Positions 1 through 64,000 of a stretch of DNA of 64,000 nucleotides are shown here, piece by piece. The stretch is taken from positions 248,001-312,000 of the forward strand of contig JAPZRU010000007.1 of the NCBI GenBank assembly GCA_027531255.1, given 5' to 3'. Origin of the DNA: Steroidobacteraceae bacterium (GTDB lineage: Bacteria > Pseudomonadota > Gammaproteobacteria > Steroidobacterales > Steroidobacteraceae). The notes beneath the pieces were generated by a model. It was not told the DNA's origin. It worked only from the letters and a program-made list of their open reading frames with translations, and made no database searches. Each line of letters begins with the position of its first letter. Position 1 is the stretch's first letter. The position numbers and the translations under genes are program-made.

Positions 1-1152
1 TGGACCTCGGGCGGCCTCCAGGGCGTCGGCATCGAGGATCTCTCGGTGCAGGTGCCGGGACCGCCGGTCCACAACGGCGGCAGCAACTTCGTGCTGTTCG
101 GCGCCACGAACTCGTGGCTCGAGGGTGTGCGCTCGGTCCACGCCGAGCGGAACCACGTGACGATCTACCAGTCCGCGCGCATCACCGTGCGCGACTCCTA
201 TTTCTACGGGAGCAACTTCGCGCATTACACGAGCTACGGCATCGAGATCTATGCCGCCTCGAGCAGCAATCTGGTCGAGAACAACGTCTTCCAGCACGTC
301 ACCAACCCGGTGATCATCAACGACGGCGGCTCCGGCATGGTCGTCGGCTACAACTTCGCGATCGACAACTACCGGGTCAACCCGTCGAACCTGATGGTTG
401 CGTTCTTCCAGGTGCACGCGCCGGGCGCCGGCATGAACCTGATCGAGGGCAACAGCGGCACGGCGGTGGCGGCCGACAACTGGTACGGCACCACCCACTT
501 CATGACCTTCTTCCGCAACCACCTCTACGGGGACGTGTGCAGCGCTTACCTGTCGGGGTGTCCGACGAAGGACTCGCAGACCTGGGTCATGCAGATCGCC
601 GCGTTCTCGCGCTTCTTCAACTTCGTCGGCAACGTGCTCGGCAGGACCGGCTACTACACGACCTACCAGCCGACCAGCTACACGCAGTGCGATCCGCGCA
701 CCATCTGGTGCCTCGGCTATTCCCACGCGAACGGCGGTCCGACCGACGCGCAGACGAAGCCGCGCGCCATGCGCTGGGGCAATTTCGACACGGTGACCGG
801 CCAGGTCCGCTGGGATGCGACCGAGGTCCCGTCCGGGCTCGCGCAGTTCGCGAACGCCGTACCCGCGTCGCGACAGCTGCCGCCGTCCTTCTACCTGGCC
901 GCGCGCCCGGCGTGGTTCGGCAATGCCCCGTATCCGGCCGTCGGGCCGGACGTCACGGGCGGTACCGTGACCGGCTACGCAGGCCTCGTGCACCGGATCC
1001 CCGCGCGCGCCTGCTGGGAGTCGCTCGCGACCGACCCGGCCTTCGGCTCGGCCTACGAGGGTGGGCAGGTGCGCGTCTTCAACGCCGACGCGTGCTACTA
1101 CGGCACGCGGACGTCGCGGCCCAACCCGCCCACGAACGTGCAGGCGCGCTGA
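1..1152 (+). CDS. Right-handed beta-helix (pectate-lyase-like) protein, C-terminal part
   Basis: Partial: the reading frame is open from base 1, so the N-terminus and any signal peptide lie outside the window; the TGA stop is at 1150-1152. The visible ~383 residues contain short Asn/Gly/Ser-rich rungs (motifs such as NLVENNVF and LIEGNSG) typical of parallel beta-helix proteins that bind or cleave polysaccharide. Near the C-terminus come the PPSFYL and PAWFG motifs and a GPDV element, then a tail (NPPTNVQAR) that looks like the first strand of a fibronectin-III linker cut short. It lies just downstream of a polysaccharide operon on the opposite strand (converging, 44-bp gap), so a role in trimming or modifying the exported glycan is plausible. 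Catalytic residues cannot be assigned, and a non-enzymatic beta-helix remains possible. Confidence 0.75.
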   Translation, partial: WTSGGLQGVGIEDLSVQVPGPPVHNGGSNFVLFGATNSWLEGVRSVHAERNHVTIYQSARITVRDSYFYGSNFAHYTSYGIEIYAASSSNLVENNVFQHVTNPVIINDGGSGMVVGYNFAIDNYRVNPSNLMVAFFQVHAPGAGMNLIEGNSGTAVAADNWYGTTHFMTFFRNHLYGDVCSAYLSGCPTKDSQTWVMQIAAFSRFFNFVGNVLGRTGYYTTYQPTSYTQCDPRTIWCLGYSHANGGPTDAQTKPRAMRWGNFDTVTGQVRWDATEVPSGLAQFANAVPASRQLPPSFYLAARPAWFGNAPYPAVGPDVTGGTVTGYAGLVHRIPARACWESLATDPAFGSAYEGGQVRVFNADACYYGTRTSRPNPPTNVQAR

Positions 1153-1196
1153 TCGCGGCTCCGCGCAACGCTCTGCTCGAGTTGGTGACGGGGCGC

Positions 1197-2183
1197 TCAC
1201 GGGGGCGCCCCGTCCACGACGCCACCGGACGTGCCGCGCGCCCGCGACCGACGCTGCACGGCGTACCAGCGGCCCCGAAGTGCCGCGAGCCCGCGCCGCA
1301 CGCGGGGCGGCAGTCGCGCCGCGAGCCCGCGGTGCAGGCCGAGCGCGAGCGCGAGTCGCCCGCGCGCGTTCAGCGGCACCCAGCACCGTGCGTACTCGAG
1401 CCGCTCGAAGCCGTTGTGGCGCTTGAACTGCAGCAGCGAGTCGCCGCTGCCGCCGCCGTAGTCGAACCTGTCGTAGACGAGCAGGCGTGCGCCACGCGCG
1501 GACGCGACCGCGACCGACTTGGCGATCAGCGCGTTAGATACCGGGAGTTCGCGGCGCGACAGTCGCGCGATGATGTGCATCGTGTTGGCGGTGGCGCCTG
1601 CATAGACGAGCTTGACGAACCCGACGAGTTCGTCGCCCAGGTAGGCGCCGACGAACTCCGAGCGGTCCGGAAAGGTCTCGTGGATGCGCTGCAACTCCGC
1701 GAGACTCCTGCGGTAGTGCCAGAACGGCTTGCCCTGGCGTACGGGGCTCTCGTCGTAGATCTCCTGGATCCCGCGCAGCAGCACCTCGTCGAGCGGGACC
1801 ACCCTCAGTGTCACGCCGGCGCGTTCGGCCTTGCGGACGAGCGCACGCGTCTTCGAGCCGATCTGCCGCGTCCACCAGTGGTCGTAGCCGCGCAGCTCGA
1901 TCGCGGCGCAGTTCTCGGTCTCGCGCAAGTGCGCCGCGGGATCGGGGCCGTCCGGAGGCCGGCAGGGGAACGTGAACACGTCGGCGCCTGCCCGCGCGAG
2001 GCGCAGCGCCGCGGCGAGCCGGTCCACGCCCTCGAGGTCGGCGTACCACTCGTCGCGCAGTGCCGCGACCCGCACGAGCCGTCCCGTGACGACGACCTCG
2101 CGACCGTCGACGCGGACGGTGCGCAGGCGCCGCTCGCGGCCGCGGACCCGCACGAACGTCGTGCCGGCATCGAGGTGCGTCAT
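1197..2183 (-). CDS. GNAT/FemAB-like acyltransferase of the polysaccharide operon
   Basis: A 328-residue protein, last gene of the minus-strand polysaccharide operon. Its ATG at 2183 overlaps the stop of the methyltransferase (ATGA), which fixes the start and implies coupled translation. The middle part carries a GNAT-fold pattern: a basic DHWWTRQIGSKTRALVRKAE-type segment near residues 110-130, then strands ending in YLGDELVGFVKLVY and a helix with SNALIAKSVAVA. The C-terminal ~50 residues are very Arg-rich. Such proteins in capsule or exopolysaccharide loci transfer an acyl or aminoacyl group to an amino sugar or a lipid-linked glycan. The donor and acceptor cannot be told from the sequence. 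The GNAT superfamily call is fairly safe; the role rests on context. Confidence 0.7.
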   Translation of the reverse strand: MTHLDAGTTFVRVRGRERRLRTVRVDGREVVVTGRLVRVAALRDEWYADLEGVDRLAAALRLARAGADVFTFPCRPPDGPDPAAHLRETENCAAIELRGYDHWWTRQIGSKTRALVRKAERAGVTLRVVPLDEVLLRGIQEIYDESPVRQGKPFWHYRRSLAELQRIHETFPDRSEFVGAYLGDELVGFVKLVYAGATANTMHIIARLSRRELPVSNALIAKSVAVASARGARLLVYDRFDYGGGSGDSLLQFKRHNGFERLEYARCWVPLNARGRLALALGLHRGLAARLPPRVRRGLAALRGRWYAVQRRSRARGTSGGVVDGAPP

Positions 2184-2878
2184 CACGCGACCCTCGCCGC
2201 GCGCTGTTTGCGGACGATCGCGACCAGCTCGCCGCCGAGGCCGAAGGCCCGGCTCAGCGCGGCGGTGGTGCGGGAGGCGCGCGGCCCCAACGCGCGCGCG
2301 CCGAGCGCCAGCGTCTCGACGCGCAGCGTGAAGAAGGTCTCGGTGCCAGGGTAGGCCGCGAAGTGCCGCTCGAGATCCGAGAGCGTGTGGTGGCGCCAGG
2401 TCGAACTCCGCCGGCGCGGGTCGAGCGAGGTGTGGTAGTCGAAGATGCAGACGCCGCCCGGGCGCACGTAGTCGAGGAAGCGGTCGGTCACCCGCCGGTC
2501 CGCCGCGAAGTCGTCGCGGTTGTAGAGCGAGCAGGACCGCGCGAACGCGCAGTCGAACTCCTCGCGGCACGCGAGTTCCAGCGCATCGCCGACGGCGAAC
2601 GACAGCCGCGACCCGCGGTACGTGGACCTCGCGCTGCGGATGCCGGCGGGGCTCAGGTCCACGCCGTGCGCCTCGCAGCCGAGGTCGTGGAACAGGGCGG
2701 TGAACTGGCCCTGGCCGCAGCCGAGATCGAGTACGCGTGCACCGGGCTCGAGGCCGGCCCGGCGTGCGAGGCTGCGCACGAACGGGCGATACAGCCAGTC
2801 GCGGTAGCCGAAGAAGTTCTCCGCGGCGTAGTGCGCGTCGTAGGCGGCGCCGAGCGTAGGATCTCGGGGTGCGTCCAC
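2183..2878 (-). CDS. Class I SAM-dependent methyltransferase
   Basis: A 231-residue methyltransferase. Motif I of the Rossmann-type SAM fold is clear (VLDLGCGQGQFT, residues ~49-60), followed by the acidic ribose-binding strand (HGVDLSPAGI) and the later motifs around FDCAFARSCSLYNRDDF and VRPGGVCIFDYHT, matching the Methyltransf_11/25 type. The start is GTG at 2878 with an AGGAG ribosome site 7 bases upstream; the stop overlaps the next gene by ATGA. It sits between a GT32 glycosyltransferase and the GNAT-like gene, so it probably methylates a sugar hydroxyl of the repeat unit or caps the chain end. The acceptor is unknown. Confidence 0.85.
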   Translation of the reverse strand: MDAPRDPTLGAAYDAHYAAENFFGYRDWLYRPFVRSLARRAGLEPGARVLDLGCGQGQFTALFHDLGCEAHGVDLSPAGIRSARSTYRGSRLSFAVGDALELACREEFDCAFARSCSLYNRDDFAADRRVTDRFLDYVRPGGVCIFDYHTSLDPRRRSSTWRHHTLSDLERHFAAYPGTETFFTLRVETLALGARALGPRASRTTAALSRAFGLGGELVAIVRKQRAARVA

Positions 2879-2887
2879 CGGGGGCTC

Positions 2888-3763
2888 CTAGTGTCGTTGC
2901 CGGTGCGCCGCGCCCAGCGGCCCGTCGATCGGCGTGCCGAATTCCGCTGCCTGCGTGGACGGCACCCTCCGGAGTGCCTGCACCGAGCGTGTCGGTCCCG
3001 CCGCGCGGGCGCGCGCGAGCGCCCTGGACTCGTTGCGCCGCCCGAGTGCCGCGACCAGCCGCCGCCGCCACGCGCCGCCGTGGGCGCGCCACTGGCCGGC
3101 ACCGAGGTGGACGCCGTGGTCGCCGAAGCGGCCCCACGTGCCGCGATCGCGCACGTCCGGCGGGAACAGCACGGTCACGGGATCGTCCTGCACGTACTCG
3201 GCCAGCGTGCGCGACGCCATGCCCGGACCCGTGGCGTAGATCACCGCGAGGTCGTCGCGCAGCAGTCGCGGCAGCGAGCGCGTGACCGCGTCGCGCCACG
3301 CGGGTTCGCGCTGAGCGCGCGCGCAGTTGCGGATCGTCGCCAGCAGGAAAGGGTGGCCCGGCACCGCGCCGAACGCGTAGTTGCCGATCTCCCAGTCCAT
3401 CGCGTGCCGCCGGCGCAGGTAGTCCGTCCACGTGAGTCGCTCGAAGGGGAACACGCAGCGCTGTCCGAGCAGCCCGTCGAGGCTTTCGGCGAGCAGGACG
3501 TCGAAGTCGAAGTAGAAGCCGCCGAGGCCGTAGATCGCGAGGTAGCGGAAGAAGTCGTAGCGCTGGATCGGCCGCGGGAACGACTCGAACGTCGCGCGGT
3601 ACTCGGGAAAGTTGCGGTCGAGGTACGCGCGCATGCCCGCGTCGTCGAACAGCCGATACTCGTAGCCGGGATTGAGGAGCCGCAGGTTCGTGGCCGCGGC
3701 GCGACCGAGCAGCGGCGGCTCGCCGCCGCCGCCCCAGATCTGGACGATGCGCCGGGGAATCAC
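2888..3763 (-). CDS. Glycosyltransferase family 32 (OCH1/capsular sugar-binding type)
   Basis: A 291-residue protein. The N-terminal IPRRIVQIWGGG, the segment QRYDFFRYLAIYGLGGFYFD and the DFD (DXD) motif that follows are the hallmarks of the GT32 'glycosyltransferase sugar-binding region with DXD motif' family, which binds a nucleotide sugar with a divalent metal. The start is GTG at 3763, overlapping the stop of the preceding GT2 gene (GTGA). The C-terminal ~60 residues are basic and low in complexity. It is one of three transferases in the operon and would add one hexose to a lipid-linked oligosaccharide on the cytoplasmic face. Donor and linkage cannot be predicted. Confidence 0.85.
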   Translation of the reverse strand: MIPRRIVQIWGGGGEPPLLGRAAATNLRLLNPGYEYRLFDDAGMRAYLDRNFPEYRATFESFPRPIQRYDFFRYLAIYGLGGFYFDFDVLLAESLDGLLGQRCVFPFERLTWTDYLRRRHAMDWEIGNYAFGAVPGHPFLLATIRNCARAQREPAWRDAVTRSLPRLLRDDLAVIYATGPGMASRTLAEYVQDDPVTVLFPPDVRDRGTWGRFGDHGVHLGAGQWRAHGGAWRRRLVAALGRRNESRALARARAAGPTRSVQALRRVPSTQAAEFGTPIDGPLGAAHRQRH

Positions 3764-4827
3764 GCGCCGGTCCCGGCCGAGCCGGGCCTCGCGTAGCGGC
3801 TCCCGATCTCGCGTTCGGCGTGCACGGTACGGCCCGCGAGCGACGCAGGCAGCAGCGTCGCGAGCCAGCGTGCCAGCGACGTCGTGGTGAAGTCGGCGCG
3901 CAGCGCGTGGCCGTACTGCTCGCGCGCCCGTCGCGCGTCGCCGCGCGCCAGCCACGCGTTGCCCACCGCGCGGTGACTCTGGCCCAGCCGGCGCCGCACG
4001 AGCGCGCGTTCGCGCTGGCTCAGGGCCGCGCGCTCGAGGATCGCGGCATAGGCGGTCGCATAGCCGGTCGAGCGTGCGGCGCGGTCGGCTTGGCTCAGCT
4101 CCGAAAGGTGTGCCGCGCCGCTGTCGCGCAGGTGCACGTCGACCAGCACCTCGCGCCGTATCGAGACGGGCCCGCGCGCGGCCAGCAGCGCGAGCAGTTC
4201 GAGGTCCTCGGCGATGCGGAGTCGCTCGTCGAGCCCGCCGCAGGCGACGACCGCCTCGCGCCGCGCGAGCGTCGCCTGCAGGTACCAGTGCGAGTGGCCG
4301 AGCAGCGCGACCACGGGCGCCTCCAGCAGCACCGGCGCCGAGGACGACGCGTCGACGGTCAGTCGGAGGTCGTCGAGATGGCGCCGTCGCGTGCCGTCCG
4401 CCGCGACGATCGCCGAGTCGGTCACGTGCGCGACCGCGTCGGGGAACCGCGCGGCCGCCGCCATCTGTCGGGACAGGTACGCGGGGTGCCACGCGTCGTC
4501 GGAGTCCAGGAAGGCGAGCCACTCGCCGCGCGCGCGCGCGATGCCGGCGTTCCGTGCCGCACTGACGCCGCGGTTCGGCTGGTACAGGTAGATCACGCGG
4601 GCCCCGAAGGCGGCGACCACCTCGCGCGTGGCGTCGCGCGACCCGTCGTCGACCACGATGATCTCGACGGGCCCGAAGTCCTGCGCCAGCACGCTGTGGA
4701 TCGCGTGGGGCAGGCAGGCGGCGCGATCGTACGTCGGCAGGATCACGCTGACGGCAGGCTGCTCGCCGCGTGGAGGGCAGCCGTGCCGCGCGGGCGATCG
4801 CCCGCGTGGGTCCTGCGGCGCATTCAC
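3760..4827 (-). CDS. Glycosyltransferase family 2
   Basis: A 355-residue GT-A glycosyltransferase. VSVILPTYDR, IIVVDDGSRD, GVSAARNAGI and the metal-binding LDSDDAWHP stretch occur in the standard order in the first ~130 residues, with a catalytic ED pair further on (LRIAEDLELL). The C-terminal third is helical and Arg/Ala-rich, with a tetratricopeptide-like run ([17 protein letters not shown]). The start is GTG at 4827, in a GTGA overlap with the preceding GT4 gene. It is a membrane-associated cytoplasmic transferase of the polysaccharide assembly line; the donor sugar is unknown. Confidence 0.88.
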   Translation of the reverse strand: MNAPQDPRGRSPARHGCPPRGEQPAVSVILPTYDRAACLPHAIHSVLAQDFGPVEIIVVDDGSRDATREVVAAFGARVIYLYQPNRGVSAARNAGIARARGEWLAFLDSDDAWHPAYLSRQMAAAARFPDAVAHVTDSAIVAADGTRRRHLDDLRLTVDASSSAPVLLEAPVVALLGHSHWYLQATLARREAVVACGGLDERLRIAEDLELLALLAARGPVSIRREVLVDVHLRDSGAAHLSELSQADRAARSTGYATAYAAILERAALSQRERALVRRRLGQSHRAVGNAWLARGDARRAREQYGHALRADFTTTSLARWLATLLPASLAGRTVHAEREIGSRYARPGSAGTGA

Positions 4828-6620
4828 TCGCCCGGCCTCGCGGCCGCTGCACGTGCGGCGGCCTTGTAGTCGTCGTAGCTGTCGCCACGCGCCGGTCCGG
4901 CACGCCGCACGCGCTGCAGCAGCCGATACGGTGCTCGCAGCGGTCCGTGCCGCCGCACGTAGGAGGCGGACTTCAGCAGCACCCGCCCGACGCCGGGCGG
5001 CAGGCCGGCCGATACGGCAGCCGCGAGTCCCGCGACGACCCCCAGAGGCGCCGACCGGGCACGCGCGAGCCTGCGCCCGTCGGCAAGCCGTGCCACGAAC
5101 TCGCGCTCGAGCCGCGGGTGAACGCCACGCGACCAGCAGTCGATCAGGGCGAGTTCGAGCCGCTCGTCGTAGGCCGAGCTGGTCCGTTCGACGACCCGCG
5201 CCCACGGCAGATGCAGAGGCTCCGGCGTCGGTGGGCAGGCCCGTGGCACCGAGACCCGGTGCGTCGCGCCGACGGCGTGGAAGCAGTCGTCCACGTGGCG
5301 ACGCCAGCCTTCTCCCGAGTGGGTCGAGGCCACCGCCTCGCGCAGGCGCGCGCCGACCCTCGCGCGCGCGGTCGGCGAGCGCACCAGTTCGAGGACGCTG
5401 GCGACGTAGCGATCCGGCGACGCCGGCCGCACGAGGCAGCTGTCGGTCGCGAGACCGTCGGTGCCGTAGGGCGGTGGGCTGGTCGCGGGTGCCAGCACCG
5501 CCGGGAGCCCGCACAGGCCGGCCTCGAGCAGCGCCGTCGTGGTGCCGAACGGAAAGCCTTCCACGTAGACGTCGGCGGCCGCCCGGAGACGCGCCATACC
5601 GTCGCGCGACACCACGCCGAGCGTCCGCAGGCGGTGTCCGGACTCTGCCGACGTGCGCGTCCAGCGTTCGTCGCCGTGGAACCCGGCCGCGAGCACGACC
5701 ACGTCGTCCGCTTCGCGCAGCACCGTCCTGCACGCGGCGAGGAAGTCCTGGCCTTCGACCGGCAGGAACTTGTAGTACGCGCCGGCCGTCAGCAATACGA
5801 CGGCGTCGGCCGGCAGGCCGAGTTCCCGGCGCACCGCCGCCCGGTCGAGCACCGGAGCGTCGCCCACCAGAGGGATCGGTACGCAGAGCGACTGCCGGGC
5901 ACCGCGGTGTTCCCGGGTCCATTCGTCTTCGAGTTGCGATCCGCGGCAGTTCACCACCGCGTCGACCGTGGTCGCACCGGTCCAGAAGGCATGGGCTGCG
6001 TGGTTGACCAGCAGGACCGGCGGACCGCCGTCGACGCCGAGCGCCGTTCCGGCCACCACGTCGGACACGTCGACGTGGAGCACCACGAAATCGAAGTCGC
6101 GGCGTGCGAGCGTCCGCAGCCAGGTCGCCCTGCCTGCCAGCGTGGCTGCCCGAGGCGGCTCGTAGATCCTCCCGCCGGCTTCGGCGACCGCGTGGCACAG
6201 TTCCTCGGCAACCGGCACCTGCTGGTCCAGCAGGGCGATCGCGTGGCTGCGCGCGACGTCGGACCGCATCCAGCGCACCGCCATGGCGGTGTGCCCACCG
6301 GCCGGCAGCGCCTCGCTGAGGACGTGGAGCACCGCGGGTCTTCCGGAGCGCGCGGGGCTGGGATCCGGTGCGGGATCGACTGCCGCGTCGATGCGACGCG
6401 CAGCCGCCTGCAGGTTCCGCTCGATCGCCTGGCTGGTGAGCCGGCGCGACTGCCGCGAGAGCACGGCGGCCGCGATGCCGGTACACGCGAGTCCCGACGA
6501 TACGGAGCCACGCAGGATGTGCTCGCGACCGATCGCCGCGAGCCATTCGGCGACCGCGTCCGACTCGTCCAGGCGGGCGGCCAGTCCGCGATCGTCCGCC
6601 CACCTCTCGCACGGCTTCAC
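4824..6620 (-). CDS. GT-B glycosyltransferase (GT4-like) with N- and C-terminal extensions
   Basis: A 598-residue protein, longer than a usual GT4 (~380). Residues ~95-430 form the GT-B fold: VLHVLSEALPAGGHT opens the first Rossmann domain and VVLLTAGAYYKFLPVEG opens the second. The donor-site region VEGFPFGTTTALLEAGLCGLPAV carries the E-x7-E pattern of GT4 enzymes. The first ~95 residues and the last ~130 have no recognised domain. The start is GTG at 6620 with GGGGA 8 bases upstream, 25 bp after the flippase gene; the stop overlaps the GT2 gene (GTGA). It probably adds a sugar to the lipid-linked repeat unit. The function of the extensions is unknown. Confidence 0.8.
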   Translation of the reverse strand: MKPCERWADDRGLAARLDESDAVAEWLAAIGREHILRGSVSSGLACTGIAAAVLSRQSRRLTSQAIERNLQAAARRIDAAVDPAPDPSPARSGRPAVLHVLSEALPAGGHTAMAVRWMRSDVARSHAIALLDQQVPVAEELCHAVAEAGGRIYEPPRAATLAGRATWLRTLARRDFDFVVLHVDVSDVVAGTALGVDGGPPVLLVNHAAHAFWTGATTVDAVVNCRGSQLEDEWTREHRGARQSLCVPIPLVGDAPVLDRAAVRRELGLPADAVVLLTAGAYYKFLPVEGQDFLAACRTVLREADDVVVLAAGFHGDERWTRTSAESGHRLRTLGVVSRDGMARLRAAADVYVEGFPFGTTTALLEAGLCGLPAVLAPATSPPPYGTDGLATDSCLVRPASPDRYVASVLELVRSPTARARVGARLREAVASTHSGEGWRRHVDDCFHAVGATHRVSVPRACPPTPEPLHLPWARVVERTSSAYDERLELALIDCWSRGVHPRLEREFVARLADGRRLARARSAPLGVVAGLAAAVSAGLPPGVGRVLLKSASYVRRHGPLRAPYRLLQRVRRAGPARGDSYDDYKAAARAAAARPGE

Positions 6621-6645
6621 GAGCGAATCCCCGCATGCTCCGTGG

Positions 6646-8142
6646 TCATCGGCCGCGGACCCGTCGGAGCAGGGTGCGCGTCGCGGCTGCGAGCGTCGCC
6701 GCCAGCAGCAGCGCGCTCACGGTCGCCGCCGTCGTCGGCTCGAGCCAGCGCCACGCCGCGAAAGCGGCGGCCACCGCGAAACCCTGCAGCAGCAGCGTGC
6801 GGCGGGTCTGCGCGGACCAGCGGAATCCCGTCATGCGCCGTACGACCGGGTAGAGGACGGCGGCGTGCACCAGGTATGAGCCGAAGAGCGCGATCGCCGC
6901 GCCGACGGGACCGTGCCGCTGCACCAGCAGCCACGACAGCGCGACGTTGATCGTCGCCCAGGCGAGTTCGATCGCGACGAATGCGCCCGGCCTCGACTTC
7001 GCGACCACGACGAAGCCGACCGGCCACGTCACGATCCGCACCGCCATGCCGAGGCAGATCCAGCGCAGCGTCTCCGTCGCGGGCACGAACTCGGGGCTGT
7101 AGAGGAGGCCGAGCACCAACGGCGCGAGCGCGATCGTCGCGATCACGCCCGGCCCGCCGAGCAGAAGGCTCACCTGTGCCTGCTCGTCGACGAGCCGGTT
7201 CGCGGTCCCGTGGTCGCCGATCGCGCCGACCAGCCGCGGGTAGAAGTCCGAGCCCATCGCCTGCAGCACCAGGCCGACGTACAGGCCGCCGATCGTCCAG
7301 GCCGACTGGTACAGCCCCGCCATGGCCAGGCCGTCGTGCCGGATGACGATCAGCCGCACGAGCCAGGCCGCAGCCATCATCAGCGTCGCGCTCGCCAGGA
7401 ATGCGACGCCCAGCCGGATCAGTGCGACGGATTCCCTCCGAAACCCGGTGCCCGACAGTGCGATCCGCCGGATCGGAACCTTGCGTGCGTACCACCACGA
7501 CGTCATCAGGGAGGCCGCGGCGATAGCGACGATTGCCGGTGCGACGCCGTCGGTGCGCAGCCACCAGACGAGTGCCACGGCCGCCACCACGCCGAACGCC
7601 GTACCGTAGACGTTGAAGCGCGCGAGGTCGGCGATCCGGCGCGTGCCCTGCAGCAGGGCACCCTGGCCGTCGGACACGAGGCGCAGCAGCACCGCGAGCG
7701 ACAGCAGCGCGACGGCACCGACGTGGGCGCCGTCACCGAAGGTCGCGCGGGCGACGAGCGGGCTCGCGGCGACCAGGACGGCCGCGCCGCACAGCCCGAG
7801 CGCCAGCGAGAGACGACGCAGCACCGTCGCCGTCGTCGCGATGCGCACTTCGTCGCCGCTCGCCACCGCCTCGGCGATCTGGCGCACGCCGCTGGCGTTC
7901 ACGCCGAGGTCCGCGACGCTCCGGGCGAGGTCCGCGATCGCGGTCAGCGCGCCCATCAGGCCGAAACCCGCGGGCCCGAGCAGCACCGCCATCGCCTTCG
8001 TGCGGACCAGCCCGATCAGCAGCGCCACCGCCGACGTGCCGCCGATCAGCACCGTCGAGCGCAGGATCTCCACGTAGCTGCGCGACGCGGGTGCGCGGAT
8101 CAGGACGCTCCGCGGCTCCGGCACCGGTTGCGAGGTGCTCAT
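6646..8142 (-). CDS. Wzx-type polysaccharide flippase (MOP superfamily)
   Basis: A 498-residue integral membrane protein with about 12-14 hydrophobic segments spread over its length (for example STVLIGGTSAVALLIGLVRT near residue 30 and VSALLLAATLAAATRTLL at the C-terminus). The opening pattern, with KAMAVLLGPAGFGLMG, is typical of polysaccharide-biosynthesis exporters that flip undecaprenyl-linked repeat units across the inner membrane. Its ATG at 8142 overlaps the stop of the aminotransferase gene (ATGA). No Wzy polymerase or Wza/Wzc export genes are visible here, so they must lie elsewhere, or the product is not a long polymer. Confidence 0.88.
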   Translation of the reverse strand: MSTSQPVPEPRSVLIRAPASRSYVEILRSTVLIGGTSAVALLIGLVRTKAMAVLLGPAGFGLMGALTAIADLARSVADLGVNASGVRQIAEAVASGDEVRIATTATVLRRLSLALGLCGAAVLVAASPLVARATFGDGAHVGAVALLSLAVLLRLVSDGQGALLQGTRRIADLARFNVYGTAFGVVAAVALVWWLRTDGVAPAIVAIAAASLMTSWWYARKVPIRRIALSGTGFRRESVALIRLGVAFLASATLMMAAAWLVRLIVIRHDGLAMAGLYQSAWTIGGLYVGLVLQAMGSDFYPRLVGAIGDHGTANRLVDEQAQVSLLLGGPGVIATIALAPLVLGLLYSPEFVPATETLRWICLGMAVRIVTWPVGFVVVAKSRPGAFVAIELAWATINVALSWLLVQRHGPVGAAIALFGSYLVHAAVLYPVVRRMTGFRWSAQTRRTLLLQGFAVAAAFAAWRWLEPTTAATVSALLLAATLAAATRTLLRRVRGR

Positions 8143-9314
8143 CTCGTGGCCGCCGGGGTCAGGCGAGGCCGCGCAGCGCGGCCGCAGGCGCGCACCAGCG
8201 CCTCGGCCACCTGCGCCTGCTCGTCCGCCGTCATGCCGGGAAACAGCGGCAGCAGGATGCATTCGTCCTGCGCGCGCTCCGACTGGTCGAGCGCGTGCCG
8301 CACGGGCAGGTCGGCATAGGCAGGCTCGCGGTGGCTGCACATGATGCCGCGCCGCGTGCTGACGCCCGCGTCGAGCAGCGACTGCATGACGCCGCGCTGC
8401 GCGATGCCCGGCGGCAGCCTTACGCAGAAGCTCTGCCAGTTGCTGCGCGCCCAGGCGGGTTCGTGCGGCAGCTCGAGGCCCGGCACGTCGCCGAGCAGCT
8501 CGCGATAGCGTGCGGCGAGCGCGCGCCGCTCGAGGACGAGGCCCGGCAACCGGCCGAGCTGAACGCGGCCGACCGCGGCCTGGATGTCCGTCATCCGGTA
8601 GTTGTAGCCGAGCGTCGGGTACGCCTCGAAGATCACGCGGGACGAGTCGTGGCGCACCGTGTCGGGCACGCTCATGGCGTGCTGGCGAAGGAGTCGGAAC
8701 TTCGCATCCCAGTCCGCGCGCCGGGTCGTGAGCATGCCGCCGTCGCCCGTGCTGACGACCTTCCGTGGATGGAACGAGAAGCACGCAACGTCGCCGTGCG
8801 GCCGGCCGATGCGCTCCCAGCGGTCGTCGATCCGGATCTCGCTGCCGATCGCGCACGCCGCATCCTCGACGAGCGCCAGCCCGTGGCGACGGGCGATCGC
8901 CAGCAGCGCCGGCAGGTCGCACGGCATGCCCATCTGGTGCACGCACAGGATCGCGCGCGTGCGCGGCGTGAGCGCGGCCTCGAGCTGCGCCGCGTCCACG
9001 TTGAAGGTGCGCGGGTCGACGTCGACGAACACGGGTGTCGCGCCGCAGTAGCGCACGCTGTTCGCGGTCGCGACGTACGAGTGGCTGACCGTCACGACCT
9101 CGTCGCCGGGTTCGACGCCCGCGGCCAGCAGCGCGAGGTGCAGCGCAGTCGTGCAGTTCGACACGGCGCAGGCGTGCGCCGCCCCCACGAACGCGGCGAA
9201 CTCCCGCTCGAACGCCGCGACCTCGGGCCCCTGGGTGATCCAGCCCGAGAGGATCGCGCGACGCGCGGCGTCGGCCTCCGGCTCACCCATCAGCGGTTTC
9301 GCGATCGGTATCAT
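8139..9314 (-). CDS. DegT/DnrJ/EryC1/StrS-family sugar aminotransferase (first of two)
   Basis: A 391-residue PLP-dependent aminotransferase acting on a nucleotide-linked keto sugar. Family marks are the opening MIPIAKPLMGEPE, the AVSNCTTALHLAL PLP-phosphate loop, the VEDAACAIGSE strand, and FSFHPRKVVSTGDGG, which contains the lysine that forms the internal aldimine. Length is normal. The ATG at 9314 overlaps the epimerase stop, and its own stop overlaps the flippase start, so it is deep inside the operon. A second, clearly different aminotransferase lies at 12205-13323, suggesting two amino groups or two amino sugars in the glycan. Confidence 0.9.
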   Translation of the reverse strand: MIPIAKPLMGEPEADAARRAILSGWITQGPEVAAFEREFAAFVGAAHACAVSNCTTALHLALLAAGVEPGDEVVTVSHSYVATANSVRYCGATPVFVDVDPRTFNVDAAQLEAALTPRTRAILCVHQMGMPCDLPALLAIARRHGLALVEDAACAIGSEIRIDDRWERIGRPHGDVACFSFHPRKVVSTGDGGMLTTRRADWDAKFRLLRQHAMSVPDTVRHDSSRVIFEAYPTLGYNYRMTDIQAAVGRVQLGRLPGLVLERRALAARYRELLGDVPGLELPHEPAWARSNWQSFCVRLPPGIAQRGVMQSLLDAGVSTRRGIMCSHREPAYADLPVRHALDQSERAQDECILLPLFPGMTADEQAQVAEALVRACGRAARPRLTPAATR

Positions 9315-10288
9315 GGTACGACCAGCGCTTCCCGGTTCGCCTGCCACCACTCGCAGAGGCGCTCGAGGCCCACATCGAGACCGATCGACGCGCGGAACCC
9401 CAGCAGCCGCTCGGCCTTCGACACGTCTGCGAGCCGCCGCGACACCGCGTTGACGGCGCGCTCGGGCCCGAACTCCACGCCGAGGTCCGAGCCCATCGCC
9501 GCGAGCAGCGCCTCGGCGAGGCCGCGGAGGCTGGTCTCGCGGCCGCTCGCGACGTTGAAGACCTCGTCGCCGACGTCCGAGGCGAGGGCCATCACGTTCG
9601 CGCGCGCGACGTCGTCGACGTAGACGAAGTCCATGGTCTGGTGGCCGTCGCCGAGGATCAGCGGCGGCAGGCCGGCCTCGATCCGGTCCATCCAGCGGAT
9701 CAGCACTTCCGTGTAGCGGCCGTGCAGGTCCATCCGGGGCCCGTACACGTTGAAGTAGCGCAGCGCGACGTAGGGCAGCCCGTACATCGCGTGGTATGCG
9801 CGCAGCAGGCCCTCGAGCATCGTCTTGGTGGCGCCGTACCAGGTGCGGTCGTTGTACGGATGGTGGTCCTCCGGCGTCGGGAACCGCTCCGCGAGCCCGT
9901 ACACCGAGGCCGACGACGCGGCGATGATCTTGCGTACGCCCGCCCGCCGCGCCGCGTCGACCACGTTGAAGCTGCCGTCGCACATCACCTCGAGCGCCTC
10001 GCGCGGGTCGGCGGCGCAGGCGGTGATGCGGAGCGCTGCCATGTGGATCACGGCGTCCATGCCTTCGCTCGCACGGCGTACCGCCTCGGCGTCGCGAACG
10101 TCGCCGCGTACCAGCGTCACGCGCGGATCGGCGAGCGCGGCCTCGACGTTGGCGAGCGAGCCGCGCGCGAGGTTGTCGAGGATCACCACGCGCGCGGGGG
10201 CGTGGTCGCGCAGCAGCCGGTCGATGGTCGTCGAGCCGATCAGGCCGCAGCCGCCGGTGACGAGGATGTTCGCGCCGTCGATCTCCAT
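9311..10288 (-). CDS. NAD-dependent nucleotide-sugar epimerase/dehydratase
   Basis: A 325-residue extended SDR. It has the NAD-binding ILVTGGCGLIGS loop at residues ~9-19, the SSASVYG strand carrying the catalytic serine, and the WYGATK active-site YxxxK. RYFNVYGPRM and FVYVDDVARA are typical of UDP-glucose 4-epimerase/GDP-mannose dehydratase relatives. ATG start with a GAGGG ribosome site. It acts on a nucleotide-activated sugar in the cytoplasm, feeding either the aminotransferases or the glycosyltransferases. Epimerase versus 4,6-dehydratase cannot be decided by eye. Confidence 0.88.
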   Translation of the reverse strand: MEIDGANILVTGGCGLIGSTTIDRLLRDHAPARVVILDNLARGSLANVEAALADPRVTLVRGDVRDAEAVRRASEGMDAVIHMAALRITACAADPREALEVMCDGSFNVVDAARRAGVRKIIAASSASVYGLAERFPTPEDHHPYNDRTWYGATKTMLEGLLRAYHAMYGLPYVALRYFNVYGPRMDLHGRYTEVLIRWMDRIEAGLPPLILGDGHQTMDFVYVDDVARANVMALASDVGDEVFNVASGRETSLRGLAEALLAAMGSDLGVEFGPERAVNAVSRRLADVSKAERLLGFRASIGLDVGLERLCEWWQANREALVVP

Positions 10289-10297
10289 GCCGCGCCC

Positions 10298-11467
10298 TCA
10301 GGGTTCGCCGTCGAGCCGCAGCACGGCCCCGACCGTCCTCGCTAGGATCGCGAGGTCCATCGGCAGCGACCAGTTCCGCGCGTAGCGCAGGTCCAGCCGC
10401 ACCATCTCGTCGAACGACACGCGACTGCGTCCCTCGACCTGCCAGAGGCCGGTCAGTCCGGGACGCGCCTCCAGCACGCGCCGCAGGTGCCACGGCTGGT
10501 ACTTCTCCGCTTCGTAGGGAATCGGCGGTCGCGGGCCGACCAGGCTCATGTCGCCCTTCAGCACGTTGAAGAGCTGCGGCAGCTCGTCGATGCTGGTGCG
10601 CCGCAGGAATCGGCCGACGGCCGTGACGCGCGGGTCGCCGCGGAGCTTGTACAGCGGACGGTGCGCGTCGCCCTGGTTGACGAGCTCGTGGCAGCCGCGG
10701 ATGAGCGCGGCGACGTAGTCGCGGTGGACGCCGTCGTCCGCGTCGATCCGCATCGAGCGGAACTTGTAGAACACGAACGGCGTGCCGCGCCGACCCAGGC
10801 GCACCTGGCGGAAGATCGCCGGACCCGGGGAGGTCGCCTTGACCGCGAGCGCCGCCGCGACCATCACCGGCGCGAACGCGACGAGCAGCAGCAGCGCGCC
10901 GATCACGTCGAGGCAGCGCTTCAGCGCGAACTTCGACGGCGAGTGCCGGTGGTCCTCCTCGAGCAGGTAGTCGAGCGCCTCGCGCGAGACCTCGCACTCG
11001 GCCGCCAGCGATTCGAACAGCTGGTCGGGGTACGTGCCCGAAACGGTGGTGCAGCCGAGCCCGCCGGTCGGCGTAGCGATGCGCGCGACGAACGCCTGCC
11101 GGCCGGCCGCGTCCGTGTACGGCAGCAGCACGCCCAGCGCTGCCTCGCCGAGGAAGCCGACGCAGTCGGTCTCGCGCCGCGAGCGCTCGATCAGCTCCAG
11201 CACGGCGTCGACTGCGTCGGGCACGCCGCGCAGACCGCGCGGCAGTCGTATCGCCACCAGCGACAGGGGCGCGCGCGAGCGGTCCGAACGGCGCTTCTCG
11301 ACCCGCAGCTGCTGGACGAAGCGCCGACGGGACATGGGGACGCGACGGGCGGTCGCGCGATCGTCCCCGCGCGGATCCTCGGGCGATCGGTCGTCGACCT
11401 GCCCCGGCGGGCGCTTGTCGGCGCGGACCGGCCTGGCGTCCGGGACCTGTAGCTTGGCGTTCGACAC
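10298..11467 (-). CDS. Polyprenyl-phosphate sugar-phosphotransferase with N-terminal degenerate GGDEF-like region
   Basis: A 389-residue protein. The C-terminal ~210 residues are a bacterial sugar transferase (monotopic phosphoglycosyl transferase, WcaJ/PglC type): one hydrophobic segment ([20 protein letters not shown], ~185-205), [27 protein letters not shown] and VGPRP. It transfers a sugar phosphate to undecaprenyl phosphate and starts repeat-unit synthesis. The ~170 residues before it resemble a GGDEF-like fold without the signature (pattern [22 protein letters not shown]). The start is GTG at 11467 with GGGAGGGG 8 bases upstream. The N-terminal reading is inference from pattern only. 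Confidence 0.85.
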
Positions 11468-11515
11468 GACTCGAGCCCCTCCCTGGGCACAGCGCGTTGA
11501 CCTGCGGCGGCGGCG

Positions 11516-12205
11516 TCAGCTGGCTACGGCGTTGCTCTGCCCCGGGTGCGAAACGAGGCGCCGGGCCGGATTGCCGGCGACGACTGCGTCGACGGGCACG
11601 CTCCGGATCACCGTGCTCCCGAGTCCGACGAGCGCGCGGTCGCCGATCTCGACACCGTCGATCAGCCGCGAGCCGCTGCCGACGTAGCAGTTGGCCCCGA
11701 GCCTCGCGCCACCCGCGATCGAGACGTTCGAGCCGACCAGCGTCCAGTCGCCGATCGTCGCGTCGTGGTGCACCACGGTGTTCGGCAGGATGCAGACGTG
11801 GTCGCCGATCACTGCGTTCGCGGTCACCACCACGCCCGCCATCAGCAGCACGTCGCTGCCCACGCTCGCGAGCGGCGAGACCCGTGCCGACGGGTGCACG
11901 ACGCACGCATACCGCTCGCGCGGCAAGCCGAGACTCTCGATCGCGTCGCGGCGGCGGCGGAACGAGCGCGGGCTGCCCGGCACCGCGAGCACGCGCGCGT
12001 CCGCATGCTCGCGCAGCGCTTCCCGCCCGCGTACGGGGTGACCGAAACGCGACGTGCCCTGCTTCCCTGGCGTGTCGTCGACGAAGGCGACGAGCCGCCA
12101 CGCCTCGCCGAGGCAGTCGAGCGCCTCGATCGCGTTGCCGTTGCACGGGAAGATCAGCAGCGGCGCGGCCGCCGTGCCCCCGTCGGTGCGCGCGTGCGAC
12201 GGCAT
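11516..12205 (-). CDS. NeuD/PglD-family sugar O/N-acetyltransferase (left-handed beta helix)
   Basis: A 229-residue protein. The N-terminal ~85 residues match the PglD nucleotide-sugar-binding domain (LLIFPCNGNAIEALDCL). After it come hexapeptide repeats of a left-handed beta helix (VSPLASVGSDVLLMAGVVVTAN, IGDHVCILPNTVVHHDATIG, LGANCYVGSGSRL), ending with the common VVAGNPARRL. The catalytic His is probably in NTVVHHDA. ATG at 12205 lies in a TGATG junction with the aminotransferase upstream. It would acetylate the amino group installed by that aminotransferase, giving an N-acetylated amino sugar. Confidence 0.88.
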   Translation of the reverse strand: MPSHARTDGGTAAAPLLIFPCNGNAIEALDCLGEAWRLVAFVDDTPGKQGTSRFGHPVRGREALREHADARVLAVPGSPRSFRRRRDAIESLGLPRERYACVVHPSARVSPLASVGSDVLLMAGVVVTANAVIGDHVCILPNTVVHHDATIGDWTLVGSNVSIAGGARLGANCYVGSGSRLIDGVEIGDRALVGLGSTVIRSVPVDAVVAGNPARRLVSHPGQSNAVAS

Positions 12206-13323
12206 CAGTGCGTCCGGACGTCCGATCCGCCGGCGAAGTCCCGCAGCGCGTCCACGACCGCGGCGGCCTGCTCGGCCGCGAGTTCGGGAAACATCGGCAG
12301 CGACAGCACTTCCGTCGCGGCGCGTTCCGAGTGCGGGAAGTCGCCGGGCGCGTGGCCGAGGTCGGCGTGCGCGGGCTGCAGGTGCACGGGCACCGGGTAG
12401 TGGATGCCGGTCTGGATCCCGCGTGTCGCGAGCGCCGCGGCGCAGGCGTCGCGGTTCGGCGTGCGGATCGCGTAGACGTGGTAGACGTGCCGGTTGTACG
12501 CGCGTGCCGTCGGCGTGACGACGCCGCTGCCGTCGAGCTCGCGGTCGTAGCGCGCGGCCGCGGCCCGGCGCTGCTCGGTCCAGCGCTCGAGGTGCCGCAG
12601 CTTCACGCGCAGCACCGCGCCCTGGATGCCCTCGAGGCGGTAGTTGTAGCCCTGCATCACGTGGTGGTACTTCCGCTCCGCACCCCAGTCGCGCAGCATC
12701 CGCAGCGTGCGCGCGTGCGTCGGGTCGTCGGTCACGACCATGCCGCCCTCGCCGCACGCGCCGAGATTCTTGCCCGGATAGAAGCTGAAGCAGCCCATGT
12801 CGCCGAGGCTGCCGATGCGCCGCCCCTTGTACTCGGCGCCGTGCGCCTGCGCCGCGTCCTCGATCACGGAGAGCCCGTGGGCGCGTGCCATCTCGACGAG
12901 CGGATCCATGTCCGCGGCCTGGCCGTAGAGGTGCACCGGCAGGATCGCCTTCGTCCGTGGCGTCAGCGCGGCCTCGAGCCGGCGCGGGTCCATCGTCAGC
13001 GTCTCGGGATCGACGTCCACGAACACCGGCTTCGCGCCGGTGTAGCGGATCGCGGCGACCGTCGCGACGAAGGTGAACGGCACCGTGACGACTTCGTCGC
13101 CGGGCCCGACGCCCGCCGCCAGCAGCGCGAGGTGCAGTGCGCTCGTGCCGGTGTTGACCCCGATGCCGAATGCGGCGCCGGAATGCGCGGCGAACTCCGC
13201 CTCGAAGTGCGCCACTTCGCTGCCTAGCGTGAACTGGCACGACTCGAGCACGCCGAGTATCGCGGCGTCGATCTCCGGCTTGATGCCGGCATACTGCGAC
13301 TTCAGGTCGACGAAGGGAATCAC
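12205..13323 (-). CDS. DegT/DnrJ/EryC1/StrS-family sugar aminotransferase (second of two)
   Basis: A 372-residue PLP enzyme of the WbpE/WlbC kind by its opening (IPFVDLKSQYAGIKPEID). It shows GVNTGTSALHLAL, VIEDAAQAHGAEYKG and FSFYPGKNLGACGEGG with the PLP lysine. The start is GTG at 13323 with GGGAGG 9 bases upstream. It lies between a Gfo/Idh oxidoreductase and an acetyltransferase, the same trio (oxidase, aminotransferase, acetyltransferase) that builds 3-acetamido sugars in known O-antigen pathways. The analogy supports a 3-amino sugar, but the acetyltransferase is PglD-type rather than WbpD-type, so the exact product is open. Confidence 0.9.
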   Translation of the reverse strand: MIPFVDLKSQYAGIKPEIDAAILGVLESCQFTLGSEVAHFEAEFAAHSGAAFGIGVNTGTSALHLALLAAGVGPGDEVVTVPFTFVATVAAIRYTGAKPVFVDVDPETLTMDPRRLEAALTPRTKAILPVHLYGQAADMDPLVEMARAHGLSVIEDAAQAHGAEYKGRRIGSLGDMGCFSFYPGKNLGACGEGGMVVTDDPTHARTLRMLRDWGAERKYHHVMQGYNYRLEGIQGAVLRVKLRHLERWTEQRRAAAARYDRELDGSGVVTPTARAYNRHVYHVYAIRTPNRDACAAALATRGIQTGIHYPVPVHLQPAHADLGHAPGDFPHSERAATEVLSLPMFPELAAEQAAAVVDALRDFAGGSDVRTH

Positions 13324-13371
13324 GACGGCGGCCTCCCTGGCTGTGCGTCGGACGATCGGAAGAGTGTGGTT

Positions 13372-14460
13372 CTAGAGCGCGGTGCGCTGCTCGAAGCCGC
13401 GATCCCCGCTGCGTCGCGGTGCGCGCGACTGGCGGCGGTCGCCGGAGCGTCGCTGCACGTACACGGCTTCGCCGCGGCCCCGCATCGAGTGCGTCGCCGC
13501 CTCGATCAGCTCGACGACGCGCAGGCCGAGACCGCCATCGGTGAGCGGCTGGCGGCCGGACTCGATGCACTCGACGAAGTGCCGGCCCTCGACCTGCAGC
13601 GCCTCGGTGGTCGGCAGCTTCGGCGCCCACATGTCGCCCGAGCGGTAGCCGACGCGCAGCTCGCGGATCTGCTGCGGGTCGTCGGTGAAGCTGATCCCCT
13701 TGTCGTAGATCTTCACCTTCTCGCTCGGCTCCATGTCGTCGTAGACGATCATCTTGCGGCTGCCGCCGATCAGGATCTGGCGCACCTTCACGGGTGCGAG
13801 CCAGCTGACGTTGGTGTGCGCGATGACGCCGGAGTCGTAGTACAGCGTGATGAACGCGAGGTTCTCCGGCGTGCCGGAGAAGTGGTTGACCCCGCTCGCC
13901 GACACCGCCACCGGGTGCTCGCCCAGCAGGTGGTCGAGGATCGCGAAGTCGTGCACGGCGAGGTCCGCGATGACGCTGACGTCGTGCTGGAACAGTCCCA
14001 GGTTCACGCGCGTCGAGTCGTAGTAGTAGATGGTGCCCAGCTCGCCCGCCCGCATGATCTCGCCCATCCGCTGCACCGCGCCGGTGTAGACGAACGTGTG
14101 GTCGACCAGCAGCACGCGGTTACTCTGCGCCGCCTCGGCGACCAGCAGGCGCGCCTGCTCCGCGGTCTCGGTCATCGGCTTCTCGAGCCAGAGGTGCTTG
14201 CCCGCGCGCAGTGCCGCGAGGCCGAGGTCGTGGTGCGTATGGACGGGCGTCGCCACCGCGATCGCGTCGATCGAGGGGTCGGCGAGGAGGTCCGCGTAGC
14301 GCGTCGTCGTGGTCACGCCGGGGAATCGCCGCGCGACGAGTTCGAGCTTGCGCGGATCGAGATCCGCGACGGCGGCGACCTGCGCGCCCGGCGTCTCGGC
14401 GAAGTTGCGCACCAGGTTAGGGCCCCAGTAGCCGTAGCCCGCCACACCGATCCTGATCAC
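13372..14460 (-). CDS. Gfo/Idh/MocA-family sugar oxidoreductase, first gene of the polysaccharide operon
   Basis: A 362-residue NAD(P)-dependent dehydrogenase. The N-terminal Rossmann domain (IRIGVAGYGYWGPNLVRNF), the EKPM motif near residue 95 with its catalytic lysine, and the C-terminal beta-sheet domain (HDVSVIADLAVHDFAILDHLLGEHP in part) are standard. The chosen start is GTG at 14460, because GGAGGGG lies 7 bases upstream and the Rossmann strand begins at once; a start at 14526 would add an unlikely 22-residue leader. The last ~30 residues are Arg/Ser-rich. It probably oxidises the 3-position of a nucleotide sugar for the adjacent aminotransferase. Confidence 0.9.
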   Translation of the reverse strand: MIRIGVAGYGYWGPNLVRNFAETPGAQVAAVADLDPRKLELVARRFPGVTTTTRYADLLADPSIDAIAVATPVHTHHDLGLAALRAGKHLWLEKPMTETAEQARLLVAEAAQSNRVLLVDHTFVYTGAVQRMGEIMRAGELGTIYYYDSTRVNLGLFQHDVSVIADLAVHDFAILDHLLGEHPVAVSASGVNHFSGTPENLAFITLYYDSGVIAHTNVSWLAPVKVRQILIGGSRKMIVYDDMEPSEKVKIYDKGISFTDDPQQIRELRVGYRSGDMWAPKLPTTEALQVEGRHFVECIESGRQPLTDGGLGLRVVELIEAATHSMRGRGEAVYVQRRSGDRRQSRAPRRSGDRGFEQRTAL

Positions 14461-14900
14461 CTGCGTTCCCCTCCGGGTCTGCGCCCGTGCTGCGTGGTCT
14501 GCGTCCGGGTCGCCGTTCGTCCCCACCCGGACGACGAGAGCGACCGGTGAGATTGCGAACGACGCTCGATCGGTGCGCCGAGAGCGTCGCTGCAGGACGT
14601 TGCCGCTACGGCCCGTCGAGCGTTACGACGTTGCGTCGTGTTCGAGGCGACGATTTGTAGGGAAAGCGGGTGACGCGGTGTTGCGGAAGTCGGCGTCAAG
14701 CTCGGAGGCGCCGAAATCCAATTTGTGCGGCACGTTGGCGGCTCGAGGAGCCGGATGGGGCCGTCCGGGTCGCACCTCGCGTGCCGTCGGCGCCGCGTCG
14801 CGGCACCGGCGCCAGGCGACTTCGCCGCCCTGAAGGACGGCGCCGATTCCACGGCCGCGTTCCTCGCGGACTTCACGGCGCAGCAGGCGAGCCAGGTCGC
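14461..14900. other. Non-coding stretch upstream of the polysaccharide operon
   Basis: About 440 bases without a convincing gene. It must hold the promoter of the 12-gene minus-strand operon. A TTGACG box on the minus strand near 14695 is a possible -35 element, but no good -10 follows at the right distance, so no promoter is claimed. The right end merges into the chemoreceptor remnant. Confidence 0.4.
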
Positions 14901-15284
14901 GTCCGGCGCGCGAGATCAAGCAGCTGATCCAGGACAGCGCGGGCAAGGTCGAGGACGGCTCCCGACTCGTGGACGAGTCCGGACGCACGCTCGGCGAGAT
15001 CGGCGCGAGCGTGAAGCGCGTGACCGACCTGATCGCCGACATCTCGTCCGCGTCGAACGAGCAGGCCGCCGGCGTCGAAGAGGTCAACCGCGTGATCGGC
15101 ACGATGGACCGGGCCACGCAGCAGAACGCGGCGCTGGTCGAGCAGAGCGCGGCGGCCACCGAGGCGCTCAACGGCCACGCCCGTTCGCTCGCGGAACTGG
15201 TGGCGTTCTTCCGGCTGGGCACGGCCCAGCGCGGCGCGCCCGGTGCCCGCGGCAATGCTCGGGACGACGCGCCTGCCCGCTACA
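14901..15284 (+). pseudogene. C-terminal remnant of a methyl-accepting chemotaxis protein
   Basis: Reading from about 14907 gives EIKQLIQDSAGKVEDGSRLV and onward through the signalling tip region (SSASNEQAAGVEEVNRVIG) to TQQNAALVEQSAAA, the classical C-terminal cytoplasmic domain of a chemoreceptor (~105 residues). There is no sensor domain, membrane segment, HAMP domain or start codon, and a stop lies upstream in the same frame at 14831-14833. The frame has no proper stop of its own and runs on antisense into the neighbouring marC-like gene. This is the tail of a deleted receptor and is not expected to function. Confidence 0.85.
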
Positions 15285-15957
15285 GCGTCTTCAACAGGTC
15301 GGACGCGCCGTTCCAGAACACCTGGATGCCGATGCAGAACAGCAGGAAGGCGGACAGCCGCACGATGATCGTCGTGCCCGTGCCGCCGACCGCGCGGGCG
15401 ATCTTCCCGGAGTTCCGGTAGAGCAGCCACACGAGCAGCGCGAGCGCGATCGTCGCGAGCATCGTCTGCAGGACGAACCCGAGCCACGCCGCCTCGAAGC
15501 CCGCCGGCCGGCTGGCGCCGAGCGAGATCGCGACGGAGATCGTGCCGGGGCCGGTCGTGATCGGCATCGTCAGCGGATAGAAGGCCACGCGGCTCGGCGA
15601 CACCGTCTCGCCCGTGGGCACGGTGCTCGCGGCCGCGCTCTTGCGCTGCTGGCGCTCGTCCGGCGCGCTCAGCAGCTGCCACGCGGACAGCGCGATCACG
15701 ATGCCACCGGCGACCTTGAGCACCGGGATCGAGATCCCGAAGAACTGCAGCACGTACGCGCCCACGTACAGCGAGAACGTGACGATCGCGAACGCGTAGA
15801 TCGCGACCCAGCGCGCGATCCGCTTGCGCAGGCGCGGGTCGTAATCCTGCGTGGCGCCGAAGAAGATGAACGCGCCGCCGAGCGGGTTCACGATCGAGAA
15901 CAGCGCGGTGAACGCGAGCAGGAAGGTCGCGTACGAGCCGGGGGTGACTTCGGGCAT
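15280..15957 (-). CDS. MarC/UPF0056-family integral membrane protein
   Basis: A 225-residue inner-membrane protein with about six hydrophobic helices. The MarC family pattern is seen in LFSIVNPLGGAFIFF near residue 20 and in FYPLTMPITTGPGTISVAIS near 130, with the conserved PLxxP and TGPGTI turns. Length matches the family. MarC was once linked to antibiotic resistance, but that role was not upheld and the function remains unknown. ATG start at 15957. No operon partner: mdh on the same strand ends ~290 bp upstream of it, and that gap holds only mdh's terminator hairpin. Confidence 0.88.
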   Translation of the reverse strand: MPEVTPGSYATFLLAFTALFSIVNPLGGAFIFFGATQDYDPRLRKRIARWVAIYAFAIVTFSLYVGAYVLQFFGISIPVLKVAGGIVIALSAWQLLSAPDERQQRKSAAASTVPTGETVSPSRVAFYPLTMPITTGPGTISVAISLGASRPAGFEAAWLGFVLQTMLATIALALLVWLLYRNSGKIARAVGGTGTTIIVRLSAFLLFCIGIQVFWNGASDLLKTL

Positions 15958-16192
15958 GGGCGCATGATCGCCCGCCGACGGGGCGAGGCCAAGCGCGCGG
16001 CGCAGGAGCGGCGCCGAAGCGGCTGCCAGGCCTCCGGCAGGGCCCGCACGGCCGCCGCGAGCGCCTGGCGCACGGAGCGCTCCGGGTAGTCGAGGTCCTG
16101 CCCGATGGCGAGGACGGCTCCCCTGTCGCGCTCGAGCGTGTTCACGACGTCGCGCCCGGACCGCGGCGCGTTCGCGGCGCGTGCGGCCCGAA

Positions 16193-16226
16193 ATGCACGG
16201 GGCCGCCCGCAGGCGGCCCCGTGCAT
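16193..16226 (-). terminator. Hairpin terminator downstream of mdh
   Basis: Perfect 15-bp inverted repeat (16193-16207 with 16212-16226) around a CGCA loop, 20 bp after the mdh stop. The stem is extremely GC-rich; on the minus strand only a short T run (TTT) follows. Likely the mdh transcription terminator. Confidence 0.75.
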
Positions 16227-16246
16227 CGCGCGCTGCGGTCCGCGCG

Positions 16247-17224
16247 TCAGATCAGGTCCTTGACGCCGTCGCGCTCCTCGCGAAGCTCCTTGTCGGTCGC
16301 CATCATGCGCGCGCGCGAGAACTCGTTGATATCGAGCCCCTGCACGATCTCGTACTTCCCGCCCTTGCAGACCACCGGGTAGGAGTACATCACGCCCTCG
16401 GGAATCCCATAGCTGCCGTCGGACGGGATTCCCATCGACACCCAGTCGTTCGCCGGGCTGCCGAGCACCCAGTCGCGCACGTGGTCGATCGCGGCCGAGG
16501 CCGCGCTCGCCGCGGACGATGCGCCGCGCGCCTTGATGATCGCCGCGCCGCGCTGCTGCACGGTCGGAATGAACGTGTCGGCGTACCAGGACTGGTCCAC
16601 GAGCGACAGCGCCGGCTTGCCCGCGACGGTGCAGTGGTGCAGGTCCGGGTACTGCGTCGCCGAGTGGTTGCCCCAGATGATCGCCTTCCGGATCTCGTTG
16701 AAGTGAACGCCCGTCTTCTCGGACAGCTGCGACAGCGCGCGGTTGTGGTCGAGGCGCGTCATCGCCGTGAACTGCCTCGGGTCCAGCGACTTCGCGTTGC
16801 GGCTCGCGATCAGGGCGTTGGTGTTCGCGGGATTGCCGACGACGAGCACGCGGATGTCGCGCGCGGCCACTTCGTCGATCGCCTTGCCCTGCGCGGAGAA
16901 GATCTGCGCGTTCGCGAGCAGCAGGTCCTTGCGCTCCATGCCGGGACCGCGCGGCCGCGCGCCGACGAGCAGGCCCACGTTGCTGTCCCTGAACGCGACC
17001 TTCGCGTCGTCGGTGGCGACGACCTTGTTCAGCGTCGGGAACGCGCAGTCGTTCAGTTCCATCACCACGCCGGAAAGCTGGGGCAGTGCCGGCGTGATCT
17101 CGAGCAGGTGCAGGTTGATCGGCTGATCGGGTCCGAGCATCGCGCCCGACGCGACGCGGAACGCGAGCGCATAGCCGATCTGACCGGCAGCGCCGGTGAT
17201 GGTGACGGTGACTGGCTTCTTCAT
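16247..17224 (-). CDS. mdh: Malate dehydrogenase (NAD-dependent)
   Basis: A 325-residue cytosolic malate dehydrogenase catalysing malate + NAD+ to oxaloacetate + NADH in the TCA cycle. It has the [16 protein letters not shown] dinucleotide-binding start, the MERKDLL substrate loop, [13 protein letters not shown], the TRLDHNRA substrate-binding segment and [13 protein letters not shown] with the catalytic histidine. Length and motifs match the proteobacterial ~328-residue type. ATG at 17224, with a CGGAG ribosome site. It is monocistronic, closed by a strong hairpin at 16193-16226. The divergent GntR operon begins ~470 bp upstream. Confidence 0.96.
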
Positions 17225-17575
17225 CGATGACTCCGTGGACGCCGAAAGCGAACGCGCGCGGGCCGGGGCGAGGTGCCGGCAGAGCGGGTGCCCGGAAAAA
17301 GGCGCGGCATTCTAGCAGGGGCGGTCCCGCGGCCGGCCGAAGCGGAGTGCCGGCGTGAAGGGCGTCGTGTCGAGCGTCGTGCCCGCCTCGAGGTCGTGGG
17401 GCGCGGTGATTCCGGCCTTGGCTGTTATAGCCGACCGACACACGAGAGCGAGAAAGCACCGAGCTTCGCAATCCGCGCACCTCGGAAGACGCCGCGGCCG
17501 AGGGGCTCCGGAGTAATTCAAGCTGCTGATTTATATGGGTAAGAACTGCAGGACCGGCAGGCCTGCAAAAAGGGC
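17225..17575. other. Intergenic region between mdh and the GntR/ABC operon
   Basis: About 350 bases without a gene. It is lower in GC near 17420 and 17520-17545 than the surrounding genes and must contain the mdh promoter (minus strand). No convincing coding frame or repeat was seen; the divergent operon's promoter and operator are annotated separately. Confidence 0.4.
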
Positions 17576-17614
17576 TTGCGTTCGTGTTGGTGGTGTAGTT
17601 ATCTACAACACCAA
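17576..17614 (+). promoter_or_regulatory. Promoter with overlapping 28-bp palindromic operator of the GntR operon
   Basis: A near-perfect palindrome covers 17587-17614 (12 of 14 pairs; core TGTAG-TTAT-CTACA). It overlaps a candidate sigma-70 promoter, TTGCGT at 17576-17581, 17 bases, then TTATCT at 17599-17604. A further half-site-like TGTTGTACATCACC follows at 17615-17628. A GntR/YtrA-type repressor is encoded ~0.5 kb downstream in the same direction, so autoregulation by binding here is the natural reading. Confidence 0.65.
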
Positions 17615-17694
17615 TGTTGTACATCACCTCCCGGGCGGGAGGTGGCCCACACCGGAGGCGGGAGCCTCCGCCGAGTCAGAGGAAGGAGAAAGTC

Positions 17695-18030
17695 ATGTTC
17701 GGTCGCATCGTACGCAAGTTCGCGGTGGCGTCGGGTCTGGTGGCCGTGGCGGGCGTCGCGGCGGCGGGTGCGCTGGGTTTCGGCGAGCTCCCGCGTGGGT
17801 ACGCCGAGATCGAGCTGCTCGACAACCAGGCGATGCTGCAGCAGGACCTGGGCGAGATCGTGGTCCGCGCCTCGCGCGAGGACCTGCCGGAAGTGATGGT
17901 GGCGGCCAAGAGCGCGCTGCCGGCGTACGGCGTGTTGGCCGACATCACGGTGCCCGCCAGGCGCTCTGCGCCGCGGGTCGTGGAGTTCAGCCTGCTGGCC
18001 GGTGTGCTCCAGAGTGCGCTGGTACAGTAG
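17695..18030 (+). CDS. Small hypothetical membrane-anchored protein, first gene of the GntR operon
   Basis: A 111-residue protein of unknown family. ATG at 17695 is preceded by AGGAAGGAGAAAG, an excellent ribosome site, so a frame reaching back to 17614 is not the real start. Residues ~7-32 are a signal or anchor helix (FAVASGLVAVAGVAAAGALG); the rest is soluble, acidic in the middle and without cysteines. It lies 62 bp before the GntR gene and is expressed from the operator-controlled promoter, so it is probably part of the stress or transport response run by this operon. No function can be assigned. Confidence 0.65.
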   Translation: MFGRIVRKFAVASGLVAVAGVAAAGALGFGELPRGYAEIELLDNQAMLQQDLGEIVVRASREDLPEVMVAAKSALPAYGVLADITVPARRSAPRVVEFSLLAGVLQSALVQ

Positions 18031-18092
18031 TCCGGTACATCGGCAGATCACTGATGACGATTGCCGCGACGAACCACGCCAGCGAGTTCTCC

Positions 18093-18566
18093 ATGGACGC
18101 CAACTGGAACGACAGCCAACCGATCTATCGCCAGCTGCGGGATCGCGTGGTGGCGATGATCCTGGAAGGCTCGCTCAAGGAGGGGGACGCGCTGCCGTCG
18201 GTGCGCAACGTCGCCGCGGACTTCCGGCTGAATCCGCTCACGGTCCTGAAGGGCTACCAGCAGCTGGTCGACGAGCAGCTGGTCGAGAAGCGCCGCGGCC
18301 GCGGCATGTACGTAGCGGAAGGCGCCCAGCGCGCGCTGCTGAAGGGCGAGCGCCAGAAGTTCCTCGAGGATGAGTGGCCCCGGGTGTACGCGACGATCCA
18401 GCGGCTCGGCCTGTCGGCCGCGGAGCTGCTCGCGGTGCCGCCGGCCGCCAGTCCCGCGCCGCGTGCCGACGCGCAGTCCCGCGCCGCGGGCGCGCCGCCC
18501 GCCGGCCCGCGCGTCGACGCGCCGGGCGACGACGACTACGCCGATTTCGACGAGCCGAACGCCTGA
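18093..18566 (+). CDS. GntR-family transcriptional regulator (YtrA subfamily)
   Basis: A 157-residue regulator. The winged helix-turn-helix is clear: QPIYRQLRDRVVAMILEGSL, DALPSVRNVAADFRLNPLTV, then KGYQQLVDEQLVEKRRGRGM. After it only a short C-terminal arm follows, typical of the YtrA subfamily, which controls adjacent ABC transporters. I chose ATG 18093 because family members start just before the W-N-D-S-Q-P-I-Y segment; ATG 18054 in the same frame is possible. The tail (~40 residues) is Ala/Pro-rich and ends in an acidic stretch. It likely represses its own operon through the palindrome at 17587-17614; the inducer is unknown. Confidence 0.9.
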   Translation: MDANWNDSQPIYRQLRDRVVAMILEGSLKEGDALPSVRNVAADFRLNPLTVLKGYQQLVDEQLVEKRRGRGMYVAEGAQRALLKGERQKFLEDEWPRVYATIQRLGLSAAELLAVPPAASPAPRADAQSRAAGAPPAGPRVDAPGDDDYADFDEPNA

Positions 18567-18603
18567 GCGTCCGGCCCACCGAACCACCACGAGGAGCCAC
18601 AGA

Positions 18604-19461
18604 GTGGCCACGCTGATTGAAGCACGGGGACTCACCAAGGCCTACGGCGCGAAGCGCGCGCTGGACGGCGCCACGTTCACCGTCGAGTCCGGTCGCATCG
18701 TCGGGCTGATCGGTCCGAACGGCGCCGGCAAGACCACCGCGCTGAAGGCCATCCTCGGCCTCGCGCGTTGCGAAGGCGAGTTGCGCGTACTCGGGCTCGA
18801 TCCGTACGCGGATCGGGCGAAGCTGATGCAGCAGGTCTCGTTCATCGCCGACGTCGCGGTGCTGCCGCGCTGGCTGAAGGTGCAGCAGGCGGTGGACTTC
18901 GTCCGCGGCGTGCACCCGCGCTTCCGCCCGGACCGCTGCGAGCAGTTCCTCGCCCGCACGAACATCGACCGCCGCTCCAAGGTCAAGGAACTGTCGAAAG
19001 GCATGATCACGCAGCTGCATCTCGCGCTCGTGATGGCCATCGACGCGAGGCTGCTGGTGCTCGACGAGCCGACCCTGGGCCTCGACATCCTGTCGCGCAA
19101 GCAGTTCTACGACTCGCTTCTGAACGACTACATGGACGACGAGCGCACGATCCTCGTCACCACGCACCAGGTCGAGGAGATCGAGAACATCCTCACCGAC
19201 CTGCTGTTCATCGACCGAGGCCGCATCGTGCTCGACACGCCGATGGAGTCGATCCCGGAGAAGTGGCTGCAGCTGGTGGTCGCGCCGGACCGCGCGGGCG
19301 CCGCGCGCGAACTCAAGCCGCTGACCGAGCGCCAGCTGCTCGGCCGGCACGTGTTCCTCTACGAAGGGGCGGATCCCGACGCGCTCGAGCGCCTGGGCGA
19401 GGTCCGTCAGCCGTCGATCGCGGACCTCTTCGTCGCGAAGATCCAGGGAGGTCTGGCATGA
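18604..19461 (+). CDS. ABC transporter ATP-binding protein
   Basis: A 285-residue ATPase. It has Walker A GPNGAGKTTALK (~residue 40) and Walker B LLVLDEPTLGLD with a TTHQVEE switch histidine. The signature is unusual: ELSKGMITQLHLAL in place of LSGGQ, a form seen in transporters regulated by YtrA-like repressors. GTG start with GAGGAG 9 bases upstream. The stop overlaps the permease start (ATGA). With the permease it forms an ABC-2-type exporter of unknown substrate, possibly for cell-envelope stress agents. Confidence 0.92.
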   Translation: MATLIEARGLTKAYGAKRALDGATFTVESGRIVGLIGPNGAGKTTALKAILGLARCEGELRVLGLDPYADRAKLMQQVSFIADVAVLPRWLKVQQAVDFVRGVHPRFRPDRCEQFLARTNIDRRSKVKELSKGMITQLHLALVMAIDARLLVLDEPTLGLDILSRKQFYDSLLNDYMDDERTILVTTHQVEEIENILTDLLFIDRGRIVLDTPMESIPEKWLQLVVAPDRAGAARELKPLTERQLLGRHVFLYEGADPDALERLGEVRQPSIADLFVAKIQGGLA

Positions 19462-20387
19462 ACTCGTCGTTCGCCTGGCTGATTCGCCGGGAACTGTGGG
19501 AGAGCCGCGCCGTGTGGGTCGCGCCGGCGATCTGCGGTGCCATCCTGATCATCGCGACGCTGATCGGCGGCCTGCAGGTCGGCGAGGTGCGCATCGCCAA
19601 CCTCGCGGACCCGGCAGTCGCGGCGAAGATCGAAGCGCTCGGCGGCGACGCGATCCCGCGCCTGTCCCGCCTGCTGCTGCTCGCGATCGCGGTGCCGTTC
19701 TACATCACGGTGATGTTCACGCAGTTCTTCTACGCGCTCGACGCGCTGTCGAGCGACCGTCGCGACCGCAGCGTGCTGTTCTGGAAGTCGATGCCGGTCT
19801 CCGACGCCGCCACGGTCGGCTCCAAGTTCGCGGTCGCGGTGCTGGTGATCCCGCTGGTGGCGCTCGCGGCTGCGCTGCTCTCGCAGGTCGTGCTGTCCTC
19901 GATGGTCGCACTGAAGCTCTCCGGCACGGAGCTGGAGTTCACACAGCACCTCTGGACGGCCGGCACCTGGCTGCCCGCGATCGGCGCCACGCTCTACGGC
20001 GCGCTGGCCGTGATCCTCTGGAGCGTGCCGCTGGTCGGGTGGCTGCTGCTGGTATCCGCCGTCGTGCCGCGCTCGCCGTTCCTGTGGGCGGTGCTGCCGC
20101 CGCTGGCGGTCGCCCTGGTCGAGGACGTGCTGTTCGACAGTAGCTACTTCATCCACCTGATCGCCGAGCGCACGCTGGGCGTGTTCGCCGCCGCCTTCTC
20201 GGGCACCGAGCAGGTCGGTGCGACGGTGAGGATCGGCCCCGAGGACGGGCTGCCGCCGCGGGTCGAGCACCTCATGCAGCCGGTCGAGTTCCTGACCAGC
20301 GCCGACCTGCTGGGCGGCCTCGTGGTCGGCGCGCTGCTCGTCGCCGGCGCGATCTGGGCGCGGCGCTACCGCGACGACAACGGCTGA
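19458..20387 (+). CDS. ABC-2-type transporter permease
   Basis: A 309-residue membrane protein with about six hydrophobic segments, for example VWVAPAICGAILIIATLIGG near the N-terminus and LLGGLVVGALLVAGAIWARR at the end. The loop SLxSDRRDRSVLFWKSMPVSD (here ALSSDRRDRSVLFWKSMP) is characteristic of permeases paired with YtrB-like ATPases. ATG at 19458 in an ATGA overlap with the ATPase gene. It forms the membrane channel of the exporter. Confidence 0.9.
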   Translation: MNSSFAWLIRRELWESRAVWVAPAICGAILIIATLIGGLQVGEVRIANLADPAVAAKIEALGGDAIPRLSRLLLLAIAVPFYITVMFTQFFYALDALSSDRRDRSVLFWKSMPVSDAATVGSKFAVAVLVIPLVALAAALLSQVVLSSMVALKLSGTELEFTQHLWTAGTWLPAIGATLYGALAVILWSVPLVGWLLLVSAVVPRSPFLWAVLPPLAVALVEDVLFDSSYFIHLIAERTLGVFAAAFSGTEQVGATVRIGPEDGLPPRVEHLMQPVEFLTSADLLGGLVVGALLVAGAIWARRYRDDNG

Positions 20388-20433
20388 GCGGACGCGGTAG
20401 CCGCGCCGAGGCGCGACGCCTTAACATCCGCGC

Positions 20434-21072
20434 ATGTCGAAGCCACTCCGCGCGGCGAATTCCGCCGCCCTGCCTCGCCCGGCGAGCAGCCCGCCCCGGG
20501 TCCTCGCCGCGGTCACCGCCGCGATCGCCACCCTCGGGCTCGCGGCATGCGCCGGGCCCGCCCGGGCGCCGGACGTCCGCACCGAAGCGGCGCCCGGCGT
20601 CTCGGTCGCCTCGCGCGCCACGTTCGCCTGGGAAGAGTCCGGCGTCTCGTGGCAGAGCGAGGGACCGCCGGCGGTCGCGGCCGAACTGCGCGCACTCGTG
20701 CGCGAGGCCGTGGTGAGCGAACTCGTGAAGCGCGGTTACGCCGAAGGCGGCGACACGCCGGACTTCCGCGTCGGCTTCCACGTCACGATCAAGGACCTGC
20801 CCTCGAAGGACCTGTGCACGGTGCGCACGCACGTGTTCGGCGCGTACACGCACCGCGACGTCGAGGTCTGTCGTGTGCACGACGCCGCCGGCTCGCGCGA
20901 GTACCGCAAGGGCACGCTCGTCGTGTTCGTCATCGACCGCGAGACGGGCGTGCTGCTGTGGCAGGGTGTCGCGGAGGGCACCGCCGGGTCCCCGGCCGAG
21001 GCGCGCTCGCGCGTGAAGGCGGCCATCGGCCGGATGTTCCTCGACTTTCCCGCGCGCGGCACCGAAGGATGA
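20434..21072 (+). CDS. DUF4136-like lipoprotein
   Basis: A 212-residue predicted lipoprotein. The N-terminus is long and basic, then a hydrophobic core ends in LGLAACAGP, a lipobox with Cys at ~39. The mature part has the DUF4136 pattern of a conserved Phe/Trp near the start (ATFAWEES), a helix with VVSELVKRGYAEGGDTPDFRVGFHV and a C-terminal strand pair GVLLWQGVAEGTA. Such proteins sit in the outer membrane with unknown function. It follows the transporter genes by 46 bp and overlaps the DUF3187 gene. Confidence 0.8.
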   Translation: MSKPLRAANSAALPRPASSPPRVLAAVTAAIATLGLAACAGPARAPDVRTEAAPGVSVASRATFAWEESGVSWQSEGPPAVAAELRALVREAVVSELVKRGYAEGGDTPDFRVGFHVTIKDLPSKDLCTVRTHVFGAYTHRDVEVCRVHDAAGSREYRKGTLVVFVIDRETGVLLWQGVAEGTAGSPAEARSRVKAAIGRMFLDFPARGTEG

Positions 21073-22067
21073 TCGGCAGCTCGCGTGTCCGCGCGGCGTT
21101 CGGCGCCATGCTCGTCCTGTCCGGTGCGCCGGCCCTGGCGGATTCCGCACCGCCCGCGTCGTTCGCCGCGGTGCCGGTCGGCGCGCCGCTCGTGGTCCGT
21201 GACCAGAATCCGCTGATCCGCGGTGCATACCTGCCCCTGCCGGTCGCGCCGTTCGACGCGGACGGCTGGTCGGTGCAGGCCACGCTGAACTGGAGCAACA
21301 CGGTCAACGCGGGCCTGCGCGCGAACGAGAGCTTCCTCGTCGATGCGGAGAGCCTCGAGCTCGGTCTCGTTCTGCTCGGCCGCGTCGGCGAGTGGCGCGT
21401 GCGCGCGGGCGTACCCGTGACGTACCGCGACGCCGGCGTGCTCGACGGCTTCATCGACGGCTGGCACGACCTGTTCGGCCTGCCGGAAGGCATTCGCCCG
21501 CAGCGGCCCAAGGACGCCTACGCCGTGTTCTACGAGCGGCTCGGCACCGTCGAGGTGGACGCACCGTCGGGCACCGCGCTCGGCGACGTGCAGCTCGAGG
21601 CGGGACGCGTGCTGCGCGCGAGCGAGCGCGGCGAACTCTCCGCCTGGGTCGGCGTCGAACTGCCGACGGGTCGGCGCTCCCGCCTGACCGGCAACGGCGG
21701 CGTGGACGCCAGCGCGTGGCTCGCGGGACGCCGGCAGCTCAGCCCCCTGGTTGCCGTGACCGGGCAGATCGGCGCGGTGGCGCTCGGCGGCGACGAGCCG
21801 GTGCCGCTGCGCTCGACCGGCGCGTTCGGCACCGTGACGCTCGGCTGGCAGGTGCTGCCGTCGTTCGAGGCGATCGCGCAGCTCGACGCGCACTCCGCGC
21901 TCGCGGACGACTCGAGTCTACGGTTCCTGCAGGCGGCGACGCTGCTGACGCTCGGCGGTCGCATCCGCGCCGCGAGCGGCTGGTCTTTCGAAGCGGGCGT
22001 CACGGAGGACATCGCCGTGGACCGCTCGCCCGACGTCACCTTCCACTTCGGCCTCACTTTCCGCTGA
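21069..22067 (+). CDS. DUF3187-like outer-membrane protein
   Basis: A 332-residue secreted protein with a signal peptide (cleavage after APALA). The mature part opens with [17 protein letters not shown], the family's conserved start, and continues as alternating amphipathic strands ending in an aromatic residue (HFGLTFR), as in outer-membrane beta barrels. The [16 protein letters not shown] segment in the first third is also a family mark. ATG at 21069 overlaps the previous stop. It is probably a barrel partner of the lipoprotein; cargo unknown. Confidence 0.78.
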
Positions 22068-22083
22068 GTTCGAGGTCCACCGG

Positions 22084-22485
22084 ATGGCGAAGATCCTGGT
22101 TCCGTACTACAGCACCTACGGGCACGTGGAGCGCATGGCGTAGGCCGTTGCCGAAGGCGGGCGCGAAGCTCGACCAGGGCGCGCTGGTCGGCAAGGTCGG
22201 CAGCGCGTTCGTGTCCGCGGGCACCGGCGGCGGCAACGAGTCCAACGCGCTGTCGTTCCGCAACACGCTGCTCCATCACGGCATGGTGATCGTCGGCCTG
22301 CCGTACTCGTGCCCGCCGCTTGATCGACCTCTCCGTCGGGAAGGGTGGCTCGCCCTCTGGCGCAGACACCATCGCGGGCCCGGACGGCTCGCGCCAGCCT
22401 GACGAGAACGAGCTCGCGCAGGCCCGCTTCCAGGGCTGCCACGTCGCGACCATCGCCGCGAAGCTGTCCGGCGAGGAGCCCGAAA
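22084..22485 (+). pseudogene. wrbA: Decayed wrbA (NAD(P)H:quinone oxidoreductase)
   Basis: ATG 22084 begins [19 protein letters not shown], the flavodoxin start of WrbA, but codon 20 is TAG (22141-22143), probably from CAG. A large internal deletion with a change of frame then joins to [20 protein letters not shown] and TGGGNES...[14 protein letters not shown], the WrbA FMN/quinone region. A second frame shift at ~22320 leads into [19 protein letters not shown] and the normal C-terminal helix. About 130 of ~200 residues remain over three frames, so this gene is dead. An intact relative is at 38082-38693. Confidence 0.9.
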
Positions 22486-22497
22486 CTGGGCCTGAGT

Positions 22498-22522
22498 CCG
22501 TTCTCCACCCGGTGGAAAACGG
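22498..22522. terminator. Possible terminator hairpin between wrbA remnant and purT
   Basis: Inverted repeat of 12 bp (22498-22509 with 22511-22522, one G-U pair) with a very tight turn, followed on the plus strand by CCCCCTTTTCG at 22530-22540. It lies between two converging genes and could stop transcription from either side. Confidence 0.4.
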
Positions 22523-22546
22523 GGTAGGCCCCCTTTTCGCTGCTTC

Positions 22547-23776
22547 CTAGAGCCTCACGCCCTCGACGATCGCCGCGTTCGCCTCCCGCGCCTTCGCACG
22601 CGCCTCTTCGACGCTCGCGCCGAGCGCCAGCGCGACGCCCATCCGCCGGTGCCCACGCACCTCGGGCTTGCCGAACAGTCGCAGCTGCGTGTCCGGCTGC
22701 GTCAGCGCGCGCTGGACGTGGGTGAACTCGACGCGGTCCGAATCGCCCTCGACCAGGATCGCGCACGACGCGCTCGCCCCGTGCTGCCTGATCGCGGGGA
22801 TCGGCAGCCCCAGGATCGCGCGCACGTGCAGCGCGAACTCGGACAGGTCCTGGGAGATCAGCGTGACGAGCCCCGTGTCGTGCGGCCGCGGCGAGACCTC
22901 GCTGAACCACACGTCGTCGCCCTTCACGAACAGTTCGACGCCGAACAGGCCGAGCCCGCCGAGCTCGCCCGTCACCGCCTTCGCGATCCGCTGCGATTCC
23001 GCGAGCGCCGCCGCCGACATCGGCTGCGGTTGCCACGACTCGCGGTAGTCGCCGTCGATCTGCAGGTGCCCGATCGGCGCGCAGAAGCTCGTCGTGGGCT
23101 GGCCGTCCGCGAGGTGCCGCACCGTCAGCAGCGTGATCTCGTAGTCGAACTCGACGAAGCCCTCGACGATCACGCGGCCCGCGCCGGCGCGGCCGCCGGC
23201 CTGCGCGTACTCCCACGCGCGCGTCGCGTCCGCAGGCGAGCGCACGACGCTCTGCCCCTTGCCCGACGAGCTCATCACCGGCTTCACGACGCACGGCGTG
23301 CCGATCGCCGCGATCGCGTCCCGGTACTCCTGCTCCGAGCCCGCGAACCGGTAGAGCGACGTGCGGAGCCCCAGCGTTTCCGCCGCGAGCCGGCGGATGC
23401 CCTCGCGATCCATGGTCAGCCGCGCGGCACGCGCGGTCGGGATCACGTTCCAGCCCTCGGCCTCGAGCTTCACGAGTTCGGCGGTCGCGATCGCCTCGAT
23501 CTCGGGCACCACGCAGTGGGGACGCTCGCGCTCGATCAGTTCGCGCAGCTTCGCGGCGTCGAGCATGGGAATGACGTGCGAGCGGTGCGCGACCTGCATG
23601 GCCGGCGCGTTCGCGTAGCGATCGACGGCGATCACCTCGACGCCGAGACGCTGCGCCTCGATCGCCACCTCCTTGCCGAGTTCGCCGCTGCCGAGCAGCA
23701 TCAGGCGCGTGGCGGTGGGCGAGCACGGAGTGCCGAGCATGGTGCCGCCGGTGGCGCGGGGCGGGGGAGTGGACAT
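22547..23776 (-). CDS. purT: Formate-dependent phosphoribosylglycinamide formyltransferase 2
   Basis: A 409-residue ATP-grasp enzyme that makes formyl-GAR from formate, ATP and GAR in purine synthesis. The GAR-binding start ([21 protein letters not shown]), EIEAIAT, the ATP-grasp loop [14 protein letters not shown] and the metal-site strand [13 protein letters not shown] followed by VTLISQ match PurT. C-terminal [21 protein letters not shown] and [15 protein letters not shown] are also diagnostic. ATG at 23776 gives a short N-terminal extension rich in Pro/Thr. It stands alone, facing the wrbA remnant. Confidence 0.96.
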
Positions 23777-23912
23777 CGTTGCACGACCTCTGGAACTGCG
23801 AGCCGCCTCCCATTCTAGAGAAGCCACGGGCGTCTCGCGGGTTGCGATCGTCGCCGGGCAGGCGGCAGACTGCGCGACCCGTCGCGGAGCCGCCAGGCTG
23901 CCGGAGGCCCGG

Positions 23913-25337
23913 ATGACTGCACGCGAAACCCGCGGCGCTGCCCCGCCGCTGGCGGCGGCGCTGAGGAGCGCGGCGCTCGCCCTCGGCGCCCTCGCAGGCG
24001 GCGTTGCGGCCGCCGCGAGCCCGGCGGGGGCCGCGCCCGCTGGCGTCGGGGCCGCCGCGTCCGCCGCCGCGACCCGCACCGGCCCCACGCCGCCGGTGCT
24101 CCCCGCACCGTTCGCGACACCGTCCGCCACGAAGTTCTCGAAGGTCGTCGGCTGGCCCGAGGGCGTCACGCCGCAGGCGCCTGCCGGGTTCGCCGTGAAG
24201 GCGTTCGCGCGCGGCCTCGACAACCCGCGCAACCTGCTCGTGCTGCCGAACGGCGACGTGCTCGTCGCCGAGTCGCGCACCGTGCGCTCGCCGGAGCGCA
24301 ACTCGCAGTTGCCGCCGGAAGTCCGCGCACGCCTCGACACGCGCCCGAGCGCGAACCGCATCACCCTGCTGCGCGACACCGACCGCGACGGCGTCGCGGA
24401 CGTGCGCACCGTGCTGCTCGAGGGGCTGAACCAGCCGTTCGGCATGGCGGTCCGGCGCGACCGCCTGTACGTCGCCAACACCGACGCTGTGATCTCGTGC
24501 CCGTTCTTCGTCGGCACCGCGCACGTCAAGGGTGGCTGTCGTCCGCTGTTCGACCTGCCCGCCGGCGGCTACGAAAACCACTGGACACGCAACCTCGCCT
24601 TCAGTGCCGACGAGGCGCAGTTGTTCGTCGCCGTCGGCTCCGCGACGAACGTCGACGAGGAGCGCATCGACGGGAAGGATCCGCGCCGCGCCGCGATCCT
24701 GGCCGCGCGCCCGGACGGCAAGGACGTCCAGGTGTTCGCTTCCGGCCTGCGCAATCCCGTCGGTCTCGCGATCGAGCCGGTCACCGGTCGTCTCTGGACC
24801 ACGGTGAACGAGCGCGACGGGCTCGGCGACGATCTCGTGCCGGACTTCATGACCGCCGTGCGCCGCGGCGCGTTCTACGGCTGGCCCTACTCGTACTTCG
24901 GCGTGCACGAGGACCCGCGACGCAAGGGCGAGCGGCCCGACCTCGTCGCGAAGGCGGTGGTGCCGGACTTCGCGTTCGACGCGCACACCGCTTCGCTCGG
25001 CCTCGCCTTCTACCGGCGCGACACGTTCCCGAAGCGCTACCGCGGCGGCGCGTTCGTCGCGCAGCGCGGCTCGTGGAACCGCTCCGGCTTCGCCGGCTAC
25101 CGGGTGGTGTTCGTGCCGTTCGCGAACGGCCGACCGAGCGGCGACGAGGAGGATTTCCTGACCGGCTTCGTGAAGGATGCGCAGGCGGGCGAGGTGTACG
25201 GCCGCCCGGCGGGCGTCGCCGCGGGCAAGGACGGCGCACTGCTCGTCGCGGACGACGCCGGCGACACCGTGTGGCACGTGCAGACGACGTGCAAGGCGTG
25301 CCTGCCCGATCCGGAACCGGCGAGGCGCACGCGATGA
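23913..25337 (+). CDS. Secreted sorbosone-dehydrogenase-like (PQQ-type beta-propeller) protein
   Basis: A 474-residue protein with an Ala-rich signal peptide over the first ~60 residues. The mature part is a six-bladed propeller of the glucose/sorbosone dehydrogenase family: [75 protein letters not shown], and [19 protein letters not shown] near the end. Blades of this kind hold PQQ and Ca2+ and oxidise sugars or aldehydes in the periplasm. The start is ATG 23913 with GGAGG 5 bases upstream. No c-type haem site (CxxCH) is present; the C-terminal CKAC lacks the histidine. Confidence 0.82.
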
Positions 25338-25425
25338 GATCACCCGGTCGAAGCGCCCACGTACCGCGCGTGCCCGACCGCCCGAACCGCGGCGGAGTCG
25401 GCCGCGGCGGCATGGCCCGCCGCCC

Positions 25426-26595
25426 GTGAGCCGCGCTCGCGGCACCGTCGCGATCGTCGGCATCGCCGATACGCCGGTCGGCGTCGTGCCCCGGCCGGGC
25501 GCCACCGGGCTCTGCATCGACGCGATCCTCGGCGCACTCGCCGACGCCGGGCTGCCGAAGGATGCGGTGGACGGGCTGGTCACGCTGAATCCGACCGCCG
25601 AGCCCTACACCTACCACGCCGAGGCGATCGCCGAGTCGCTCGGGCTGGCGCCGAGCTGGTGCTGGTCCACGCTGACCGGCGGCAGCAGCGCGATCGGCGC
25701 GCTGCAGCAGGCCGTGCACGCGATCGACGCCGGCGCGTGCGAGGTGGTCGTGATCGCGATGGCGGACAGCCTGCGCTCCGGTCTGACGCGCGAGGCGGCG
25801 GTCGCGATGCAGGCTTCCACGGGACACCCGCAGTTCGAGCGGCCGTACGGTGCCCCGGTGGTCGCGCACTACGCGCTGATCGCGCGGGCTCACATGCACG
25901 AGTACGGCACGACGCCCGAACAGTTCGCGGCCGTCGCTGTCGCGACGCGCGCGCACGCGGCGCGCAATCCGGCGGCCCAGATGCGCACGCCGATCGCCGT
26001 GGACGACGTGCTCGCCTCGCGACCGATCGCGGATCCCCTGAAGCTGCTCGACTGCTCGCTCGTCTCCGACGGCGGCGCGGCGCTCGTACTCACGTCGGCG
26101 GTCCGCGCGCGGGATCTGCGGCGACCGCCGGTGTACTTCCTCGGCGCCGGCGCCGCGGTCGGTCACGAGCACGTCAGCCAGGCGAGGAGTCTCACGACGA
26201 GCGCCGCCGTCGAGTCCGGGCGACGCGCATACGCCGCCGCCGGCGCGGGTCCTCGCGAGATCGACTTCGCGCAGCTCTACGACTGCTTCACGCCGGTGGT
26301 GCTGATCGAACTCGAGGACCTGGGCTTCTGCGCGAAGGGCGAGGCGGGCGCGTTCGTCGCGGCGGGCCACACGGCACCGGGTGGCCGCCTGCCGGTGAAC
26401 ACGCACGGCGGCCTGCTCTCGCACGCGCATTCCGGCCACCCGAGCACGCTGTTCGCGATCACCGAGACCGTGCGGCAGCTGCGCGGCGAGTGCGGCGAGC
26501 GGCAACTCGCGCGTGCGGAACTCGCCCTGGTGCACGGGCAGGGCGGCGTGCTGTCGAGCCACGCGACCGCGATCTTCGGACGTGCGCCGCGATGA
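25426..26595 (+). CDS. Thiolase-superfamily protein lacking the nucleophilic Cys (Ltp2/SCP-x-like)
   Basis: A 389-residue thiolase-fold protein (opening VAIVGIADTPVGVV; C-terminal NTHGGLLSHAHSGHPS and HGQGGVLSSHATAIF). At the place where biosynthetic and degradative thiolases have the reactive cysteine, this protein reads TLTGGSSAIGALQQA, with no Cys. That and the partner DUF35 gene overlapping at ATGA match Ltp2/ChsH2-type pairs, where the thiolase-like subunit is a retro-aldolase cleaving a CoA-ester side chain. The start is GTG at 25426. The substrate is unknown; a lipid-transfer-type thiolase annotation would be the common automatic call. Confidence 0.8.
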   Translation: MSRARGTVAIVGIADTPVGVVPRPGATGLCIDAILGALADAGLPKDAVDGLVTLNPTAEPYTYHAEAIAESLGLAPSWCWSTLTGGSSAIGALQQAVHAIDAGACEVVVIAMADSLRSGLTREAAVAMQASTGHPQFERPYGAPVVAHYALIARAHMHEYGTTPEQFAAVAVATRAHAARNPAAQMRTPIAVDDVLASRPIADPLKLLDCSLVSDGGAALVLTSAVRARDLRRPPVYFLGAGAAVGHEHVSQARSLTTSAAVESGRRAYAAAGAGPREIDFAQLYDCFTPVVLIELEDLGFCAKGEAGAFVAAGHTAPGGRLPVNTHGGLLSHAHSGHPSTLFAITETVRQLRGECGERQLARAELALVHGQGGVLSSHATAIFGRAPR

Positions 26596-27035
26596 GCGCG
26601 CCGCGCCGACACGTGCCGGTACCGACCGCCGAGACGGCGCCGTTCTGGGAGGGTTGCCGCGCGGGCGAGTTGCGGGTGCAGCGGTGCCGTGCGTGCGGCG
26701 CGGCGCAGTTCTACCCGCGAGCACTCTGCGCGCCCTGCGGAAGTCGCGAACTGGCGTGGGAGCGCGGGACCGGGCGCGGCACGCTTCGCAGCTGGTCGAT
26801 CGTGCGGCGCGGCGTGAACGCCGCGTACGACGCGGACGGGCCGTACGTCCTCGTGCTGGTCGAACTCGAGGAGGGCCCGACGTTGATGAGCACGCTCGTC
26901 GGCGTGCGCGTCGGCCCGGCCCTCGACGCGGCCGAGGGCGTCGCGATCGGTGCCCCGGTCGAAGTCGCGTTCGAGGCCTGGCAGGAGGGCGCGACCGTGC
27001 CACGGTTCCGGCTGGTGCGGCGGCCGGAAGCATGA
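26592..27035 (+). CDS. Zn-ribbon/OB-fold DUF35 protein (partner of the thiolase-like subunit)
   Basis: A 147-residue protein. The N-terminal helix (PVPTAETAPFWEGCRAGELRV) is followed by a rubredoxin-like zinc ribbon, CRACG...CAPCG (residues ~35-52), then an OB fold (GRGTLRSWSIVRRG, GPYVLVLVELEEGPTLMS). In this family the OB fold binds acyl-CoA and docks onto a thiolase-like protein. ATGA overlap with the upstream thiolase gene makes one translational unit. Loss of either partner would be expected to inactivate both. Confidence 0.9.
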   Translation: MSAPRRHVPVPTAETAPFWEGCRAGELRVQRCRACGAAQFYPRALCAPCGSRELAWERGTGRGTLRSWSIVRRGVNAAYDADGPYVLVLVELEEGPTLMSTLVGVRVGPALDAAEGVAIGAPVEVAFEAWQEGATVPRFRLVRRPEA

Positions 27036-27102
27036 TGCCGGCGCCGGCGCCGAAGCGCTTCGGCGCGCGCCGCCCGCCCGCGGACGGCGCCACCGCCGGC
27101 GG

Positions 27103-29082
27103 TCAGCCCGCCAGCAGCACCGCTTCCGCGTGCTCGAGCGCCTCGGGGGTGCCGTAGACCACGACGACGTCGCCTTCGCGGAGCACCGTCTCGGGCCCGG
27201 GGTCCCGGCCCACGATGCCCTCGCGGCGCACCGCGGTGAAGCTGACCTCGGCCCCGCGCGCCCGCACGTCCGCGAGCGAGCGCCCGACCGACCATGCGCC
27301 CGGCGGCAGCGTCACCGTCTTCAGTTCCTCGCGCAGCGCGTGCCGCTCGTCGAAGAGCGACGCGTCCCCGCGCCGGAACACCGTGCGTAACGTGCCGTAG
27401 CGCTCCGCGCGGATGTCGCCGACGGTCTTCACCACGCGCGACATCGGCGTGTGCAGGAACAGCAGCACGTGCGAGACCAGCATCAGGCTCGCCTCCAGCG
27501 TCTCGGGAACCACCTCGGTGGCGCCGACGCGCGTCAGCTCCTCGAGCCGGGAGTCGTCGGCGGTACGGACGAGGATCGGGACGTCGGCGCGCAGGCGCCG
27601 CACCGCGCGCACGATGCCGATCGACGTCGCCGGGTCCGCGAACGTGACGACCACCACGCTGGCCGCGTCGAGGCCGACCGACTGCAGGAGCTGCTCGTCC
27701 GCCGCGTCGCCGAACACGACCGGGTCTCCGGCCGCGCGGGCGGTGCGGATCCGGAACGGGTCGAGGTCCATCGCGATGAACTCGTGCCCCTGCCGCTCCA
27801 GCACGCGCGCGATGTTCTGGCCGACGCGGCCGTAGCCGCAGAGGATCACGTGCTCGCGCTTCGCGAGCGCCTCGTCGACGACGGCGTCGCGGGCCGGCGC
27901 GGCCTGGGCGGGCTTCCGCTCGCGCAGGATCCACCGCGCGATCTTCTTGTTGTGGCGGATCACGAACGGCGACAGCACCATGCTGACCGTGATCGCCGCG
28001 AGCAGCGGCTGGACGATCTCGGCGCCGGTGCGGCTCTTGATGAGCAGCGCGAGCAGCGCGAACCCGAACTCGCCGCCGGCCGACAGCGCGAGCCCGGTGC
28101 GGAGCGACTTGAACCAGTCGCCGGAGAAGCGGCGCGCCACGATCGCGACGACGGCCGTCTTGAGGACGAACAGCCCGACCACGAGCGCGGAGATCAGCCA
28201 GAAATCGCGCCCGAGCAGCTGCAGGTCGAGCAGCATCCCGATGGTGATGAAGAAGAGGCCGAGCAGCACGTCCCGGAAGGGGCGGATCACGGACTCGACC
28301 TGGTGCCGGTACTCGGTCTCGGCGAGCAGCATGCCCGCGAGGAACGCGCCGAGCGCGAGCGACAGGCCGACCGCGTGGGTGGCCCAGGCGGCGGCGAGTG
28401 CGACCAGCAGCACCGCGAGGGTGAAGAGTTCGAGACTGCGCGCTCGCGCGATCTCGAAGAACAGCGGGCGCATCAGCCAGCGGCCGGCCGCCAGCACGAT
28501 CCCGAGCGCGGCCAGGCCCTTCACCAGGGCGAGCGCGACGTCCACGGGTTCGTACCGGCCGCCGTCGCCGCGCACGACCGCGGTCGCGACCGCCAGGAAG
28601 GCCACGAACACGAGGTCCTGGAACAGCAGCACGCTGAGCGACAGGCGGCCGTGCGTGCGGTTGATCTCGGCCTGCTCGGTGAGCTGCTGGACGACTATCG
28701 CGGTGGACGACATCGCGATGGCGCCGCCGACCACGAACGCGACCGCCGGCGGCGCACCCATGGCCACCGCGACCGCGCCGGCGAAGAGCGTCGTGACGCC
28801 GACCTGCAGCGAGCCGAGCCCGAACACCTCGCCGCGCATCGCGAGCATGCGAGGCAGCGAGAACTCGAGGCCGAGCGTGAACAGCAGGAACACGACGCCG
28901 AGCTCGGCGAGGAACGTGGTAGTCGCGGAATCGGCGACGAGGCCGAGCGCGTGGGGGCCGAGCGCCATGCCGACCGCGAGGTAGCCGAGGATCGGCGGCA
29001 GGTCCAGCCGGCGCATCGCGGCGACCACGGCGACGACCGCGGCCAGCAGCATCAGCACCGTTCCGAGGCCTTCCGGTCCCAT
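27103..29082 (-). CDS. CPA2-family monovalent cation:proton antiporter (KefB/KefC-like)
   Basis: A 659-residue protein. Residues ~5-380 hold about 12 membrane helices of the Na+/H+ exchanger fold, including LPPILGYLAVGMALGPHALG and the STAIVVQQL ion-site helix. An RCK/TrkA-N domain follows from ~412 (VILCGYGRVGQNIARVLE, NAD-binding), then a TrkA-C domain over the last ~85 residues (WSVGRSLADVRARGAEVSF). Such proteins exchange K+ or Na+ for H+ and are gated by nucleotides or glutathione conjugates. ATG at 29082. No KefF/KefG-like partner is adjacent. Confidence 0.92.
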   Translation of the reverse strand: MGPEGLGTVLMLLAAVVAVVAAMRRLDLPPILGYLAVGMALGPHALGLVADSATTTFLAELGVVFLLFTLGLEFSLPRMLAMRGEVFGLGSLQVGVTTLFAGAVAVAMGAPPAVAFVVGGAIAMSSTAIVVQQLTEQAEINRTHGRLSLSVLLFQDLVFVAFLAVATAVVRGDGGRYEPVDVALALVKGLAALGIVLAAGRWLMRPLFFEIARARSLELFTLAVLLVALAAAWATHAVGLSLALGAFLAGMLLAETEYRHQVESVIRPFRDVLLGLFFITIGMLLDLQLLGRDFWLISALVVGLFVLKTAVVAIVARRFSGDWFKSLRTGLALSAGGEFGFALLALLIKSRTGAEIVQPLLAAITVSMVLSPFVIRHNKKIARWILRERKPAQAAPARDAVVDEALAKREHVILCGYGRVGQNIARVLERQGHEFIAMDLDPFRIRTARAAGDPVVFGDAADEQLLQSVGLDAASVVVVTFADPATSIGIVRAVRRLRADVPILVRTADDSRLEELTRVGATEVVPETLEASLMLVSHVLLFLHTPMSRVVKTVGDIRAERYGTLRTVFRRGDASLFDERHALREELKTVTLPPGAWSVGRSLADVRARGAEVSFTAVRREGIVGRDPGPETVLREGDVVVVYGTPEALEHAEAVLLAG

Positions 29083-29204
29083 CGTCCGCCCTTCCCCCGT
29101 CGACGTCCCATGCTGAGGGACGTGCCCCCGGGAGGCAACGCGCGATTGCCGAAGCGCGGGTGGCCCCTGCTAGCATGGGCGGACCCGCCCGCAGGAGTAA
29201 TTCG

Positions 29205-29450
29205 ATGAGCACCCCGACCGTCGCCAGCCGTACGCCCTTCGCCGTCGACGTCGAGGCCGGCAGGACCTACTGGTGGTGCACCTGTGGCCGGTCCGCGAAG
29301 CAGCCGTTCTGCGACGGCTCCCACAAGGGCTCGGCGTTCACGCCGCTGCAGTATCAGCCGCAGTCGGCGGGCAAGCTGTGGTTCTGCGGGTGCAAGGCCA
29401 CCTCGAACCCGCCGCTCTGCGACGGCAGCCACAAGAAGCTGGTGCCGTAG
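29205..29450 (+). CDS. Double-CDGSH iron-sulfur protein
   Basis: An 81-residue protein with two complete CDGSH [2Fe-2S] motifs: CTCGRSAKQPFCDGSH and CGCKATSNPPLCDGSH, each C-x-C-x2-(S/T)-x3-P-x-C-D-G-S-H. Tandem motifs on one chain are typical of the class related to mitochondrial MiNT/CISD3. Bacterial members carry redox-active, pH-sensitive clusters; roles in iron or redox balance are proposed but unproven. ATG 29205 is chosen because AGGAG is 8 bases upstream; a longer frame from 29160 lacks a site. It is divergent from the antiporter. Confidence 0.93.
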   Translation: MSTPTVASRTPFAVDVEAGRTYWWCTCGRSAKQPFCDGSHKGSAFTPLQYQPQSAGKLWFCGCKATSNPPLCDGSHKKLVP

Positions 29451-29538
29451 CCCGCCGCGCCGCCGGCCCGGCACGTGGCGGGCCTGCCGGTATCGACGGC
29501 GCGCGCCGGTCGTGCGCCGCCTTCACGGGCCAACCCCG

Positions 29539-30642
29539 ATGTTCCTCGAGGTCACGCACAGGGACGGCGAGCGCGAGCTGAGGCCGCGGGGTCACTGGCG
29601 CGCCGAACACGCCCCGCAGCTGGCTCGCGAGGTCGACGAGTTCCAGCCCGGCGCGGGACGCATCGTGCTCGACGCCGCCCAGCTTGAATCCCTCGATCTC
29701 ACGGGGGCGTTCTTCCTGCGCAGGCTCGAGCGCCGCCTCGCGGTCGAGGGCGTCGAGGTCCGCTGGGCGAGCCCGCGTCCCGAGCCGCTCGAGTTCGAGA
29801 GCGGCGTGGTCGGCGACGAGCTGCCGGCGCCGAGACCCGAGAACCCGCACCCGCCGATCGGCCAGGTCGGCCGCTGGGCCGTCGAGCGTGGACTCGAGGC
29901 ACGCGGCGCCATCGCGTTCCTCGGGAGCGTCTGCCTGGTGTTCGCCGGTGCCGTGGCCCGGCCGAAGCGCTTCCGCGCCGCCTCGATCGTGCGGCACGTG
30001 TACGAGACCGGCCTGCAGGCGGTGCCGATCGTCGCGCTGATCGCCTTCCTGATCAGCGTGATCATCGCCTACATCGGTGCGCAGCAGCTGCGCCAGTACG
30101 GCGGCGAGATCTTCGTCGTCGACCTGGTCACGCTCGCGGTGCTGCGCGAACTCGGCGTGCTGCTGACCGCCATCATCGTGGCCGGCCGCTCGGGCAGCGC
30201 CTTCGCCGCCGAGATCGGCGTGATGCGCCTGAACGACGAGGTGGACGCGCTGCGCGCGATCGGCCTGAACGTGGTCGAGGTGCTGGTTCTGCCGCGGATC
30301 GTCGGCCTCGTGATCGCGCTGCCGATGCTGACGATCGTCGCGGACGCGATGGGTCTCGCCGGCGGTGCGGTGCTGTCGTTCCTGCTGCTCGACATCCCGT
30401 TCAACCAGTTCCTGGCGCGCATGCAGGAGGCGATCATGCCGACCACGTTCTGGGCCGGCCTGCTCAAGGCGCCCGTGTTCGCGTTCGTGATCGCGCTGAT
30501 CGGCACCTACCGGGGGATGCAGGTGCGCGAGTCCTCGCGCGAGCTGGGGCGCCTGACCACGGTCGCGGTGGTGCAGTCGATCTTCATGGTGATCTTCGTC
30601 AACGCGATCTTCGCGGTCGCGTACTGGCAGCTGGACTTCTGA
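29539..30642 (+). CDS. mlaE: MlaE-family lipid ABC permease with fused N-terminal STAS-like domain
   Basis: A 367-residue protein. Residues ~1-95 look like a STAS domain (alternating strands, LDAAQLESLDLTGAFFLRRLE), the role filled by separate MlaB in E. coli. Residues ~115-367 are the MlaE permease with about five helices and family motifs (QLRQYGGEIFVVDLVTLAVLREL in part, AGRSGSAFAAEIGVM, RDEVDALRAIG-like NDEVDALRAIGLN). It moves phospholipids between the membranes with MlaF and MlaD. The stop overlaps the ATPase start (TGATG). Confidence 0.92.
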   Translation: MFLEVTHRDGERELRPRGHWRAEHAPQLAREVDEFQPGAGRIVLDAAQLESLDLTGAFFLRRLERRLAVEGVEVRWASPRPEPLEFESGVVGDELPAPRPENPHPPIGQVGRWAVERGLEARGAIAFLGSVCLVFAGAVARPKRFRAASIVRHVYETGLQAVPIVALIAFLISVIIAYIGAQQLRQYGGEIFVVDLVTLAVLRELGVLLTAIIVAGRSGSAFAAEIGVMRLNDEVDALRAIGLNVVEVLVLPRIVGLVIALPMLTIVADAMGLAGGAVLSFLLLDIPFNQFLARMQEAIMPTTFWAGLLKAPVFAFVIALIGTYRGMQVRESSRELGRLTTVAVVQSIFMVIFVNAIFAVAYWQLDF

Positions 30643-31508
30643 TGGCCGACCTGCACCCGCCGCCGCCGTGCCCGCCGGGGACCGAGCCGCTGGTCGCGGT
30701 GCGCGGCATCGTGAACAGCTTCGGCGCGCAGGTGGTGCACGACGGGCTCGACATGGACGTGATGCCCGGTGAGATCTTCGGGATCGTCGGTGGCAGCGGC
30801 AGCGGCAAGTCCGTGTTGCTGAACACGATCCTTGGGCTGCGGACGCCGCAGGCCGGCCAGGTGCGCCTCGAGGGCCGCGACCTCACGAAGCTGGGTCCGG
30901 CGGAGCTGCGCGCGGTGAAGCGGCGCTACGGCGTCACGTTCCAGCACGGCGCGCTGTTCACCGCGTTCACCGTCGCCGAGAACGTGAAGCTGCCGATCGC
31001 GGAGTCGCTCGCTCTGCCCGAGGACGTGCTCGACGGGCTCGCGCACCAGAAGATCCGGCTGGTCGGCCTGCCGGCCGAGGCCGCGCACAAGTACCCGTCG
31101 CAGCTGTCCGGCGGCATGGTGAAGCGTGCGGCGCTGGCGCGCGCGCTCGCGCTCGATCCGCCGCTCCTGTTCCTCGACGAGCCGACCGCGGGGCTCGACC
31201 CGATCGCCGCGAGCGCGTTCGACGAGCTGCTGCTGTACCTGCAGCGCTCGTTGCGACTGACCGTCGTGATGATCACGCACGATCTGGATACCATCTACCG
31301 CACCTGCAACCGGATCGGCGTGATCGTGGACCGCCGCATGATCTCGGACACGCTGGAGAACATCGTGCAGAACCCGCACCCGTGGATCCAGGAGTACTTC
31401 CATGGCGAGCGCGGTCGCGTGCTGGAGCAGGCGCTCCGGCCGTCGGCGGTCGCGCACCGCGCACCTTCCGGCACCGGTGCGGCATCCGCCGGCGACGGGG
31501 TGCGCTGA
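30642..31508 (+). CDS. mlaF: MlaF-like ABC transporter ATP-binding protein
   Basis: A 288-residue ATPase. Walker A is GGSGSGKSVLLNTI, the signature is QLSGGMVKRAALARALAL and Walker B is LLFLDEPTAGLDP, the SGGMxKR variant being characteristic of the MlaF/Ttg2A lipid-transport clade. MITHDLDTI gives the switch histidine. It powers the permease encoded upstream, and the MCE gene starts directly after the stop. The C-terminal ~25 residues are a flexible tail. Confidence 0.95.
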   Translation: MADLHPPPPCPPGTEPLVAVRGIVNSFGAQVVHDGLDMDVMPGEIFGIVGGSGSGKSVLLNTILGLRTPQAGQVRLEGRDLTKLGPAELRAVKRRYGVTFQHGALFTAFTVAENVKLPIAESLALPEDVLDGLAHQKIRLVGLPAEAAHKYPSQLSGGMVKRAALARALALDPPLLFLDEPTAGLDPIAASAFDELLLYLQRSLRLTVVMITHDLDTIYRTCNRIGVIVDRRMISDTLENIVQNPHPWIQEYFHGERGRVLEQALRPSAVAHRAPSGTGAASAGDGVR

Positions 31509-32447
31509 ATGGAACGCGACGCGAACTACGTGGCGGTCGGCACGTTCGTGATCGTCGTGCTGGCGATGGCGACGGTCTTCGTACTCTGGTACTCGCGCGC
31601 GCAGGATCGCCGCGAGTACCAGCGCTACGAGATCTACTTCACCGGCAGCGTCAGCGGCCTGAACGAGGGCAGCACCGTGCGCTATCTCGGCGTCGGCGTC
31701 GGCCGCGTCGCCAACATCGCGCTCGACCCGCGCGCGGCGGACCGCGTGCAGGTGCTGGTCGACCTCGACGAGCAGACGCCGGTGGACCGCAATACGCTGG
31801 CGCGCCTGACGCCCCAGGGCGTCACCGGCCTGCTGTTCATCGATCTGTCGCAGGCGCCGCCGGCCGCCTCCGGCGTCAGTCCCGACGTGCCGAGCCAGCG
31901 ATACCCCGTGATCCGCTCGATGCCGTCGAACCTCGACCTGTTCCTGAGCGGCCTGCCCGAGATCATCGCGCAGGCGAACTCGGTGATCACGCAGCTCAAC
32001 GTACTCCTGTCGGACGAGAACGTCGCGGCGCTGGGCGCGACGCTCGCGAACGTGCGCGCCGCGAGCGACGCGCTGCCGGCCGCGTCCAGGGATGCGGCGA
32101 AGCTGCTGGTCGAGCTGCAGGCGGCGACGGTGGAGGCGCGGCGGGTCGCCGAGAGCGCGAACCGGCTGCTCGAGGGCGCAGGGCCCGAGGTGACGACGAC
32201 GGCGCGCCGCCTGCGCCAGACCGCGGAAGGGCTGGCCGCGACGGTCGGCCGCGTCGACGCGCTGCTGGCGCGCAACGAAGGCGACATCGACCGCTTCACG
32301 AGCCAGGGTCTCGCGGAACTGCAGCAGCTGACGGTCGAGACGCGCGACGCGATGGCGGAAGTGCGCCAGCTCGCGCGGTCGCTGCGCGCGGAGCCTTCGC
32401 AGCTCCTGTACGAGCGCGCCGCCCCCGGCGTGGAGATCGCACGATGA
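31509..32447 (+). CDS. mlaD: MlaD-family MCE-domain protein
   Basis: A 312-residue protein with one N-terminal membrane helix (residues ~9-27) and an MCE domain at ~40-115 (YEIYFTGSVSGLNEGSTVRYLGVGVGRV). The following ~190 residues are a long alpha-helical, coiled-coil-like stretch. MCE rings span the periplasm and carry lipids between the inner-membrane permease and outer-membrane partners. The ATG abuts the MlaF stop, and the gene overlaps the lipoprotein gene (ATGA). Longer than E. coli MlaD (~180), as in many other proteobacteria. Confidence 0.93.
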   Translation: MERDANYVAVGTFVIVVLAMATVFVLWYSRAQDRREYQRYEIYFTGSVSGLNEGSTVRYLGVGVGRVANIALDPRAADRVQVLVDLDEQTPVDRNTLARLTPQGVTGLLFIDLSQAPPAASGVSPDVPSQRYPVIRSMPSNLDLFLSGLPEIIAQANSVITQLNVLLSDENVAALGATLANVRAASDALPAASRDAAKLLVELQAATVEARRVAESANRLLEGAGPEVTTTARRLRQTAEGLAATVGRVDALLARNEGDIDRFTSQGLAELQQLTVETRDAMAEVRQLARSLRAEPSQLLYERAAPGVEIAR

Positions 32448-33103
32448 AGGCGTGGAGGTTGGCCGCGGTCCTGTCGTGCGCCGTGCTGGCCGGCTGCGGT
32501 GGGCTGCTGCGGAGCGACACTCCTGCGCCGCTCGCCTACCAGCTGCGCGCCGGCGGGGGCAGCGCGCTCTCGCCCACCGTCGCGATCGATCTCGCGGTGC
32601 TGCGGCCGCTCGCGCGCCCGGGACTCGATTCCGACGCGATCGCGGTGTGGCTGCCGGATCGCCGCTTCGATGCCTACGCCGCGAGCCGCTGGAGCGCACC
32701 GCTGCCGGATCTCGTGCAGTCGCTGCTGCTCGACGACTTCCGCGCACGCGAGGCCTTCGAGCGAGTGCTGACGGACCGCGGCCAGTTCCGCGGTCGGTAC
32801 TGGCTGCAGACCGAGATCCGCGACTTCCAGGCCGAGTACGCGCGCGAGGGCGAAGCGCCGCGCGTGCGCGTCACCCTGCGCGGCGAGATCGGGCGCGTCG
32901 CCGAGCGGCGCGCACTCGGGTCGATCGTCGGTCGCGGCGAGGTGCAGGCTGCGAGCAATCGCCTGCGCGACGTCACGGCCGCCTTCGAGCAGGCCTACGC
33001 GCAGGCGGCCGTCACGCTCACCGCCGGCGTGCACGCGGCGGTGCTCGCCGCCGAGCGCACGTCGGCGCCCGCACCGACGCCCGAAAGCACGAAGGCCCCC
33101 TGA
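32444..33103 (+). CDS. ABC-type transport auxiliary lipoprotein (PqiC-like)
   Basis: A 219-residue lipoprotein: signal MKAWRLAAVLSCAVLAGCGG with the lipobox cysteine at 18. The mature part follows the PqiC/YmbA-like pattern, with YQL near the start, AVWLPDRRFDAYAASRWSAPLPDLVQ and a C-terminal helix after FEQAYAQA. It completes a four-gene lipid-transport operon, presumably anchoring the MCE assembly to the outer membrane. No mlaC or mlaA is adjacent. The stop lies inside the terminator hairpin. Confidence 0.9.
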   Translation: MKAWRLAAVLSCAVLAGCGGLLRSDTPAPLAYQLRAGGGSALSPTVAIDLAVLRPLARPGLDSDAIAVWLPDRRFDAYAASRWSAPLPDLVQSLLLDDFRAREAFERVLTDRGQFRGRYWLQTEIRDFQAEYAREGEAPRVRVTLRGEIGRVAERRALGSIVGRGEVQAASNRLRDVTAAFEQAYAQAAVTLTAGVHAAVLAAERTSAPAPTPESTKAP

Positions 33104-33118
33104 CGGGGGCCTTCGTGC
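33087..33118 (+). terminator. Terminator hairpin of the mla operon
   Basis: Perfect 14-bp inverted repeat (33087-33100 with 33105-33118), TGAC loop. The loop begins with the TGA stop of the lipoprotein gene. The stem is GC-rich; only CTTT follows, so termination may need the stem's strength more than a U tract. Confidence 0.8.
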
Positions 33119-33167
33119 CGCTTTCGGGGGCCGCGCGGGGCGGTGTCCCGCGTGACCCGCTCGCGGC

Positions 33168-34001
33168 TCACGGCCGGCCGGTGGTCTCGCGATCCGGCTG
33201 CCGCTGGTCGCGCCCGTTGGTGTTGTCGGGGCTGCCCTTCCTGTCGCTGGCCGACGGCCCGCGGCCCTGCGAACCGCCCAGCGCCTGCCGCGAACCCTGG
33301 CTGCCCGGCAGCTGCTTCGCATCGGCATGGTGCTCCTGCAGCACGGGCAGCGATTCCTGGATGTAGGCCGCGAGCTGCGGGTTCTTCACCGTCTTCTGCG
33401 CGCTCTGGTAGGACTGCACCGTGTCCTTGTGGCTCGTGTCCATCAGCCTGCCGTAGGCCTGGTCGAACTCCCCGGTCTTCGCGCGCTGCAGCTTGTCGAG
33501 CATCGCCTGGTGCTTCGGCATCAGTTTCTCGGGCGGCGTGATGCCGTGCGCCTGCGCGATCGACGTCAACTTCTGCGAGTTCCGCGTGTGCTCCCGCACC
33601 ATGCGCTCGGCGTAGGCCTTTGCCTGAGGATCGCGCGCCTGCTGGGCCGCCATCTTGCCGGCCTGGATCTCGAGCATGCCCGCGGACGCCGCCTCCATCA
33701 GGAACCGCCGCTCATCGCCCGTCAGCTGGCCACCGGACGCAGCGCCCATGGCGCCGCCCATGTGCGACGACGAGGAGTCCTGCATCGAGCCGGACGAACT
33801 GCCCATGCTGTCGTGCATTCCGCCGCTGGTGCCGCCCATCGAGCCCGACGAGCCGCCCGTGGAGCCGGACGAGCCGCCCGACGCCGACGAAGTGCCTGGG
33901 TTACCCGACGAACCACCCGAGCCGCCGCCCTGCGGAGCCGCGACCGCCGTCATCGCGATCAGCACTGCCGCCGCGCTCATGAAGCCGGTATCGAGTTTCA
34001 T
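33168..34001 (-). CDS. Secreted DUF4142 protein with Gly/Ser/Met-rich linker
   Basis: A 277-residue protein: signal peptide ending near AVAAPQ, then ~65 residues of Gly/Ser/Met-rich low-complexity sequence, then a DUF4142 four-helix bundle (DERRFLMEAASAGMLEIQAG, AYAERMVREHTRNSQKL, YIQESLPVLQEHHADAKQL). This ferritin-like fold occurs in periplasmic proteins of unknown function. The last ~50 residues are a polar, Asp/Arg/Gln-rich tail. Many Met and His residues in the linker could bind metal, which is only a guess. It ends ~50 bp beyond the mla terminator. Confidence 0.88.
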   Translation of the reverse strand: MKLDTGFMSAAAVLIAMTAVAAPQGGGSGGSSGNPGTSSASGGSSGSTGGSSGSMGGTSGGMHDSMGSSSGSMQDSSSSHMGGAMGAASGGQLTGDERRFLMEAASAGMLEIQAGKMAAQQARDPQAKAYAERMVREHTRNSQKLTSIAQAHGITPPEKLMPKHQAMLDKLQRAKTGEFDQAYGRLMDTSHKDTVQSYQSAQKTVKNPQLAAYIQESLPVLQEHHADAKQLPGSQGSRQALGGSQGRGPSASDRKGSPDNTNGRDQRQPDRETTGRP

Positions 34002-34163
34002 CTGCCTGCCTCGCTTCGGTGTTGAGGATTGCCGCCGTGTCCGGCGGGGACGGCACCGAAGCAAGTTGCATACCGCGCGCGCGACGCGCCGTCAGCGCGC
34101 CGCGCGGCGAGCAGCAGGGGAGTGCGAAAAGCGGCGTTCGTCGGGGAACGCCGACGCCCGAGG

Positions 34164-35063
34164 TCAGGGCGCGCGGCCTCCGAGTACCTCGACCTGGCGC
34201 TCGAACGCCGGGTAGTCGGGAAGCATGCGGCAGCGGCCGGGCATGCGGTCGAGCGGGATCGACTTCGCGGCGAGACCGCCGATCCAGATCTCGACCTGCG
34301 ACGGCGCCTGGCGCGCGAGGTCGTTGAGTTCGCGGACCGAGGTCTCGACGTTGTCGCTCAGCACGAACGACAGCGCGACCGCGGTCGCGCCCACGCGGTC
34401 GAGGTAGATCGCGAGGTCCGACGCCGGCATGTCGGGGCCGAGGTACTGGCAGCGCAGGCCGCGGCTGGCGGCGAGCAGCGCGCACATGAGGATGCCGAGC
34501 TCGTGGCGCTCGCCGGACAGCGTGGTCAGCACGAGCAGCGGACCGCTCGCGATGCGGTTGTACGTGTCGAGCACCGTGCTCACCTGCTTGCGCACGGTGC
34601 TGGTGACGATGCGCTCCTGCGCGATGTTGAGCGTGCCGGCGTGCCAGCGCTCACCGACCTCGAGCAGCACCGGCGAGAGCACCTGGCTCACGACCTCCGA
34701 CAGCGGCAGCAGCGCGAGCGCCATCGACAGCACCTGGTCGCAGTCGTCCGGCCGGTAGTTCTCGGCGGCGGCGAGTATCTGCTGCGCGAAGGACTGCGAG
34801 GCGGCGTGCTTCGCGCCCTTCAGTTCGGGTTCCTCGAGCAGCTTGCTCAGCTCCTCGTCGGAGAAGCGCGCCAGCTTCGAGATCGTGTGGCCGCGCTCGG
34901 TGGCCTCGCGCAGCTTGCGCAGGCGGATCACGTCCTCCGGCCGGTACGAGCGGCGCCCGTTCGCGTCGCGCGCGGGTTCGACGATGCGGTAGCGCCGTTC
35001 CCAGGCGCGCAGCGTCTCGATGCTGACACCCGTGGCCTGGGAGACCGCCTTGATCGTGAACAT
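34164..35063 (-). CDS. MerR-family regulator with cobalamin-binding domain (CarH/LitR-like)
   Basis: A 299-residue regulator. Residues 1-70 are a MerR winged helix (VSQATGVSIETLRAWERRYRI). A helical B12-binding cap follows (~90-170), then a cobalamin-binding Rossmann domain with the lower-ligand motif ERHELG (E-x-H-x-x-G, His187). The cap has W140-H141 and E150, but the residue after E150 is Arg151, where light-sensing CarH has His (W-x9-E-H). So it is CarH-like, yet may not be a full photoreceptor. ATG at 35063 with AGGAGAGG upstream. It is divergent from an SDR gene, with TGTAC repeats in between. Confidence 0.9.
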   Translation of the reverse strand: MFTIKAVSQATGVSIETLRAWERRYRIVEPARDANGRRSYRPEDVIRLRKLREATERGHTISKLARFSDEELSKLLEEPELKGAKHAASQSFAQQILAAAENYRPDDCDQVLSMALALLPLSEVVSQVLSPVLLEVGERWHAGTLNIAQERIVTSTVRKQVSTVLDTYNRIASGPLLVLTTLSGERHELGILMCALLAASRGLRCQYLGPDMPASDLAIYLDRVGATAVALSFVLSDNVETSVRELNDLARQAPSQVEIWIGGLAAKSIPLDRMPGRCRMLPDYPAFERQVEVLGGRAP

Positions 35064-35092
35064 GGGACGCGCACCTCTCCTGACGATCTCGG

Positions 35093-35163
35093 ATTCTTGT
35101 ACAACTCGTGTCCACCTGCAAGCTGTACGATTGCTTGACGAAGCTGTACGGATCCTGTAGCCT
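35093..35163. promoter_or_regulatory. Divergent promoter region with three TGTAC repeats
   Basis: TGTAC occurs at 35098-35102 (inside palindromic TTGTACAA), 35124-35128 and 35145-35149; the last two sit in identical AGCTGTACG blocks exactly 21 bp (two helical turns) apart. A plus-strand promoter candidate is TTGACG (35135-35140), 17 bases, TAGCCT (35158-35163). A minus-strand candidate for the MerR gene is TTGCAG (35121-35116), 17 bases, AAGAAT (35098-35093). The repeats overlap both, fitting binding by the adjacent MerR protein. Confidence 0.55.
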
Positions 35164-35206
35164 CTTGCCCTTCAATTCTTGTCTTCCGACGAGTGACCCC
35201 CGTTTG

Positions 35207-35236
35207 AGGCGGACCCGCAAGAGTCCGCCTTTTTTC
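35207..35236 (+). terminator. Rho-independent terminator between the promoter and the SDR gene
   Basis: 8-bp stem (AGGCGGAC 35207-35214 with GTCCGCCT 35223-35230), 8-base loop, then six T from 35230 to 35235. The T tract places it on the plus strand. No gene ends here, so it must end a short leader or small RNA of about 65-70 bases started near 35170. Confidence 0.75.
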
Positions 35237-35292
35237 TTGCCCGAGTGATCAACTCGTTGCTTTGAAACGGATTTCCTCAGATCAACGAACCG

Positions 35293-36054
35293 ATGCCCAT
35301 GTCTGATCGAATAATCCTGATCACCGGTGCGGCCGGCGGACTCGGGCGCGCGGTTACCGCTTCTGTACAGGCCCGCAGCTGGACGCCGGTCTGCGTCGGG
35401 CGCGACCCCGCCCGCCTCGAGGCGGCGTTCGGTCCGGGCGGGCCCGCCCGCATCGTCGCTGAGGTCGGTACGGCGGACGGCGCGAAGGCGGCGGTCGCGG
35501 AATGCGTGCGCGCCCACGGGGTGCCCGACGGGCTCGTGAACTGCGCCGGCGAGGTGCTGATAGCGCCGCTGCACCGCACTGCCGAGGCGCAGTACCGCGC
35601 CTGCCTGGCGGCGAATCTCGACACCGCGTTCTTCGCACTCGGCGCGTGGCTCGACGCGCTCCGCGCCCAGCCGGTGGCCGGCGCCTCGGCCGTCCTCGTG
35701 TCGAGCGTGGCGGCGCGCATCGGCATCCAGAATCACGAGGCGGTCGCGGCCGCGAAGGGCGCCGTGGAAGCGCTGGTGCGCTCGGCCGCCGCGACGTACG
35801 CGCCGCTCGGCGTGCGCGTGAACGGCGTGGCACCCGGGCTGATGGACACCCCCGCGACCGCCGGCTTCCTGAAGACCGAGGCCGGCCGGAAGTCGATGGC
35901 GGCGCAGTATCCGCTCGGCCGCTACGGCAGCGCGGACGACGTCGCGGGCGCGATCGCGTGGCTGCTGTCGGACGAGGCGGCGTGGGCCACGGGCCAGGTG
36001 CTCGGGGTGGACGGCGGCTTCACGGCCGTGCGTCCGCTGGTGCGCGGCGCCTGA
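35293..36054 (+). CDS. Short-chain dehydrogenase/reductase lacking the catalytic tyrosine
   Basis: A 253-residue classical SDR by fold: TGAAGGLG cofactor loop at 11-18, NCAG at 83-86, serines at 137-138 and Lys155. The active-site tyrosine four residues before the Lys is replaced by Val151 (NHEAVAAAKGAV), so normal hydride-transfer chemistry is doubtful. C-terminal VNGVAPGLMDTP and GQVLGVDGGF are normal. It is divergent from the B12-MerR gene, a context known from light/B12-controlled regulons. It may be a binding or non-canonical SDR; function unknown. Confidence 0.88.
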   Translation: MPMSDRIILITGAAGGLGRAVTASVQARSWTPVCVGRDPARLEAAFGPGGPARIVAEVGTADGAKAAVAECVRAHGVPDGLVNCAGEVLIAPLHRTAEAQYRACLAANLDTAFFALGAWLDALRAQPVAGASAVLVSSVAARIGIQNHEAVAAAKGAVEALVRSAAATYAPLGVRVNGVAPGLMDTPATAGFLKTEAGRKSMAAQYPLGRYGSADDVAGAIAWLLSDEAAWATGQVLGVDGGFTAVRPLVRGA

Positions 36055-36063
36055 AGCGCGCGC

Positions 36064-38031
<1,968 letters not shown>

Positions 38032-38081
38032 GGGGGCGCCGGGGGCGGATGCGCGCGCATCCTACCCCGATAGCCCGGGGC

Positions 38082-38693
38082 TCAGGTGGCCGGCGCGGCC
38101 TCCGCTGCCAGCGCCCGGCGGCCGGCGACCAGCGCGCGCGTGACCTCGGCGACGTGCTCGCCGTGGATCTCGGCGGTGCGGATGTCCGACGGCGGCGGCG
38201 CGATCTCGGCCGGCTCGTCGATGTTCGCCTGCGCCATCACGCCGATGTAGCCGGCCATGCGGTTGAGGTCGTCCTCGCTGCCCTGGCTCGAGTAGTTGCC
38301 GCCGAGCAGCCGGACGGGCACCCAGATCATTCCCATCTGCGCGGCGAAGATCACCATCTGCTGCAGGCAGTTCAGCTTGTCGCCGCTGCGGCCCGCGGAC
38401 ACGGTGAACCCGGCAGCCACCTTGTTGACCCACATCCGCTTCAGCCACACGTCGCCGGACAGCAGCTCGATGAACTGCTTGAAGCGCGCTGCGACGCTGC
38501 CGATGTAGGTCGGCGAGCCGAACACGATCGCGTCGGAATCGTGCAGCCGCTGCCAGTGGCTCTCGGCGTCCTCGACGCGCAGCAGCTGCACGTCGGTGCC
38601 CGGCACGCGCTGCGCGCCGCGCTGGATCGCCAGCGCCAGCTTCTCGGTCTGGCCGCGGAAGTTCGAGTAGTAGAGGATCGTGATCCGGACCAT
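38082..38693 (-). CDS. Flavodoxin-fold NAD(P)H:quinone oxidoreductase (WrbA-like)
   Basis: A 203-residue flavodoxin-like reductase. ITILYYSNFRGQTEKLALAI gives the FMN phosphate loop and FGSPTYIGSVAARFKQFIE the second FMN loop; GNYSSQGSEDDLNRM is typical of the family's C-terminal part. The ATG at 38693 has GGAG 8 bases upstream; an earlier in-frame start at 38747 would add 18 Pro/Ala residues without support. It probably reduces quinones by two electrons. An unrelated wrbA copy at 22084 is dead. Confidence 0.85.
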   Translation of the reverse strand: MVRITILYYSNFRGQTEKLALAIQRGAQRVPGTDVQLLRVEDAESHWQRLHDSDAIVFGSPTYIGSVAARFKQFIELLSGDVWLKRMWVNKVAAGFTVSAGRSGDKLNCLQQMVIFAAQMGMIWVPVRLLGGNYSSQGSEDDLNRMAGYIGVMAQANIDEPAEIAPPPSDIRTAEIHGEHVAEVTRALVAGRRALAAEAAPAT

Positions 38694-38775
38694 CGTCGGC
38701 TCCGTGTTGGCATCGGCGGGAGCGGGCGCGCCCGGCCGGGGTCGCACCCGCGGACGGGGTCCCGGCGGGCGGGCG

Positions 38776-39393
38776 CTAGGGTGCCCAGGCCGCCCGGAGT
38801 TGCGCGGTGGTGAGCGGGTGCGCGAACAGGAGGCTCATCGCCTTCAGCGCGTTCGCCTGGCGGTCCGGTTCCCACTCGGCCACGGCGTCGGTGAGCACGA
38901 AGGTGCGCAGGTCGCGCTGCGCGGCGTCGCGCACGGTGGTCTCGACGCAGCAGTTGGTGGTGACGCCGCACACCACGACCTCGCGCACGCCGAGCCCCGA
39001 CAGGCACGATTCGAGCGGCGTGCCGAAGAACGCGCTCGGCCGGTTCTTGTCGATCACGAAGTCGCCGTCGCGGGGCGCGAGTTCGGCCACGACGGCCTGG
39101 TCCCAGCTGCCGGCCACCAGCGCGCCGACGTCGGCCAGCATCGGGAATTTCTCGCGCAGCATGAAGCCGCCGTCGCGGAAGTCCGGCCGGTAGGTGTAGC
39201 GCGTGTAGATCACCGGCACGCCCGCCGCGCGCGCGGCGGCGACCGCGTCCATGCACGGCTGCAGCGAGGGCGCGAGCGCGGCGACCGGGAAGCCGGACCG
39301 CGCGCAGGAGCCTTCCGCGCGCAGGAAGCCGTTCTGCATGTCCACGACGATCAGGGCCGCCGAGTCGGCGGCGGGCAGCGGTATGTCGCTCAT
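38776..39393 (-). CDS. Isochorismatase-family cysteine hydrolase
   Basis: A 205-residue enzyme of the isochorismatase/nicotinamidase fold. The triad is visible: Asp18 in VVDMQNGF, Lys116 in VIDKNRPSAF, and Cys149 in GVTTNCCVETT. Close relatives cleave amides or N-carbamoyl groups (nicotinamide, maleamate, ureidoacrylate), so an amidase step is likely. ATG 39393 with GAGGCG upstream. It directly follows the TonB receptor gene on the same strand (63 bp), opposite a nitrilase, so both C-N hydrolases may act on one imported substrate. Confidence 0.9.
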   Translation of the reverse strand: MSDIPLPAADSAALIVVDMQNGFLRAEGSCARSGFPVAALAPSLQPCMDAVAAARAAGVPVIYTRYTYRPDFRDGGFMLREKFPMLADVGALVAGSWDQAVVAELAPRDGDFVIDKNRPSAFFGTPLESCLSGLGVREVVVCGVTTNCCVETTVRDAAQRDLRTFVLTDAVAEWEPDRQANALKAMSLLFAHPLTTAQLRAAWAP

Positions 39394-39456
39394 CGGATGT
39401 CGCCTCGGTTGGCAGACCGCGCGGCCGCAGCGCGTGCTGCGGCCGCGCGGCACGGG

Positions 39457-41823
39457 CTACCAGCGGTAGCCGAACTCGACGCCGTACGTGCGCGGCGGCG
39501 CGCGGTACAGCGCGTCGACGAGACCGGAGATGATCGGGATCACCTCGGTGTTGTACTCCTCGTCGGCGAGGTTGCGCGCCCACAGCGCCACCGACCACGA
39601 GCCCGACTCGACCGCGACCCGCGCGTTCACGAGGCCGAACGAGCTGCGCGCCGAGCCCTCGGTGTTGGCCCAGTCCCAGTAGGTCTTGCCGGTATGGGTG
39701 TAGTCGAGGCGCGCGACGCCGTTCGCGCGCTCGCCGATCGCCCACTTGTAGGTGGCGGCCGCGCTGCCCGACAGCTTCGGCACCTGCGGCCGCTGGCCGC
39801 CCTCGAACGCCGGGCTGCCGAGGAAGCTCTTGATCTCGGTGTCGATGTAGCCGGCGGCCAGCTGCACGGTCAGCGCGGGCGTCACGGCCAGCGTGAAGTC
39901 CGCCTCGAGGCCCTGCATGTCGACGCGCTCGGCCGTGGAGATCGCGAGCAGCGTCGCTTCCGGCCGGAACTCGAGCAGCTGCGCGTTCGTGGTCTCGGTG
40001 TAGAACGCGGCGGCGCTGAAGCGGGCGCGACGATCCCAGAGCTCGGACTTGAGCCCGATCTCGAAGGTCTCGGCCTCCTCCTGCCCGAAGATGTCGCGCA
40101 CGGTCGTGTTCGGGTTGAAGGCCTGCAGCAGCGCGCGCGTGCCGAACGGGTTGAAGCCGCCGGTCTTGAAGCCGACCGAGTACGACGCGTACGCGGACGT
40201 GGCCTCGGTGGGCGACCACCGCAGCGACACCTTCGGCTGCCACTTGCTGAACGTGCCCTCGCGGGTGGCGCCGGGCCGGCGCACGAACGTCGGCACCAGC
40301 ACGTTCTGCAGCAGCGTCGAGTCGCAGAACACCGCGCCGCGGAGGATGGTCTCGCCGGCGGCCGGCGCGTTGCAGCCGACGAAATTCCGCTGCTTCTTCT
40401 TGTCCTCGTCGTAGCGCGCGGCGAGCGTGAGCTCGAGCGAGTCGCTGAACGAGTAGAACAGGTTGACGAAGCCCGCGTAGGCCTCGTTGTCCTGCTCGCC
40501 CGCGGTCCAGCCGGTGGTCTGGTTCAGCGAGCCGCGCGGCTGCGGCGCGCGACGCAGGTTCACGCCGTTGTTGTCCCACGCGCTCATCGTCTCGATCAGC
40601 GGCTCGTACTTGATGTACTGCGCGCCGACGATGTAGCGGAACGGCCCGTCCTGCGCGGACGAGTAGCGGATCTCCTGCTGGACGAACTTGTCCTCGCGGT
40701 AGGTGGACTGCGTCTCGCCCGCGAGGATCGCGTTCGCGGTGTTGGCGATCGGGAAGCCGCCGCTGAAGCGGTACGGGAACGCGTCGCCGCCGAAGAAGTC
40801 GCGCGAGCGCTCGAGGCTGGTGATGGACGACAGCACGCCGCCGCCGACCGTCCAGTCGACCTTGAGCGAAACGGCGGTGCGCCAGTTGTCCACGAAGCCC
40901 GGGATGTTCGCCTCGTACGGGATCGACGTGTTGTCGCCGTCGACCGTCGGTGCGTTCGGGAAGAGGTTGAACAGCCCCGCGAGCGGCGGCTGCGACAGCA
41001 CGAACGCCGGTGTCAGCAGCGCGTTCCAGCCGAGCGCGCCGCCGAGCATGCCCTGCCAGCGAGCCTTCAGGTCGAAGGTCAGGTCGTCGGTGGGACGCCA
41101 CATCAGCCGGCCGAACGCGGTGCGCTCGTCGAAGCGGTGTGGCTCCTCGCCCGTGCGCGCGTTCTCGTAGAAGCCGTCGGAGCGGCGGTAGGAGATGCCG
41201 GTCGTGAACGCCAGATTCTCGGACAGCGGGCCCGAGATCGTCGCGCTCGCGGTGATGCCCTCGCCGTTGCCGACGCCGGCCTTCACCTCGCCCTCGTACG
41301 CGTCGAAGTTCGGCGCGCGCGTGCGGATCACCACCGCGCCGCCGAGCGCGTTGCGCCCGTAGAGCGCGCCCTGCGGGCCCTTCAGCACCTCGATCGCCTC
41401 GAGGCCGTACATCTCCTGGTTGAACAGGTTCTGGCCGAGCTGCTGCACGCCGTCGATCACGAACGCCGTCGAGGTGTCGCCCTCGCGGACCTGGGTGTTG
41501 CCGCGGATCGTGACGAACAGCTCGCCGGGCTGGCTCGACTGCACGAACGTGACGTTCGGGGTCAGCGCGAGGAAGTCGCCCGCGCGGGTGACGTTGGCGT
41601 CGCGCAGCGCCTCGGCGTCGAACACCTCGACCGAGACCGCGGCCTGGATCAGCGACTCCTCGCGCCGCTGGCCGGTCACGATGATCTCGCCGAGCTGGCC
41701 GTCGGCCGAGGCCGCGGGCTCCGCCGCGTGCACGGCGCCCCAGCCGCCGAGCCCGAGCCCGGTGCCGAGTGCGAGCCGCACGCAGTCACGGACCGAAAGT
41801 CTTCGCTTCACGTTCATGATCAT
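39457..41823 (-). CDS. TonB-dependent receptor
   Basis: A 788-residue outer-membrane receptor. The signal peptide ends near AVHAAEP. A TonB box-like EIIVTGQRREE follows, then the plug domain (QGALYGRNALGGAVVI-type motif) and a 22-strand barrel ending in TYGVEFGYRW with a terminal Trp. The carboxylate-substrate subclass typical of sphingomonad-like catabolic genes fits best; no siderophore genes are nearby. A dying paralogue lies at 45228-46440. ATG at 41823 with GGGGGATG upstream and a clear promoter at 41914-41943. Substrate probably the compound degraded by the surrounding enzymes (inference). Confidence 0.93.
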   Translation of the reverse strand: MIMNVKRRLSVRDCVRLALGTGLGLGGWGAVHAAEPAASADGQLGEIIVTGQRREESLIQAAVSVEVFDAEALRDANVTRAGDFLALTPNVTFVQSSQPGELFVTIRGNTQVREGDTSTAFVIDGVQQLGQNLFNQEMYGLEAIEVLKGPQGALYGRNALGGAVVIRTRAPNFDAYEGEVKAGVGNGEGITASATISGPLSENLAFTTGISYRRSDGFYENARTGEEPHRFDERTAFGRLMWRPTDDLTFDLKARWQGMLGGALGWNALLTPAFVLSQPPLAGLFNLFPNAPTVDGDNTSIPYEANIPGFVDNWRTAVSLKVDWTVGGGVLSSITSLERSRDFFGGDAFPYRFSGGFPIANTANAILAGETQSTYREDKFVQQEIRYSSAQDGPFRYIVGAQYIKYEPLIETMSAWDNNGVNLRRAPQPRGSLNQTTGWTAGEQDNEAYAGFVNLFYSFSDSLELTLAARYDEDKKKQRNFVGCNAPAAGETILRGAVFCDSTLLQNVLVPTFVRRPGATREGTFSKWQPKVSLRWSPTEATSAYASYSVGFKTGGFNPFGTRALLQAFNPNTTVRDIFGQEEAETFEIGLKSELWDRRARFSAAAFYTETTNAQLLEFRPEATLLAISTAERVDMQGLEADFTLAVTPALTVQLAAGYIDTEIKSFLGSPAFEGGQRPQVPKLSGSAAATYKWAIGERANGVARLDYTHTGKTYWDWANTEGSARSSFGLVNARVAVESGSWSVALWARNLADEEYNTEVIPIISGLVDALYRAPPRTYGVEFGYRW

Positions 41824-41900
41824 CCCCCACTTGGACGTTCCAGGAATCGGGTCGCGGGCAACTCGACCCGGTCGGCAGTCTACGCGATGCGTGACGCAAC

Positions 41901-41943
41901 GCCTGTTTCAGCTTATATCTCACAGGCAATTCGGAACCGTCAA
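41901..41943 (-). promoter_or_regulatory. Promoter and inverted repeat between TonB receptor and nitrilase
   Basis: On the minus strand TTGACG (41943-41938), 18 bases, GATATA (41919-41914) form a good sigma-70 promoter for the receptor gene. An inverted repeat GCCTGT...ACAGGC (41901-41906 and 41922-41927) spans the -10 element, a likely operator for a regulator such as the MarR-like protein at 43981. Confidence 0.55.
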
Positions 41944-42055
41944 ACGCGCCGGGGTCGGCGCGGTCGGCGGCGGCACGCGATGCACCGCGCTAGCGCGTGC
42001 CGCGCCGAAGGCGCACCGAAGCCGTGCGCAGCGGTTCCGCGACCCGGGAGGTGGC

Positions 42056-43066
42056 ATGGGCGAAGCGAGCAGGGTGAAGGTGGCGGCGGCCCACGTGGCG
42101 CCGGTTTTCATGGACTCCGGCGCCAGCGCGGCCAAGGCCTGCGCGTGGATCGAGCGCGCGGCCGACGAAGGCGTGCGCCTCGTCGTGTTCCCGGAGGTCT
42201 TCCTGCCGGGCTTCCCATACTGGATCAATCTCTACGCGCCGCTCGTGCAGGCTTCGCTGAACCGGCTGTACCAGGACGAATCGGTGGAAGTCGCGGGCGC
42301 GGCGGTCGACGCGATCCGCGAGGCCGCCCGTCGCTGCGGTGTCGCGGTCGTGATGGGCGCGAGCGAGCGGGCTGCGGGCGGGCGCACCTGCTACAACTCC
42401 AGCATCGTCGTCGATGCCGACGGCACGCTGCTCGGCACGCACCGCAAGCTGAAGCCGACCTACGCGGAGCGCTACGTGTGGGGCCAGGGCGACGGCTCGA
42501 CGCTGTCGGTGTGGGACACGCGCGTCGGGCGCGTCGGCGCGCTCGCCTGCTGGGAGCACACGATGAACCTCGCGCGGCAGGCGCTGATCGAGCAGGGGGT
42601 GCAGGTGCACGCGGCGCTGTGGCCGGGACTGTCGACGCTCGCGGGCTTCGACCAGGTCGCGAACCTGCAGATCGAGGCGATGATGCGCAACCACGCGCTG
42701 ACTGGGCAGTGCTTCGTGGTGTGCGCGTCGAGCCCGGTGACCGCCGAGATGCTCGACTACCTCGAGCGCCGGCTGGGTCCGCAGCAGATGCTGCAGGCGG
42801 GCGGCGGCTGGAGCGCGGTGATTCATCCCTTCGCGGCGACGCTGGCCGGACCGGTGACCGGCGGGGAGGAGCGGCTGGTGTCCGCCGAGATCGACCTCGA
42901 GGACCTGCGCGACGTGAAGATGTGGGTGGACTCCGTCGGGCACTACTCGCGGCCCGACGTGCTGCGCCTCGCGTTCGACCGCTCCGAACAGCGCACGATG
43001 ATCGTGACGGGGTCCGGGCCGACCCGTAACGCGGGCGGTGCGGGCGACGCCGACGAGCGGGGCTGA
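42056..43066 (+). CDS. Nitrilase (carbon-nitrogen hydrolase family)
   Basis: A 336-residue nitrilase hydrolysing a nitrile R-CN to R-COOH and ammonia. The triad is Glu47 (VFPEVFLPGFPYW), Lys131 (HRKLKPT) and Cys165 (ALACWEHTMN). The C-W-E-H-x-M form is that of true nitrilases, not amidases or NAD synthetase domains, and the length agrees. The start is ATG 42056 with GGGAGG 5 bases upstream. It is divergent from the TonB receptor, with which it probably shares regulation. The last ~20 residues (GGAGDADERG) are disordered and the stop lies in a 12-bp tandem repeat. Confidence 0.92.
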   Translation: MGEASRVKVAAAHVAPVFMDSGASAAKACAWIERAADEGVRLVVFPEVFLPGFPYWINLYAPLVQASLNRLYQDESVEVAGAAVDAIREAARRCGVAVVMGASERAAGGRTCYNSSIVVDADGTLLGTHRKLKPTYAERYVWGQGDGSTLSVWDTRVGRVGALACWEHTMNLARQALIEQGVQVHAALWPGLSTLAGFDQVANLQIEAMMRNHALTGQCFVVCASSPVTAEMLDYLERRLGPQQMLQAGGGWSAVIHPFAATLAGPVTGGEERLVSAEIDLEDLRDVKMWVDSVGHYSRPDVLRLAFDRSEQRTMIVTGSGPTRNAGGAGDADERG

Positions 43067-43098
43067 CGGCGGCGCTGACGGCGGCGCTGACGGCGGCG
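43063..43098. repeat. Three tandem copies of a 12-bp unit
   Basis: CTGACGGCGGCG repeated exactly three times (43063, 43075, 43087). The first copy supplies the TGA stop of the nitrilase; the array separates it from the converging SDR gene by 32 bp. Replication slippage is the simple explanation. Confidence 0.9.
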
Positions 43099-43848
43099 CT
43101 ACAGGCCCACCAGCAGGCCGCCGTCCACCGTGATCGTCTGGCCCGTCAGGTAGCGCGCCGAGTCGGAGACGAGGAACGCCACGACGTCGGCGATGTCGCG
43201 CGGCTCGCCGACGCGCCCGAGCGGGATGCGCGGCGCGACCGCGTCGAGCCCGGCCTGGCCCACGGAGTTCACGGGGTCGAGCGTCTGCGCGGTCCGGATG
43301 AAGCCGGGCGCGATCCCGTTCACGCGGATGCGGTCCGCCGCGAGCTCGATCGCGAGGCCCTTCACGAGGCCGGCGACGCCGGCCTTCGCCGCCGTGTAGG
43401 GCACGTGCTCGTTCCAGCCGTACGCGGTGCCCACCACCGACGAGATGCAGACGATCGCGCCGCGCTTCGCGGCGCGCATCCGCGGCGCCGCGGCGCGCAC
43501 CACGCGGATCATGCCCGTCAGGTCGACGTCGAGCGTGTGGTGCCACAGCTCGTCGGTCATCGTCGCCAGCGGCATCCGGTGCGCGATGCCGGCGTTGGCG
43601 ACGATCACGTCGAGCGGGCCGCGCGCCGCCTCGACGGCGGCGACCGCCGCGTCCGCGTCGCGCGTCGAGGTGACGTCGAGCTTCCGGAACTCGGCGGATC
43701 CGCCCGCGGCGCGCAGCGCGGCGCAGGTCTCGCGCCCCTGTTCCTCCAGGACGTCGGTCAGCACCACGTGGTCGCCGAGCGCGGCGAAGGTCTCGGCGCA
43801 GGCGCGGCCGATGCCGATGCCGGCACCGGTGATCAGCACGGTTCGCAA
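43099..43848 (-). CDS. Short-chain dehydrogenase/reductase (canonical)
   Basis: A 249-residue SDR with all catalytic parts: TGAGIGIG cofactor loop, NAG (VANAGIAH), Ser in ISSVVGTAYG, and Tyr/Lys in PYTAAK. The acidic residue after strand 2 (LTDVLEEQ) suggests NAD preference. It should oxidise an alcohol or reduce a ketone in the catabolic set. The start is TTG at 43848 with GGGAGGAG 7 bases upstream, a rare codon choice supported by the strong site. It is divergent from the MarR-like regulator (132 bp). Confidence 0.9.
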   Translation of the reverse strand: MRTVLITGAGIGIGRACAETFAALGDHVVLTDVLEEQGRETCAALRAAGGSAEFRKLDVTSTRDADAAVAAVEAARGPLDVIVANAGIAHRMPLATMTDELWHHTLDVDLTGMIRVVRAAAPRMRAAKRGAIVCISSVVGTAYGWNEHVPYTAAKAGVAGLVKGLAIELAADRIRVNGIAPGFIRTAQTLDPVNSVGQAGLDAVAPRIPLGRVGEPRDIADVVAFLVSDSARYLTGQTITVDGGLLVGL

Positions 43849-43980
43849 GACGCTCTCCTCCCTCTGGATGTCGCGCCAGCCTAGCGACTGCCTCCATCGA
43901 GGTGCAACGGCGCTCGAGACACTAGGCCGGGAGCGTCGCCGGTGCTAGCTTCGCGGTCGGCAACGGCGGGGGATCGCACG

Positions 43981-44703
43981 ATGGACACGACGCTGCGGAC
44001 CGGTGTCGCTCCCGAGGCCCGGTCCGCCGGCCAGGGCACGGGGGCCGCGTGCCGGGACCAGTACATGTCGACCGAGCCGCTGACCAGTTCCCTGACCCGG
44101 TTCGAGCTCGGCATCGTCCGCGTCTACGAAGCTTTCTCGAGCTGGGCGCTCGAGCTCCAGAAGTACGTCTCCGGGCACCAGGTCAGCTTCCAGGAAGTGG
44201 CGCTGCTGCACTGCGTCCGCCTGCGCGGCGGCGTGACGACGCTGGCCGAGATGATGATGTTCCTGCACCGACACGACCTCGCCGCGATCAACTACAGCCT
44301 GCGCAAGCTCGAGCAGAACGGCTGGATCAAGCGCATGCGCGGCCCCTACCGCCGCGAGGTGGCGTACGCGATCACCGACGCGGGGCGCGAGGTCACCGAC
44401 GCCTACGGCCGGATGCGCGACAAGGTGCTGGTCGCGCTGTGCCGCGAAGTGCTGGGCATGCAGGCCTCCACGAACGACGCCGCCGCCGTGCTCGAGCGGA
44501 TGATCGGGATCTACGACCAGGCCACGCAGCAGATCCTGAACCAGTCGCTGATCTCCGCCGCGCTCGGCAGTGCCGGCGACCAGCCGGTCGCGGCGGAGCC
44601 GGGTCCGGCCGCGGCGAATCCCGTCGGGCCCGCGCCGGCGCCGGCCGGGCCGGCCGCGACTCCGGGCAGCCGCCGGCGCGCCACGCCCAGCCGGTCTCGC
44701 TGA
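43981..44703 (+). CDS. Winged-helix (MarR-like) transcriptional regulator
   Basis: A 240-residue regulator. Residues ~55-150 form a MarR-type winged helix: WALELQKYVSGHQVSFQEVALLHCV, LHRHDLAAINYSLRKLEQNG (recognition helix), KRMRGPYRREVAYAITDAG (wing). An N-terminal ~28 residues and an Ala/Pro-rich tail of ~45 residues flank it. ATG 43981 has GGGGG 8 bases upstream; internal ATG 44065 is an alternative. Placed centrally between the nitrilase/receptor genes and the hydroxylase operon, it is the likely regulator of the island. Ligand unknown. Confidence 0.85.
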   Translation: MDTTLRTGVAPEARSAGQGTGAACRDQYMSTEPLTSSLTRFELGIVRVYEAFSSWALELQKYVSGHQVSFQEVALLHCVRLRGGVTTLAEMMMFLHRHDLAAINYSLRKLEQNGWIKRMRGPYRREVAYAITDAGREVTDAYGRMRDKVLVALCREVLGMQASTNDAAAVLERMIGIYDQATQQILNQSLISAALGSAGDQPVAAEPGPAAANPVGPAPAPAGPAATPGSRRRATPSRSR

Positions 44704-45011
44704 CCGACTCCGCCGCTCGAGGCAACCGCTGCCGCCACGCGGTGCGGCGGCCCTCGCTCGCGTTCTCCGCGCACCCGGCGGCGGCCCCCTGCAACGGCCT
44801 GCGCGAGCCCGCGCCGCAACTTCATCGACGAAACGTCGATCAATGGTCGGCTTTTCGACCGCCAGTCGCCGCACTCACGGCGGCCACGGGCGCGCAACTT
44901 ATCCCCCACTTCGTCGTCGTTCGCTTTCGCAATGCCCAAGTGCTACCCGTATGGGCAGCGACGCAGCCGGCGCCGCCCGCGATCCAGGTCGTACTTTCGG
45001 GGGGAAGAGCG
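44704..45011. other. Gene-free stretch with two short palindromes
   Basis: 308 bases without a gene. Two candidate operator half-site pairs are present: ATCGACG-AAA-CGTCGAT (44824-44840) and GGTCG-GCTTTT-CGACC (44845-44860), only 4 bp apart. They lie upstream of the broken decarboxylase/receptor genes and probably served their promoter. Confidence 0.5.
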
Positions 45012-45225
45012 ATGCCTGATCCAGTGCTCGCGGGCGTGCCGCGCGACCGGATGACGCCTGCGCACCGCGAGGTCTGGGACCTCGGCCTGCACCGCACGGG
45101 GGAGGCGACGATCGTCGAGGCGATGGCCGATCACCCCGCGCTGCAGGCCGGGCTCACGCAGGCGCACGGCGAAGCTGGTCTTCACGTTCGACATGGTGAC
45201 GCGCGAGGAGCAGTGCCCGGTACGT
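45012..45225 (+). pseudogene. Remnant of a carboxymuconolactone-decarboxylase-like gene
   Basis: ATG 45012 (GGAAGAG upstream) starts GVPRDRMTPAHREVWDLGLH and RTGEATIVEAMADHPAL, the N-terminal signature of AhpD/CMD-like proteins. After ~45 residues the homology stops. A change of frame near 45165 gives AKLVFTFDMVTREEQCPV, which resembles the C-terminal helix of the same family. About 100 central residues, including any CxxC site, are deleted. Non-functional. Confidence 0.7.
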
Positions 45226-45227
45226 CC

Positions 45228-46440
45228 GCCGGCAGCGTCGCGCGCGCCGCCGAGCCGCCCGCCGTCGAATCGGGGCAGCTCGAAGAGATCGTCGTCACCG
45301 ACCAGCGCCGCTGGGAGCGGCTGCAGGACGCGGCGGTGGCGGTCAACGCGTTCACGGCGGAGACGCTCGAGAGCGCCAACGTCGACCGGCCCGGCGACGT
45401 GCTGAAGCTGGCGCCGAACGTGACCTTCGTGCAGTCGCTGGACCAGAACGGCAGCAACCAGGAGCTGTTCGAGATCCAGCAGATCGAGGTGCTGAAGGGG
45501 CCGCAGGGCGCGCTCGTCATCGCCACGCGCGACCCGAACTTCGAGCACTGGGAGGGCCGCGTCGAGCTCGATGGCGCGAACCGCAGCGAGGTCACGGGCC
45601 AGCTCGGCTTCTCGGGACCGCTCGCGTCGAACTTCGCGCGGCGCGGCGCGGTGTCGTACCGCGACCGCGACGGCTTCTACCGCGACGACAACACCGTCGA
45701 CCGCTTCAAGGAGAAGACCGGCTTCCTGCGGGGCGTCTGGCGCGTCCAGTCGTTCCGTTCGCGCACCGCCGAGTTCACGCAGGTGCAGCCGAAGTTCGCG
45801 GCGCGCTGGACGGTGACCGACGACCTCTCGGCCTGCGCGCGCTGGGGGCGCGGCTTCAAGACCGGCGGCTCGCCTTCAACTTCGCCTGCTTCGACACGAA
45901 GTCCGAGAACGCGCAGCTGCTCGAGATTCTTCCCGCAGGCGACCCTGCAGGCGATCTCGACCGCGGACGAGGTGGAGACGAGCGGCTTCGAGGCGGAGCG
46001 GCAGGTACGCCCGCTGGAGGGCCTCGACCTCATCGCTTCCTGCGGCTATCTTGAATCCGAGGTCACCCGCTTCGCGTCGCAGCCGACGTTCGTCGGCAAC
46101 GTTCGCCCGTCGACGTCGCCGTTCACGGCGATGTTCGCGGCGCAGTACTCGACGGCGGTCGGCAGCGCGGGCTGGAACTTCGTGGCGCGCGGCGACCACA
46201 CGCGGCAGGGCCGGACGGTCTGGGACTGGGCGGACACGCCGGGCGCGTCCCGCAGCGCGTTCGACCTGGTCAACGCGCGCGTCGCGCTGCGCAACGACTC
46301 CTGGGAGTTCGCGGTGTGGGGCAAGAACCTCGGCGACACTGCCTACGACATGGAGCACATCGTGCTGCTCCCGTTCGCCGGGGCCCTGTATCGCGCGGCG
46401 CCGCGCCAGTACGGTGCCGAGATCGCGTACCGCTCCTGGG
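45228..46440 (+). pseudogene. TonB-dependent receptor with multiple internal deletions
   Basis: Pieces of a receptor paralogous to 39457-41823 follow one another in order: the TonB box region (GQLEEIVVTDQRR), plug (DVLKLAPNVTFVQSL, IEVLKGPQGALVIATRDP), early barrel strands, GRGFKTGG, then a short frameshifted stretch (~45870-45925) where the other frame reads FNFACFDTKSENAQLLEI, and the C-terminal barrel to YGAEIAYRSW. Only ~400 of ~790 residues remain. Signal peptide, start and stop are missing and the frame runs on. Despite losing half the gene, most deletions keep the frame. Confidence 0.88.
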
Positions 46441-46449
46441 GAGGGGCCG

Positions 46450-46590
46450 ATGGCCAGCAGTCGCAGGGAAGTCCTGATGGGCGGCGTGGCGGTGGCCGCG
46501 GTGGCTGCCGCCACCGCCGCGCGCCGGCGCGCGGGCATGGCCAATATGGACGCGCTGATCGGCCACATCGTCGACGCGTCGCCGGGCTGA
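46450..46590 (+). CDS. Small protein (46 aa) with Tat-like signal, possibly a truncated gene
   Basis: ATG 46450 has GGGGAGGGG close upstream. The peptide starts SSRREVLMGGVAVAAVAAAT, a twin-arginine plus hydrophobic pattern, then RRRAGMANMDALIGHIVDAS and a stop. It is directly 5' of the molybdenum hydroxylase genes (50 bp). It might be a tiny exported factor, or the N-terminal stump of a deleted Tat-exported enzyme. Its hydrophobic core is Ala/Val-rich; no family recognised. Confidence 0.45.
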   Translation: MASSRREVLMGGVAVAAVAAATAARRRAGMANMDALIGHIVDASPG

Positions 46591-46639
46591 GATCCAGGCC
46601 GGGCGGGCGTCACCGTTCCGGCCGCAAGACGAGGGCACC

Positions 46640-49144
46640 ATGAGTCACGAAGGCGAGCAGGACAGGTACGTAGGGCGCTCGGTCCGCAACCTCGGGCAGG
46701 ACGCGTTCGTCTCCGGCGTCGCGAAGTACACGAGCGACTTCCAGTTCCCCGACCAGCTGCACATGCACGTGGTGCGCAGCCCGCACGCGCACGCGCGGAT
46801 CCGACGCGTGGACCTGTCGGGCGCGCGCAAGGTCGCGGGCGTCGTGCTGGCGATGGAGGGCCAGGAAGCCGCCCAGCTGCTCGACCCCGTGCCGCACTAC
46901 ATCGACCCGGTCGGCTTCGGCGGCAAGACCGTGCCGATCCGCTGCCTCGCCGTCGACAAGGTGTGGCACTACGGCCAGCCGGTCGCGGTGGTCGTGGCCG
47001 AGGACAAGCGCACGGCCCGCTACGCCGCGTCGCGGGTGCAGGTCGACTACGAGCCGCTGCCCGCCGTGCTGGACGCCGCCGAGGCGGTGCAGCCCGGCGC
47101 GCCGGTGGTCGTGCCCGGCTGGGCCGACAACAGCATCATGGCGCTGCCGTTCGCGAACGGCGACGTCGCGCAGGCCTTCGAGCGCGCCGACCGCGTCGTC
47201 AGGACCACCGTGCGCATCCACCGCTTCTCGACGCAGCCGATCGAGACGCGCGTCTACAACGCCGTGCCGGATCCCGAGACGCACGGGCTGACCTTCTACG
47301 GCACGAGCCAGAATCCGCATCCGCTGCGCCACGTGCTCGCACGGGCGCTGCGCATCCCCGAGAACCTGATCAGGATCATCGCGCCGGCGGTCGGCGGCGC
47401 GTTCGGCATGAAGATGCACGGCCACCCCGAGGAAGCGCTGGTCTGCCTGCTCGCGCTGCGCACGCAGAAGCCCGTCAAGTGGGTCGAGGACCGCGAGGAG
47501 TGCCTGCTGATTGGCGCCCGCGAGCAGGTCCACGAGATGGAGCTGGCGCTGACGAAGGACGGCGAGATCCTCGGCCTGCGCGACCGCGCGCTGGCGAACA
47601 CGGGCGCGCCGAGCGCGTGCCCCGGCTGGGGCATGGCGTTCCTGACCGGCCTGACGATGCCCGGCCCGTACAAGGTGCAGGACATCGACGTGCTGATGAA
47701 CATCGTGGTCACCAACAAGCCGTCGTGGAACGCCTCGCGCGGCTACGGCAAGGAGGCGACCGCCCTCGCGCTCGAGCTCGCGATCGACCAGGCCGCGCGC
47801 GAGATGGGTCTCGACCCGGTCGAGATGCGCATCCGCAACTTCGTGCCGAAGGACGCGTTCCCGTACGACAGCCCGACCGGGCTGATCTACGACTCGGGCG
47901 ACTACGCCGGCGCGGTGCGCAAGGCGATGGAGGCGCTCGGCTATGCCGAGTGGCGCCAGCGCCGGGAGGAATCGCGGCAGGCGCTCGGCTTCGGTGCGAG
48001 TGCGAAGGTCGCGGGCGGCGGCGTCGTCGGGGCCGCGGCGCCGGGCGCGGCCGGCGGCGCGAAGCTGATCGGCATCGGTCTCGCCTACGAGCTCACGCCC
48101 GAGGGCGGCGCGATCCCGGGCACGATGGTCGCCGGCTACGACAGCTCCACCGTGCGCGTCGGCCCCGACGGCTCGGTGACGCTGCTCACCGGCGTCACCA
48201 CGCCCGGCACCGGCAACCCGACCGGCATGGCGCAGATCGTCGCCGACGAGCTCGGCGTCGAGGTCGAGACCATCCGCGTCGTGCAGGGCGATACCACCAC
48301 CTGCCCGTACGGCTTCGGCAACTACTCGGGCCGCAGCACGATCGTCGGCGGCGGCGCCGCGGCGCTGGCGGCGCGCGAGGTGCGCGAGAAGATCCTGACG
48401 GTCGCGGCGGCGCTGCTCGGCGTCGACAAGGCCACCGTGACGATGGACCGCGGCGTGATCCGCTCGAGCGCCGCGCCGGAGAAGACGCTGTCGCTGCCCG
48501 AGGCGGCCTACGCCTGCTACACGCGCGCCTACGACATCGGCCTCGCGATCACGCCGCCGCTCGAGGCGCAGGCCACGTTCCGGCCCGGGCTGATCCGCCA
48601 CTCGCCGGACGCGAAGGGGCGCATCAATCCCTACCCGTCGTACTCGAACGCCGCCTACGCGACGGTCTGCGAGGTGGACCTCGAGACCGGGCAGGTGAAG
48701 CTGCTGAAGTTCGCGGCGGCGCACGACTGCGGCAAGGTGATCAACCCGATCCTCGTCGAGGGCCAGGCCTGCGGCGCGATCTCGTTCGGCATCGGCGGCA
48801 TGCTGAACGAGGAGATCCGCTTCGACGCGAACGGCAAGCAGCTGACCGGCAGCTTCGTCGACTACGTGATGCCGCGGGCGCTCGACGTGCCGGCGATCGC
48901 CGTCGCGCATCACGACAGCCCGAATCCCGTGACCTACCTGGGCCTGAAGGGCGCGGGCGAGGCGGGCGTCGGCGGCAGCGCCGCGGCGGTCGTCAACGCC
49001 GTGAACGACGCGCTGCTGCCGCTCGGCGTCTCGATCAACGACCTGCCGGTCACCGCGCCGCGCGTGTGGGCCGCGATCCAGGCGGCGAAGGACGCGGCGC
49101 GGCCGGCCGAGCGGCCGGCGGCCGCCACCCGGGAGGTCGCATGA
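46640..49144 (+). CDS. Molybdenum hydroxylase large subunit (xanthine dehydrogenase family, Mo-cofactor)
   Basis: An 834-residue molybdopterin-binding subunit. Opening RNLGQDAFVSGVAKYTSDFQ, APAVGGAFGMKMHGHPEE, the Mo-site segment SRGYGKEATALALE, TTPGTGNPTGMAQI and the catalytic glutamate in LKGAGEAGVGG near the C-terminus. The CO-dehydrogenase loop (AYXCSFR) is absent, so it hydroxylates an organic substrate, typically an N-heteroaromatic or aldehyde. An unusual Gly/Ala-rich insert (GASAKVAGGGVVGAAAPG) is at ~455-475. ATG 46640 with GAGGG upstream; ATGA overlap with the FAD subunit. Confidence 0.92.
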   Translation: MSHEGEQDRYVGRSVRNLGQDAFVSGVAKYTSDFQFPDQLHMHVVRSPHAHARIRRVDLSGARKVAGVVLAMEGQEAAQLLDPVPHYIDPVGFGGKTVPIRCLAVDKVWHYGQPVAVVVAEDKRTARYAASRVQVDYEPLPAVLDAAEAVQPGAPVVVPGWADNSIMALPFANGDVAQAFERADRVVRTTVRIHRFSTQPIETRVYNAVPDPETHGLTFYGTSQNPHPLRHVLARALRIPENLIRIIAPAVGGAFGMKMHGHPEEALVCLLALRTQKPVKWVEDREECLLIGAREQVHEMELALTKDGEILGLRDRALANTGAPSACPGWGMAFLTGLTMPGPYKVQDIDVLMNIVVTNKPSWNASRGYGKEATALALELAIDQAAREMGLDPVEMRIRNFVPKDAFPYDSPTGLIYDSGDYAGAVRKAMEALGYAEWRQRREESRQALGFGASAKVAGGGVVGAAAPGAAGGAKLIGIGLAYELTPEGGAIPGTMVAGYDSSTVRVGPDGSVTLLTGVTTPGTGNPTGMAQIVADELGVEVETIRVVQGDTTTCPYGFGNYSGRSTIVGGGAAALAAREVREKILTVAAALLGVDKATVTMDRGVIRSSAAPEKTLSLPEAAYACYTRAYDIGLAITPPLEAQATFRPGLIRHSPDAKGRINPYPSYSNAAYATVCEVDLETGQVKLLKFAAAHDCGKVINPILVEGQACGAISFGIGGMLNEEIRFDANGKQLTGSFVDYVMPRALDVPAIAVAHHDSPNPVTYLGLKGAGEAGVGGSAAAVVNAVNDALLPLGVSINDLPVTAPRVWAAIQAAKDAARPAERPAAATREVA

Positions 49145-50016
49145 GCCTGCACCCGCAGTACGCCCGCCCGCGGTCGGCCGCGCAGGCCGTCGCGCTGCTC
49201 GACGGGCTCGGCGCCGGCGCGATGGTCATCGCCGGCGGCCAGGAGCTGATGCCGCACGTGAACTACGGCCGCCTGATGCCGGCCGTGTACGTCGACATCG
49301 GCGGGCTTCCGGAGCTGCGCGGCATCGCCGAGGCCGACGGTGCCGTGGCGATCGGCGCGCTGACCGTGCACCGCGACGTGCAGAGCAGCGAGCTGGTGCG
49401 CGCGAAGCTGCCCCTGCTGGCCTGGGCCGCCGGCCAGGTCGGCGGCGGCTGGCAGGTGCACAACCGCGGCACGATCGGCGGCAACCTGGTGTCGATGCAT
49501 CCGCTCTACGACATCGTGCCGCCGCTGCTCGCGCTCGGCGCCGAGGTCGAGATCCTCTCGACGGCGGGCACGCGACGCGTCGCGCTGTCGGGCCTGATCG
49601 CCGAGACGAGCCACGGCCTCGGCACGACGACGCTGCTGACGCGCGTGCTGGTGCGCCCGACCTCGCCGTCGACCGGCTGGTCTTACCAGAAGCTGAAGAT
49701 CACCGAGGGCAGCTACGGGTCGGCGAACGCCGCCGCCGTCGTCGCCCTCGACGGCAACCGCGTGACGGCCGCGAGGCTCGTGATGGGCGCGGTGGCGGAG
49801 CGGCCGATCGACGCGTCCGCGGCGCTCAAGGGGCTGCTGGGCCGGCCGTTCGACGCCCGCGCGGCCGCCGAGGCCGAGGCGGCGTGCGCCGCGCTCGTGG
49901 TGCAGCCGATGGACGACCAGCAGGGCGACGCGGGCTGGCGCCGGGCGATGGCGGGCGTGGTCGCGCGACGCGCGCTCGCGCAGGCGGTGGCGCGCGCCGG
50001 CGGCGCGGCGGGCTGA
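49141..50016 (+). CDS. Molybdenum hydroxylase medium (FAD-binding) subunit
   Basis: A 291-residue CoxM/CutM-type flavoprotein. MVIAGGQELMPHVNYGRLM holds the first FAD-pyrophosphate loop and HNRGTIGGNLVSMHPLYD the second. The C-terminal CO_deh_flav domain follows (YQKLKITEGSYGSANAAA). It passes electrons from the [2Fe-2S] subunit to the final acceptor. ATGA overlap with the large subunit gene; 15 bp to the small subunit gene. Confidence 0.94.
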   Translation: MSLHPQYARPRSAAQAVALLDGLGAGAMVIAGGQELMPHVNYGRLMPAVYVDIGGLPELRGIAEADGAVAIGALTVHRDVQSSELVRAKLPLLAWAAGQVGGGWQVHNRGTIGGNLVSMHPLYDIVPPLLALGAEVEILSTAGTRRVALSGLIAETSHGLGTTTLLTRVLVRPTSPSTGWSYQKLKITEGSYGSANAAAVVALDGNRVTAARLVMGAVAERPIDASAALKGLLGRPFDARAAAEAEAACAALVVQPMDDQQGDAGWRRAMAGVVARRALAQAVARAGGAAG

Positions 50017-50031
50017 CGAGGAGTACACGCG

Positions 50032-50541
50032 ATGTCTGCGAATCTCGAGGAACTGGTCGAGGACAGCGTCCTGCTGCAGTGCCGGGTCAACGGCAAGGCC
50101 TGCGAGCGGGAGATCCAGCCGGGCACGTCGCTGCTCGACTTCCTGCGCGACGAGCTGCGCCTGACCGGCACCCACATGGGCTGCATGACGGGCCACTGCG
50201 GCGCCTGCACGGTGATGCTCGACGGCCAGGTGGCGAAGTCGTGCATCACGCTGGCGGCCACGGTGCAGCGGCGTCAGATCACGACGATCGAGGGACTGAA
50301 GGGCGCGGACGGGAAGCTGTCGCCGGTGCAGCAGGCGTTCTGGGACGAGGCGGGCTTCCAGTGCGCGTTCTGCGCGCCCGGGATGCTGCTCGCCGCGACC
50401 GAACTGCTGCGCGACAACCCCGACCCTTCGGAGGACGACATCCGCCGCGCGATCGCCGGGAACCTGTGCCGCTGCACGGGCTACCAGAGCATCGTGCGCG
50501 CGGTGAAGGCCGCGGCGCGCGTGCAGCGCTCGGCCGGCTGA
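50032..50541 (+). CDS. Molybdenum hydroxylase small subunit ([2Fe-2S])
   Basis: A 169-residue iron-sulfur subunit with both cluster sites: the plant-ferredoxin type GCMTGHCGACTVMLDGQ (C-x4-C-x2-C plus a later Cys) and the alpha-helical C-x2-C...CRC type (CAFCAPGM, NLCRCTGYQSIV). It relays electrons from the Mo centre to FAD. Gene order here is large-medium-small. ATG 50032 with GAGGAG upstream. Confidence 0.96.
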   Translation: MSANLEELVEDSVLLQCRVNGKACEREIQPGTSLLDFLRDELRLTGTHMGCMTGHCGACTVMLDGQVAKSCITLAATVQRRQITTIEGLKGADGKLSPVQQAFWDEAGFQCAFCAPGMLLAATELLRDNPDPSEDDIRRAIAGNLCRCTGYQSIVRAVKAAARVQRSAG

Positions 50542-50596
50542 GGAATCGACGGACCACCAGAGAACGCGGGCCAGCGTCCCGCGCCAGGAGAAAGCC

Positions 50597-51172
50597 ATGA
50601 ACGCGGTGACGAGCCCGAAGCGCGAAGTGCGGGTGCTCAAGGCGAAGAAGGCCACGCCGGAGGCGCTCGCGCCGTACGGCGAGATCCTCGGCTACAACCC
50701 GAACGTCAAGCCGCTGCCGATCGACTTCTACGGCGGCAAGGCCAAGGTGCGGCGCGTCGTCAACTTCGAGTCCGACGGCGACACCGAGATGCCGGTCGTG
50801 ACGGTGGACGTCCGGCCGCTCGAGGTCAGCCACATGGAGCGGCACCCGAAGCACACGCAGGCCTTCATCTCGCTGCAGAACAAGCCGTTCGTGGTGGTGT
50901 TCGCGCCGCCGAGCGACGCCGAACTGCCGGAAGTCGACAAGGCCGAGGCCTTCCTGTTCGACGGCGAGTCCGGTTTCGTCATGAAGAAGAACTGCTGGCA
51001 CGAGTTCCCGTTCGCGCTGTTCGACGGCACGAACCTGCTGGTGGTGCTGCGCAAGGAAGCCACCAACGGCCTGACCACGGACCAGGTCTACAAGAACGAG
51101 GCGGTCGGGCCGGACCTGGTGAAGCGCGACCTCGAGGCGCGCTTCGGCCTGAGCTTCAAGGTCGAGATCTGA
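50597..51172 (+). CDS. Ureidoglycolate-lyase-like (AllA family) protein
   Basis: A 191-residue cupin-like protein. ERHPKHTQAFISL, FVVVFAPPSD, AFLFDGESGFVMKKNCWHEFP match the AllA pattern (conserved His/Gln and the final WH). Classical AllA cleaves ureidoglycolate to glyoxylate and urea in purine breakdown. No other allantoin genes are nearby, so it may act on a different ureido or amide intermediate. AGGAG ribosome site; 55 bp after the hydroxylase genes and 13 bp before the oxidase gene, hence cotranscribed. Confidence 0.8.
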   Translation: MNAVTSPKREVRVLKAKKATPEALAPYGEILGYNPNVKPLPIDFYGGKAKVRRVVNFESDGDTEMPVVTVDVRPLEVSHMERHPKHTQAFISLQNKPFVVVFAPPSDAELPEVDKAEAFLFDGESGFVMKKNCWHEFPFALFDGTNLLVVLRKEATNGLTTDQVYKNEAVGPDLVKRDLEARFGLSFKVEI

Positions 51173-51185
51173 AGGGGGTGTCGCC

Positions 51186-52781
51186 ATGAACGCAGCCGTC
51201 CTGAGCACCGGTTCCGATTCGCTGATCCGCGAACTGCAGTCGATCCTGGGCGCCGAGCACGTCAGCGCGGATTTCGAGACGCGCGACTTCTACTCGCGCG
51301 ACCTGAGCTTCCGGCCGTACCAGACCGCGGCCGTGGTGGTGCGCCCGGGCAGCCTCGACGACCTGTCGATGGCGGTCGCCGCGGCGACGCGGGCCGGCCA
51401 CGCCGTCGTCGCCCGCGGCGGCGGCATGTCGTACACGAGCGGCTACACGCCCGAGCGCCCCGACACGGTGCTGATCGACATGCGGCGGATGAACCGCGTG
51501 CTCGAGATCAACAGGGAGGACATGTACGTCGTCGTCGAATGCGGCTGCACCTGGAAGTCGCTGTTCGAGGCGCTGAACCCGCTCGGGCTGCGCACGCCGT
51601 ACTGGGGTCCGCTGTCCGGCATGTACGCGACCGTCGGCGGCGCGCTGTCGCAGAACAGCCTGTTCCACGGGTCCGGCACCGAGCGCACGGTCGCCGAGAG
51701 CGTGCTCGGCCTCAAGGTCGTGCTGGCCGACGGTTCCGTGCTGACCACGGGTTCCGGCGCGCACAAGACCAGCAACGCCTTCTGGCGGCACTTCGGCCCC
51801 GACGTGACGGGCCTGTTCACGGCCGACACCGGCGCGTTCGGCATCAAGGGCGTCGCCGTGCTGCGGCTGCTGACGCTGCAGAAGCACACCGCCTACCTGT
51901 CGTACAAGTTCGACACGCTCGAGGCGATGCTGAAGGCGCAGCTGCGCATCGCGCGGCTCGGCATCAGTTCCGAATGCTACGGCTTCGACCCGTACTACAA
52001 CGCCGGCTTCGAGAAGCAGGGCATCACGTTCGAGGAAGGCCTCGCGATCATGGGCAAGGTCGCGCGCAAGGGTGGGCTCAAGGGCCTCGCGGGCGCCGCG
52101 AAGATGGCGATGGGCGGCAAGCGCATCCTGAAGAACGTGCCCTACAGCCTGCACATGACCTTCGACGGCCACACCGAGACCGTGGCCGCCGAGCACATGG
52201 ACCTCGGCGCGGACATCTGCGCGGAGGAGGGCGGCACCGAGATGGTGAACTCGATCCCGCAGGTGTTCCGCGCCAACCCGTTCGGCGGCGTGCGCACCGT
52301 GCTGCTCGGCTCCGACGGCGAGATCTGGATCCCGGTGCACGGCTTCTTCCCGCTCTCGAAGGCCATTCCCGCGGCGCAGGCGGTCGAGAAGTGGCTGGCC
52401 GAGAAGAAGCCGCTGTTCGAGAAGTGGGGCATCAAGACCTCCTACCTGACCTGCTTCGCCGGCAGCGAGTTCGTGATCGAGCCGAGCCTGTACTGGCACG
52501 ACGAGCTCGGTCCGTTCCGGCTGTCGCTGATCGAGCCCGAGTTCGCGGAGAAGTGGAAGGACATCCCGGCGAACGAGGCGCGCCGCCAGGTGGCGCTCGG
52601 GCTGCGTGACGAACTGCGCGACATCTTCGACCGCAACGGCGGCCTGCACCTGCAGATCGGCAAGTACTACCCGTACACCGAGATCATGAACAACGAGGTG
52701 CTGCCGAAGGTGATCAACGGCGTGAAGGACGTGCTCGACCCGAAGCGCCTGGTGAATCCGGGCTCGCTCGGGCTGCGCTGA
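51186..52781 (+). CDS. FAD-linked oxidase (vanillyl-alcohol oxidase/PCMH fold)
   Basis: A 531-residue flavoprotein. The FAD_binding_4 domain covers ~45-230: VVVRPGSLDDLSMAVAAA, ARGGGMSYTSGYTPERPD and TVGGALSQNSLFHGSGT. The C-terminal substrate domain ends DPKRLVNPGSLGLR, as in D-lactate dehydrogenase/4-cresol-dehydrogenase relatives. No histidine at the usual covalent-FAD site of GGGH enzymes, so flavin is probably non-covalent. It would oxidise a hydroxyacid or a benzylic carbon within the pathway. Last gene of the operon begun at 46640. Confidence 0.87.
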   Translation: MNAAVLSTGSDSLIRELQSILGAEHVSADFETRDFYSRDLSFRPYQTAAVVVRPGSLDDLSMAVAAATRAGHAVVARGGGMSYTSGYTPERPDTVLIDMRRMNRVLEINREDMYVVVECGCTWKSLFEALNPLGLRTPYWGPLSGMYATVGGALSQNSLFHGSGTERTVAESVLGLKVVLADGSVLTTGSGAHKTSNAFWRHFGPDVTGLFTADTGAFGIKGVAVLRLLTLQKHTAYLSYKFDTLEAMLKAQLRIARLGISSECYGFDPYYNAGFEKQGITFEEGLAIMGKVARKGGLKGLAGAAKMAMGGKRILKNVPYSLHMTFDGHTETVAAEHMDLGADICAEEGGTEMVNSIPQVFRANPFGGVRTVLLGSDGEIWIPVHGFFPLSKAIPAAQAVEKWLAEKKPLFEKWGIKTSYLTCFAGSEFVIEPSLYWHDELGPFRLSLIEPEFAEKWKDIPANEARRQVALGLRDELRDIFDRNGGLHLQIGKYYPYTEIMNNEVLPKVINGVKDVLDPKRLVNPGSLGLR

Positions 52782-52854
52782 GACGCGCCGTCCGGCTCCG
52801 GGCCGGATCGTGGAGGTCCGACCCGGGGTCGCGGCGTGCGGTGCGGGGGGAGTG

Positions 52855-53030
52855 ATGCTGCGCAAGGGCTACGTGGACGCGCTCGATACGCCGGGCTTCG
52901 GGGGGGGGCTCGTACGAGCCCGAGGGCCAGCCGACGATGGCCGACTACGGTCGCGTGCCGCTGGAAGCGACCCGCGCGCGCGGCCTCGAGCGGATGCACC
53001 TGTTCGGCCGGGCGACCGATGAAAGCGCGG
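52855..53030 (+). pseudogene. Alpha/beta hydrolase remnant
   Basis: ATG 52855 (GGGGGAG upstream) reads MLRKGYVD, then jumps over ~47 codons directly to ALDTPGFGG, the oxyanion-side turn found at residues ~54-62 of the neighbour at 53096. A run of nine G (52900-52908) shifts the frame; the next frame continues GGSYEPEGQPTMADYGRV and RGLERMHLFGRATDES before homology fades. It is a third copy of the hydrolases at 53096 and 54312, destroyed by deletion and frameshift. Confidence 0.75.
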
Positions 53031-53095
53031 GAGCTCTCTTCGTTCCGGCTCGCCAGCTTCGTAACCGCCTGCCCACGAACCGCGGAGGATTCCAC

Positions 53096-53887
53096 TTGAT
53101 CCTGAAAGGCTACGCGAACATTCCCGCCGGCCAGGTGCACTACCGCCGGCTGCACGGTCCCGGCCTGCCGGTGGTCTGCCTGCACCAGACCGCCAGCTCG
53201 GGCGCGATGTGGGTGAAGGTGATGGAGCGCATGCGCGGCGAGCGGCCGTTCGTCGCGCTCGACACGCCGGGGTTCGGCGGCTCGTTCGACCCGCCGCAGC
53301 TGCCGCCGTCGATCGGCACCTACGCCGAGTGGCTGCTCGAGTCGCTGGACGCGCTCGGCATCGGCCAGTTCCACGTGCTGTGCCATCACACGGGCGCCTG
53401 CATCGCGGTAGAGATGACGGCGCGACAGCCGGAGCGCGTCGCCTCGGTCGCGATGATCGGCCCGGTCCCGCTCACCGAGGCCGAGCGCGAGGAATACAAG
53501 AAGTACTACTCGTCGCCGTTTTCGCCGACGGCCGAGGGCGAGTACCTGAAGACCACCTGGGATTACCTGCGGGGGCTGGGAGCCCACGGCGATCTCGCAC
53601 TGCACCACCGCGAACTGCTGGACACGGCGCGCGCCTACATGGGCCGCTTCATGGCCTACACGAACGTCTGGCGCCAGGACTTCACGAAGCCGTTCCTCGG
53701 GATCCGCGTGCCGCTGCTGCTGATGTGCGCCGAGGACGACGTGCTCTGGCCGTTCTTCGGCCGCGCGAAGGAGATGCGACCGGACGCCGATTCCGCGGTG
53801 CTGAAGGGCGCCAACTTCGAGCCGGATCTCGACCCGGACGGCGTCGTCGGGGCCTACCGGGCCTTCCTCGCGAAGCACGGGCTCTGA
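53096..53887 (+). CDS. Alpha/beta hydrolase-fold protein with His at the nucleophile position
   Basis: A 263-residue alpha/beta hydrolase. The start is TTG at 53096, chosen because GGAGG is 8 bases upstream and the sibling protein starts at the same point; no nearby ATG exists in frame. CLHQTASSG and LDTPGFGGS are standard turns. At the nucleophile elbow (normally G-x-S-x-G) it reads C-H-H-T-G, with His98 in place of Ser. Asp/His later in the chain (MCAEDDVLWPFFG) look normal. It may be a C-C hydrolase, dioxygenase-like or lyase variant; an ordinary esterase is unlikely. Confidence 0.85.
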   Translation: MILKGYANIPAGQVHYRRLHGPGLPVVCLHQTASSGAMWVKVMERMRGERPFVALDTPGFGGSFDPPQLPPSIGTYAEWLLESLDALGIGQFHVLCHHTGACIAVEMTARQPERVASVAMIGPVPLTEAEREEYKKYYSSPFSPTAEGEYLKTTWDYLRGLGAHGDLALHHRELLDTARAYMGRFMAYTNVWRQDFTKPFLGIRVPLLLMCAEDDVLWPFFGRAKEMRPDADSAVLKGANFEPDLDPDGVVGAYRAFLAKHGL

Positions 53888-53962
53888 GCCGGTCGCAGCC
53901 GGCGGTTCCGACACCATTCGTTCGACGGACACGGGCACCGACGCCCCGGGGAGGCAGGTTCG

Positions 53963-54307
53963 ATGGCGATCACGATCACCCCCAACGCCCGCCGCGATGC
54001 GCCCGAGGTCAGCGGCGCCAGCGGCGCGATCCCGTACTCGAAGTTCCGCAGGTACACGGTGAACGACAGGGACCCGCACGACGCACCGGTCTTCCCGGTC
54101 CCGTTCATCGAGGGCTCGCGGTTCAAGGCGAGCAACACCGGCATCGACGAGCCGGCGGTGCAGGTGAACTTCGAGGACTGGCTGCCGAACACGCCGGACA
54201 TCGTCTGGAAGGTGCTCGGCGACCAGCCGTTCCGGCAGCTCTGCATCTGCCTGCCGAATCCCGGCTATCCCATCCCGGTCGCGAACAGCGTCCGCGGCGG
54301 GGGCTGA
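53963..54307 (+). CDS. Hypothetical 114-aa protein between the two hydrolases
   Basis: No family recognised. ATG 53963 has GGGGAGG 9 bases upstream, so it is probably translated. The chain is Pro-rich with many aromatics (IPYSKFRRYTVNDRDPHDAP, VNFEDWLPNTPDIVWKVLGD, CICLPNPGYP), no membrane helix or signal. Tight spacing (4 bp to the next start) puts it in the hydrolase transcription unit. It could be a small cupin-like or accessory subunit, or a shortened relic of a longer protein. Confidence 0.6.
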   Translation: MAITITPNARRDAPEVSGASGAIPYSKFRRYTVNDRDPHDAPVFPVPFIEGSRFKASNTGIDEPAVQVNFEDWLPNTPDIVWKVLGDQPFRQLCICLPNPGYPIPVANSVRGGG

Positions 54308-54311
54308 GCGC

Positions 54312-55121
54312 ATGGGTACCGTCTCCCGCGGCTACGTCCACACGCCCGGCGGCCAGGTTCACTACCGCACCGCCGGACCCGCCGGCGCGCCGGTCGTCGC
54401 GTTCTTCCACCAGACCGCGTCGTCGAGCCGGATGTTCGAGCTCGTGATGGCGGAACTGGCAGGCGAGTTCCGCTGCTACGCCTTCGACACGCCCGGTTTC
54501 GGCCAGTCGTGGCAACCGCGCGAGGTGCCGTCGGTCGCGTGGCTCGGCGAACGGCTCGTCGAGGCGATCGACGCGCTGGGCGTCGATCGCTTCGTGGTCT
54601 GCGGCCACCACACCGGCGGCTGCGTCGGCCTCGAGATCGCGCTCGCCGTGCCGGCCCGCGTGCGCGGGCTGTCGATCATCGGGCCCGTGACGCCGACCGC
54701 CGCGGAGCGCGAGCAGTACTCGAAGGTGTTCCTCGAGCCGTTCAGGCCCGAGGCCAGCGGCGAGTTCCTGAAGACCGCGTGGGAGTACCTGCGCACGATC
54801 GGGGCCGGCACGAACGTCGACCTGCACACCGCGGAACTGGTGGACCACCTGATCGCCTGGCGGTCGATGCCGCTCGCGTTCGGCGCGGTGTGGCGACAGG
54901 ACGCGGCGGCCGGGCTCGCGAAGGTGACGGTGCCGCTGCAGCTGATGTGCTCGAAGGACGACGTGCTGTGGCCGATGTTCGCCCGGGCGTGCGAGCTCCG
55001 GCCCGATGCTCGCACGGCGATCGTCGAGGGCGGCGACTACCAGCCCGACCGGGACCCGGCGCGGGTCGCGAGGGCGCTGGCGGAGTTCGTGCGCGAGCTG
55101 CCGCGCGGGGGCGGCGACTAG
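54312..55121 (+). CDS. Alpha/beta hydrolase-fold protein with GHHTG nucleophile elbow
   Basis: A 269-residue paralogue of the protein at 53096, about half identical by eye. FFHQTASSS and FDTPGFGQS turns are kept. The elbow reads G98-H-H100-T-G102, so His100 replaces the catalytic Ser, as in its neighbour. The acidic residue in CSKDDVLWPMF is also shared. Two paralogues with the same replacement show it is not a sequencing error. ATG 54312, four bases after the preceding stop; it ends by 4-bp convergent overlap with the GGDEF/EAL gene. Confidence 0.87.
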   Translation: MGTVSRGYVHTPGGQVHYRTAGPAGAPVVAFFHQTASSSRMFELVMAELAGEFRCYAFDTPGFGQSWQPREVPSVAWLGERLVEAIDALGVDRFVVCGHHTGGCVGLEIALAVPARVRGLSIIGPVTPTAAEREQYSKVFLEPFRPEASGEFLKTAWEYLRTIGAGTNVDLHTAELVDHLIAWRSMPLAFGAVWRQDAAAGLAKVTVPLQLMCSKDDVLWPMFARACELRPDARTAIVEGGDYQPDRDPARVARALAEFVRELPRGGGD

Positions 55122-57250
55122 CCGCGCAGTACCGGCACCGCGGCGGGGCGCGGCGCCTCGAAGTGGCGCGCGAACGGCGCGCTTCCTTCCGCCTGAGCCT
55201 TCATCAGCGCCAGCAGCTCGCCCGCGGTCATCGGCTCGCCGAACAACCGGCCCTGCGCCTGGTGGCAGCCGCGCTCGCGCAGGAATTCGAGCTGCTCGCG
55301 GGTCTCGACGCCCTCGGCGACCACTTCCATGTCGAGGTTCTTGCCCATCTCGATGATCGTGCGCACGAGGGTGGCGTCGTCGCGGTCCACCGCGGCGTCG
55401 CGCACGAACGACTGGTCGATCTTGAGGGTCTCCACCGGCAGCTGCTGCAGCGTGGAGAGCGACGAGTACCCGGTGCCGAAGTCGTCGATCGCCAGGTGGA
55501 TGCCCATCGCGTAGAGCTCGTCCAGCAGCTTCACGGTCTGGCGCGCGTCGTCCATCAGCGTGGACTCGGTGATCTCGAGCTCGAACGCGGTCGGGCTCAC
55601 GCCCTTCTCGCGGAACACGGAGGCGAAGCGCGGGATGAAGCTGGCCTGCTTCAGCTGCTTCAGCGACAGGTTGATGGACACGCGGCCCGGGTCCGCAAGC
55701 TGGTCGCTCCAGAGCCGGTAGTCCGAGCAGACGCGCCGCAGCACCCACTCGCCGATCGGCAGGATCAGGTTCGTCTCTTCCGCGAGCGGGATGAACTGCG
55801 CGGGCGGGATGTCGCCGTGGCCCGGCAGCCGCCAGCGCAGCAGCGCCTCGGCGCCGGTCACCCGGCCGTCGCGCAGGCTGACCTTCGGCTGGTAGAGGAT
55901 CACGAACTCGTCGCGCTCGAGCGAACGGCGCAGCTTCGACTTCAGCATCAGCCGCTCGACCGCGGCCGCGTTCATCTCGGGCGCGTAGAACGCATGCGTG
56001 TTGCCGCCGCCGTTCTGCTTGGCGTGGTACATCGCCGCGTCCGCGTTGCGGATCAGGTCGATCGTGTTGTTCGCGTCGGCAGGGTACAGCGCGACGCCGA
56101 TGCTGCAGGTGAGGTAGACCTCGGTGTCGTTCAGGTAGAACGCGCGGCCGACGTCGTCGAGCAGTTCGCGGGCGATGCCGGCGAGCGCCGGGCGGTGATC
56201 CGCGCCGGCGGCCAGGTTCTCGACGAACACCGCGAACTCGTCGCCGGCGAGGCGGCCCGCGGTGGCGTCCTTCGGCATCACGCGCGACAGGCGCTCCGAC
56301 AGGATCTCCAGCGTGCGGTCCCCGGCGGAGTGCCCGAAGGTGTCGTTGACGTCCTTGAAGCGGTCGAGGTCGAGGTACAGGAGCGCCAGTTCCGTGTGCG
56401 TGCGCTGCGCGCGCGCGATCGACTGCTGCAGCAGGTGCTGGAACTGCATGCGGTTCGGCAGCTTCGTCAGCGCGTCGTAGCGGGCGAGGTAGCGGATGCG
56501 CTTCTCGGCGCGCTTGCGGTCAGAGATGTTCCGGGCGACGAACAGGTAGCCCTGGTACTGGGGATCCTCGGCGGCGATCTGCGACGCGGACAGCGAGACG
56601 GGGATCTCCTCGCCGCTGCGCGCGAGCAGCGTGGTCTCGCGGGCGTCGTGCACTGCGGACTCGAGCGCGAAAGTGGCGCGCGCCTCGGGTGCCAGCAGCG
56701 TCGCGAAGTCGCGGCCGAGGAGTTCCGCCCCCGACCAGCCGAGCAGCTTGCCCGCGGCGTCGTTGACCCGCTTGACCCGCCCCTCGGGGGAGGCGAGCAG
56801 CACTGCGTCGGTCATGCTGTTCAGCACGAGGTCGAGGTAGTCGCGCGTGACCGTGGTCTGGCGGAGCTTCTGGCGCATCCGCTCGACCGCGTCCGCGAGG
56901 TCGCCGAGTTCGTCGCGACGGTCGAGCCCGACCGGGCGGCTGTAGTCCCCCGCGCCGAGGCGGTCGAGGCTGCGGATCAGCGCGTGGATCGGGCGCCGCA
57001 CCCGCGTGGCGAGCAGCCAGGCTCCGCCGGCGAGCAGCACGAACAGGCCGAGCGCCGTGCCGCCGAGCAGCCAGATCTCGGCCGGCGTGAGGCCGGCGGG
57101 ACCGCCGGCGAGCCGGCCGGGGAACGCGCCGGCCACCGGGGTTGCCGGCTGGAAGGCATGCAGCAGGGCGCCGACGACGATCGCGGCCAGGGCCGCGACG
57201 CAAGCCGCCGCCGCCAGATACTGGAATCGCAACCGGTAGACGAACCCCAT
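55118..57250 (-). CDS. Membrane PAS-GGDEF-EAL cyclic-di-GMP enzyme
   Basis: A 710-residue signalling protein. Two membrane helices (~10-32 and ~58-82), a HAMP-like linker (~83-130), a PAS domain (~135-250), GGDEF (~258-420) with the active site written A-G-D-E-F (335-339), and EAL (~435-690) with E468-A-L, and DDFGTGYSSL and AEGVET intact. Both synthase and phosphodiesterase activity are possible; the EAL half looks fully competent. The periplasmic part is short (~25 residues, rich in Gly/Pro). It can set c-di-GMP levels that often control polysaccharide loci such as the one at 1-14 kb. Confidence 0.93.
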   Translation of the reverse strand: MGFVYRLRFQYLAAAACVAALAAIVVGALLHAFQPATPVAGAFPGRLAGGPAGLTPAEIWLLGGTALGLFVLLAGGAWLLATRVRRPIHALIRSLDRLGAGDYSRPVGLDRRDELGDLADAVERMRQKLRQTTVTRDYLDLVLNSMTDAVLLASPEGRVKRVNDAAGKLLGWSGAELLGRDFATLLAPEARATFALESAVHDARETTLLARSGEEIPVSLSASQIAAEDPQYQGYLFVARNISDRKRAEKRIRYLARYDALTKLPNRMQFQHLLQQSIARAQRTHTELALLYLDLDRFKDVNDTFGHSAGDRTLEILSERLSRVMPKDATAGRLAGDEFAVFVENLAAGADHRPALAGIARELLDDVGRAFYLNDTEVYLTCSIGVALYPADANNTIDLIRNADAAMYHAKQNGGGNTHAFYAPEMNAAAVERLMLKSKLRRSLERDEFVILYQPKVSLRDGRVTGAEALLRWRLPGHGDIPPAQFIPLAEETNLILPIGEWVLRRVCSDYRLWSDQLADPGRVSINLSLKQLKQASFIPRFASVFREKGVSPTAFELEITESTLMDDARQTVKLLDELYAMGIHLAIDDFGTGYSSLSTLQQLPVETLKIDQSFVRDAAVDRDDATLVRTIIEMGKNLDMEVVAEGVETREQLEFLRERGCHQAQGRLFGEPMTAGELLALMKAQAEGSAPFARHFEAPRPAAVPVLRG

Positions 57251-57366
57251 GCGGAAATCATAGCCCGCACCGTCGGTCGCGAATCGACGAAAATGCGACG
57301 CAATTCACCGACACGGGGGGTCCGGGGGTCTCGGGACCCCCGGATGCCTGCCGCCAGGGAGCCCGG

Positions 57367-58038
57367 ATGAGCCCGCCGTTCACGATCGACGTCTGGTCCG
57401 ACACCGTGTGCCCGTGGTGCTACCTGGGCGAGCGCCGCCTGGCGCAGGCGCTCGCGGCGCGGCCCGGGGCGATCTCCGCCGTGCGCTGGCAGCCGTTCGA
57501 GCTGAACCCCGACCTGCCGGAGGGCGGCGAGGACCGCCGCACCTACCTGAGGCGGAAGTTCGGCGACCCGGACCGGTTCCGCGACGCCCAGGCCCGGCTG
57601 CTCGAACTCGGCCGGGCCGCCGGCATCGACTACCGGTTCGACGCGATCGCCCGGATGCCGAACACCCGGGCGGCGCACGCGCTCGCCCGGTCGGCCGGCG
57701 AGCGCCAGGGCGCGGTCGTCGAAGCGCTGTTCCGGGCGTACTTCACCGAAGGCGGGGACGTCGGCGATCCGGCGGTGCTGGTCGAGATCGCGGCCGCCGC
57801 CGGGCTCGACGCCGGTACCGTGCGCGCGCAGCTCGCGGCGCGCGAGGGCTACGCGGCGATCGAGGAGCAGGAGCGCCGCGCCCACGCGATGGGCATTTCG
57901 GGCGTCCCGTTCTTCGTGCTGGCGGGACGGTGGGCCGTGTCGGGCGCGCAGGAGGTGGACGCACTGGTGCGCGCGATCGACCACGTCGGCGCCGAACTCG
58001 CGAAGAGCGGCGCGCCGGCGCCGGGCAGCGCATCGTGA
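57367..58038 (+). CDS. DsbA-family oxidoreductase (FrnE-like)
   Basis: A 223-residue thioredoxin-fold protein with helical insert. DVWSDTVCPWCYLG gives the C-P-W-C active site at ~15-18, followed by VRWQPFELNPDLP and the late cis-Pro motif GISGVPFFVLAGRWAVSGAQ. This matches FrnE/2-hydroxychromene-2-carboxylate isomerase relatives that work in the cytoplasm as disulfide isomerases. No signal peptide. ATG 57367 with GGGAG upstream; GTGA overlap with the next gene. Confidence 0.92.
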   Translation: MSPPFTIDVWSDTVCPWCYLGERRLAQALAARPGAISAVRWQPFELNPDLPEGGEDRRTYLRRKFGDPDRFRDAQARLLELGRAAGIDYRFDAIARMPNTRAAHALARSAGERQGAVVEALFRAYFTEGGDVGDPAVLVEIAAAAGLDAGTVRAQLAAREGYAAIEEQERRAHAMGISGVPFFVLAGRWAVSGAQEVDALVRAIDHVGAELAKSGAPAPGSAS

Positions 58039-58493
58039 CGCCGCCGGTGGAGTGGCTGGGTCTCGGGGACGCCGCCCGGGTCCTGTGCGTGACGCGGACG
58101 CGGACCCCGGCGCTGGTCGCGGCGCTGGACCGGCCCGGTCGTGAACTCGTCTGGCTGGAAGGCGCGGTGGGGCTGGCGGCGCTCGCGGGCCACGGCCGCT
58201 ACGACGTGGCGCTCGTGATCGATCATCTCGAGCACGTGACGGCGCGCGACGGCCGCCTGCTGCTGGCACGGCTCCGCGACCTGCACACGCACCGCGTGGT
58301 CGCCATCGTGGCGCCGGCGCAGCTCGCCGGCTGGACGCACGCGGACTGGCGCGCGCTCGAGTTCGGCGCCGACGGGGAGGCGGGCGCGCTGCGGCGGTAC
58401 ACCTACGACATCGTGGCCTACAATCCGCCGCGTGAGTGGAACACCCCGACGCACTGGGCGAACCCGCGGAACTTCGATCGCTTCCGGTGGTGA
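58035..58493 (+). CDS. Small conserved protein (DUF6231-like)
   Basis: A 152-residue protein resembling the DUF6231 group by its end: DIVAYNPPREWNTPTHWANP and NFDRFRW. The first two-thirds look like a degenerate Rossmann fold (VLCVTRTRTPALVAAL, YDVALVIDHLEHVTARDGRLLLARLRD), reminiscent of a methyltransferase without its SAM loop. The start is GTG 58035 in a GTGA overlap with the frnE-like gene. Function unknown. Confidence 0.72.
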   Translation: MTPPVEWLGLGDAARVLCVTRTRTPALVAALDRPGRELVWLEGAVGLAALAGHGRYDVALVIDHLEHVTARDGRLLLARLRDLHTHRVVAIVAPAQLAGWTHADWRALEFGADGEAGALRRYTYDIVAYNPPREWNTPTHWANPRNFDRFRW

Positions 58494-58530
58494 GCCGCGC
58501 CGGCGCGCGCCGCGGCGTGCCGCCGGGGCG

Positions 58531-59208
58531 GTGTTCGACGCGCTGGAACTCACGGGCCGCGCGCGCACGCACGTGATCGACCTCGATGCGCCGCGCTGCA
58601 CTCTGCACCGCGCCGTCGCCCGCCCGTTCCTGCGGATGCGCGCCGCCGCGGCGAAGGCGGGCATCGATCTCGTGCCGGCGTCGTCGTTCCGCGATTTCGA
58701 GCGGCAGCGCGCCATCTGGAACGGCAAGTGGAGCGGCGAGCGACCGCTGGTGGACCGGGCGGGCCGGCCGCTCGACGCGATGCGCCTGTCCGATGCCGCA
58801 CGCGTGGACGCGATCCTGGCGTGGTCCGCGGTGCCCGGCACGAGCCGTCACCACTGGGGCACCGATCTCGACGTGTACGACCGGGCGGCGGTCCCCAGGG
58901 GCTACCGGCTGCTGCTCGTGCCCGCGGAGTACGCCCCGGACGGCCCTTTCGCGCGCCTGACCGCCTGGCTCGACGCGAACATGGCGCGCTTCGGCTTCTT
59001 CCGGCCCTACGCCACCGATCGCGGCGGCGTGCAGCCCGAGCCCTGGCACCTGAGCCACGCGCCGACCGCCCGCGAGGCGTCGCGGCGGCTGCGGCTCGCC
59101 ACGCTGCGCCGCGCGATCGTCGAGGGCGAAGTGGCCGGGCGCGCGATCCTGCTGCGGCGGCTGCCGACGATCTACGCGCGGTACGTGCGGGCGATCGACC
59201 GGCCCTGA
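58531..59208 (+). CDS. M15-family D-alanyl-D-alanine carboxypeptidase (VanY/LdcB-like)
   Basis: A 225-residue zinc peptidase that trims peptidoglycan stem peptides. Zinc and catalytic motifs are present: SRHHWGTDLDV (S-x-H-x-x-G-x-x-x-D) and EPWHLS (E-x-x-H). SSFRDFERQRAIWNGKW fits the substrate-side helix. GTG 58531 is the best start in frame; GTG 58432 is possible but would overlap the previous gene by 60 bases. No clear signal peptide with the chosen start, which is odd for a periplasmic enzyme. Confidence 0.85.
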   Translation: MFDALELTGRARTHVIDLDAPRCTLHRAVARPFLRMRAAAAKAGIDLVPASSFRDFERQRAIWNGKWSGERPLVDRAGRPLDAMRLSDAARVDAILAWSAVPGTSRHHWGTDLDVYDRAAVPRGYRLLLVPAEYAPDGPFARLTAWLDANMARFGFFRPYATDRGGVQPEPWHLSHAPTAREASRRLRLATLRRAIVEGEVAGRAILLRRLPTIYARYVRAIDRP

Positions 59209-59269
59209 ACCGGGCGGGCCGCGGTACGCCCTGAATCCGTCCGGACGTCCGCGCCGATTCCTGCAGGTA

Positions 59270-59278
59270 CCCCCCCCC
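59270..59278. repeat. C9 homopolymer upstream of the DUF4397 lipoprotein gene
   Basis: Nine C in a row, 17 bases before the ATG at 59295. It sits in the 5' leader, where slippage would change spacing but not the reading frame. Confidence 0.9.
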
Positions 59279-59294
59279 GATCGGAGTGTCCGGC

Positions 59295-60650
59295 ATGGAT
59301 CGTCGTCCGTTCCTCGCACTCGCGGCTGCCACCGCGAGCCTGTTCCTCGTCGCCTGCAGCGGCAGTCCCGACAGCCGGCCCTCGCCGCCGCCGTTCCCGA
59401 CCACCGAGGTGCGCTTCCTGCATGCCTCGCCCGACGCGCCGCCGGTCGACATCGTCGTCGCCGGCAGCCCGCTGTTCCAGAACCTCGACTACCGGCAGGG
59501 CACCCCGTTCGCGACGGTACCGGTGGGCAGCACCGAGGTCGCCGTGCGCGCCCGTACGCCTGGCAACCCGGTGACGGTGATCGGGCCCACGAACGTCAAT
59601 CTCGCGGCCGGGCGGCAGTACACCGTGATCGCCTCCGGCGCCGTCGCCGGGCTCGCGCCGCTGGTGCTCGACCGCGCGAACACCGCGGTCGCGCCGGGTG
59701 CCGTTCGCGTGCAGGTCGTGCACGCGGCGCCGGCCGCGCCGGCGGTCGCCGTCTACGTGACCGCGCCGGACGCGAACCTCGCCGCCAGTGCGCCGCTCGG
59801 CACTTTCTCGTTCCGGCAGAGCCTCGGCCCCGTCGAGGTCACGGCCGGCACCTACCAGATCCGCGTCACGCCGGCCGGCAGCGCATCACCCGTGCTGTTC
59901 GACTCGGGTCCCGTGCCGCTCGCCGCGGGCGCGGACCTGCTGGTCACGGCGGTGCAGAACACCGGTCGCGGCGCGGCGCCGATCGCGCTCGCGGTGACGA
60001 CCGCGGCCGGCGCGAACTCCGTGATCCTCGACCGCGCAACGCGCGCGGGCATCCGCGTCGTGCACGCTTCGCCCGACACGCCGGCTGTGCGCGTGGTCGC
60101 GAACGACAACACGGCGGCGCCGCTGGTGGCGTCCCTCGCGTTCCCGCAGGCGACGCCGTACGTCGAGGTGCCCGCGCGCGCCTACAACCTGAAGGTCTCG
60201 CCGGTCGCGAATCCCGGCGTCATCGCGATCGAGGCGAATGCGACGCTCGCCGCAGGCATCGACTACACGGTGTACGCGTTCGGGCGCCTGGCCTCGATCG
60301 GTGCGACGGTGACGGTCGACGACCGCCGCCCGTTCGCCACGCAGGCCAGGGTGCGCGTGCTGCACGGCTCGCCCACGGCCGGGCCCGTCGACGTCTACGT
60401 GACGGCGCCGGGCGCGAGCATCGCGACGCTGCAGCCCACGATCCCGAACTTCGCGTTCCGCGCCGACTCGGGCTTCGTGTCGCTCGCGGCCGGTGCGTAC
60501 GACGTGACCGTCACGCCCGCGGGCTCGAAGACGCCGGCGATCGGTCCCGCGCGCATCCAGGTCGCGAACCGCGGCGTGTACACGATCGTCGCACGCGACG
60601 CGCCCGGCGGCGGTGCGCCGCTCGGCGTGATCCTGCTCGACGACTTCTGA
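59295..60650 (+). CDS. DUF4397 repeat lipoprotein
   Basis: A 451-residue predicted lipoprotein; signal ends LFLVACSGS with the lipobox Cys at ~21. The mature chain is four beta-sandwich-like units, each opening with a V-R-x-x-H-A/G-S/A-P motif: VRFLHASPDAP, VQVVHAAPAAP, IRVVHASPDTP and VRVLHGSPTAG. This is the DUF4397 repeat, found in secreted surface proteins of unknown role. ATG 59295 is used (CGGAG 8 bases upstream). It is followed by an ECF sigma and anti-sigma pair, so it is probably their target or part of the sensed process. Confidence 0.88.
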   Translation: MDRRPFLALAAATASLFLVACSGSPDSRPSPPPFPTTEVRFLHASPDAPPVDIVVAGSPLFQNLDYRQGTPFATVPVGSTEVAVRARTPGNPVTVIGPTNVNLAAGRQYTVIASGAVAGLAPLVLDRANTAVAPGAVRVQVVHAAPAAPAVAVYVTAPDANLAASAPLGTFSFRQSLGPVEVTAGTYQIRVTPAGSASPVLFDSGPVPLAAGADLLVTAVQNTGRGAAPIALAVTTAAGANSVILDRATRAGIRVVHASPDTPAVRVVANDNTAAPLVASLAFPQATPYVEVPARAYNLKVSPVANPGVIAIEANATLAAGIDYTVYAFGRLASIGATVTVDDRRPFATQARVRVLHGSPTAGPVDVYVTAPGASIATLQPTIPNFAFRADSGFVSLAAGAYDVTVTPAGSKTPAIGPARIQVANRGVYTIVARDAPGGGAPLGVILLDDF

Positions 60651-60666
60651 GCGCAGGGGCGGCGGC

Positions 60667-61458
60667 GTGAGCTTGCGGTTGCACGAGCCCGGCGGCGCGA
60701 CGTTCGACGCGCGCGTGACCGGGCCGGCGTACCCGCAGGCCGCGCCATCGCCCCCGCGTACTCCCTCGACGCAGGCCGCGCCGCTCGTGCAATCTCCCCC
60801 ACGTACTCCCTCGACGCAGGCTCGGCCGCTCGTGCAACCGCCCCAGCCTGTTCCGCCGGCGCCGGCTTCGTCCGGCCTGCATCGCTCTGCGTCGCTGGAG
60901 GCCGAGCCGCTGCTGCCGCGAGTGGCCGCGGGCGAGGCGCACGCCGTGCAGGAGTGCATCGAGCGCTACGGCGCGAAGGTGTGGTCGTTGACGCGCCGCC
61001 TCGGCGTGCCCGAGCACGAGCGGGAGGACGTCGCGCAGGAGATCTTCATGGACCTTTGGCGGTCGTCGGGCCGCTACGACCCGCGGTGCGGTCCCGAGGG
61101 CGCATTCGTGATCGTCGTGGCGCGGCGGCGCGCGATCGACTGGCTGCGATCGCGCGGCGCGCGGGCGCATCTCGAGCATCCGCTCGACGAGGAACAGGCG
61201 GCGCGGCTCGCCGCGCCGGACGCCGGCGCCGATGCCGGCAGCGACGGCGCGCGTGCGGCCGCGGCGCTTGCCGAACTGCCGCCGGCGCAGCAGCACGTGA
61301 TCGCGCTCGCGGTCGTACAGGGTCTCTCGCACGGCGAGATCGCCACGCGGCTGCGGATGCCGCTCGGCACCGTGAAGACCTACGTGCGCCGCGGGCTGTT
61401 GCGAGTGCGAGAGCGGCTCACCGGGCCGGCCGTTACCGGCCGGGAGGCACGGTCGTGA
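60667..61458 (+). CDS. ECF RNA polymerase sigma factor with Pro-rich N-terminal extension
   Basis: A 263-residue ECF sigma factor. Region 2 is HAVQECIERYGAKVWSLTRRL and EDVAQEIFMDLWRSSGRYD; region 4 is LPPAQQHVIALAVVQGLSHGEIA followed by MPLGTVKTYVRRGLLRVRE. Before it lie ~80 extra residues rich in Pro/Ala containing two tandem copies of a 15-residue unit (encoded at 60751-60840). Family members usually have no such extension. GTG start at 60667, 16 bp after the lipoprotein gene; the stop overlaps the anti-sigma gene (GTGA). Confidence 0.9.
   Translation: MSLRLHEPGGATFDARVTGPAYPQAAPSPPRTPSTQAAPLVQSPPRTPSTQARPLVQPPQPVPPAPASSGLHRSASLEAEPLLPRVAAGEAHAVQECIERYGAKVWSLTRRLGVPEHEREDVAQEIFMDLWRSSGRYDPRCGPEGAFVIVVARRRAIDWLRSRGARAHLEHPLDEEQAARLAAPDAGADAGSDGARAAAALAELPPAQQHVIALAVVQGLSHGEIATRLRMPLGTVKTYVRRGLLRVRERLTGPAVTGREARS
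60751..60840 (+). repeat. 45-bp tandem duplication inside the sigma-factor gene
   Basis: Two adjacent 45-bp copies (60751-60795 and 60796-60840) with few differences encode PPRTPSTQA-x-PLVQ twice. In-frame, so it lengthens the N-terminal extension without damage. Confidence 0.9.
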
Positions 61459-62453
61459 GCGCAAATGCGTCGGATCGCGAGCGACTGGCCGAACTGGCGT
61501 TCGAGGCGGCACTCGGGACGCCGTCGCCCGAAGAGGCGGGTGAGCTCGAGCGATTGCGGGCGGTGCTCGGCCCCGCGGCGGAGTCGGGCATCGACCGCGC
61601 GGTCGCGGCTACCCTCGATGCGTTCGGCGACGGGCGTGACGAAGCCCTGCCGGCGGCACTCCGGGAACGGGTGTTGCGGGACGCGGATGCCTATCTCGCG
61701 GCCGCGCGCCGTGCGGGGCCGCCGGGCGTGATGCCGGTCGCTGCCGGCGTCGCGGCCCGGCCGCGCACTGCGCCGCGGCGGAGGCGCCGTCCCGGCGTCG
61801 CGGGGTTCGCCAGCTGGGGCGGTTGGGCGGCGGCGTGCGCGAGCCTCGCGTTCGCCGTGTACGTGCTGCTCGCGCAGCCGCCCGCGGCGCCCGGGATCGC
61901 CGGCGTGTCGCCGCCCGTCGCGCCGCGGCCGGGCCCGTCACTGCCTGCGATCACGTCTTCCGGGACCGCGTCGTCTCGCGTCGCGGAGTCCGCGAGTACC
62001 GACGTTCCGGGCGTCGAGGCCGGCGCGCCGGCGAACGCCACGGTGGCTGGCGCCGCGGCGCCCGAGGAATCGTGGCGCGAATTCGTCGCGGCGCGCCCCT
62101 ACCTGATCCGCCGCCGTTTCGAGCCCGGCCCCGACGCGGCCGGTCGGCGGGTCAGCGGCGAGGTGATCTGGGACGGCGTGACGCAGAGGGGCTACATGCG
62201 GTTCGCGGGACTGCGCCCGAACGACCGCTTGCTCGAGCAGTACCAGCTCTGGATCTTCGACGCCGAGCGCGACGAGCGCTACCCGGTGGACGGCGGCGTC
62301 TTCGACGTGGACGCGACCGGCGAGGTGGTGATCCCGATTCGCGCGAAGCTCGGCGTCGGGAGGCCCGTGCTGTTCGCGGTCACCGTCGAACGGCGCGGCG
62401 GCGTGGTCGTGTCCGCGCGGGAGCGGATCGCGGCGCTCGCGCGCGTGACGTGA
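61455..62453 (+). CDS. Anti-sigma factor (RskA-like)
   Basis: A 332-residue transmembrane anti-sigma factor. The N-terminal ~100 residues are cytoplasmic (LAELAFEAALGTPSPEEAGELERLR, the anti-sigma helix), a single membrane helix lies at ~122-142 (WAAACASLAFAVYVLLA), then a Pro/Ala linker and an RskA-type periplasmic domain (GEVIWDGVTQRGYMRFAGL, YQLWIFDAERDERYPVDGGVFDV). It should hold the ECF sigma inactive until a periplasmic signal. GTG start with GGGAGG, overlapping the sigma gene. Confidence 0.9.
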   Translation: MSANASDRERLAELAFEAALGTPSPEEAGELERLRAVLGPAAESGIDRAVAATLDAFGDGRDEALPAALRERVLRDADAYLAAARRAGPPGVMPVAAGVAARPRTAPRRRRRPGVAGFASWGGWAAACASLAFAVYVLLAQPPAAPGIAGVSPPVAPRPGPSLPAITSSGTASSRVAESASTDVPGVEAGAPANATVAGAAAPEESWREFVAARPYLIRRRFEPGPDAAGRRVSGEVIWDGVTQRGYMRFAGLRPNDRLLEQYQLWIFDAERDERYPVDGGVFDVDATGEVVIPIRAKLGVGRPVLFAVTVERRGGVVVSARERIAALARVT

Positions 62454-62454
62454 G

Positions 62455-62479
62455 GGAACAGGGGTCCGACCCCTGTTCC
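62455..62479. terminator. Hairpin between anti-sigma and SDR genes (REP-like palindrome)
   Basis: Inverted repeat of 11 bp (62455-62465 with 62469-62479), CCG loop. It directly follows the anti-sigma stop and includes the first base of the converging SDR's stop. Either a bidirectional terminator or a copy of the dispersed GGGGTC-n-GACCCC palindromes common in proteobacteria. Confidence 0.65.
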
Positions 62480-63075
62480 TAGGCCCGCTGTTTCGGCAGC
62501 CACCCCAGGAACCAGCGCGGAAACAGGAATTCCTGCACCAGCGTCTCGGTGATCGAGATCACCGCCGCCTTCGAGGCGTTGTACGCGCTCATCTGCGGGC
62601 CGCTGGCGAAGCCGGCCGCGCTCGCCACGTTGAGGATCAGGCCAGTTCCCTGGCGGCGCAGGATCGGCACCGCCGCGCGACAGCCGACGACGACGCCGAG
62701 CACGTTCACGTCGAGCGCCCACCGCCAGTCGGCCAGCGGCGTCGACTCGAAGCGGCCCGCGACGGCCACGCCCGCGTCGTTGACCATCAGGTCGAGCCCG
62801 CCCGTGCGCATCGCGAACTCGGCCACGACCGCGGTGAACGCCGCCTCGTCCGTGACGTCGCCGGGAAAGGCATGGACGTCCGGGGCGCCCGCGGCGCGCA
62901 GCGTTGCCGCGACGCCCGCGAGCCGGACTGCGTCGCGGTCGAGCAGGCCGAGCGTCCAGCCCGCGCGGGCGAGTTCATTCGCGAGCGCGAGTCCGAGACC
63001 GCTGGCCGCGCCGGTCAGGAAGGCGCGGCGACCGGGCAGTGCGGCGGCGAGCTGCGTGCCGGGCGTGGAGTTCAT
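62479..63075 (-). CDS. Short-chain dehydrogenase, C-terminally truncated
   Basis: A 198-residue SDR, against ~250-280 for relatives. TGAASGLGLALA, NDAG and the active site YNASK are intact, but after ETLVQEF the expected strand with the VxPG/VxPSF turn, substrate loop and last helices are missing; a short unrelated tail ends at a stop inside the palindrome at 62455-62479. It may be inactive because the substrate-binding half is gone. ATG 63075. It runs in tandem behind the HD-domain gene (20-bp gap). Confidence 0.8.
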   Translation of the reverse strand: MNSTPGTQLAAALPGRRAFLTGAASGLGLALANELARAGWTLGLLDRDAVRLAGVAATLRAAGAPDVHAFPGDVTDEAAFTAVVAEFAMRTGGLDLMVNDAGVAVAGRFESTPLADWRWALDVNVLGVVVGCRAAVPILRRQGTGLILNVASAAGFASGPQMSAYNASKAAVISITETLVQEFLFPRWFLGWLPKQRA

Positions 63076-63095
63076 CGGCGGGCGCAGGGGTGCGG

Positions 63096-64000
63096 TCAGC
63101 CCTGGCCCCAGAGTTCCGTCAGGTGCCCGAGCATCAGCGAGCGGACGTTCGGGAGCGGGTTCGGATCGTAGGTGAAGCAGGGCGGATCCCGACGCAGCAT
63201 CGGCCAGTTCTCGGACTTCAGCACCTGGCGCAGGTACGCCACGTTCCGCTGGATCGCCTCCATGTACGGATTGTGGCCGGCGTAGAGCGCCTCGACGTAG
63301 CGATACGCGGCCCCGAACTCCCCGTCGAGCCGCTCGCGCATCGTCTTCTCGACGAACCGCGGCGTCTTGCGCAGCAGGTCGAGGCCGGAGCTGTAGTGGA
63401 CCTTCATGCCGCCGTCGGACTCGCGGCCGAGCGCGACGCCGGCCAGCACGAACTCCGGATAGAGGCGGTCGCGGCACTTCTCCAGGTAGCACCGGTCGGA
63501 CATCTGCGCGATCAGGTCCGCGGTCGCGATCAGGTGGCCGGCCTTGCGGTCGCGCGGGTCGTCGATCTCGATCTGCGCGAACGGGATCTCGTAGCCGCTG
63601 AAGTGGACGATGCGGGTCGCCACCGGCGCCCACTCGCCCATCCCGATCGAGGGCAGCACGCGCGCCAGGAACCGCGCGGAGCGGCTCACGTGAGTGGCGG
63701 TGTACTCGGCGCCGTTGCGGCGGACGTCCGTGGTTTCGCGCACGTACCCGGCGTCGTGGAACAGCGCGGTGACCAGCGCCATCGCCGTCCGGTCGTAGCC
63801 GAACCGGGCGCCGTCCTGGACCGAGCGCTCGTGGCCGACGAGGAGCCGGGCCGTGGCCAGCGTCATGTCCAGCGTGTGCTGGCGGTCGTGGTAGACCGTG
63901 TCGACGCCGAGGTAGCCGGGCAGGCGGCCCGAGAACAGGGCATCGAAGGTCTCGAAGGCGCGCGCGATCGGCTCGAACGGCTGACCGGGCCACTGCGCGG
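63096..64000 (-). CDS. HD-domain metal-dependent phosphohydrolase, N-terminus beyond window
   Basis: At least 301 residues; the frame is open to base 64000, so the start lies outside. YHDRQHTLDMT gives the first metal-binding His, LFHDAGYV the HD pair, and a later acidic residue is in TADLIAQMSDRCY, completing an HD phosphohydrolase site. The C-terminal part (LKSENWPMLRRDPPCFTYDP) has no known function. Internal ATG 63866 would remove the first His, so it is not the start. Substrate could be a nucleotide or signal molecule; unknown. Confidence 0.82.
   Translation of the reverse strand, partial: AQWPGQPFEPIARAFETFDALFSGRLPGYLGVDTVYHDRQHTLDMTLATARLLVGHERSVQDGARFGYDRTAMALVTALFHDAGYVRETTDVRRNGAEYTATHVSRSARFLARVLPSIGMGEWAPVATRIVHFSGYEIPFAQIEIDDPRDRKAGHLIATADLIAQMSDRCYLEKCRDRLYPEFVLAGVALGRESDGGMKVHYSSGLDLLRKTPRFVEKTMRERLDGEFGAAYRYVEALYAGHNPYMEAIQRNVAYLRQVLKSENWPMLRRDPPCFTYDPNPLPNVRSLMLGHLTELWGQG

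Follow-up and report, generated by a model that had tools for sequence, protein, structure and literature searches.

Several described systems come close to parts of the locus reported here. HOD and QDO are cofactor-independent dioxygenases of N-heteroaromatic compounds that have an alpha/beta-hydrolase fold and need no nucleophile Ser; they carry a His-Asp dyad at the canonical positions, and HOD retains the triad His as a base (PMC10548524, in the part considered here). For the alpha/beta-hydrolase superfamily at large, the part of PMC11878206 considered here gives Ser, Asp or Cys at the nucleophile elbow, or else a D/E-H dyad, and calls the His after strand 8 'totally conserved'. Other points of comparison are quinoline 2-oxidoreductase (Qor) and further three-subunit Mo hydroxylases, the nitrilases, and the Rut pathway (RutA, RutB, RutC).

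Gene content of the region

We analysed a stretch of 64,000 nucleotides from a Steroidobacteraceae bacterium (hereafter the window) and found about 17 genes and gene remnants that make up one copy of a recurring island:

38082..38693, minus strand: WrbA-type NAD(P)H:quinone oxidoreductase (a name given on sequence inspection rather than by family search)
38776..39393, minus strand: isochorismatase-family amidohydrolase, RutB/BiuH-like but below both cut-offs (PF00857, E 2.9e-47)
39457..41817, minus strand: TonB-dependent receptor, intact (identified from the translated sequence and its similarity to receptors of the clusters)
42056..43066, plus strand: nitrilase (PF00795, E 3.7e-46)
43099..43848, minus strand: short-chain dehydrogenase/reductase, SDR (PF13561, E 5.9e-64)
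43981..44703, plus strand: MarR-type regulator (PF13463, E 1.9e-11)
45012..45240, plus strand: CMD-family gene remnant, N- and C-terminal parts only, in two frames
45201..46433, plus strand: second TonB-receptor remnant with internal gaps and frameshifts (partial PF00593/PF07715)
46640..49144, plus strand: Mo hydroxylase large subunit (NCBIfam and PDB matches)
49141..50016, plus strand: Mo hydroxylase FAD-binding medium subunit (NCBIfam)
50032..50541, plus strand: Mo hydroxylase 2Fe-2S small subunit (NCBIfam)
50597..51172, plus strand: AllA-like protein, ureidoglycolate-lyase family (PF04115, E 1.2e-19)
51186..52781, plus strand: FAD-linked oxidase, FADox, FAD_binding_4 (PF01565, E 2.7e-34; tree)
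52873..53068, plus strand: frameshifted remnant of a third hydrolase-like gene
53096..53887, plus strand: hyd1, a protein of alpha/beta-hydrolase fold whose nucleophile elbow holds His98 (HHTG)
53963..54307, plus strand: cupin-like protein of the cupin145 family with the central part missing (compared with the L102/L119/L133 cupins)
54312..55121, plus strand: hyd2, second His-elbow (HHTG) alpha/beta-hydrolase-fold protein

The Pfam search covered ten proteins, leaving aside the Mo subunits and the intact TonB gene. No curated NCBIfam cut-off was reached by any of the ten proteins searched in that database, a set without the SDR and the TonB receptor. The families that the original prediction had named at 38776-55121 are borne out by gene coordinates, Pfam, NCBIfam and PDB matches. 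Its left edge should, however, take in the WrbA gene at 38082-38693, and its gene list overlooked the remnants of CMD, TonB and hydrolase genes and the shortened cupin.

Recurrence and probable horizontal sharing

A hydrolase-anchored scan of named genomes gave 79 loci from the best 80 of 280 relatives; locus counts include the near-duplicates L119/L131, L097/L098 and L109/L142. Parts of the island recur, in similar order and varying subsets, in other Alpha- and Gammaproteobacteria, which excludes a chance grouping. Among the 79 loci (best 80 of 280), 30 carry a FADox relative at 55% or above; 18 of these 30 have a TonB receptor, nine a RutA-like enzyme and six a Mo hydroxylase, five of the six with an AllA-like gene (56-61%) directly behind the small subunit. 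All three Mo subunits have their relatives in the same six of the 79 loci (large 64-71%, medium 55-61%, small 66-70%; best 80 of 280), and the core may therefore have several substrates. TonB receptor, MarR, SDR, WrbA, cupin and CMD genes likewise recur in these loci from the best 80 of 280: MarR relatives (35-46%) adjoin a TonB gene in eight of the 79, and WrbA relatives (60-64%) occur in four (L089, L094, L102 and L124).

SDR relatives (62-63% by tblastn) adjoin hyd2 in L089 and L102, SDR and WrbA share a cluster with FADox and hydrolases in L089, L102 and L124, and hyd2 relatives (51-57%) are found in island loci such as L089, L091, L101, L102 and L133. The intact TonB receptor matches those of L089, L117 and L119 at 32-34% over about its full length. 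The order MarR-TonB-cupin-(CMD)-Mo large/medium/small-AllA is kept in L117, L119, L120 and L131. The two halves of the region, whose failure to meet anywhere else would have spoken against the original prediction, are thus found together, with TonB and MarR adjoining the Mo-AllA run in these four loci. A search anchored on the large Mo subunit (E<=1e-200, three candidates scored per genome) matched 3 of 298 sphingomonad-family genomes, all three of them island carriers.

The recurrent partners include a RutA-like flavin monooxygenase, a methyltransferase-fold protein (MT388) with a 120-aa protein (p120), and a class III aminotransferase (AT3). In L119 and L131, genes for Mo hydroxylase, AllA-like protein, FADox, hyd1, RutA-like enzyme, AT3, MT388 and p120 stand in one run, and L119 is the only Mo-bearing locus with RutA-like, AT3, MT388, p120 and hyd2 all in the stretch compared. 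In the source genome the four partner genes lie on two other contigs, the RutA-like gene (71%) at G000:C16 and MT388, p120 and AT3 (59/44/70%) at G000:C2; the island first proposed had its families right but missed these partners. The island's intergenic stretches share no 12-mer as a candidate operator, and the five 11-mers that they share have no clear meaning.

Among the matches listed, the nearest alphaproteobacterial counterparts of FADox share 75-76% identity with it, whereas a search of 295 further genomes from its own order gave 46% at best. By contrast, 16 of 20 relatives have the flanking ABC-F gene at 50-61% (only paralogs turned up in the remaining four), and six alphaproteobacterial carriers reach no more than 43% along most of its sequence. 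The island is therefore real and sporadic, and probably a horizontally shared catabolic system. We found no description of it in the literature, in keeping with the earlier view that no known pathway combines these families.

The nitrilase and its neighbours

The nitrilase carries the GALACWEH signature and the FPE and HRKLKPTYAE motifs, which we take to be the Glu-Lys-Cys set. Its membership agrees with its best PDB matches, NitA (PDB 6zby) and other nitrilases (E 1.4e-65), whose catalytic motifs are alike; it differs from NitA and the Nit6803 family in gene setting and scores 265 bits against a Nit6803 cut-off of 502.6.

The region might instead hold two unrelated neighbours, a nitrile- or amide-use unit (isochorismatase, TonB, nitrilase) and a Mo-hydroxylase/FADox/hydrolase island, a view that we regard as unlikely. 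It draws on the distribution of the nitrilase, since no close copy lies within the 79 loci (best 80 of 280), which gave one 26% partial match. A genome-wide search of 24 genomes (23 with a close FADox locus, and G712 with the sister cluster only) found a nitrilase at 64% or above in four (G696, G704, G705 and G712) and no close one in 20. In G753 the nitrilase lies among genes resembling those of sugar-acid use. The closest plasmid relatives (58-60%) are from Streptomyces, where the one such neighbourhood compared is unrelated. No His-elbow-family hydrolase or close FADox stands near the nitrilase in the stretches compared from G753, G704 and G696, and in none of the stretches compared except the window is the nitrilase beside a Mo hydroxylase. 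In the loci and stretches compared, the expected conservation of neighbourhoods holds for the Mo hydroxylase with FADox, hydrolases, TonB and MarR, and more weakly for the nitrilase.

Against two separate systems, G712, G705 and G1002 have the nitrilase together with an isochorismatase (50-52% to that of the window) and with hydrolase, MT388 and p120 genes of paralogous (sister) clusters, the distance from nitrilase to His-elbow-family hydrolase being 10-11 kb in G1002 and G705 and ~14 kb in G712. These sister clusters also carry HyuAB, LeuCD-like and PEP-mutase genes (names partly from reading). A nitrilase-anchored search matched three genomes, one of which, G712, was the search centre and already known; two of the three show the nitrilase with isochorismatase and paralogous hydrolases, and G753 shows no link. 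A nitrilase has an isochorismatase relative (50-52%) nearby in L192, in L201 and on the L130/L194 contig, a WrbA relative (74%) and a CMD gene are ~3 kb from the nitrilase of G696 (L196), and elsewhere TonB, MarR and SDR are island genes. The nitrilase and isochorismatase thus look like accessories of the island.

Decay of this copy

The CMD remnant corresponds to residues 1-44 and 164-193 (57% and 50%) of the 193-aa CMD protein of L089 (PF02627). For the second TonB remnant, tblastn aligns fragments in frames 1 and 3 (27-43%) at the place where L117/L119/L120/L131 have an intact receptor, and the third hydrolase remnant covers residues 51-116 of the L089 hydrolases, split over two frames. The cupin has ~88 residues against ~136 in L102/L119/L133 (35-37%), with an internal in-frame gap; the intact L119 cupin matches Cupin_3/EutQ and the window copy matches nothing. 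This copy is decaying, and the pathway may be broken in this genome.

With four broken or shortened genes, and partner genes scattered over two other contigs, the island here could be a dying relic without function. We doubt this, as the Mo subunits, the AllA-like protein, FADox, hyd1 and hyd2 keep open reading frames and match their relatives nearly end to end (51-76%), and what was lost is duplicated (TonB, hydrolase) or accessory-looking (CMD, cupin).

Comparison with known pathways

The Mo hydroxylase has the large, medium and small subunits of the xanthine oxidase family and the Glu of the GAGEAG motif, the catalytic residue in that family. It resembles Qor in subunit make-up and in the aligned GxGE Glu (phmmer E 2.6e-115), but CoxL of CO dehydrogenase scores slightly higher (417 vs 390 bits), although CSFR is missing here. 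CSFR is the active-site loop of CoxL, and the window enzyme aligns NASRGYGKEA at that place, which speaks against an aerobic CO dehydrogenase. Among Qor and the other three-subunit Mo hydroxylases, it reaches no curated NCBIfam cut-off.

A Mo hydroxylase, an AllA-like and a RutB-like gene here, and RutA-like and RidA/RutC-like genes in relatives, recall the Rut pathway and might suggest an already known pathway for purines, pyrimidines or pyridines in disguise (xanthine dehydrogenase/AllA, Rut, nicotinate or nicotine). We consider this very unlikely, because the proteins compared score below the equivalog cut-offs: 376 of 780 bits for xanthine dehydrogenase, 68.8 of 212 for the best AllA ureidoglycolate lyase model, 115 of 378 for the RutB ureidoacrylate amidohydrolase (96 of 370 for BiuH), and 370 of 498 for the RutA-like relative in L119. 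The full set of any such pathway was not recognised in the island, and we know of no Mo hydroxylase, TonB receptor or FAD oxidase in Rut.

A biosynthetic or tailoring cluster, suggested by recurring methyltransferase, cupin, SnoaL/DUF4440 and CMD families beside the FAD oxidase, has even less to commend it, given the TonB receptors in the close-FADox loci, gene lists in which no core synthase was noticed, and sister clusters with breakdown-type genes (HyuAB, LeuCD-like, PEP-mutase, HMG-CoA-lyase-like and CoA-transferase, names partly from reading).

The His-elbow proteins

Hyd1 and hyd2 (46% to each other) both match PF00561/PF12697 in Pfam. The AlphaFold model of hyd1 (pLDDT 97) places His98 after strand 92-97 and before helix 99-110, in the elbow turn of an alpha/beta-hydrolase fold shared with canonical members such as esterases, enol-lactonase and dehalogenases (esterase match Z 31.3, 2.2 A, 253/263 residues). 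Unlike those enzymes, the window proteins lack an elbow Ser, Asp or Cys, and the family mostly lacks the catalytic His. The earlier description of these hydrolases as Ser-less was correct: the elbow residue is His in 101 of 101 aligned copies, as well as in 22 of 22 own-order relatives found by a motif-free search. Nine alignments with distant paralogs from the same genome show six His, two Phe (one gene counted twice) and one Trp.

After strand 8, hyd1 has Asn240 and hyd2 an Asp; over the 101 copies this position is Asn in 67, Asp in 13, other residues in 21 and never His, with a single His at 239. The distant relatives L058 and L059 are exceptions that keep a His at about that place. Judged from sequence, the predicted active site departs from both superfamily rules in the part of PMC11878206 considered here, and the His-elbow set is absent from the classes in section 2.7 of that paper. 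HOD and QDO, in the part of PMC10548524 considered here, are similar in fold, in needing no nucleophile Ser and possibly in their N-heterocycle setting; the window proteins differ in having a His at the elbow and, with the post-strand-8 His of the His-Asp dyad mostly absent from their family, do not belong with them.

Proposed pathway

We think it fairly likely that the region is a partly decayed copy, joined by a nitrilase, of a catabolic island that is probably shared by horizontal transfer and was not found described; we infer the following mechanism for it. The substrate would be a nitrogen heterocycle. The TonB receptor may import an N-containing (hetero)aromatic compound that is too bulky or too rare to enter through porins, and MarR would switch the gene set on with the substrate. 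The Mo hydroxylase would hydroxylate a ring carbon adjoining nitrogen, the RutA-like enzyme would open the lactam so formed, and FADox may oxidise a side chain or hydroxy acid. For the next step, cleavage or rearrangement of the product, the His-elbow proteins would rely on acid-base chemistry and form no acyl-serine intermediate; this is not ordinary Ser-triad hydrolysis, and the reaction scheme of the original prediction is unsupported. SDR, WrbA, aminotransferase and AllA-like protein could clear the fragments, and the nitrilase and isochorismatase, presumably native to the sister cluster, would free ammonia from nitrile or amide side groups.

A more tentative possibility is a catalytic design of its own in the HHTG proteins, built on the alpha/beta-hydrolase fold (elbow His, acid-site Asp, and Asn/Asp at the usual catalytic-His site). 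They would work as lyases, oxygenases or covalent-histidine enzymes within a modular proteobacterial pathway, so far undescribed, that imports and dismantles a common N-heterocyclic natural product. The RutA-like, AllA-like, HyuAB, LeuCD-like and PEP-mutase partners would be in keeping with a pyrimidine-fused ring or one derived from a tetrapyrrole.

Catabolic islands are familiar as such; this one unites a conserved set of His-elbow alpha/beta-fold proteins with a Mo hydroxylase and a RutA-like oxygenase. The FADox/hydrolase core is carried by several named strains (Thermaurantiacus tibetensis, where the Mo hydroxylase is present as well, Erythrobacter rubeus, Sphingobium chungbukense DJ77 and Sphingomonas sp. 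Y57), which makes substrate and chemistry testable, and several orphan families would gain a function together.

Gene content and decay of the island

The 4.2 Mb source genome (G000; 40 contigs) carries the window on contig C29, positions 248001-312000, and the genes named in the original prediction proved to be open and in place. The left part encodes, on the minus strand, WrbA, an isochorismatase and a TonB receptor, followed by a nitrilase (plus), an SDR (minus), a MarR regulator (plus) and a decayed stretch. The plus strand then holds the large, medium and small subunits of a Mo hydroxylase (MoL, MoM and MoS), an AllA-like gene, an FAD-linked oxidase (FADox), a hydrolase remnant, the alpha/beta-hydrolase-fold gene hyd1, a shortened cupin and a second gene of the hydrolase family, hyd2. 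Past hyd2, a gene whose name was read from sequence as GGDEF/EAL-type lies on the opposite strand. We refer to the run from WrbA to hyd2 as the island.

Between MarR and the Mo genes we found a remnant of a CMD-family gene (PF02627), covering residues 1-44 and 164-193 of a 193-aa relative in two frames, and pieces of a second TonB receptor, also in two frames. Upstream of hyd1, a third hydrolase persists as one frameshifted piece, and the cupin lacks an internal stretch, with the reading frame kept. Since one related locus (L117) has intact TonB, cupin and CMD genes in the MarR-Mo interval, genes with a place there have apparently been lost from the window. A very G+C-rich inverted repeat (window 39417-39450; 15 of 17 pairs) lies between the isochorismatase and TonB genes. 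The intergenic stretches of the island yielded no convincing operator common to the whole of it.

Recurrence in other genomes

Because a single-sequence scan of the contigs of named genomes found no relatives, these genomes were scanned with an alignment of 13 hydrolases (A1), which gave 300 pattern hits and 280 relatives, the best 80 of which represent 79 loci. By tblastn (E<=1e-6; counts that include distant paralogs), these 79 loci contained FADox in 37 cases, SDR in 32, TonB in 28, cupin in 18, MarR and isochorismatase in 8 each, MoL, MoM and MoS in 6 each, the AllA-like gene in 5 and WrbA in 4; the nitrilase was matched in one locus only, partially and at 26%. FADox reached at least 55% identity in 30 of the 79 loci. 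These 30, whose counts are slightly raised by near-duplicates, also carried TonB (18), cupin145 (a cupin family; 18), GntR (17), the methyltransferase-fold protein MT388 (16), its 120-aa partner p120 (14), SnoaL-like (13), CMD (10), RutA-like (9), SDR (8), MarR (8), Mo (6), HyuB (6), HyuA (5), AllA (5), WrbA (4), class III aminotransferase (AT3; 4) and isochorismatase (4) genes. The catabolic island is real and recurrent, and our literature searches found no published description of it.

Loci L117, L119, L120 and L131 share the order MarR (minus), TonB, cupin, in some cases CMD, MoL, MoM, MoS and AllA, and L133 has FADox, hyd1, cupin, MoL-MoM-MoS, AllA, MT388, p120 and hyd2, with one gene separating the last two. 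L089 contains the Mo subunits, AT3, a RutA-like gene, SDR, hyd2, FADox, hyd1, a third hydrolase, TonB, cupin and WrbA, among others. Near hyd2 of L133 there is also a nitrilase-superfamily, amidase-like gene (12601-13437), not of the window's nitrilase type. Locus genes were called with a simple gene caller and labelled by blastp matches to families that were derived by clustering from the window and 42 of the 79 loci, so that the labels are not an independent annotation; names such as EthD-like, SnoaL-like, HMG-CoA lyase and truB were read from sequence starts and only some were checked. MT388 has a methyltransferase fold with an extra N-terminal part (L119:18992-20158), p120 has no Pfam match (L119:20155-20517), and the two recur together, in 20 and 19 of the 42 loci plus the window. 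In G000, MT388 has eight hits, five of which cover most of it at 40-57%.

A search anchored on MoL (E<=1e-200) in 298 genomes of a sphingomonad family, that of genome G712, returned three matches (G707, G709 and G715), the source genomes of L117, L120 and L133. Besides the own genome, 398 genomes of the phylum gave two distant matches only for the AllA-like gene. As few candidates were scored per genome (FADox 4, nitrilase 7, MoL 3) under strict cut-offs, these searches leave weaker relatives uncounted.

Sister clusters and dispersed partner genes

The usual setting of the nitrilase and isochorismatase seems to be a sister cluster with paralogous hydrolases, given their neighbors in G1002, G712 and G705. 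A nitrilase-anchored search (E<=1e-120) of the same 298 genomes returned G1002, G753 and G712, the genome on which the search was centered. The G1002 nitrilase has a hydrolase at a distance of 10 kb, and its surroundings include HyuAB, LeuCD-like, PEP-mutase, MT388 and p120 genes, two further hydrolases and an isochorismatase 50% identical to the window's; no FADox was called in this neighborhood. G712 has a like gene set plus FADox, its isochorismatase (52%) adjoining the nitrilase, and the setting in G705 (the contig of L130 and L194) resembles that of G712. No such gene set was seen around the nitrilase of G753 in the stretch examined. The hydrolases of the sister clusters are 42-55% identical to hyd1 and hyd2, and L125 and L130 have a paralogous FADox (38-40%).

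We also searched for the nitrilase in 24 genomes, from 25 chosen among the 79 loci; 23 of these genomes have a close FADox, and the other is G712. Matches at E<=1e-10 occurred in 12, reaching at least 64% in G696, G704, G705 and G712. The G696 copy has WrbA (74%) and CMD (66%) at a distance of about 3 kb, and that of G704 lies beside an amidohydrolase-like and a ligase-like gene. Among the neighborhoods examined, the nitrilase and isochorismatase stand beside a Mo hydroxylase in the window only.

Partner genes missing from the window's run were found on other contigs of G000, including a RutA-like enzyme 71% identical to that of L119:

G000 contig C16, 142961-144019 (L173 9962-11074): RutA-like flavin monooxygenase, between genes read as truB and rpsO

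This gene is inside a nusA-infB-rbfA-truB-rpsO-pnp run, an odd site for a catabolic gene. In G712 (Novosphingobium sp. MD-1), the nitrilase/isochorismatase pair (L192 10605-19999) also sits at this spot, some 5 kb upstream of truB-rpsO-pnp (gene names again taken from sequence). Contig C2 has MT388 (59%), p120 (44%) and AT3 (70%) in a row. With the RutA-like gene on C16 and this row on C2, the system is spread over three contigs of G000, or four counting the sister cluster on C38, which comprises HyuAB (71-75%), two isochorismatases, a CoA transferase, MT388 and p120; another FADox and hydrolases are also on C38.

Probable horizontal sharing

The closest alphaproteobacterial FADox copies share 75-76% identity with the window's, against a maximum of 46% among the 295 other genomes searched from its order, and the best other relative of hyd2 in that order reaches 37% over its length and 39% over a part. 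FADox copies of uncultured Gammaproteobacteria (L093, L095, L097, L098, L108 and L124) are at 60-66%. In a midpoint-rooted FADox tree, the window is placed beside 16 alphaproteobacterial rows (support 89/94, not starred). Contamination might produce such an alphaproteobacterial look, but the flanking ABC-F gene tracks the host family: its identity is 50-61% in 16 of 20 relatives (the other four show paralogs only) and, across most of the gene, does not exceed 43% in six alphaproteobacterial carriers; with a reported contamination of 0.09%, we rejected this explanation. Horizontal sharing of the island is the simplest reading of these similarities. A contig titled as a Klebsiella pneumoniae MAG (L092) is probably mislabelled: besides hydrolase and HyuAB genes, it carries an FADox that clusters with those of uncultured Gammaproteobacteria.

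Probable chemistry

The gene content given in the original prediction is borne out; its reading as a possible undescribed catabolic island for a nitrile, amide or N-heteroaromatic compound finds support in part, and the chemistry can be read from sequence to family level only. MoL aligns best with CoxL and Qor, and its GxGE motif keeps the Glu; CSFR is absent, and CO dehydrogenase was rejected on that ground. The names xanthine dehydrogenase, AllA, RutB and Nit6803 were rejected as their cut-offs were missed, and the RutA-like enzyme of L119 scored 370 of 498 bits against the RutA model. The presence of AllA-like, RutB-like and RidA/RutC-like partners suggests a heterocycle that may form a ureide or lactam, and from HyuAB, LeuCD-like and PEP-mutase genes in the sister clusters we infer that ring fragments would be handled as amides and substituted malates. 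A nitrogen heterocycle has a roughly even chance of being the substrate; any compound named more precisely would be an unlikely guess.

A hydrolase-fold family with histidine at the nucleophile elbow

In all 101 aligned hydrolases (99 from the loci and two from the window), the nucleophile position is His (G-H-H-T-G). At the acid position 99 sequences have Asp and two have Glu, and the usual place of the catalytic His is taken by Asn in 67, Asp in 13 and other residues in 21, never by His. The loci behind this alignment were chosen partly by the HHTG pattern, among others, and 25 further copies from them, all with the elbow His, may also have met it. As this choice may have favored His, a motif-free set served as control, and the elbow His was present in 22 of 22 relatives from the own order. 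Two of these (L058 and L059) keep a His near the usual catalytic place, against a clean rule. Nine alignments of more distant paralogs from the own genome gave His in six, Phe in two (one gene twice) and Trp in one.

An AlphaFold model of hyd1, built with 67 of 74 non-redundant sequences (alignment A2; mean pLDDT 97), places His98 at the predicted nucleophile elbow, between strand 92-97 and helix 99-110. Its fold matches esterases and an enol-lactonase (Z 30-31), and Foldseek ranks fluoroacetate dehalogenases first. For alpha/beta hydrolases, PMC11878206 lists Ser, Asp and Cys as nucleophiles, as well as a D/E-H dyad, and describes the His behind strand 8 as totally conserved. The HHTG family does not match this description, nor does it match HOD, for which PMC10548524 describes a dispensable Ser and a required His-Asp dyad. 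We rejected a HOD-like dioxygenase identity, the base His being missing in the alignment. The string GHHTG was absent from the open-licence literature searched.

On plasmid pSA1 of Novosphingobium resinovorum SA1, recovered by a plasmid search (L085 10436-18062), FADox is directly followed by a His-elbow hydrolase and then by genes read as maleate-isomerase-like, deacetylase-like, flavin monooxygenase and aldehyde dehydrogenase. This plasmid represents another use of the FADox-hydrolase pair, in a different pathway setting. The notable part of the finding is that a catalytically rearranged hydrolase-fold family stands at the center of the island.
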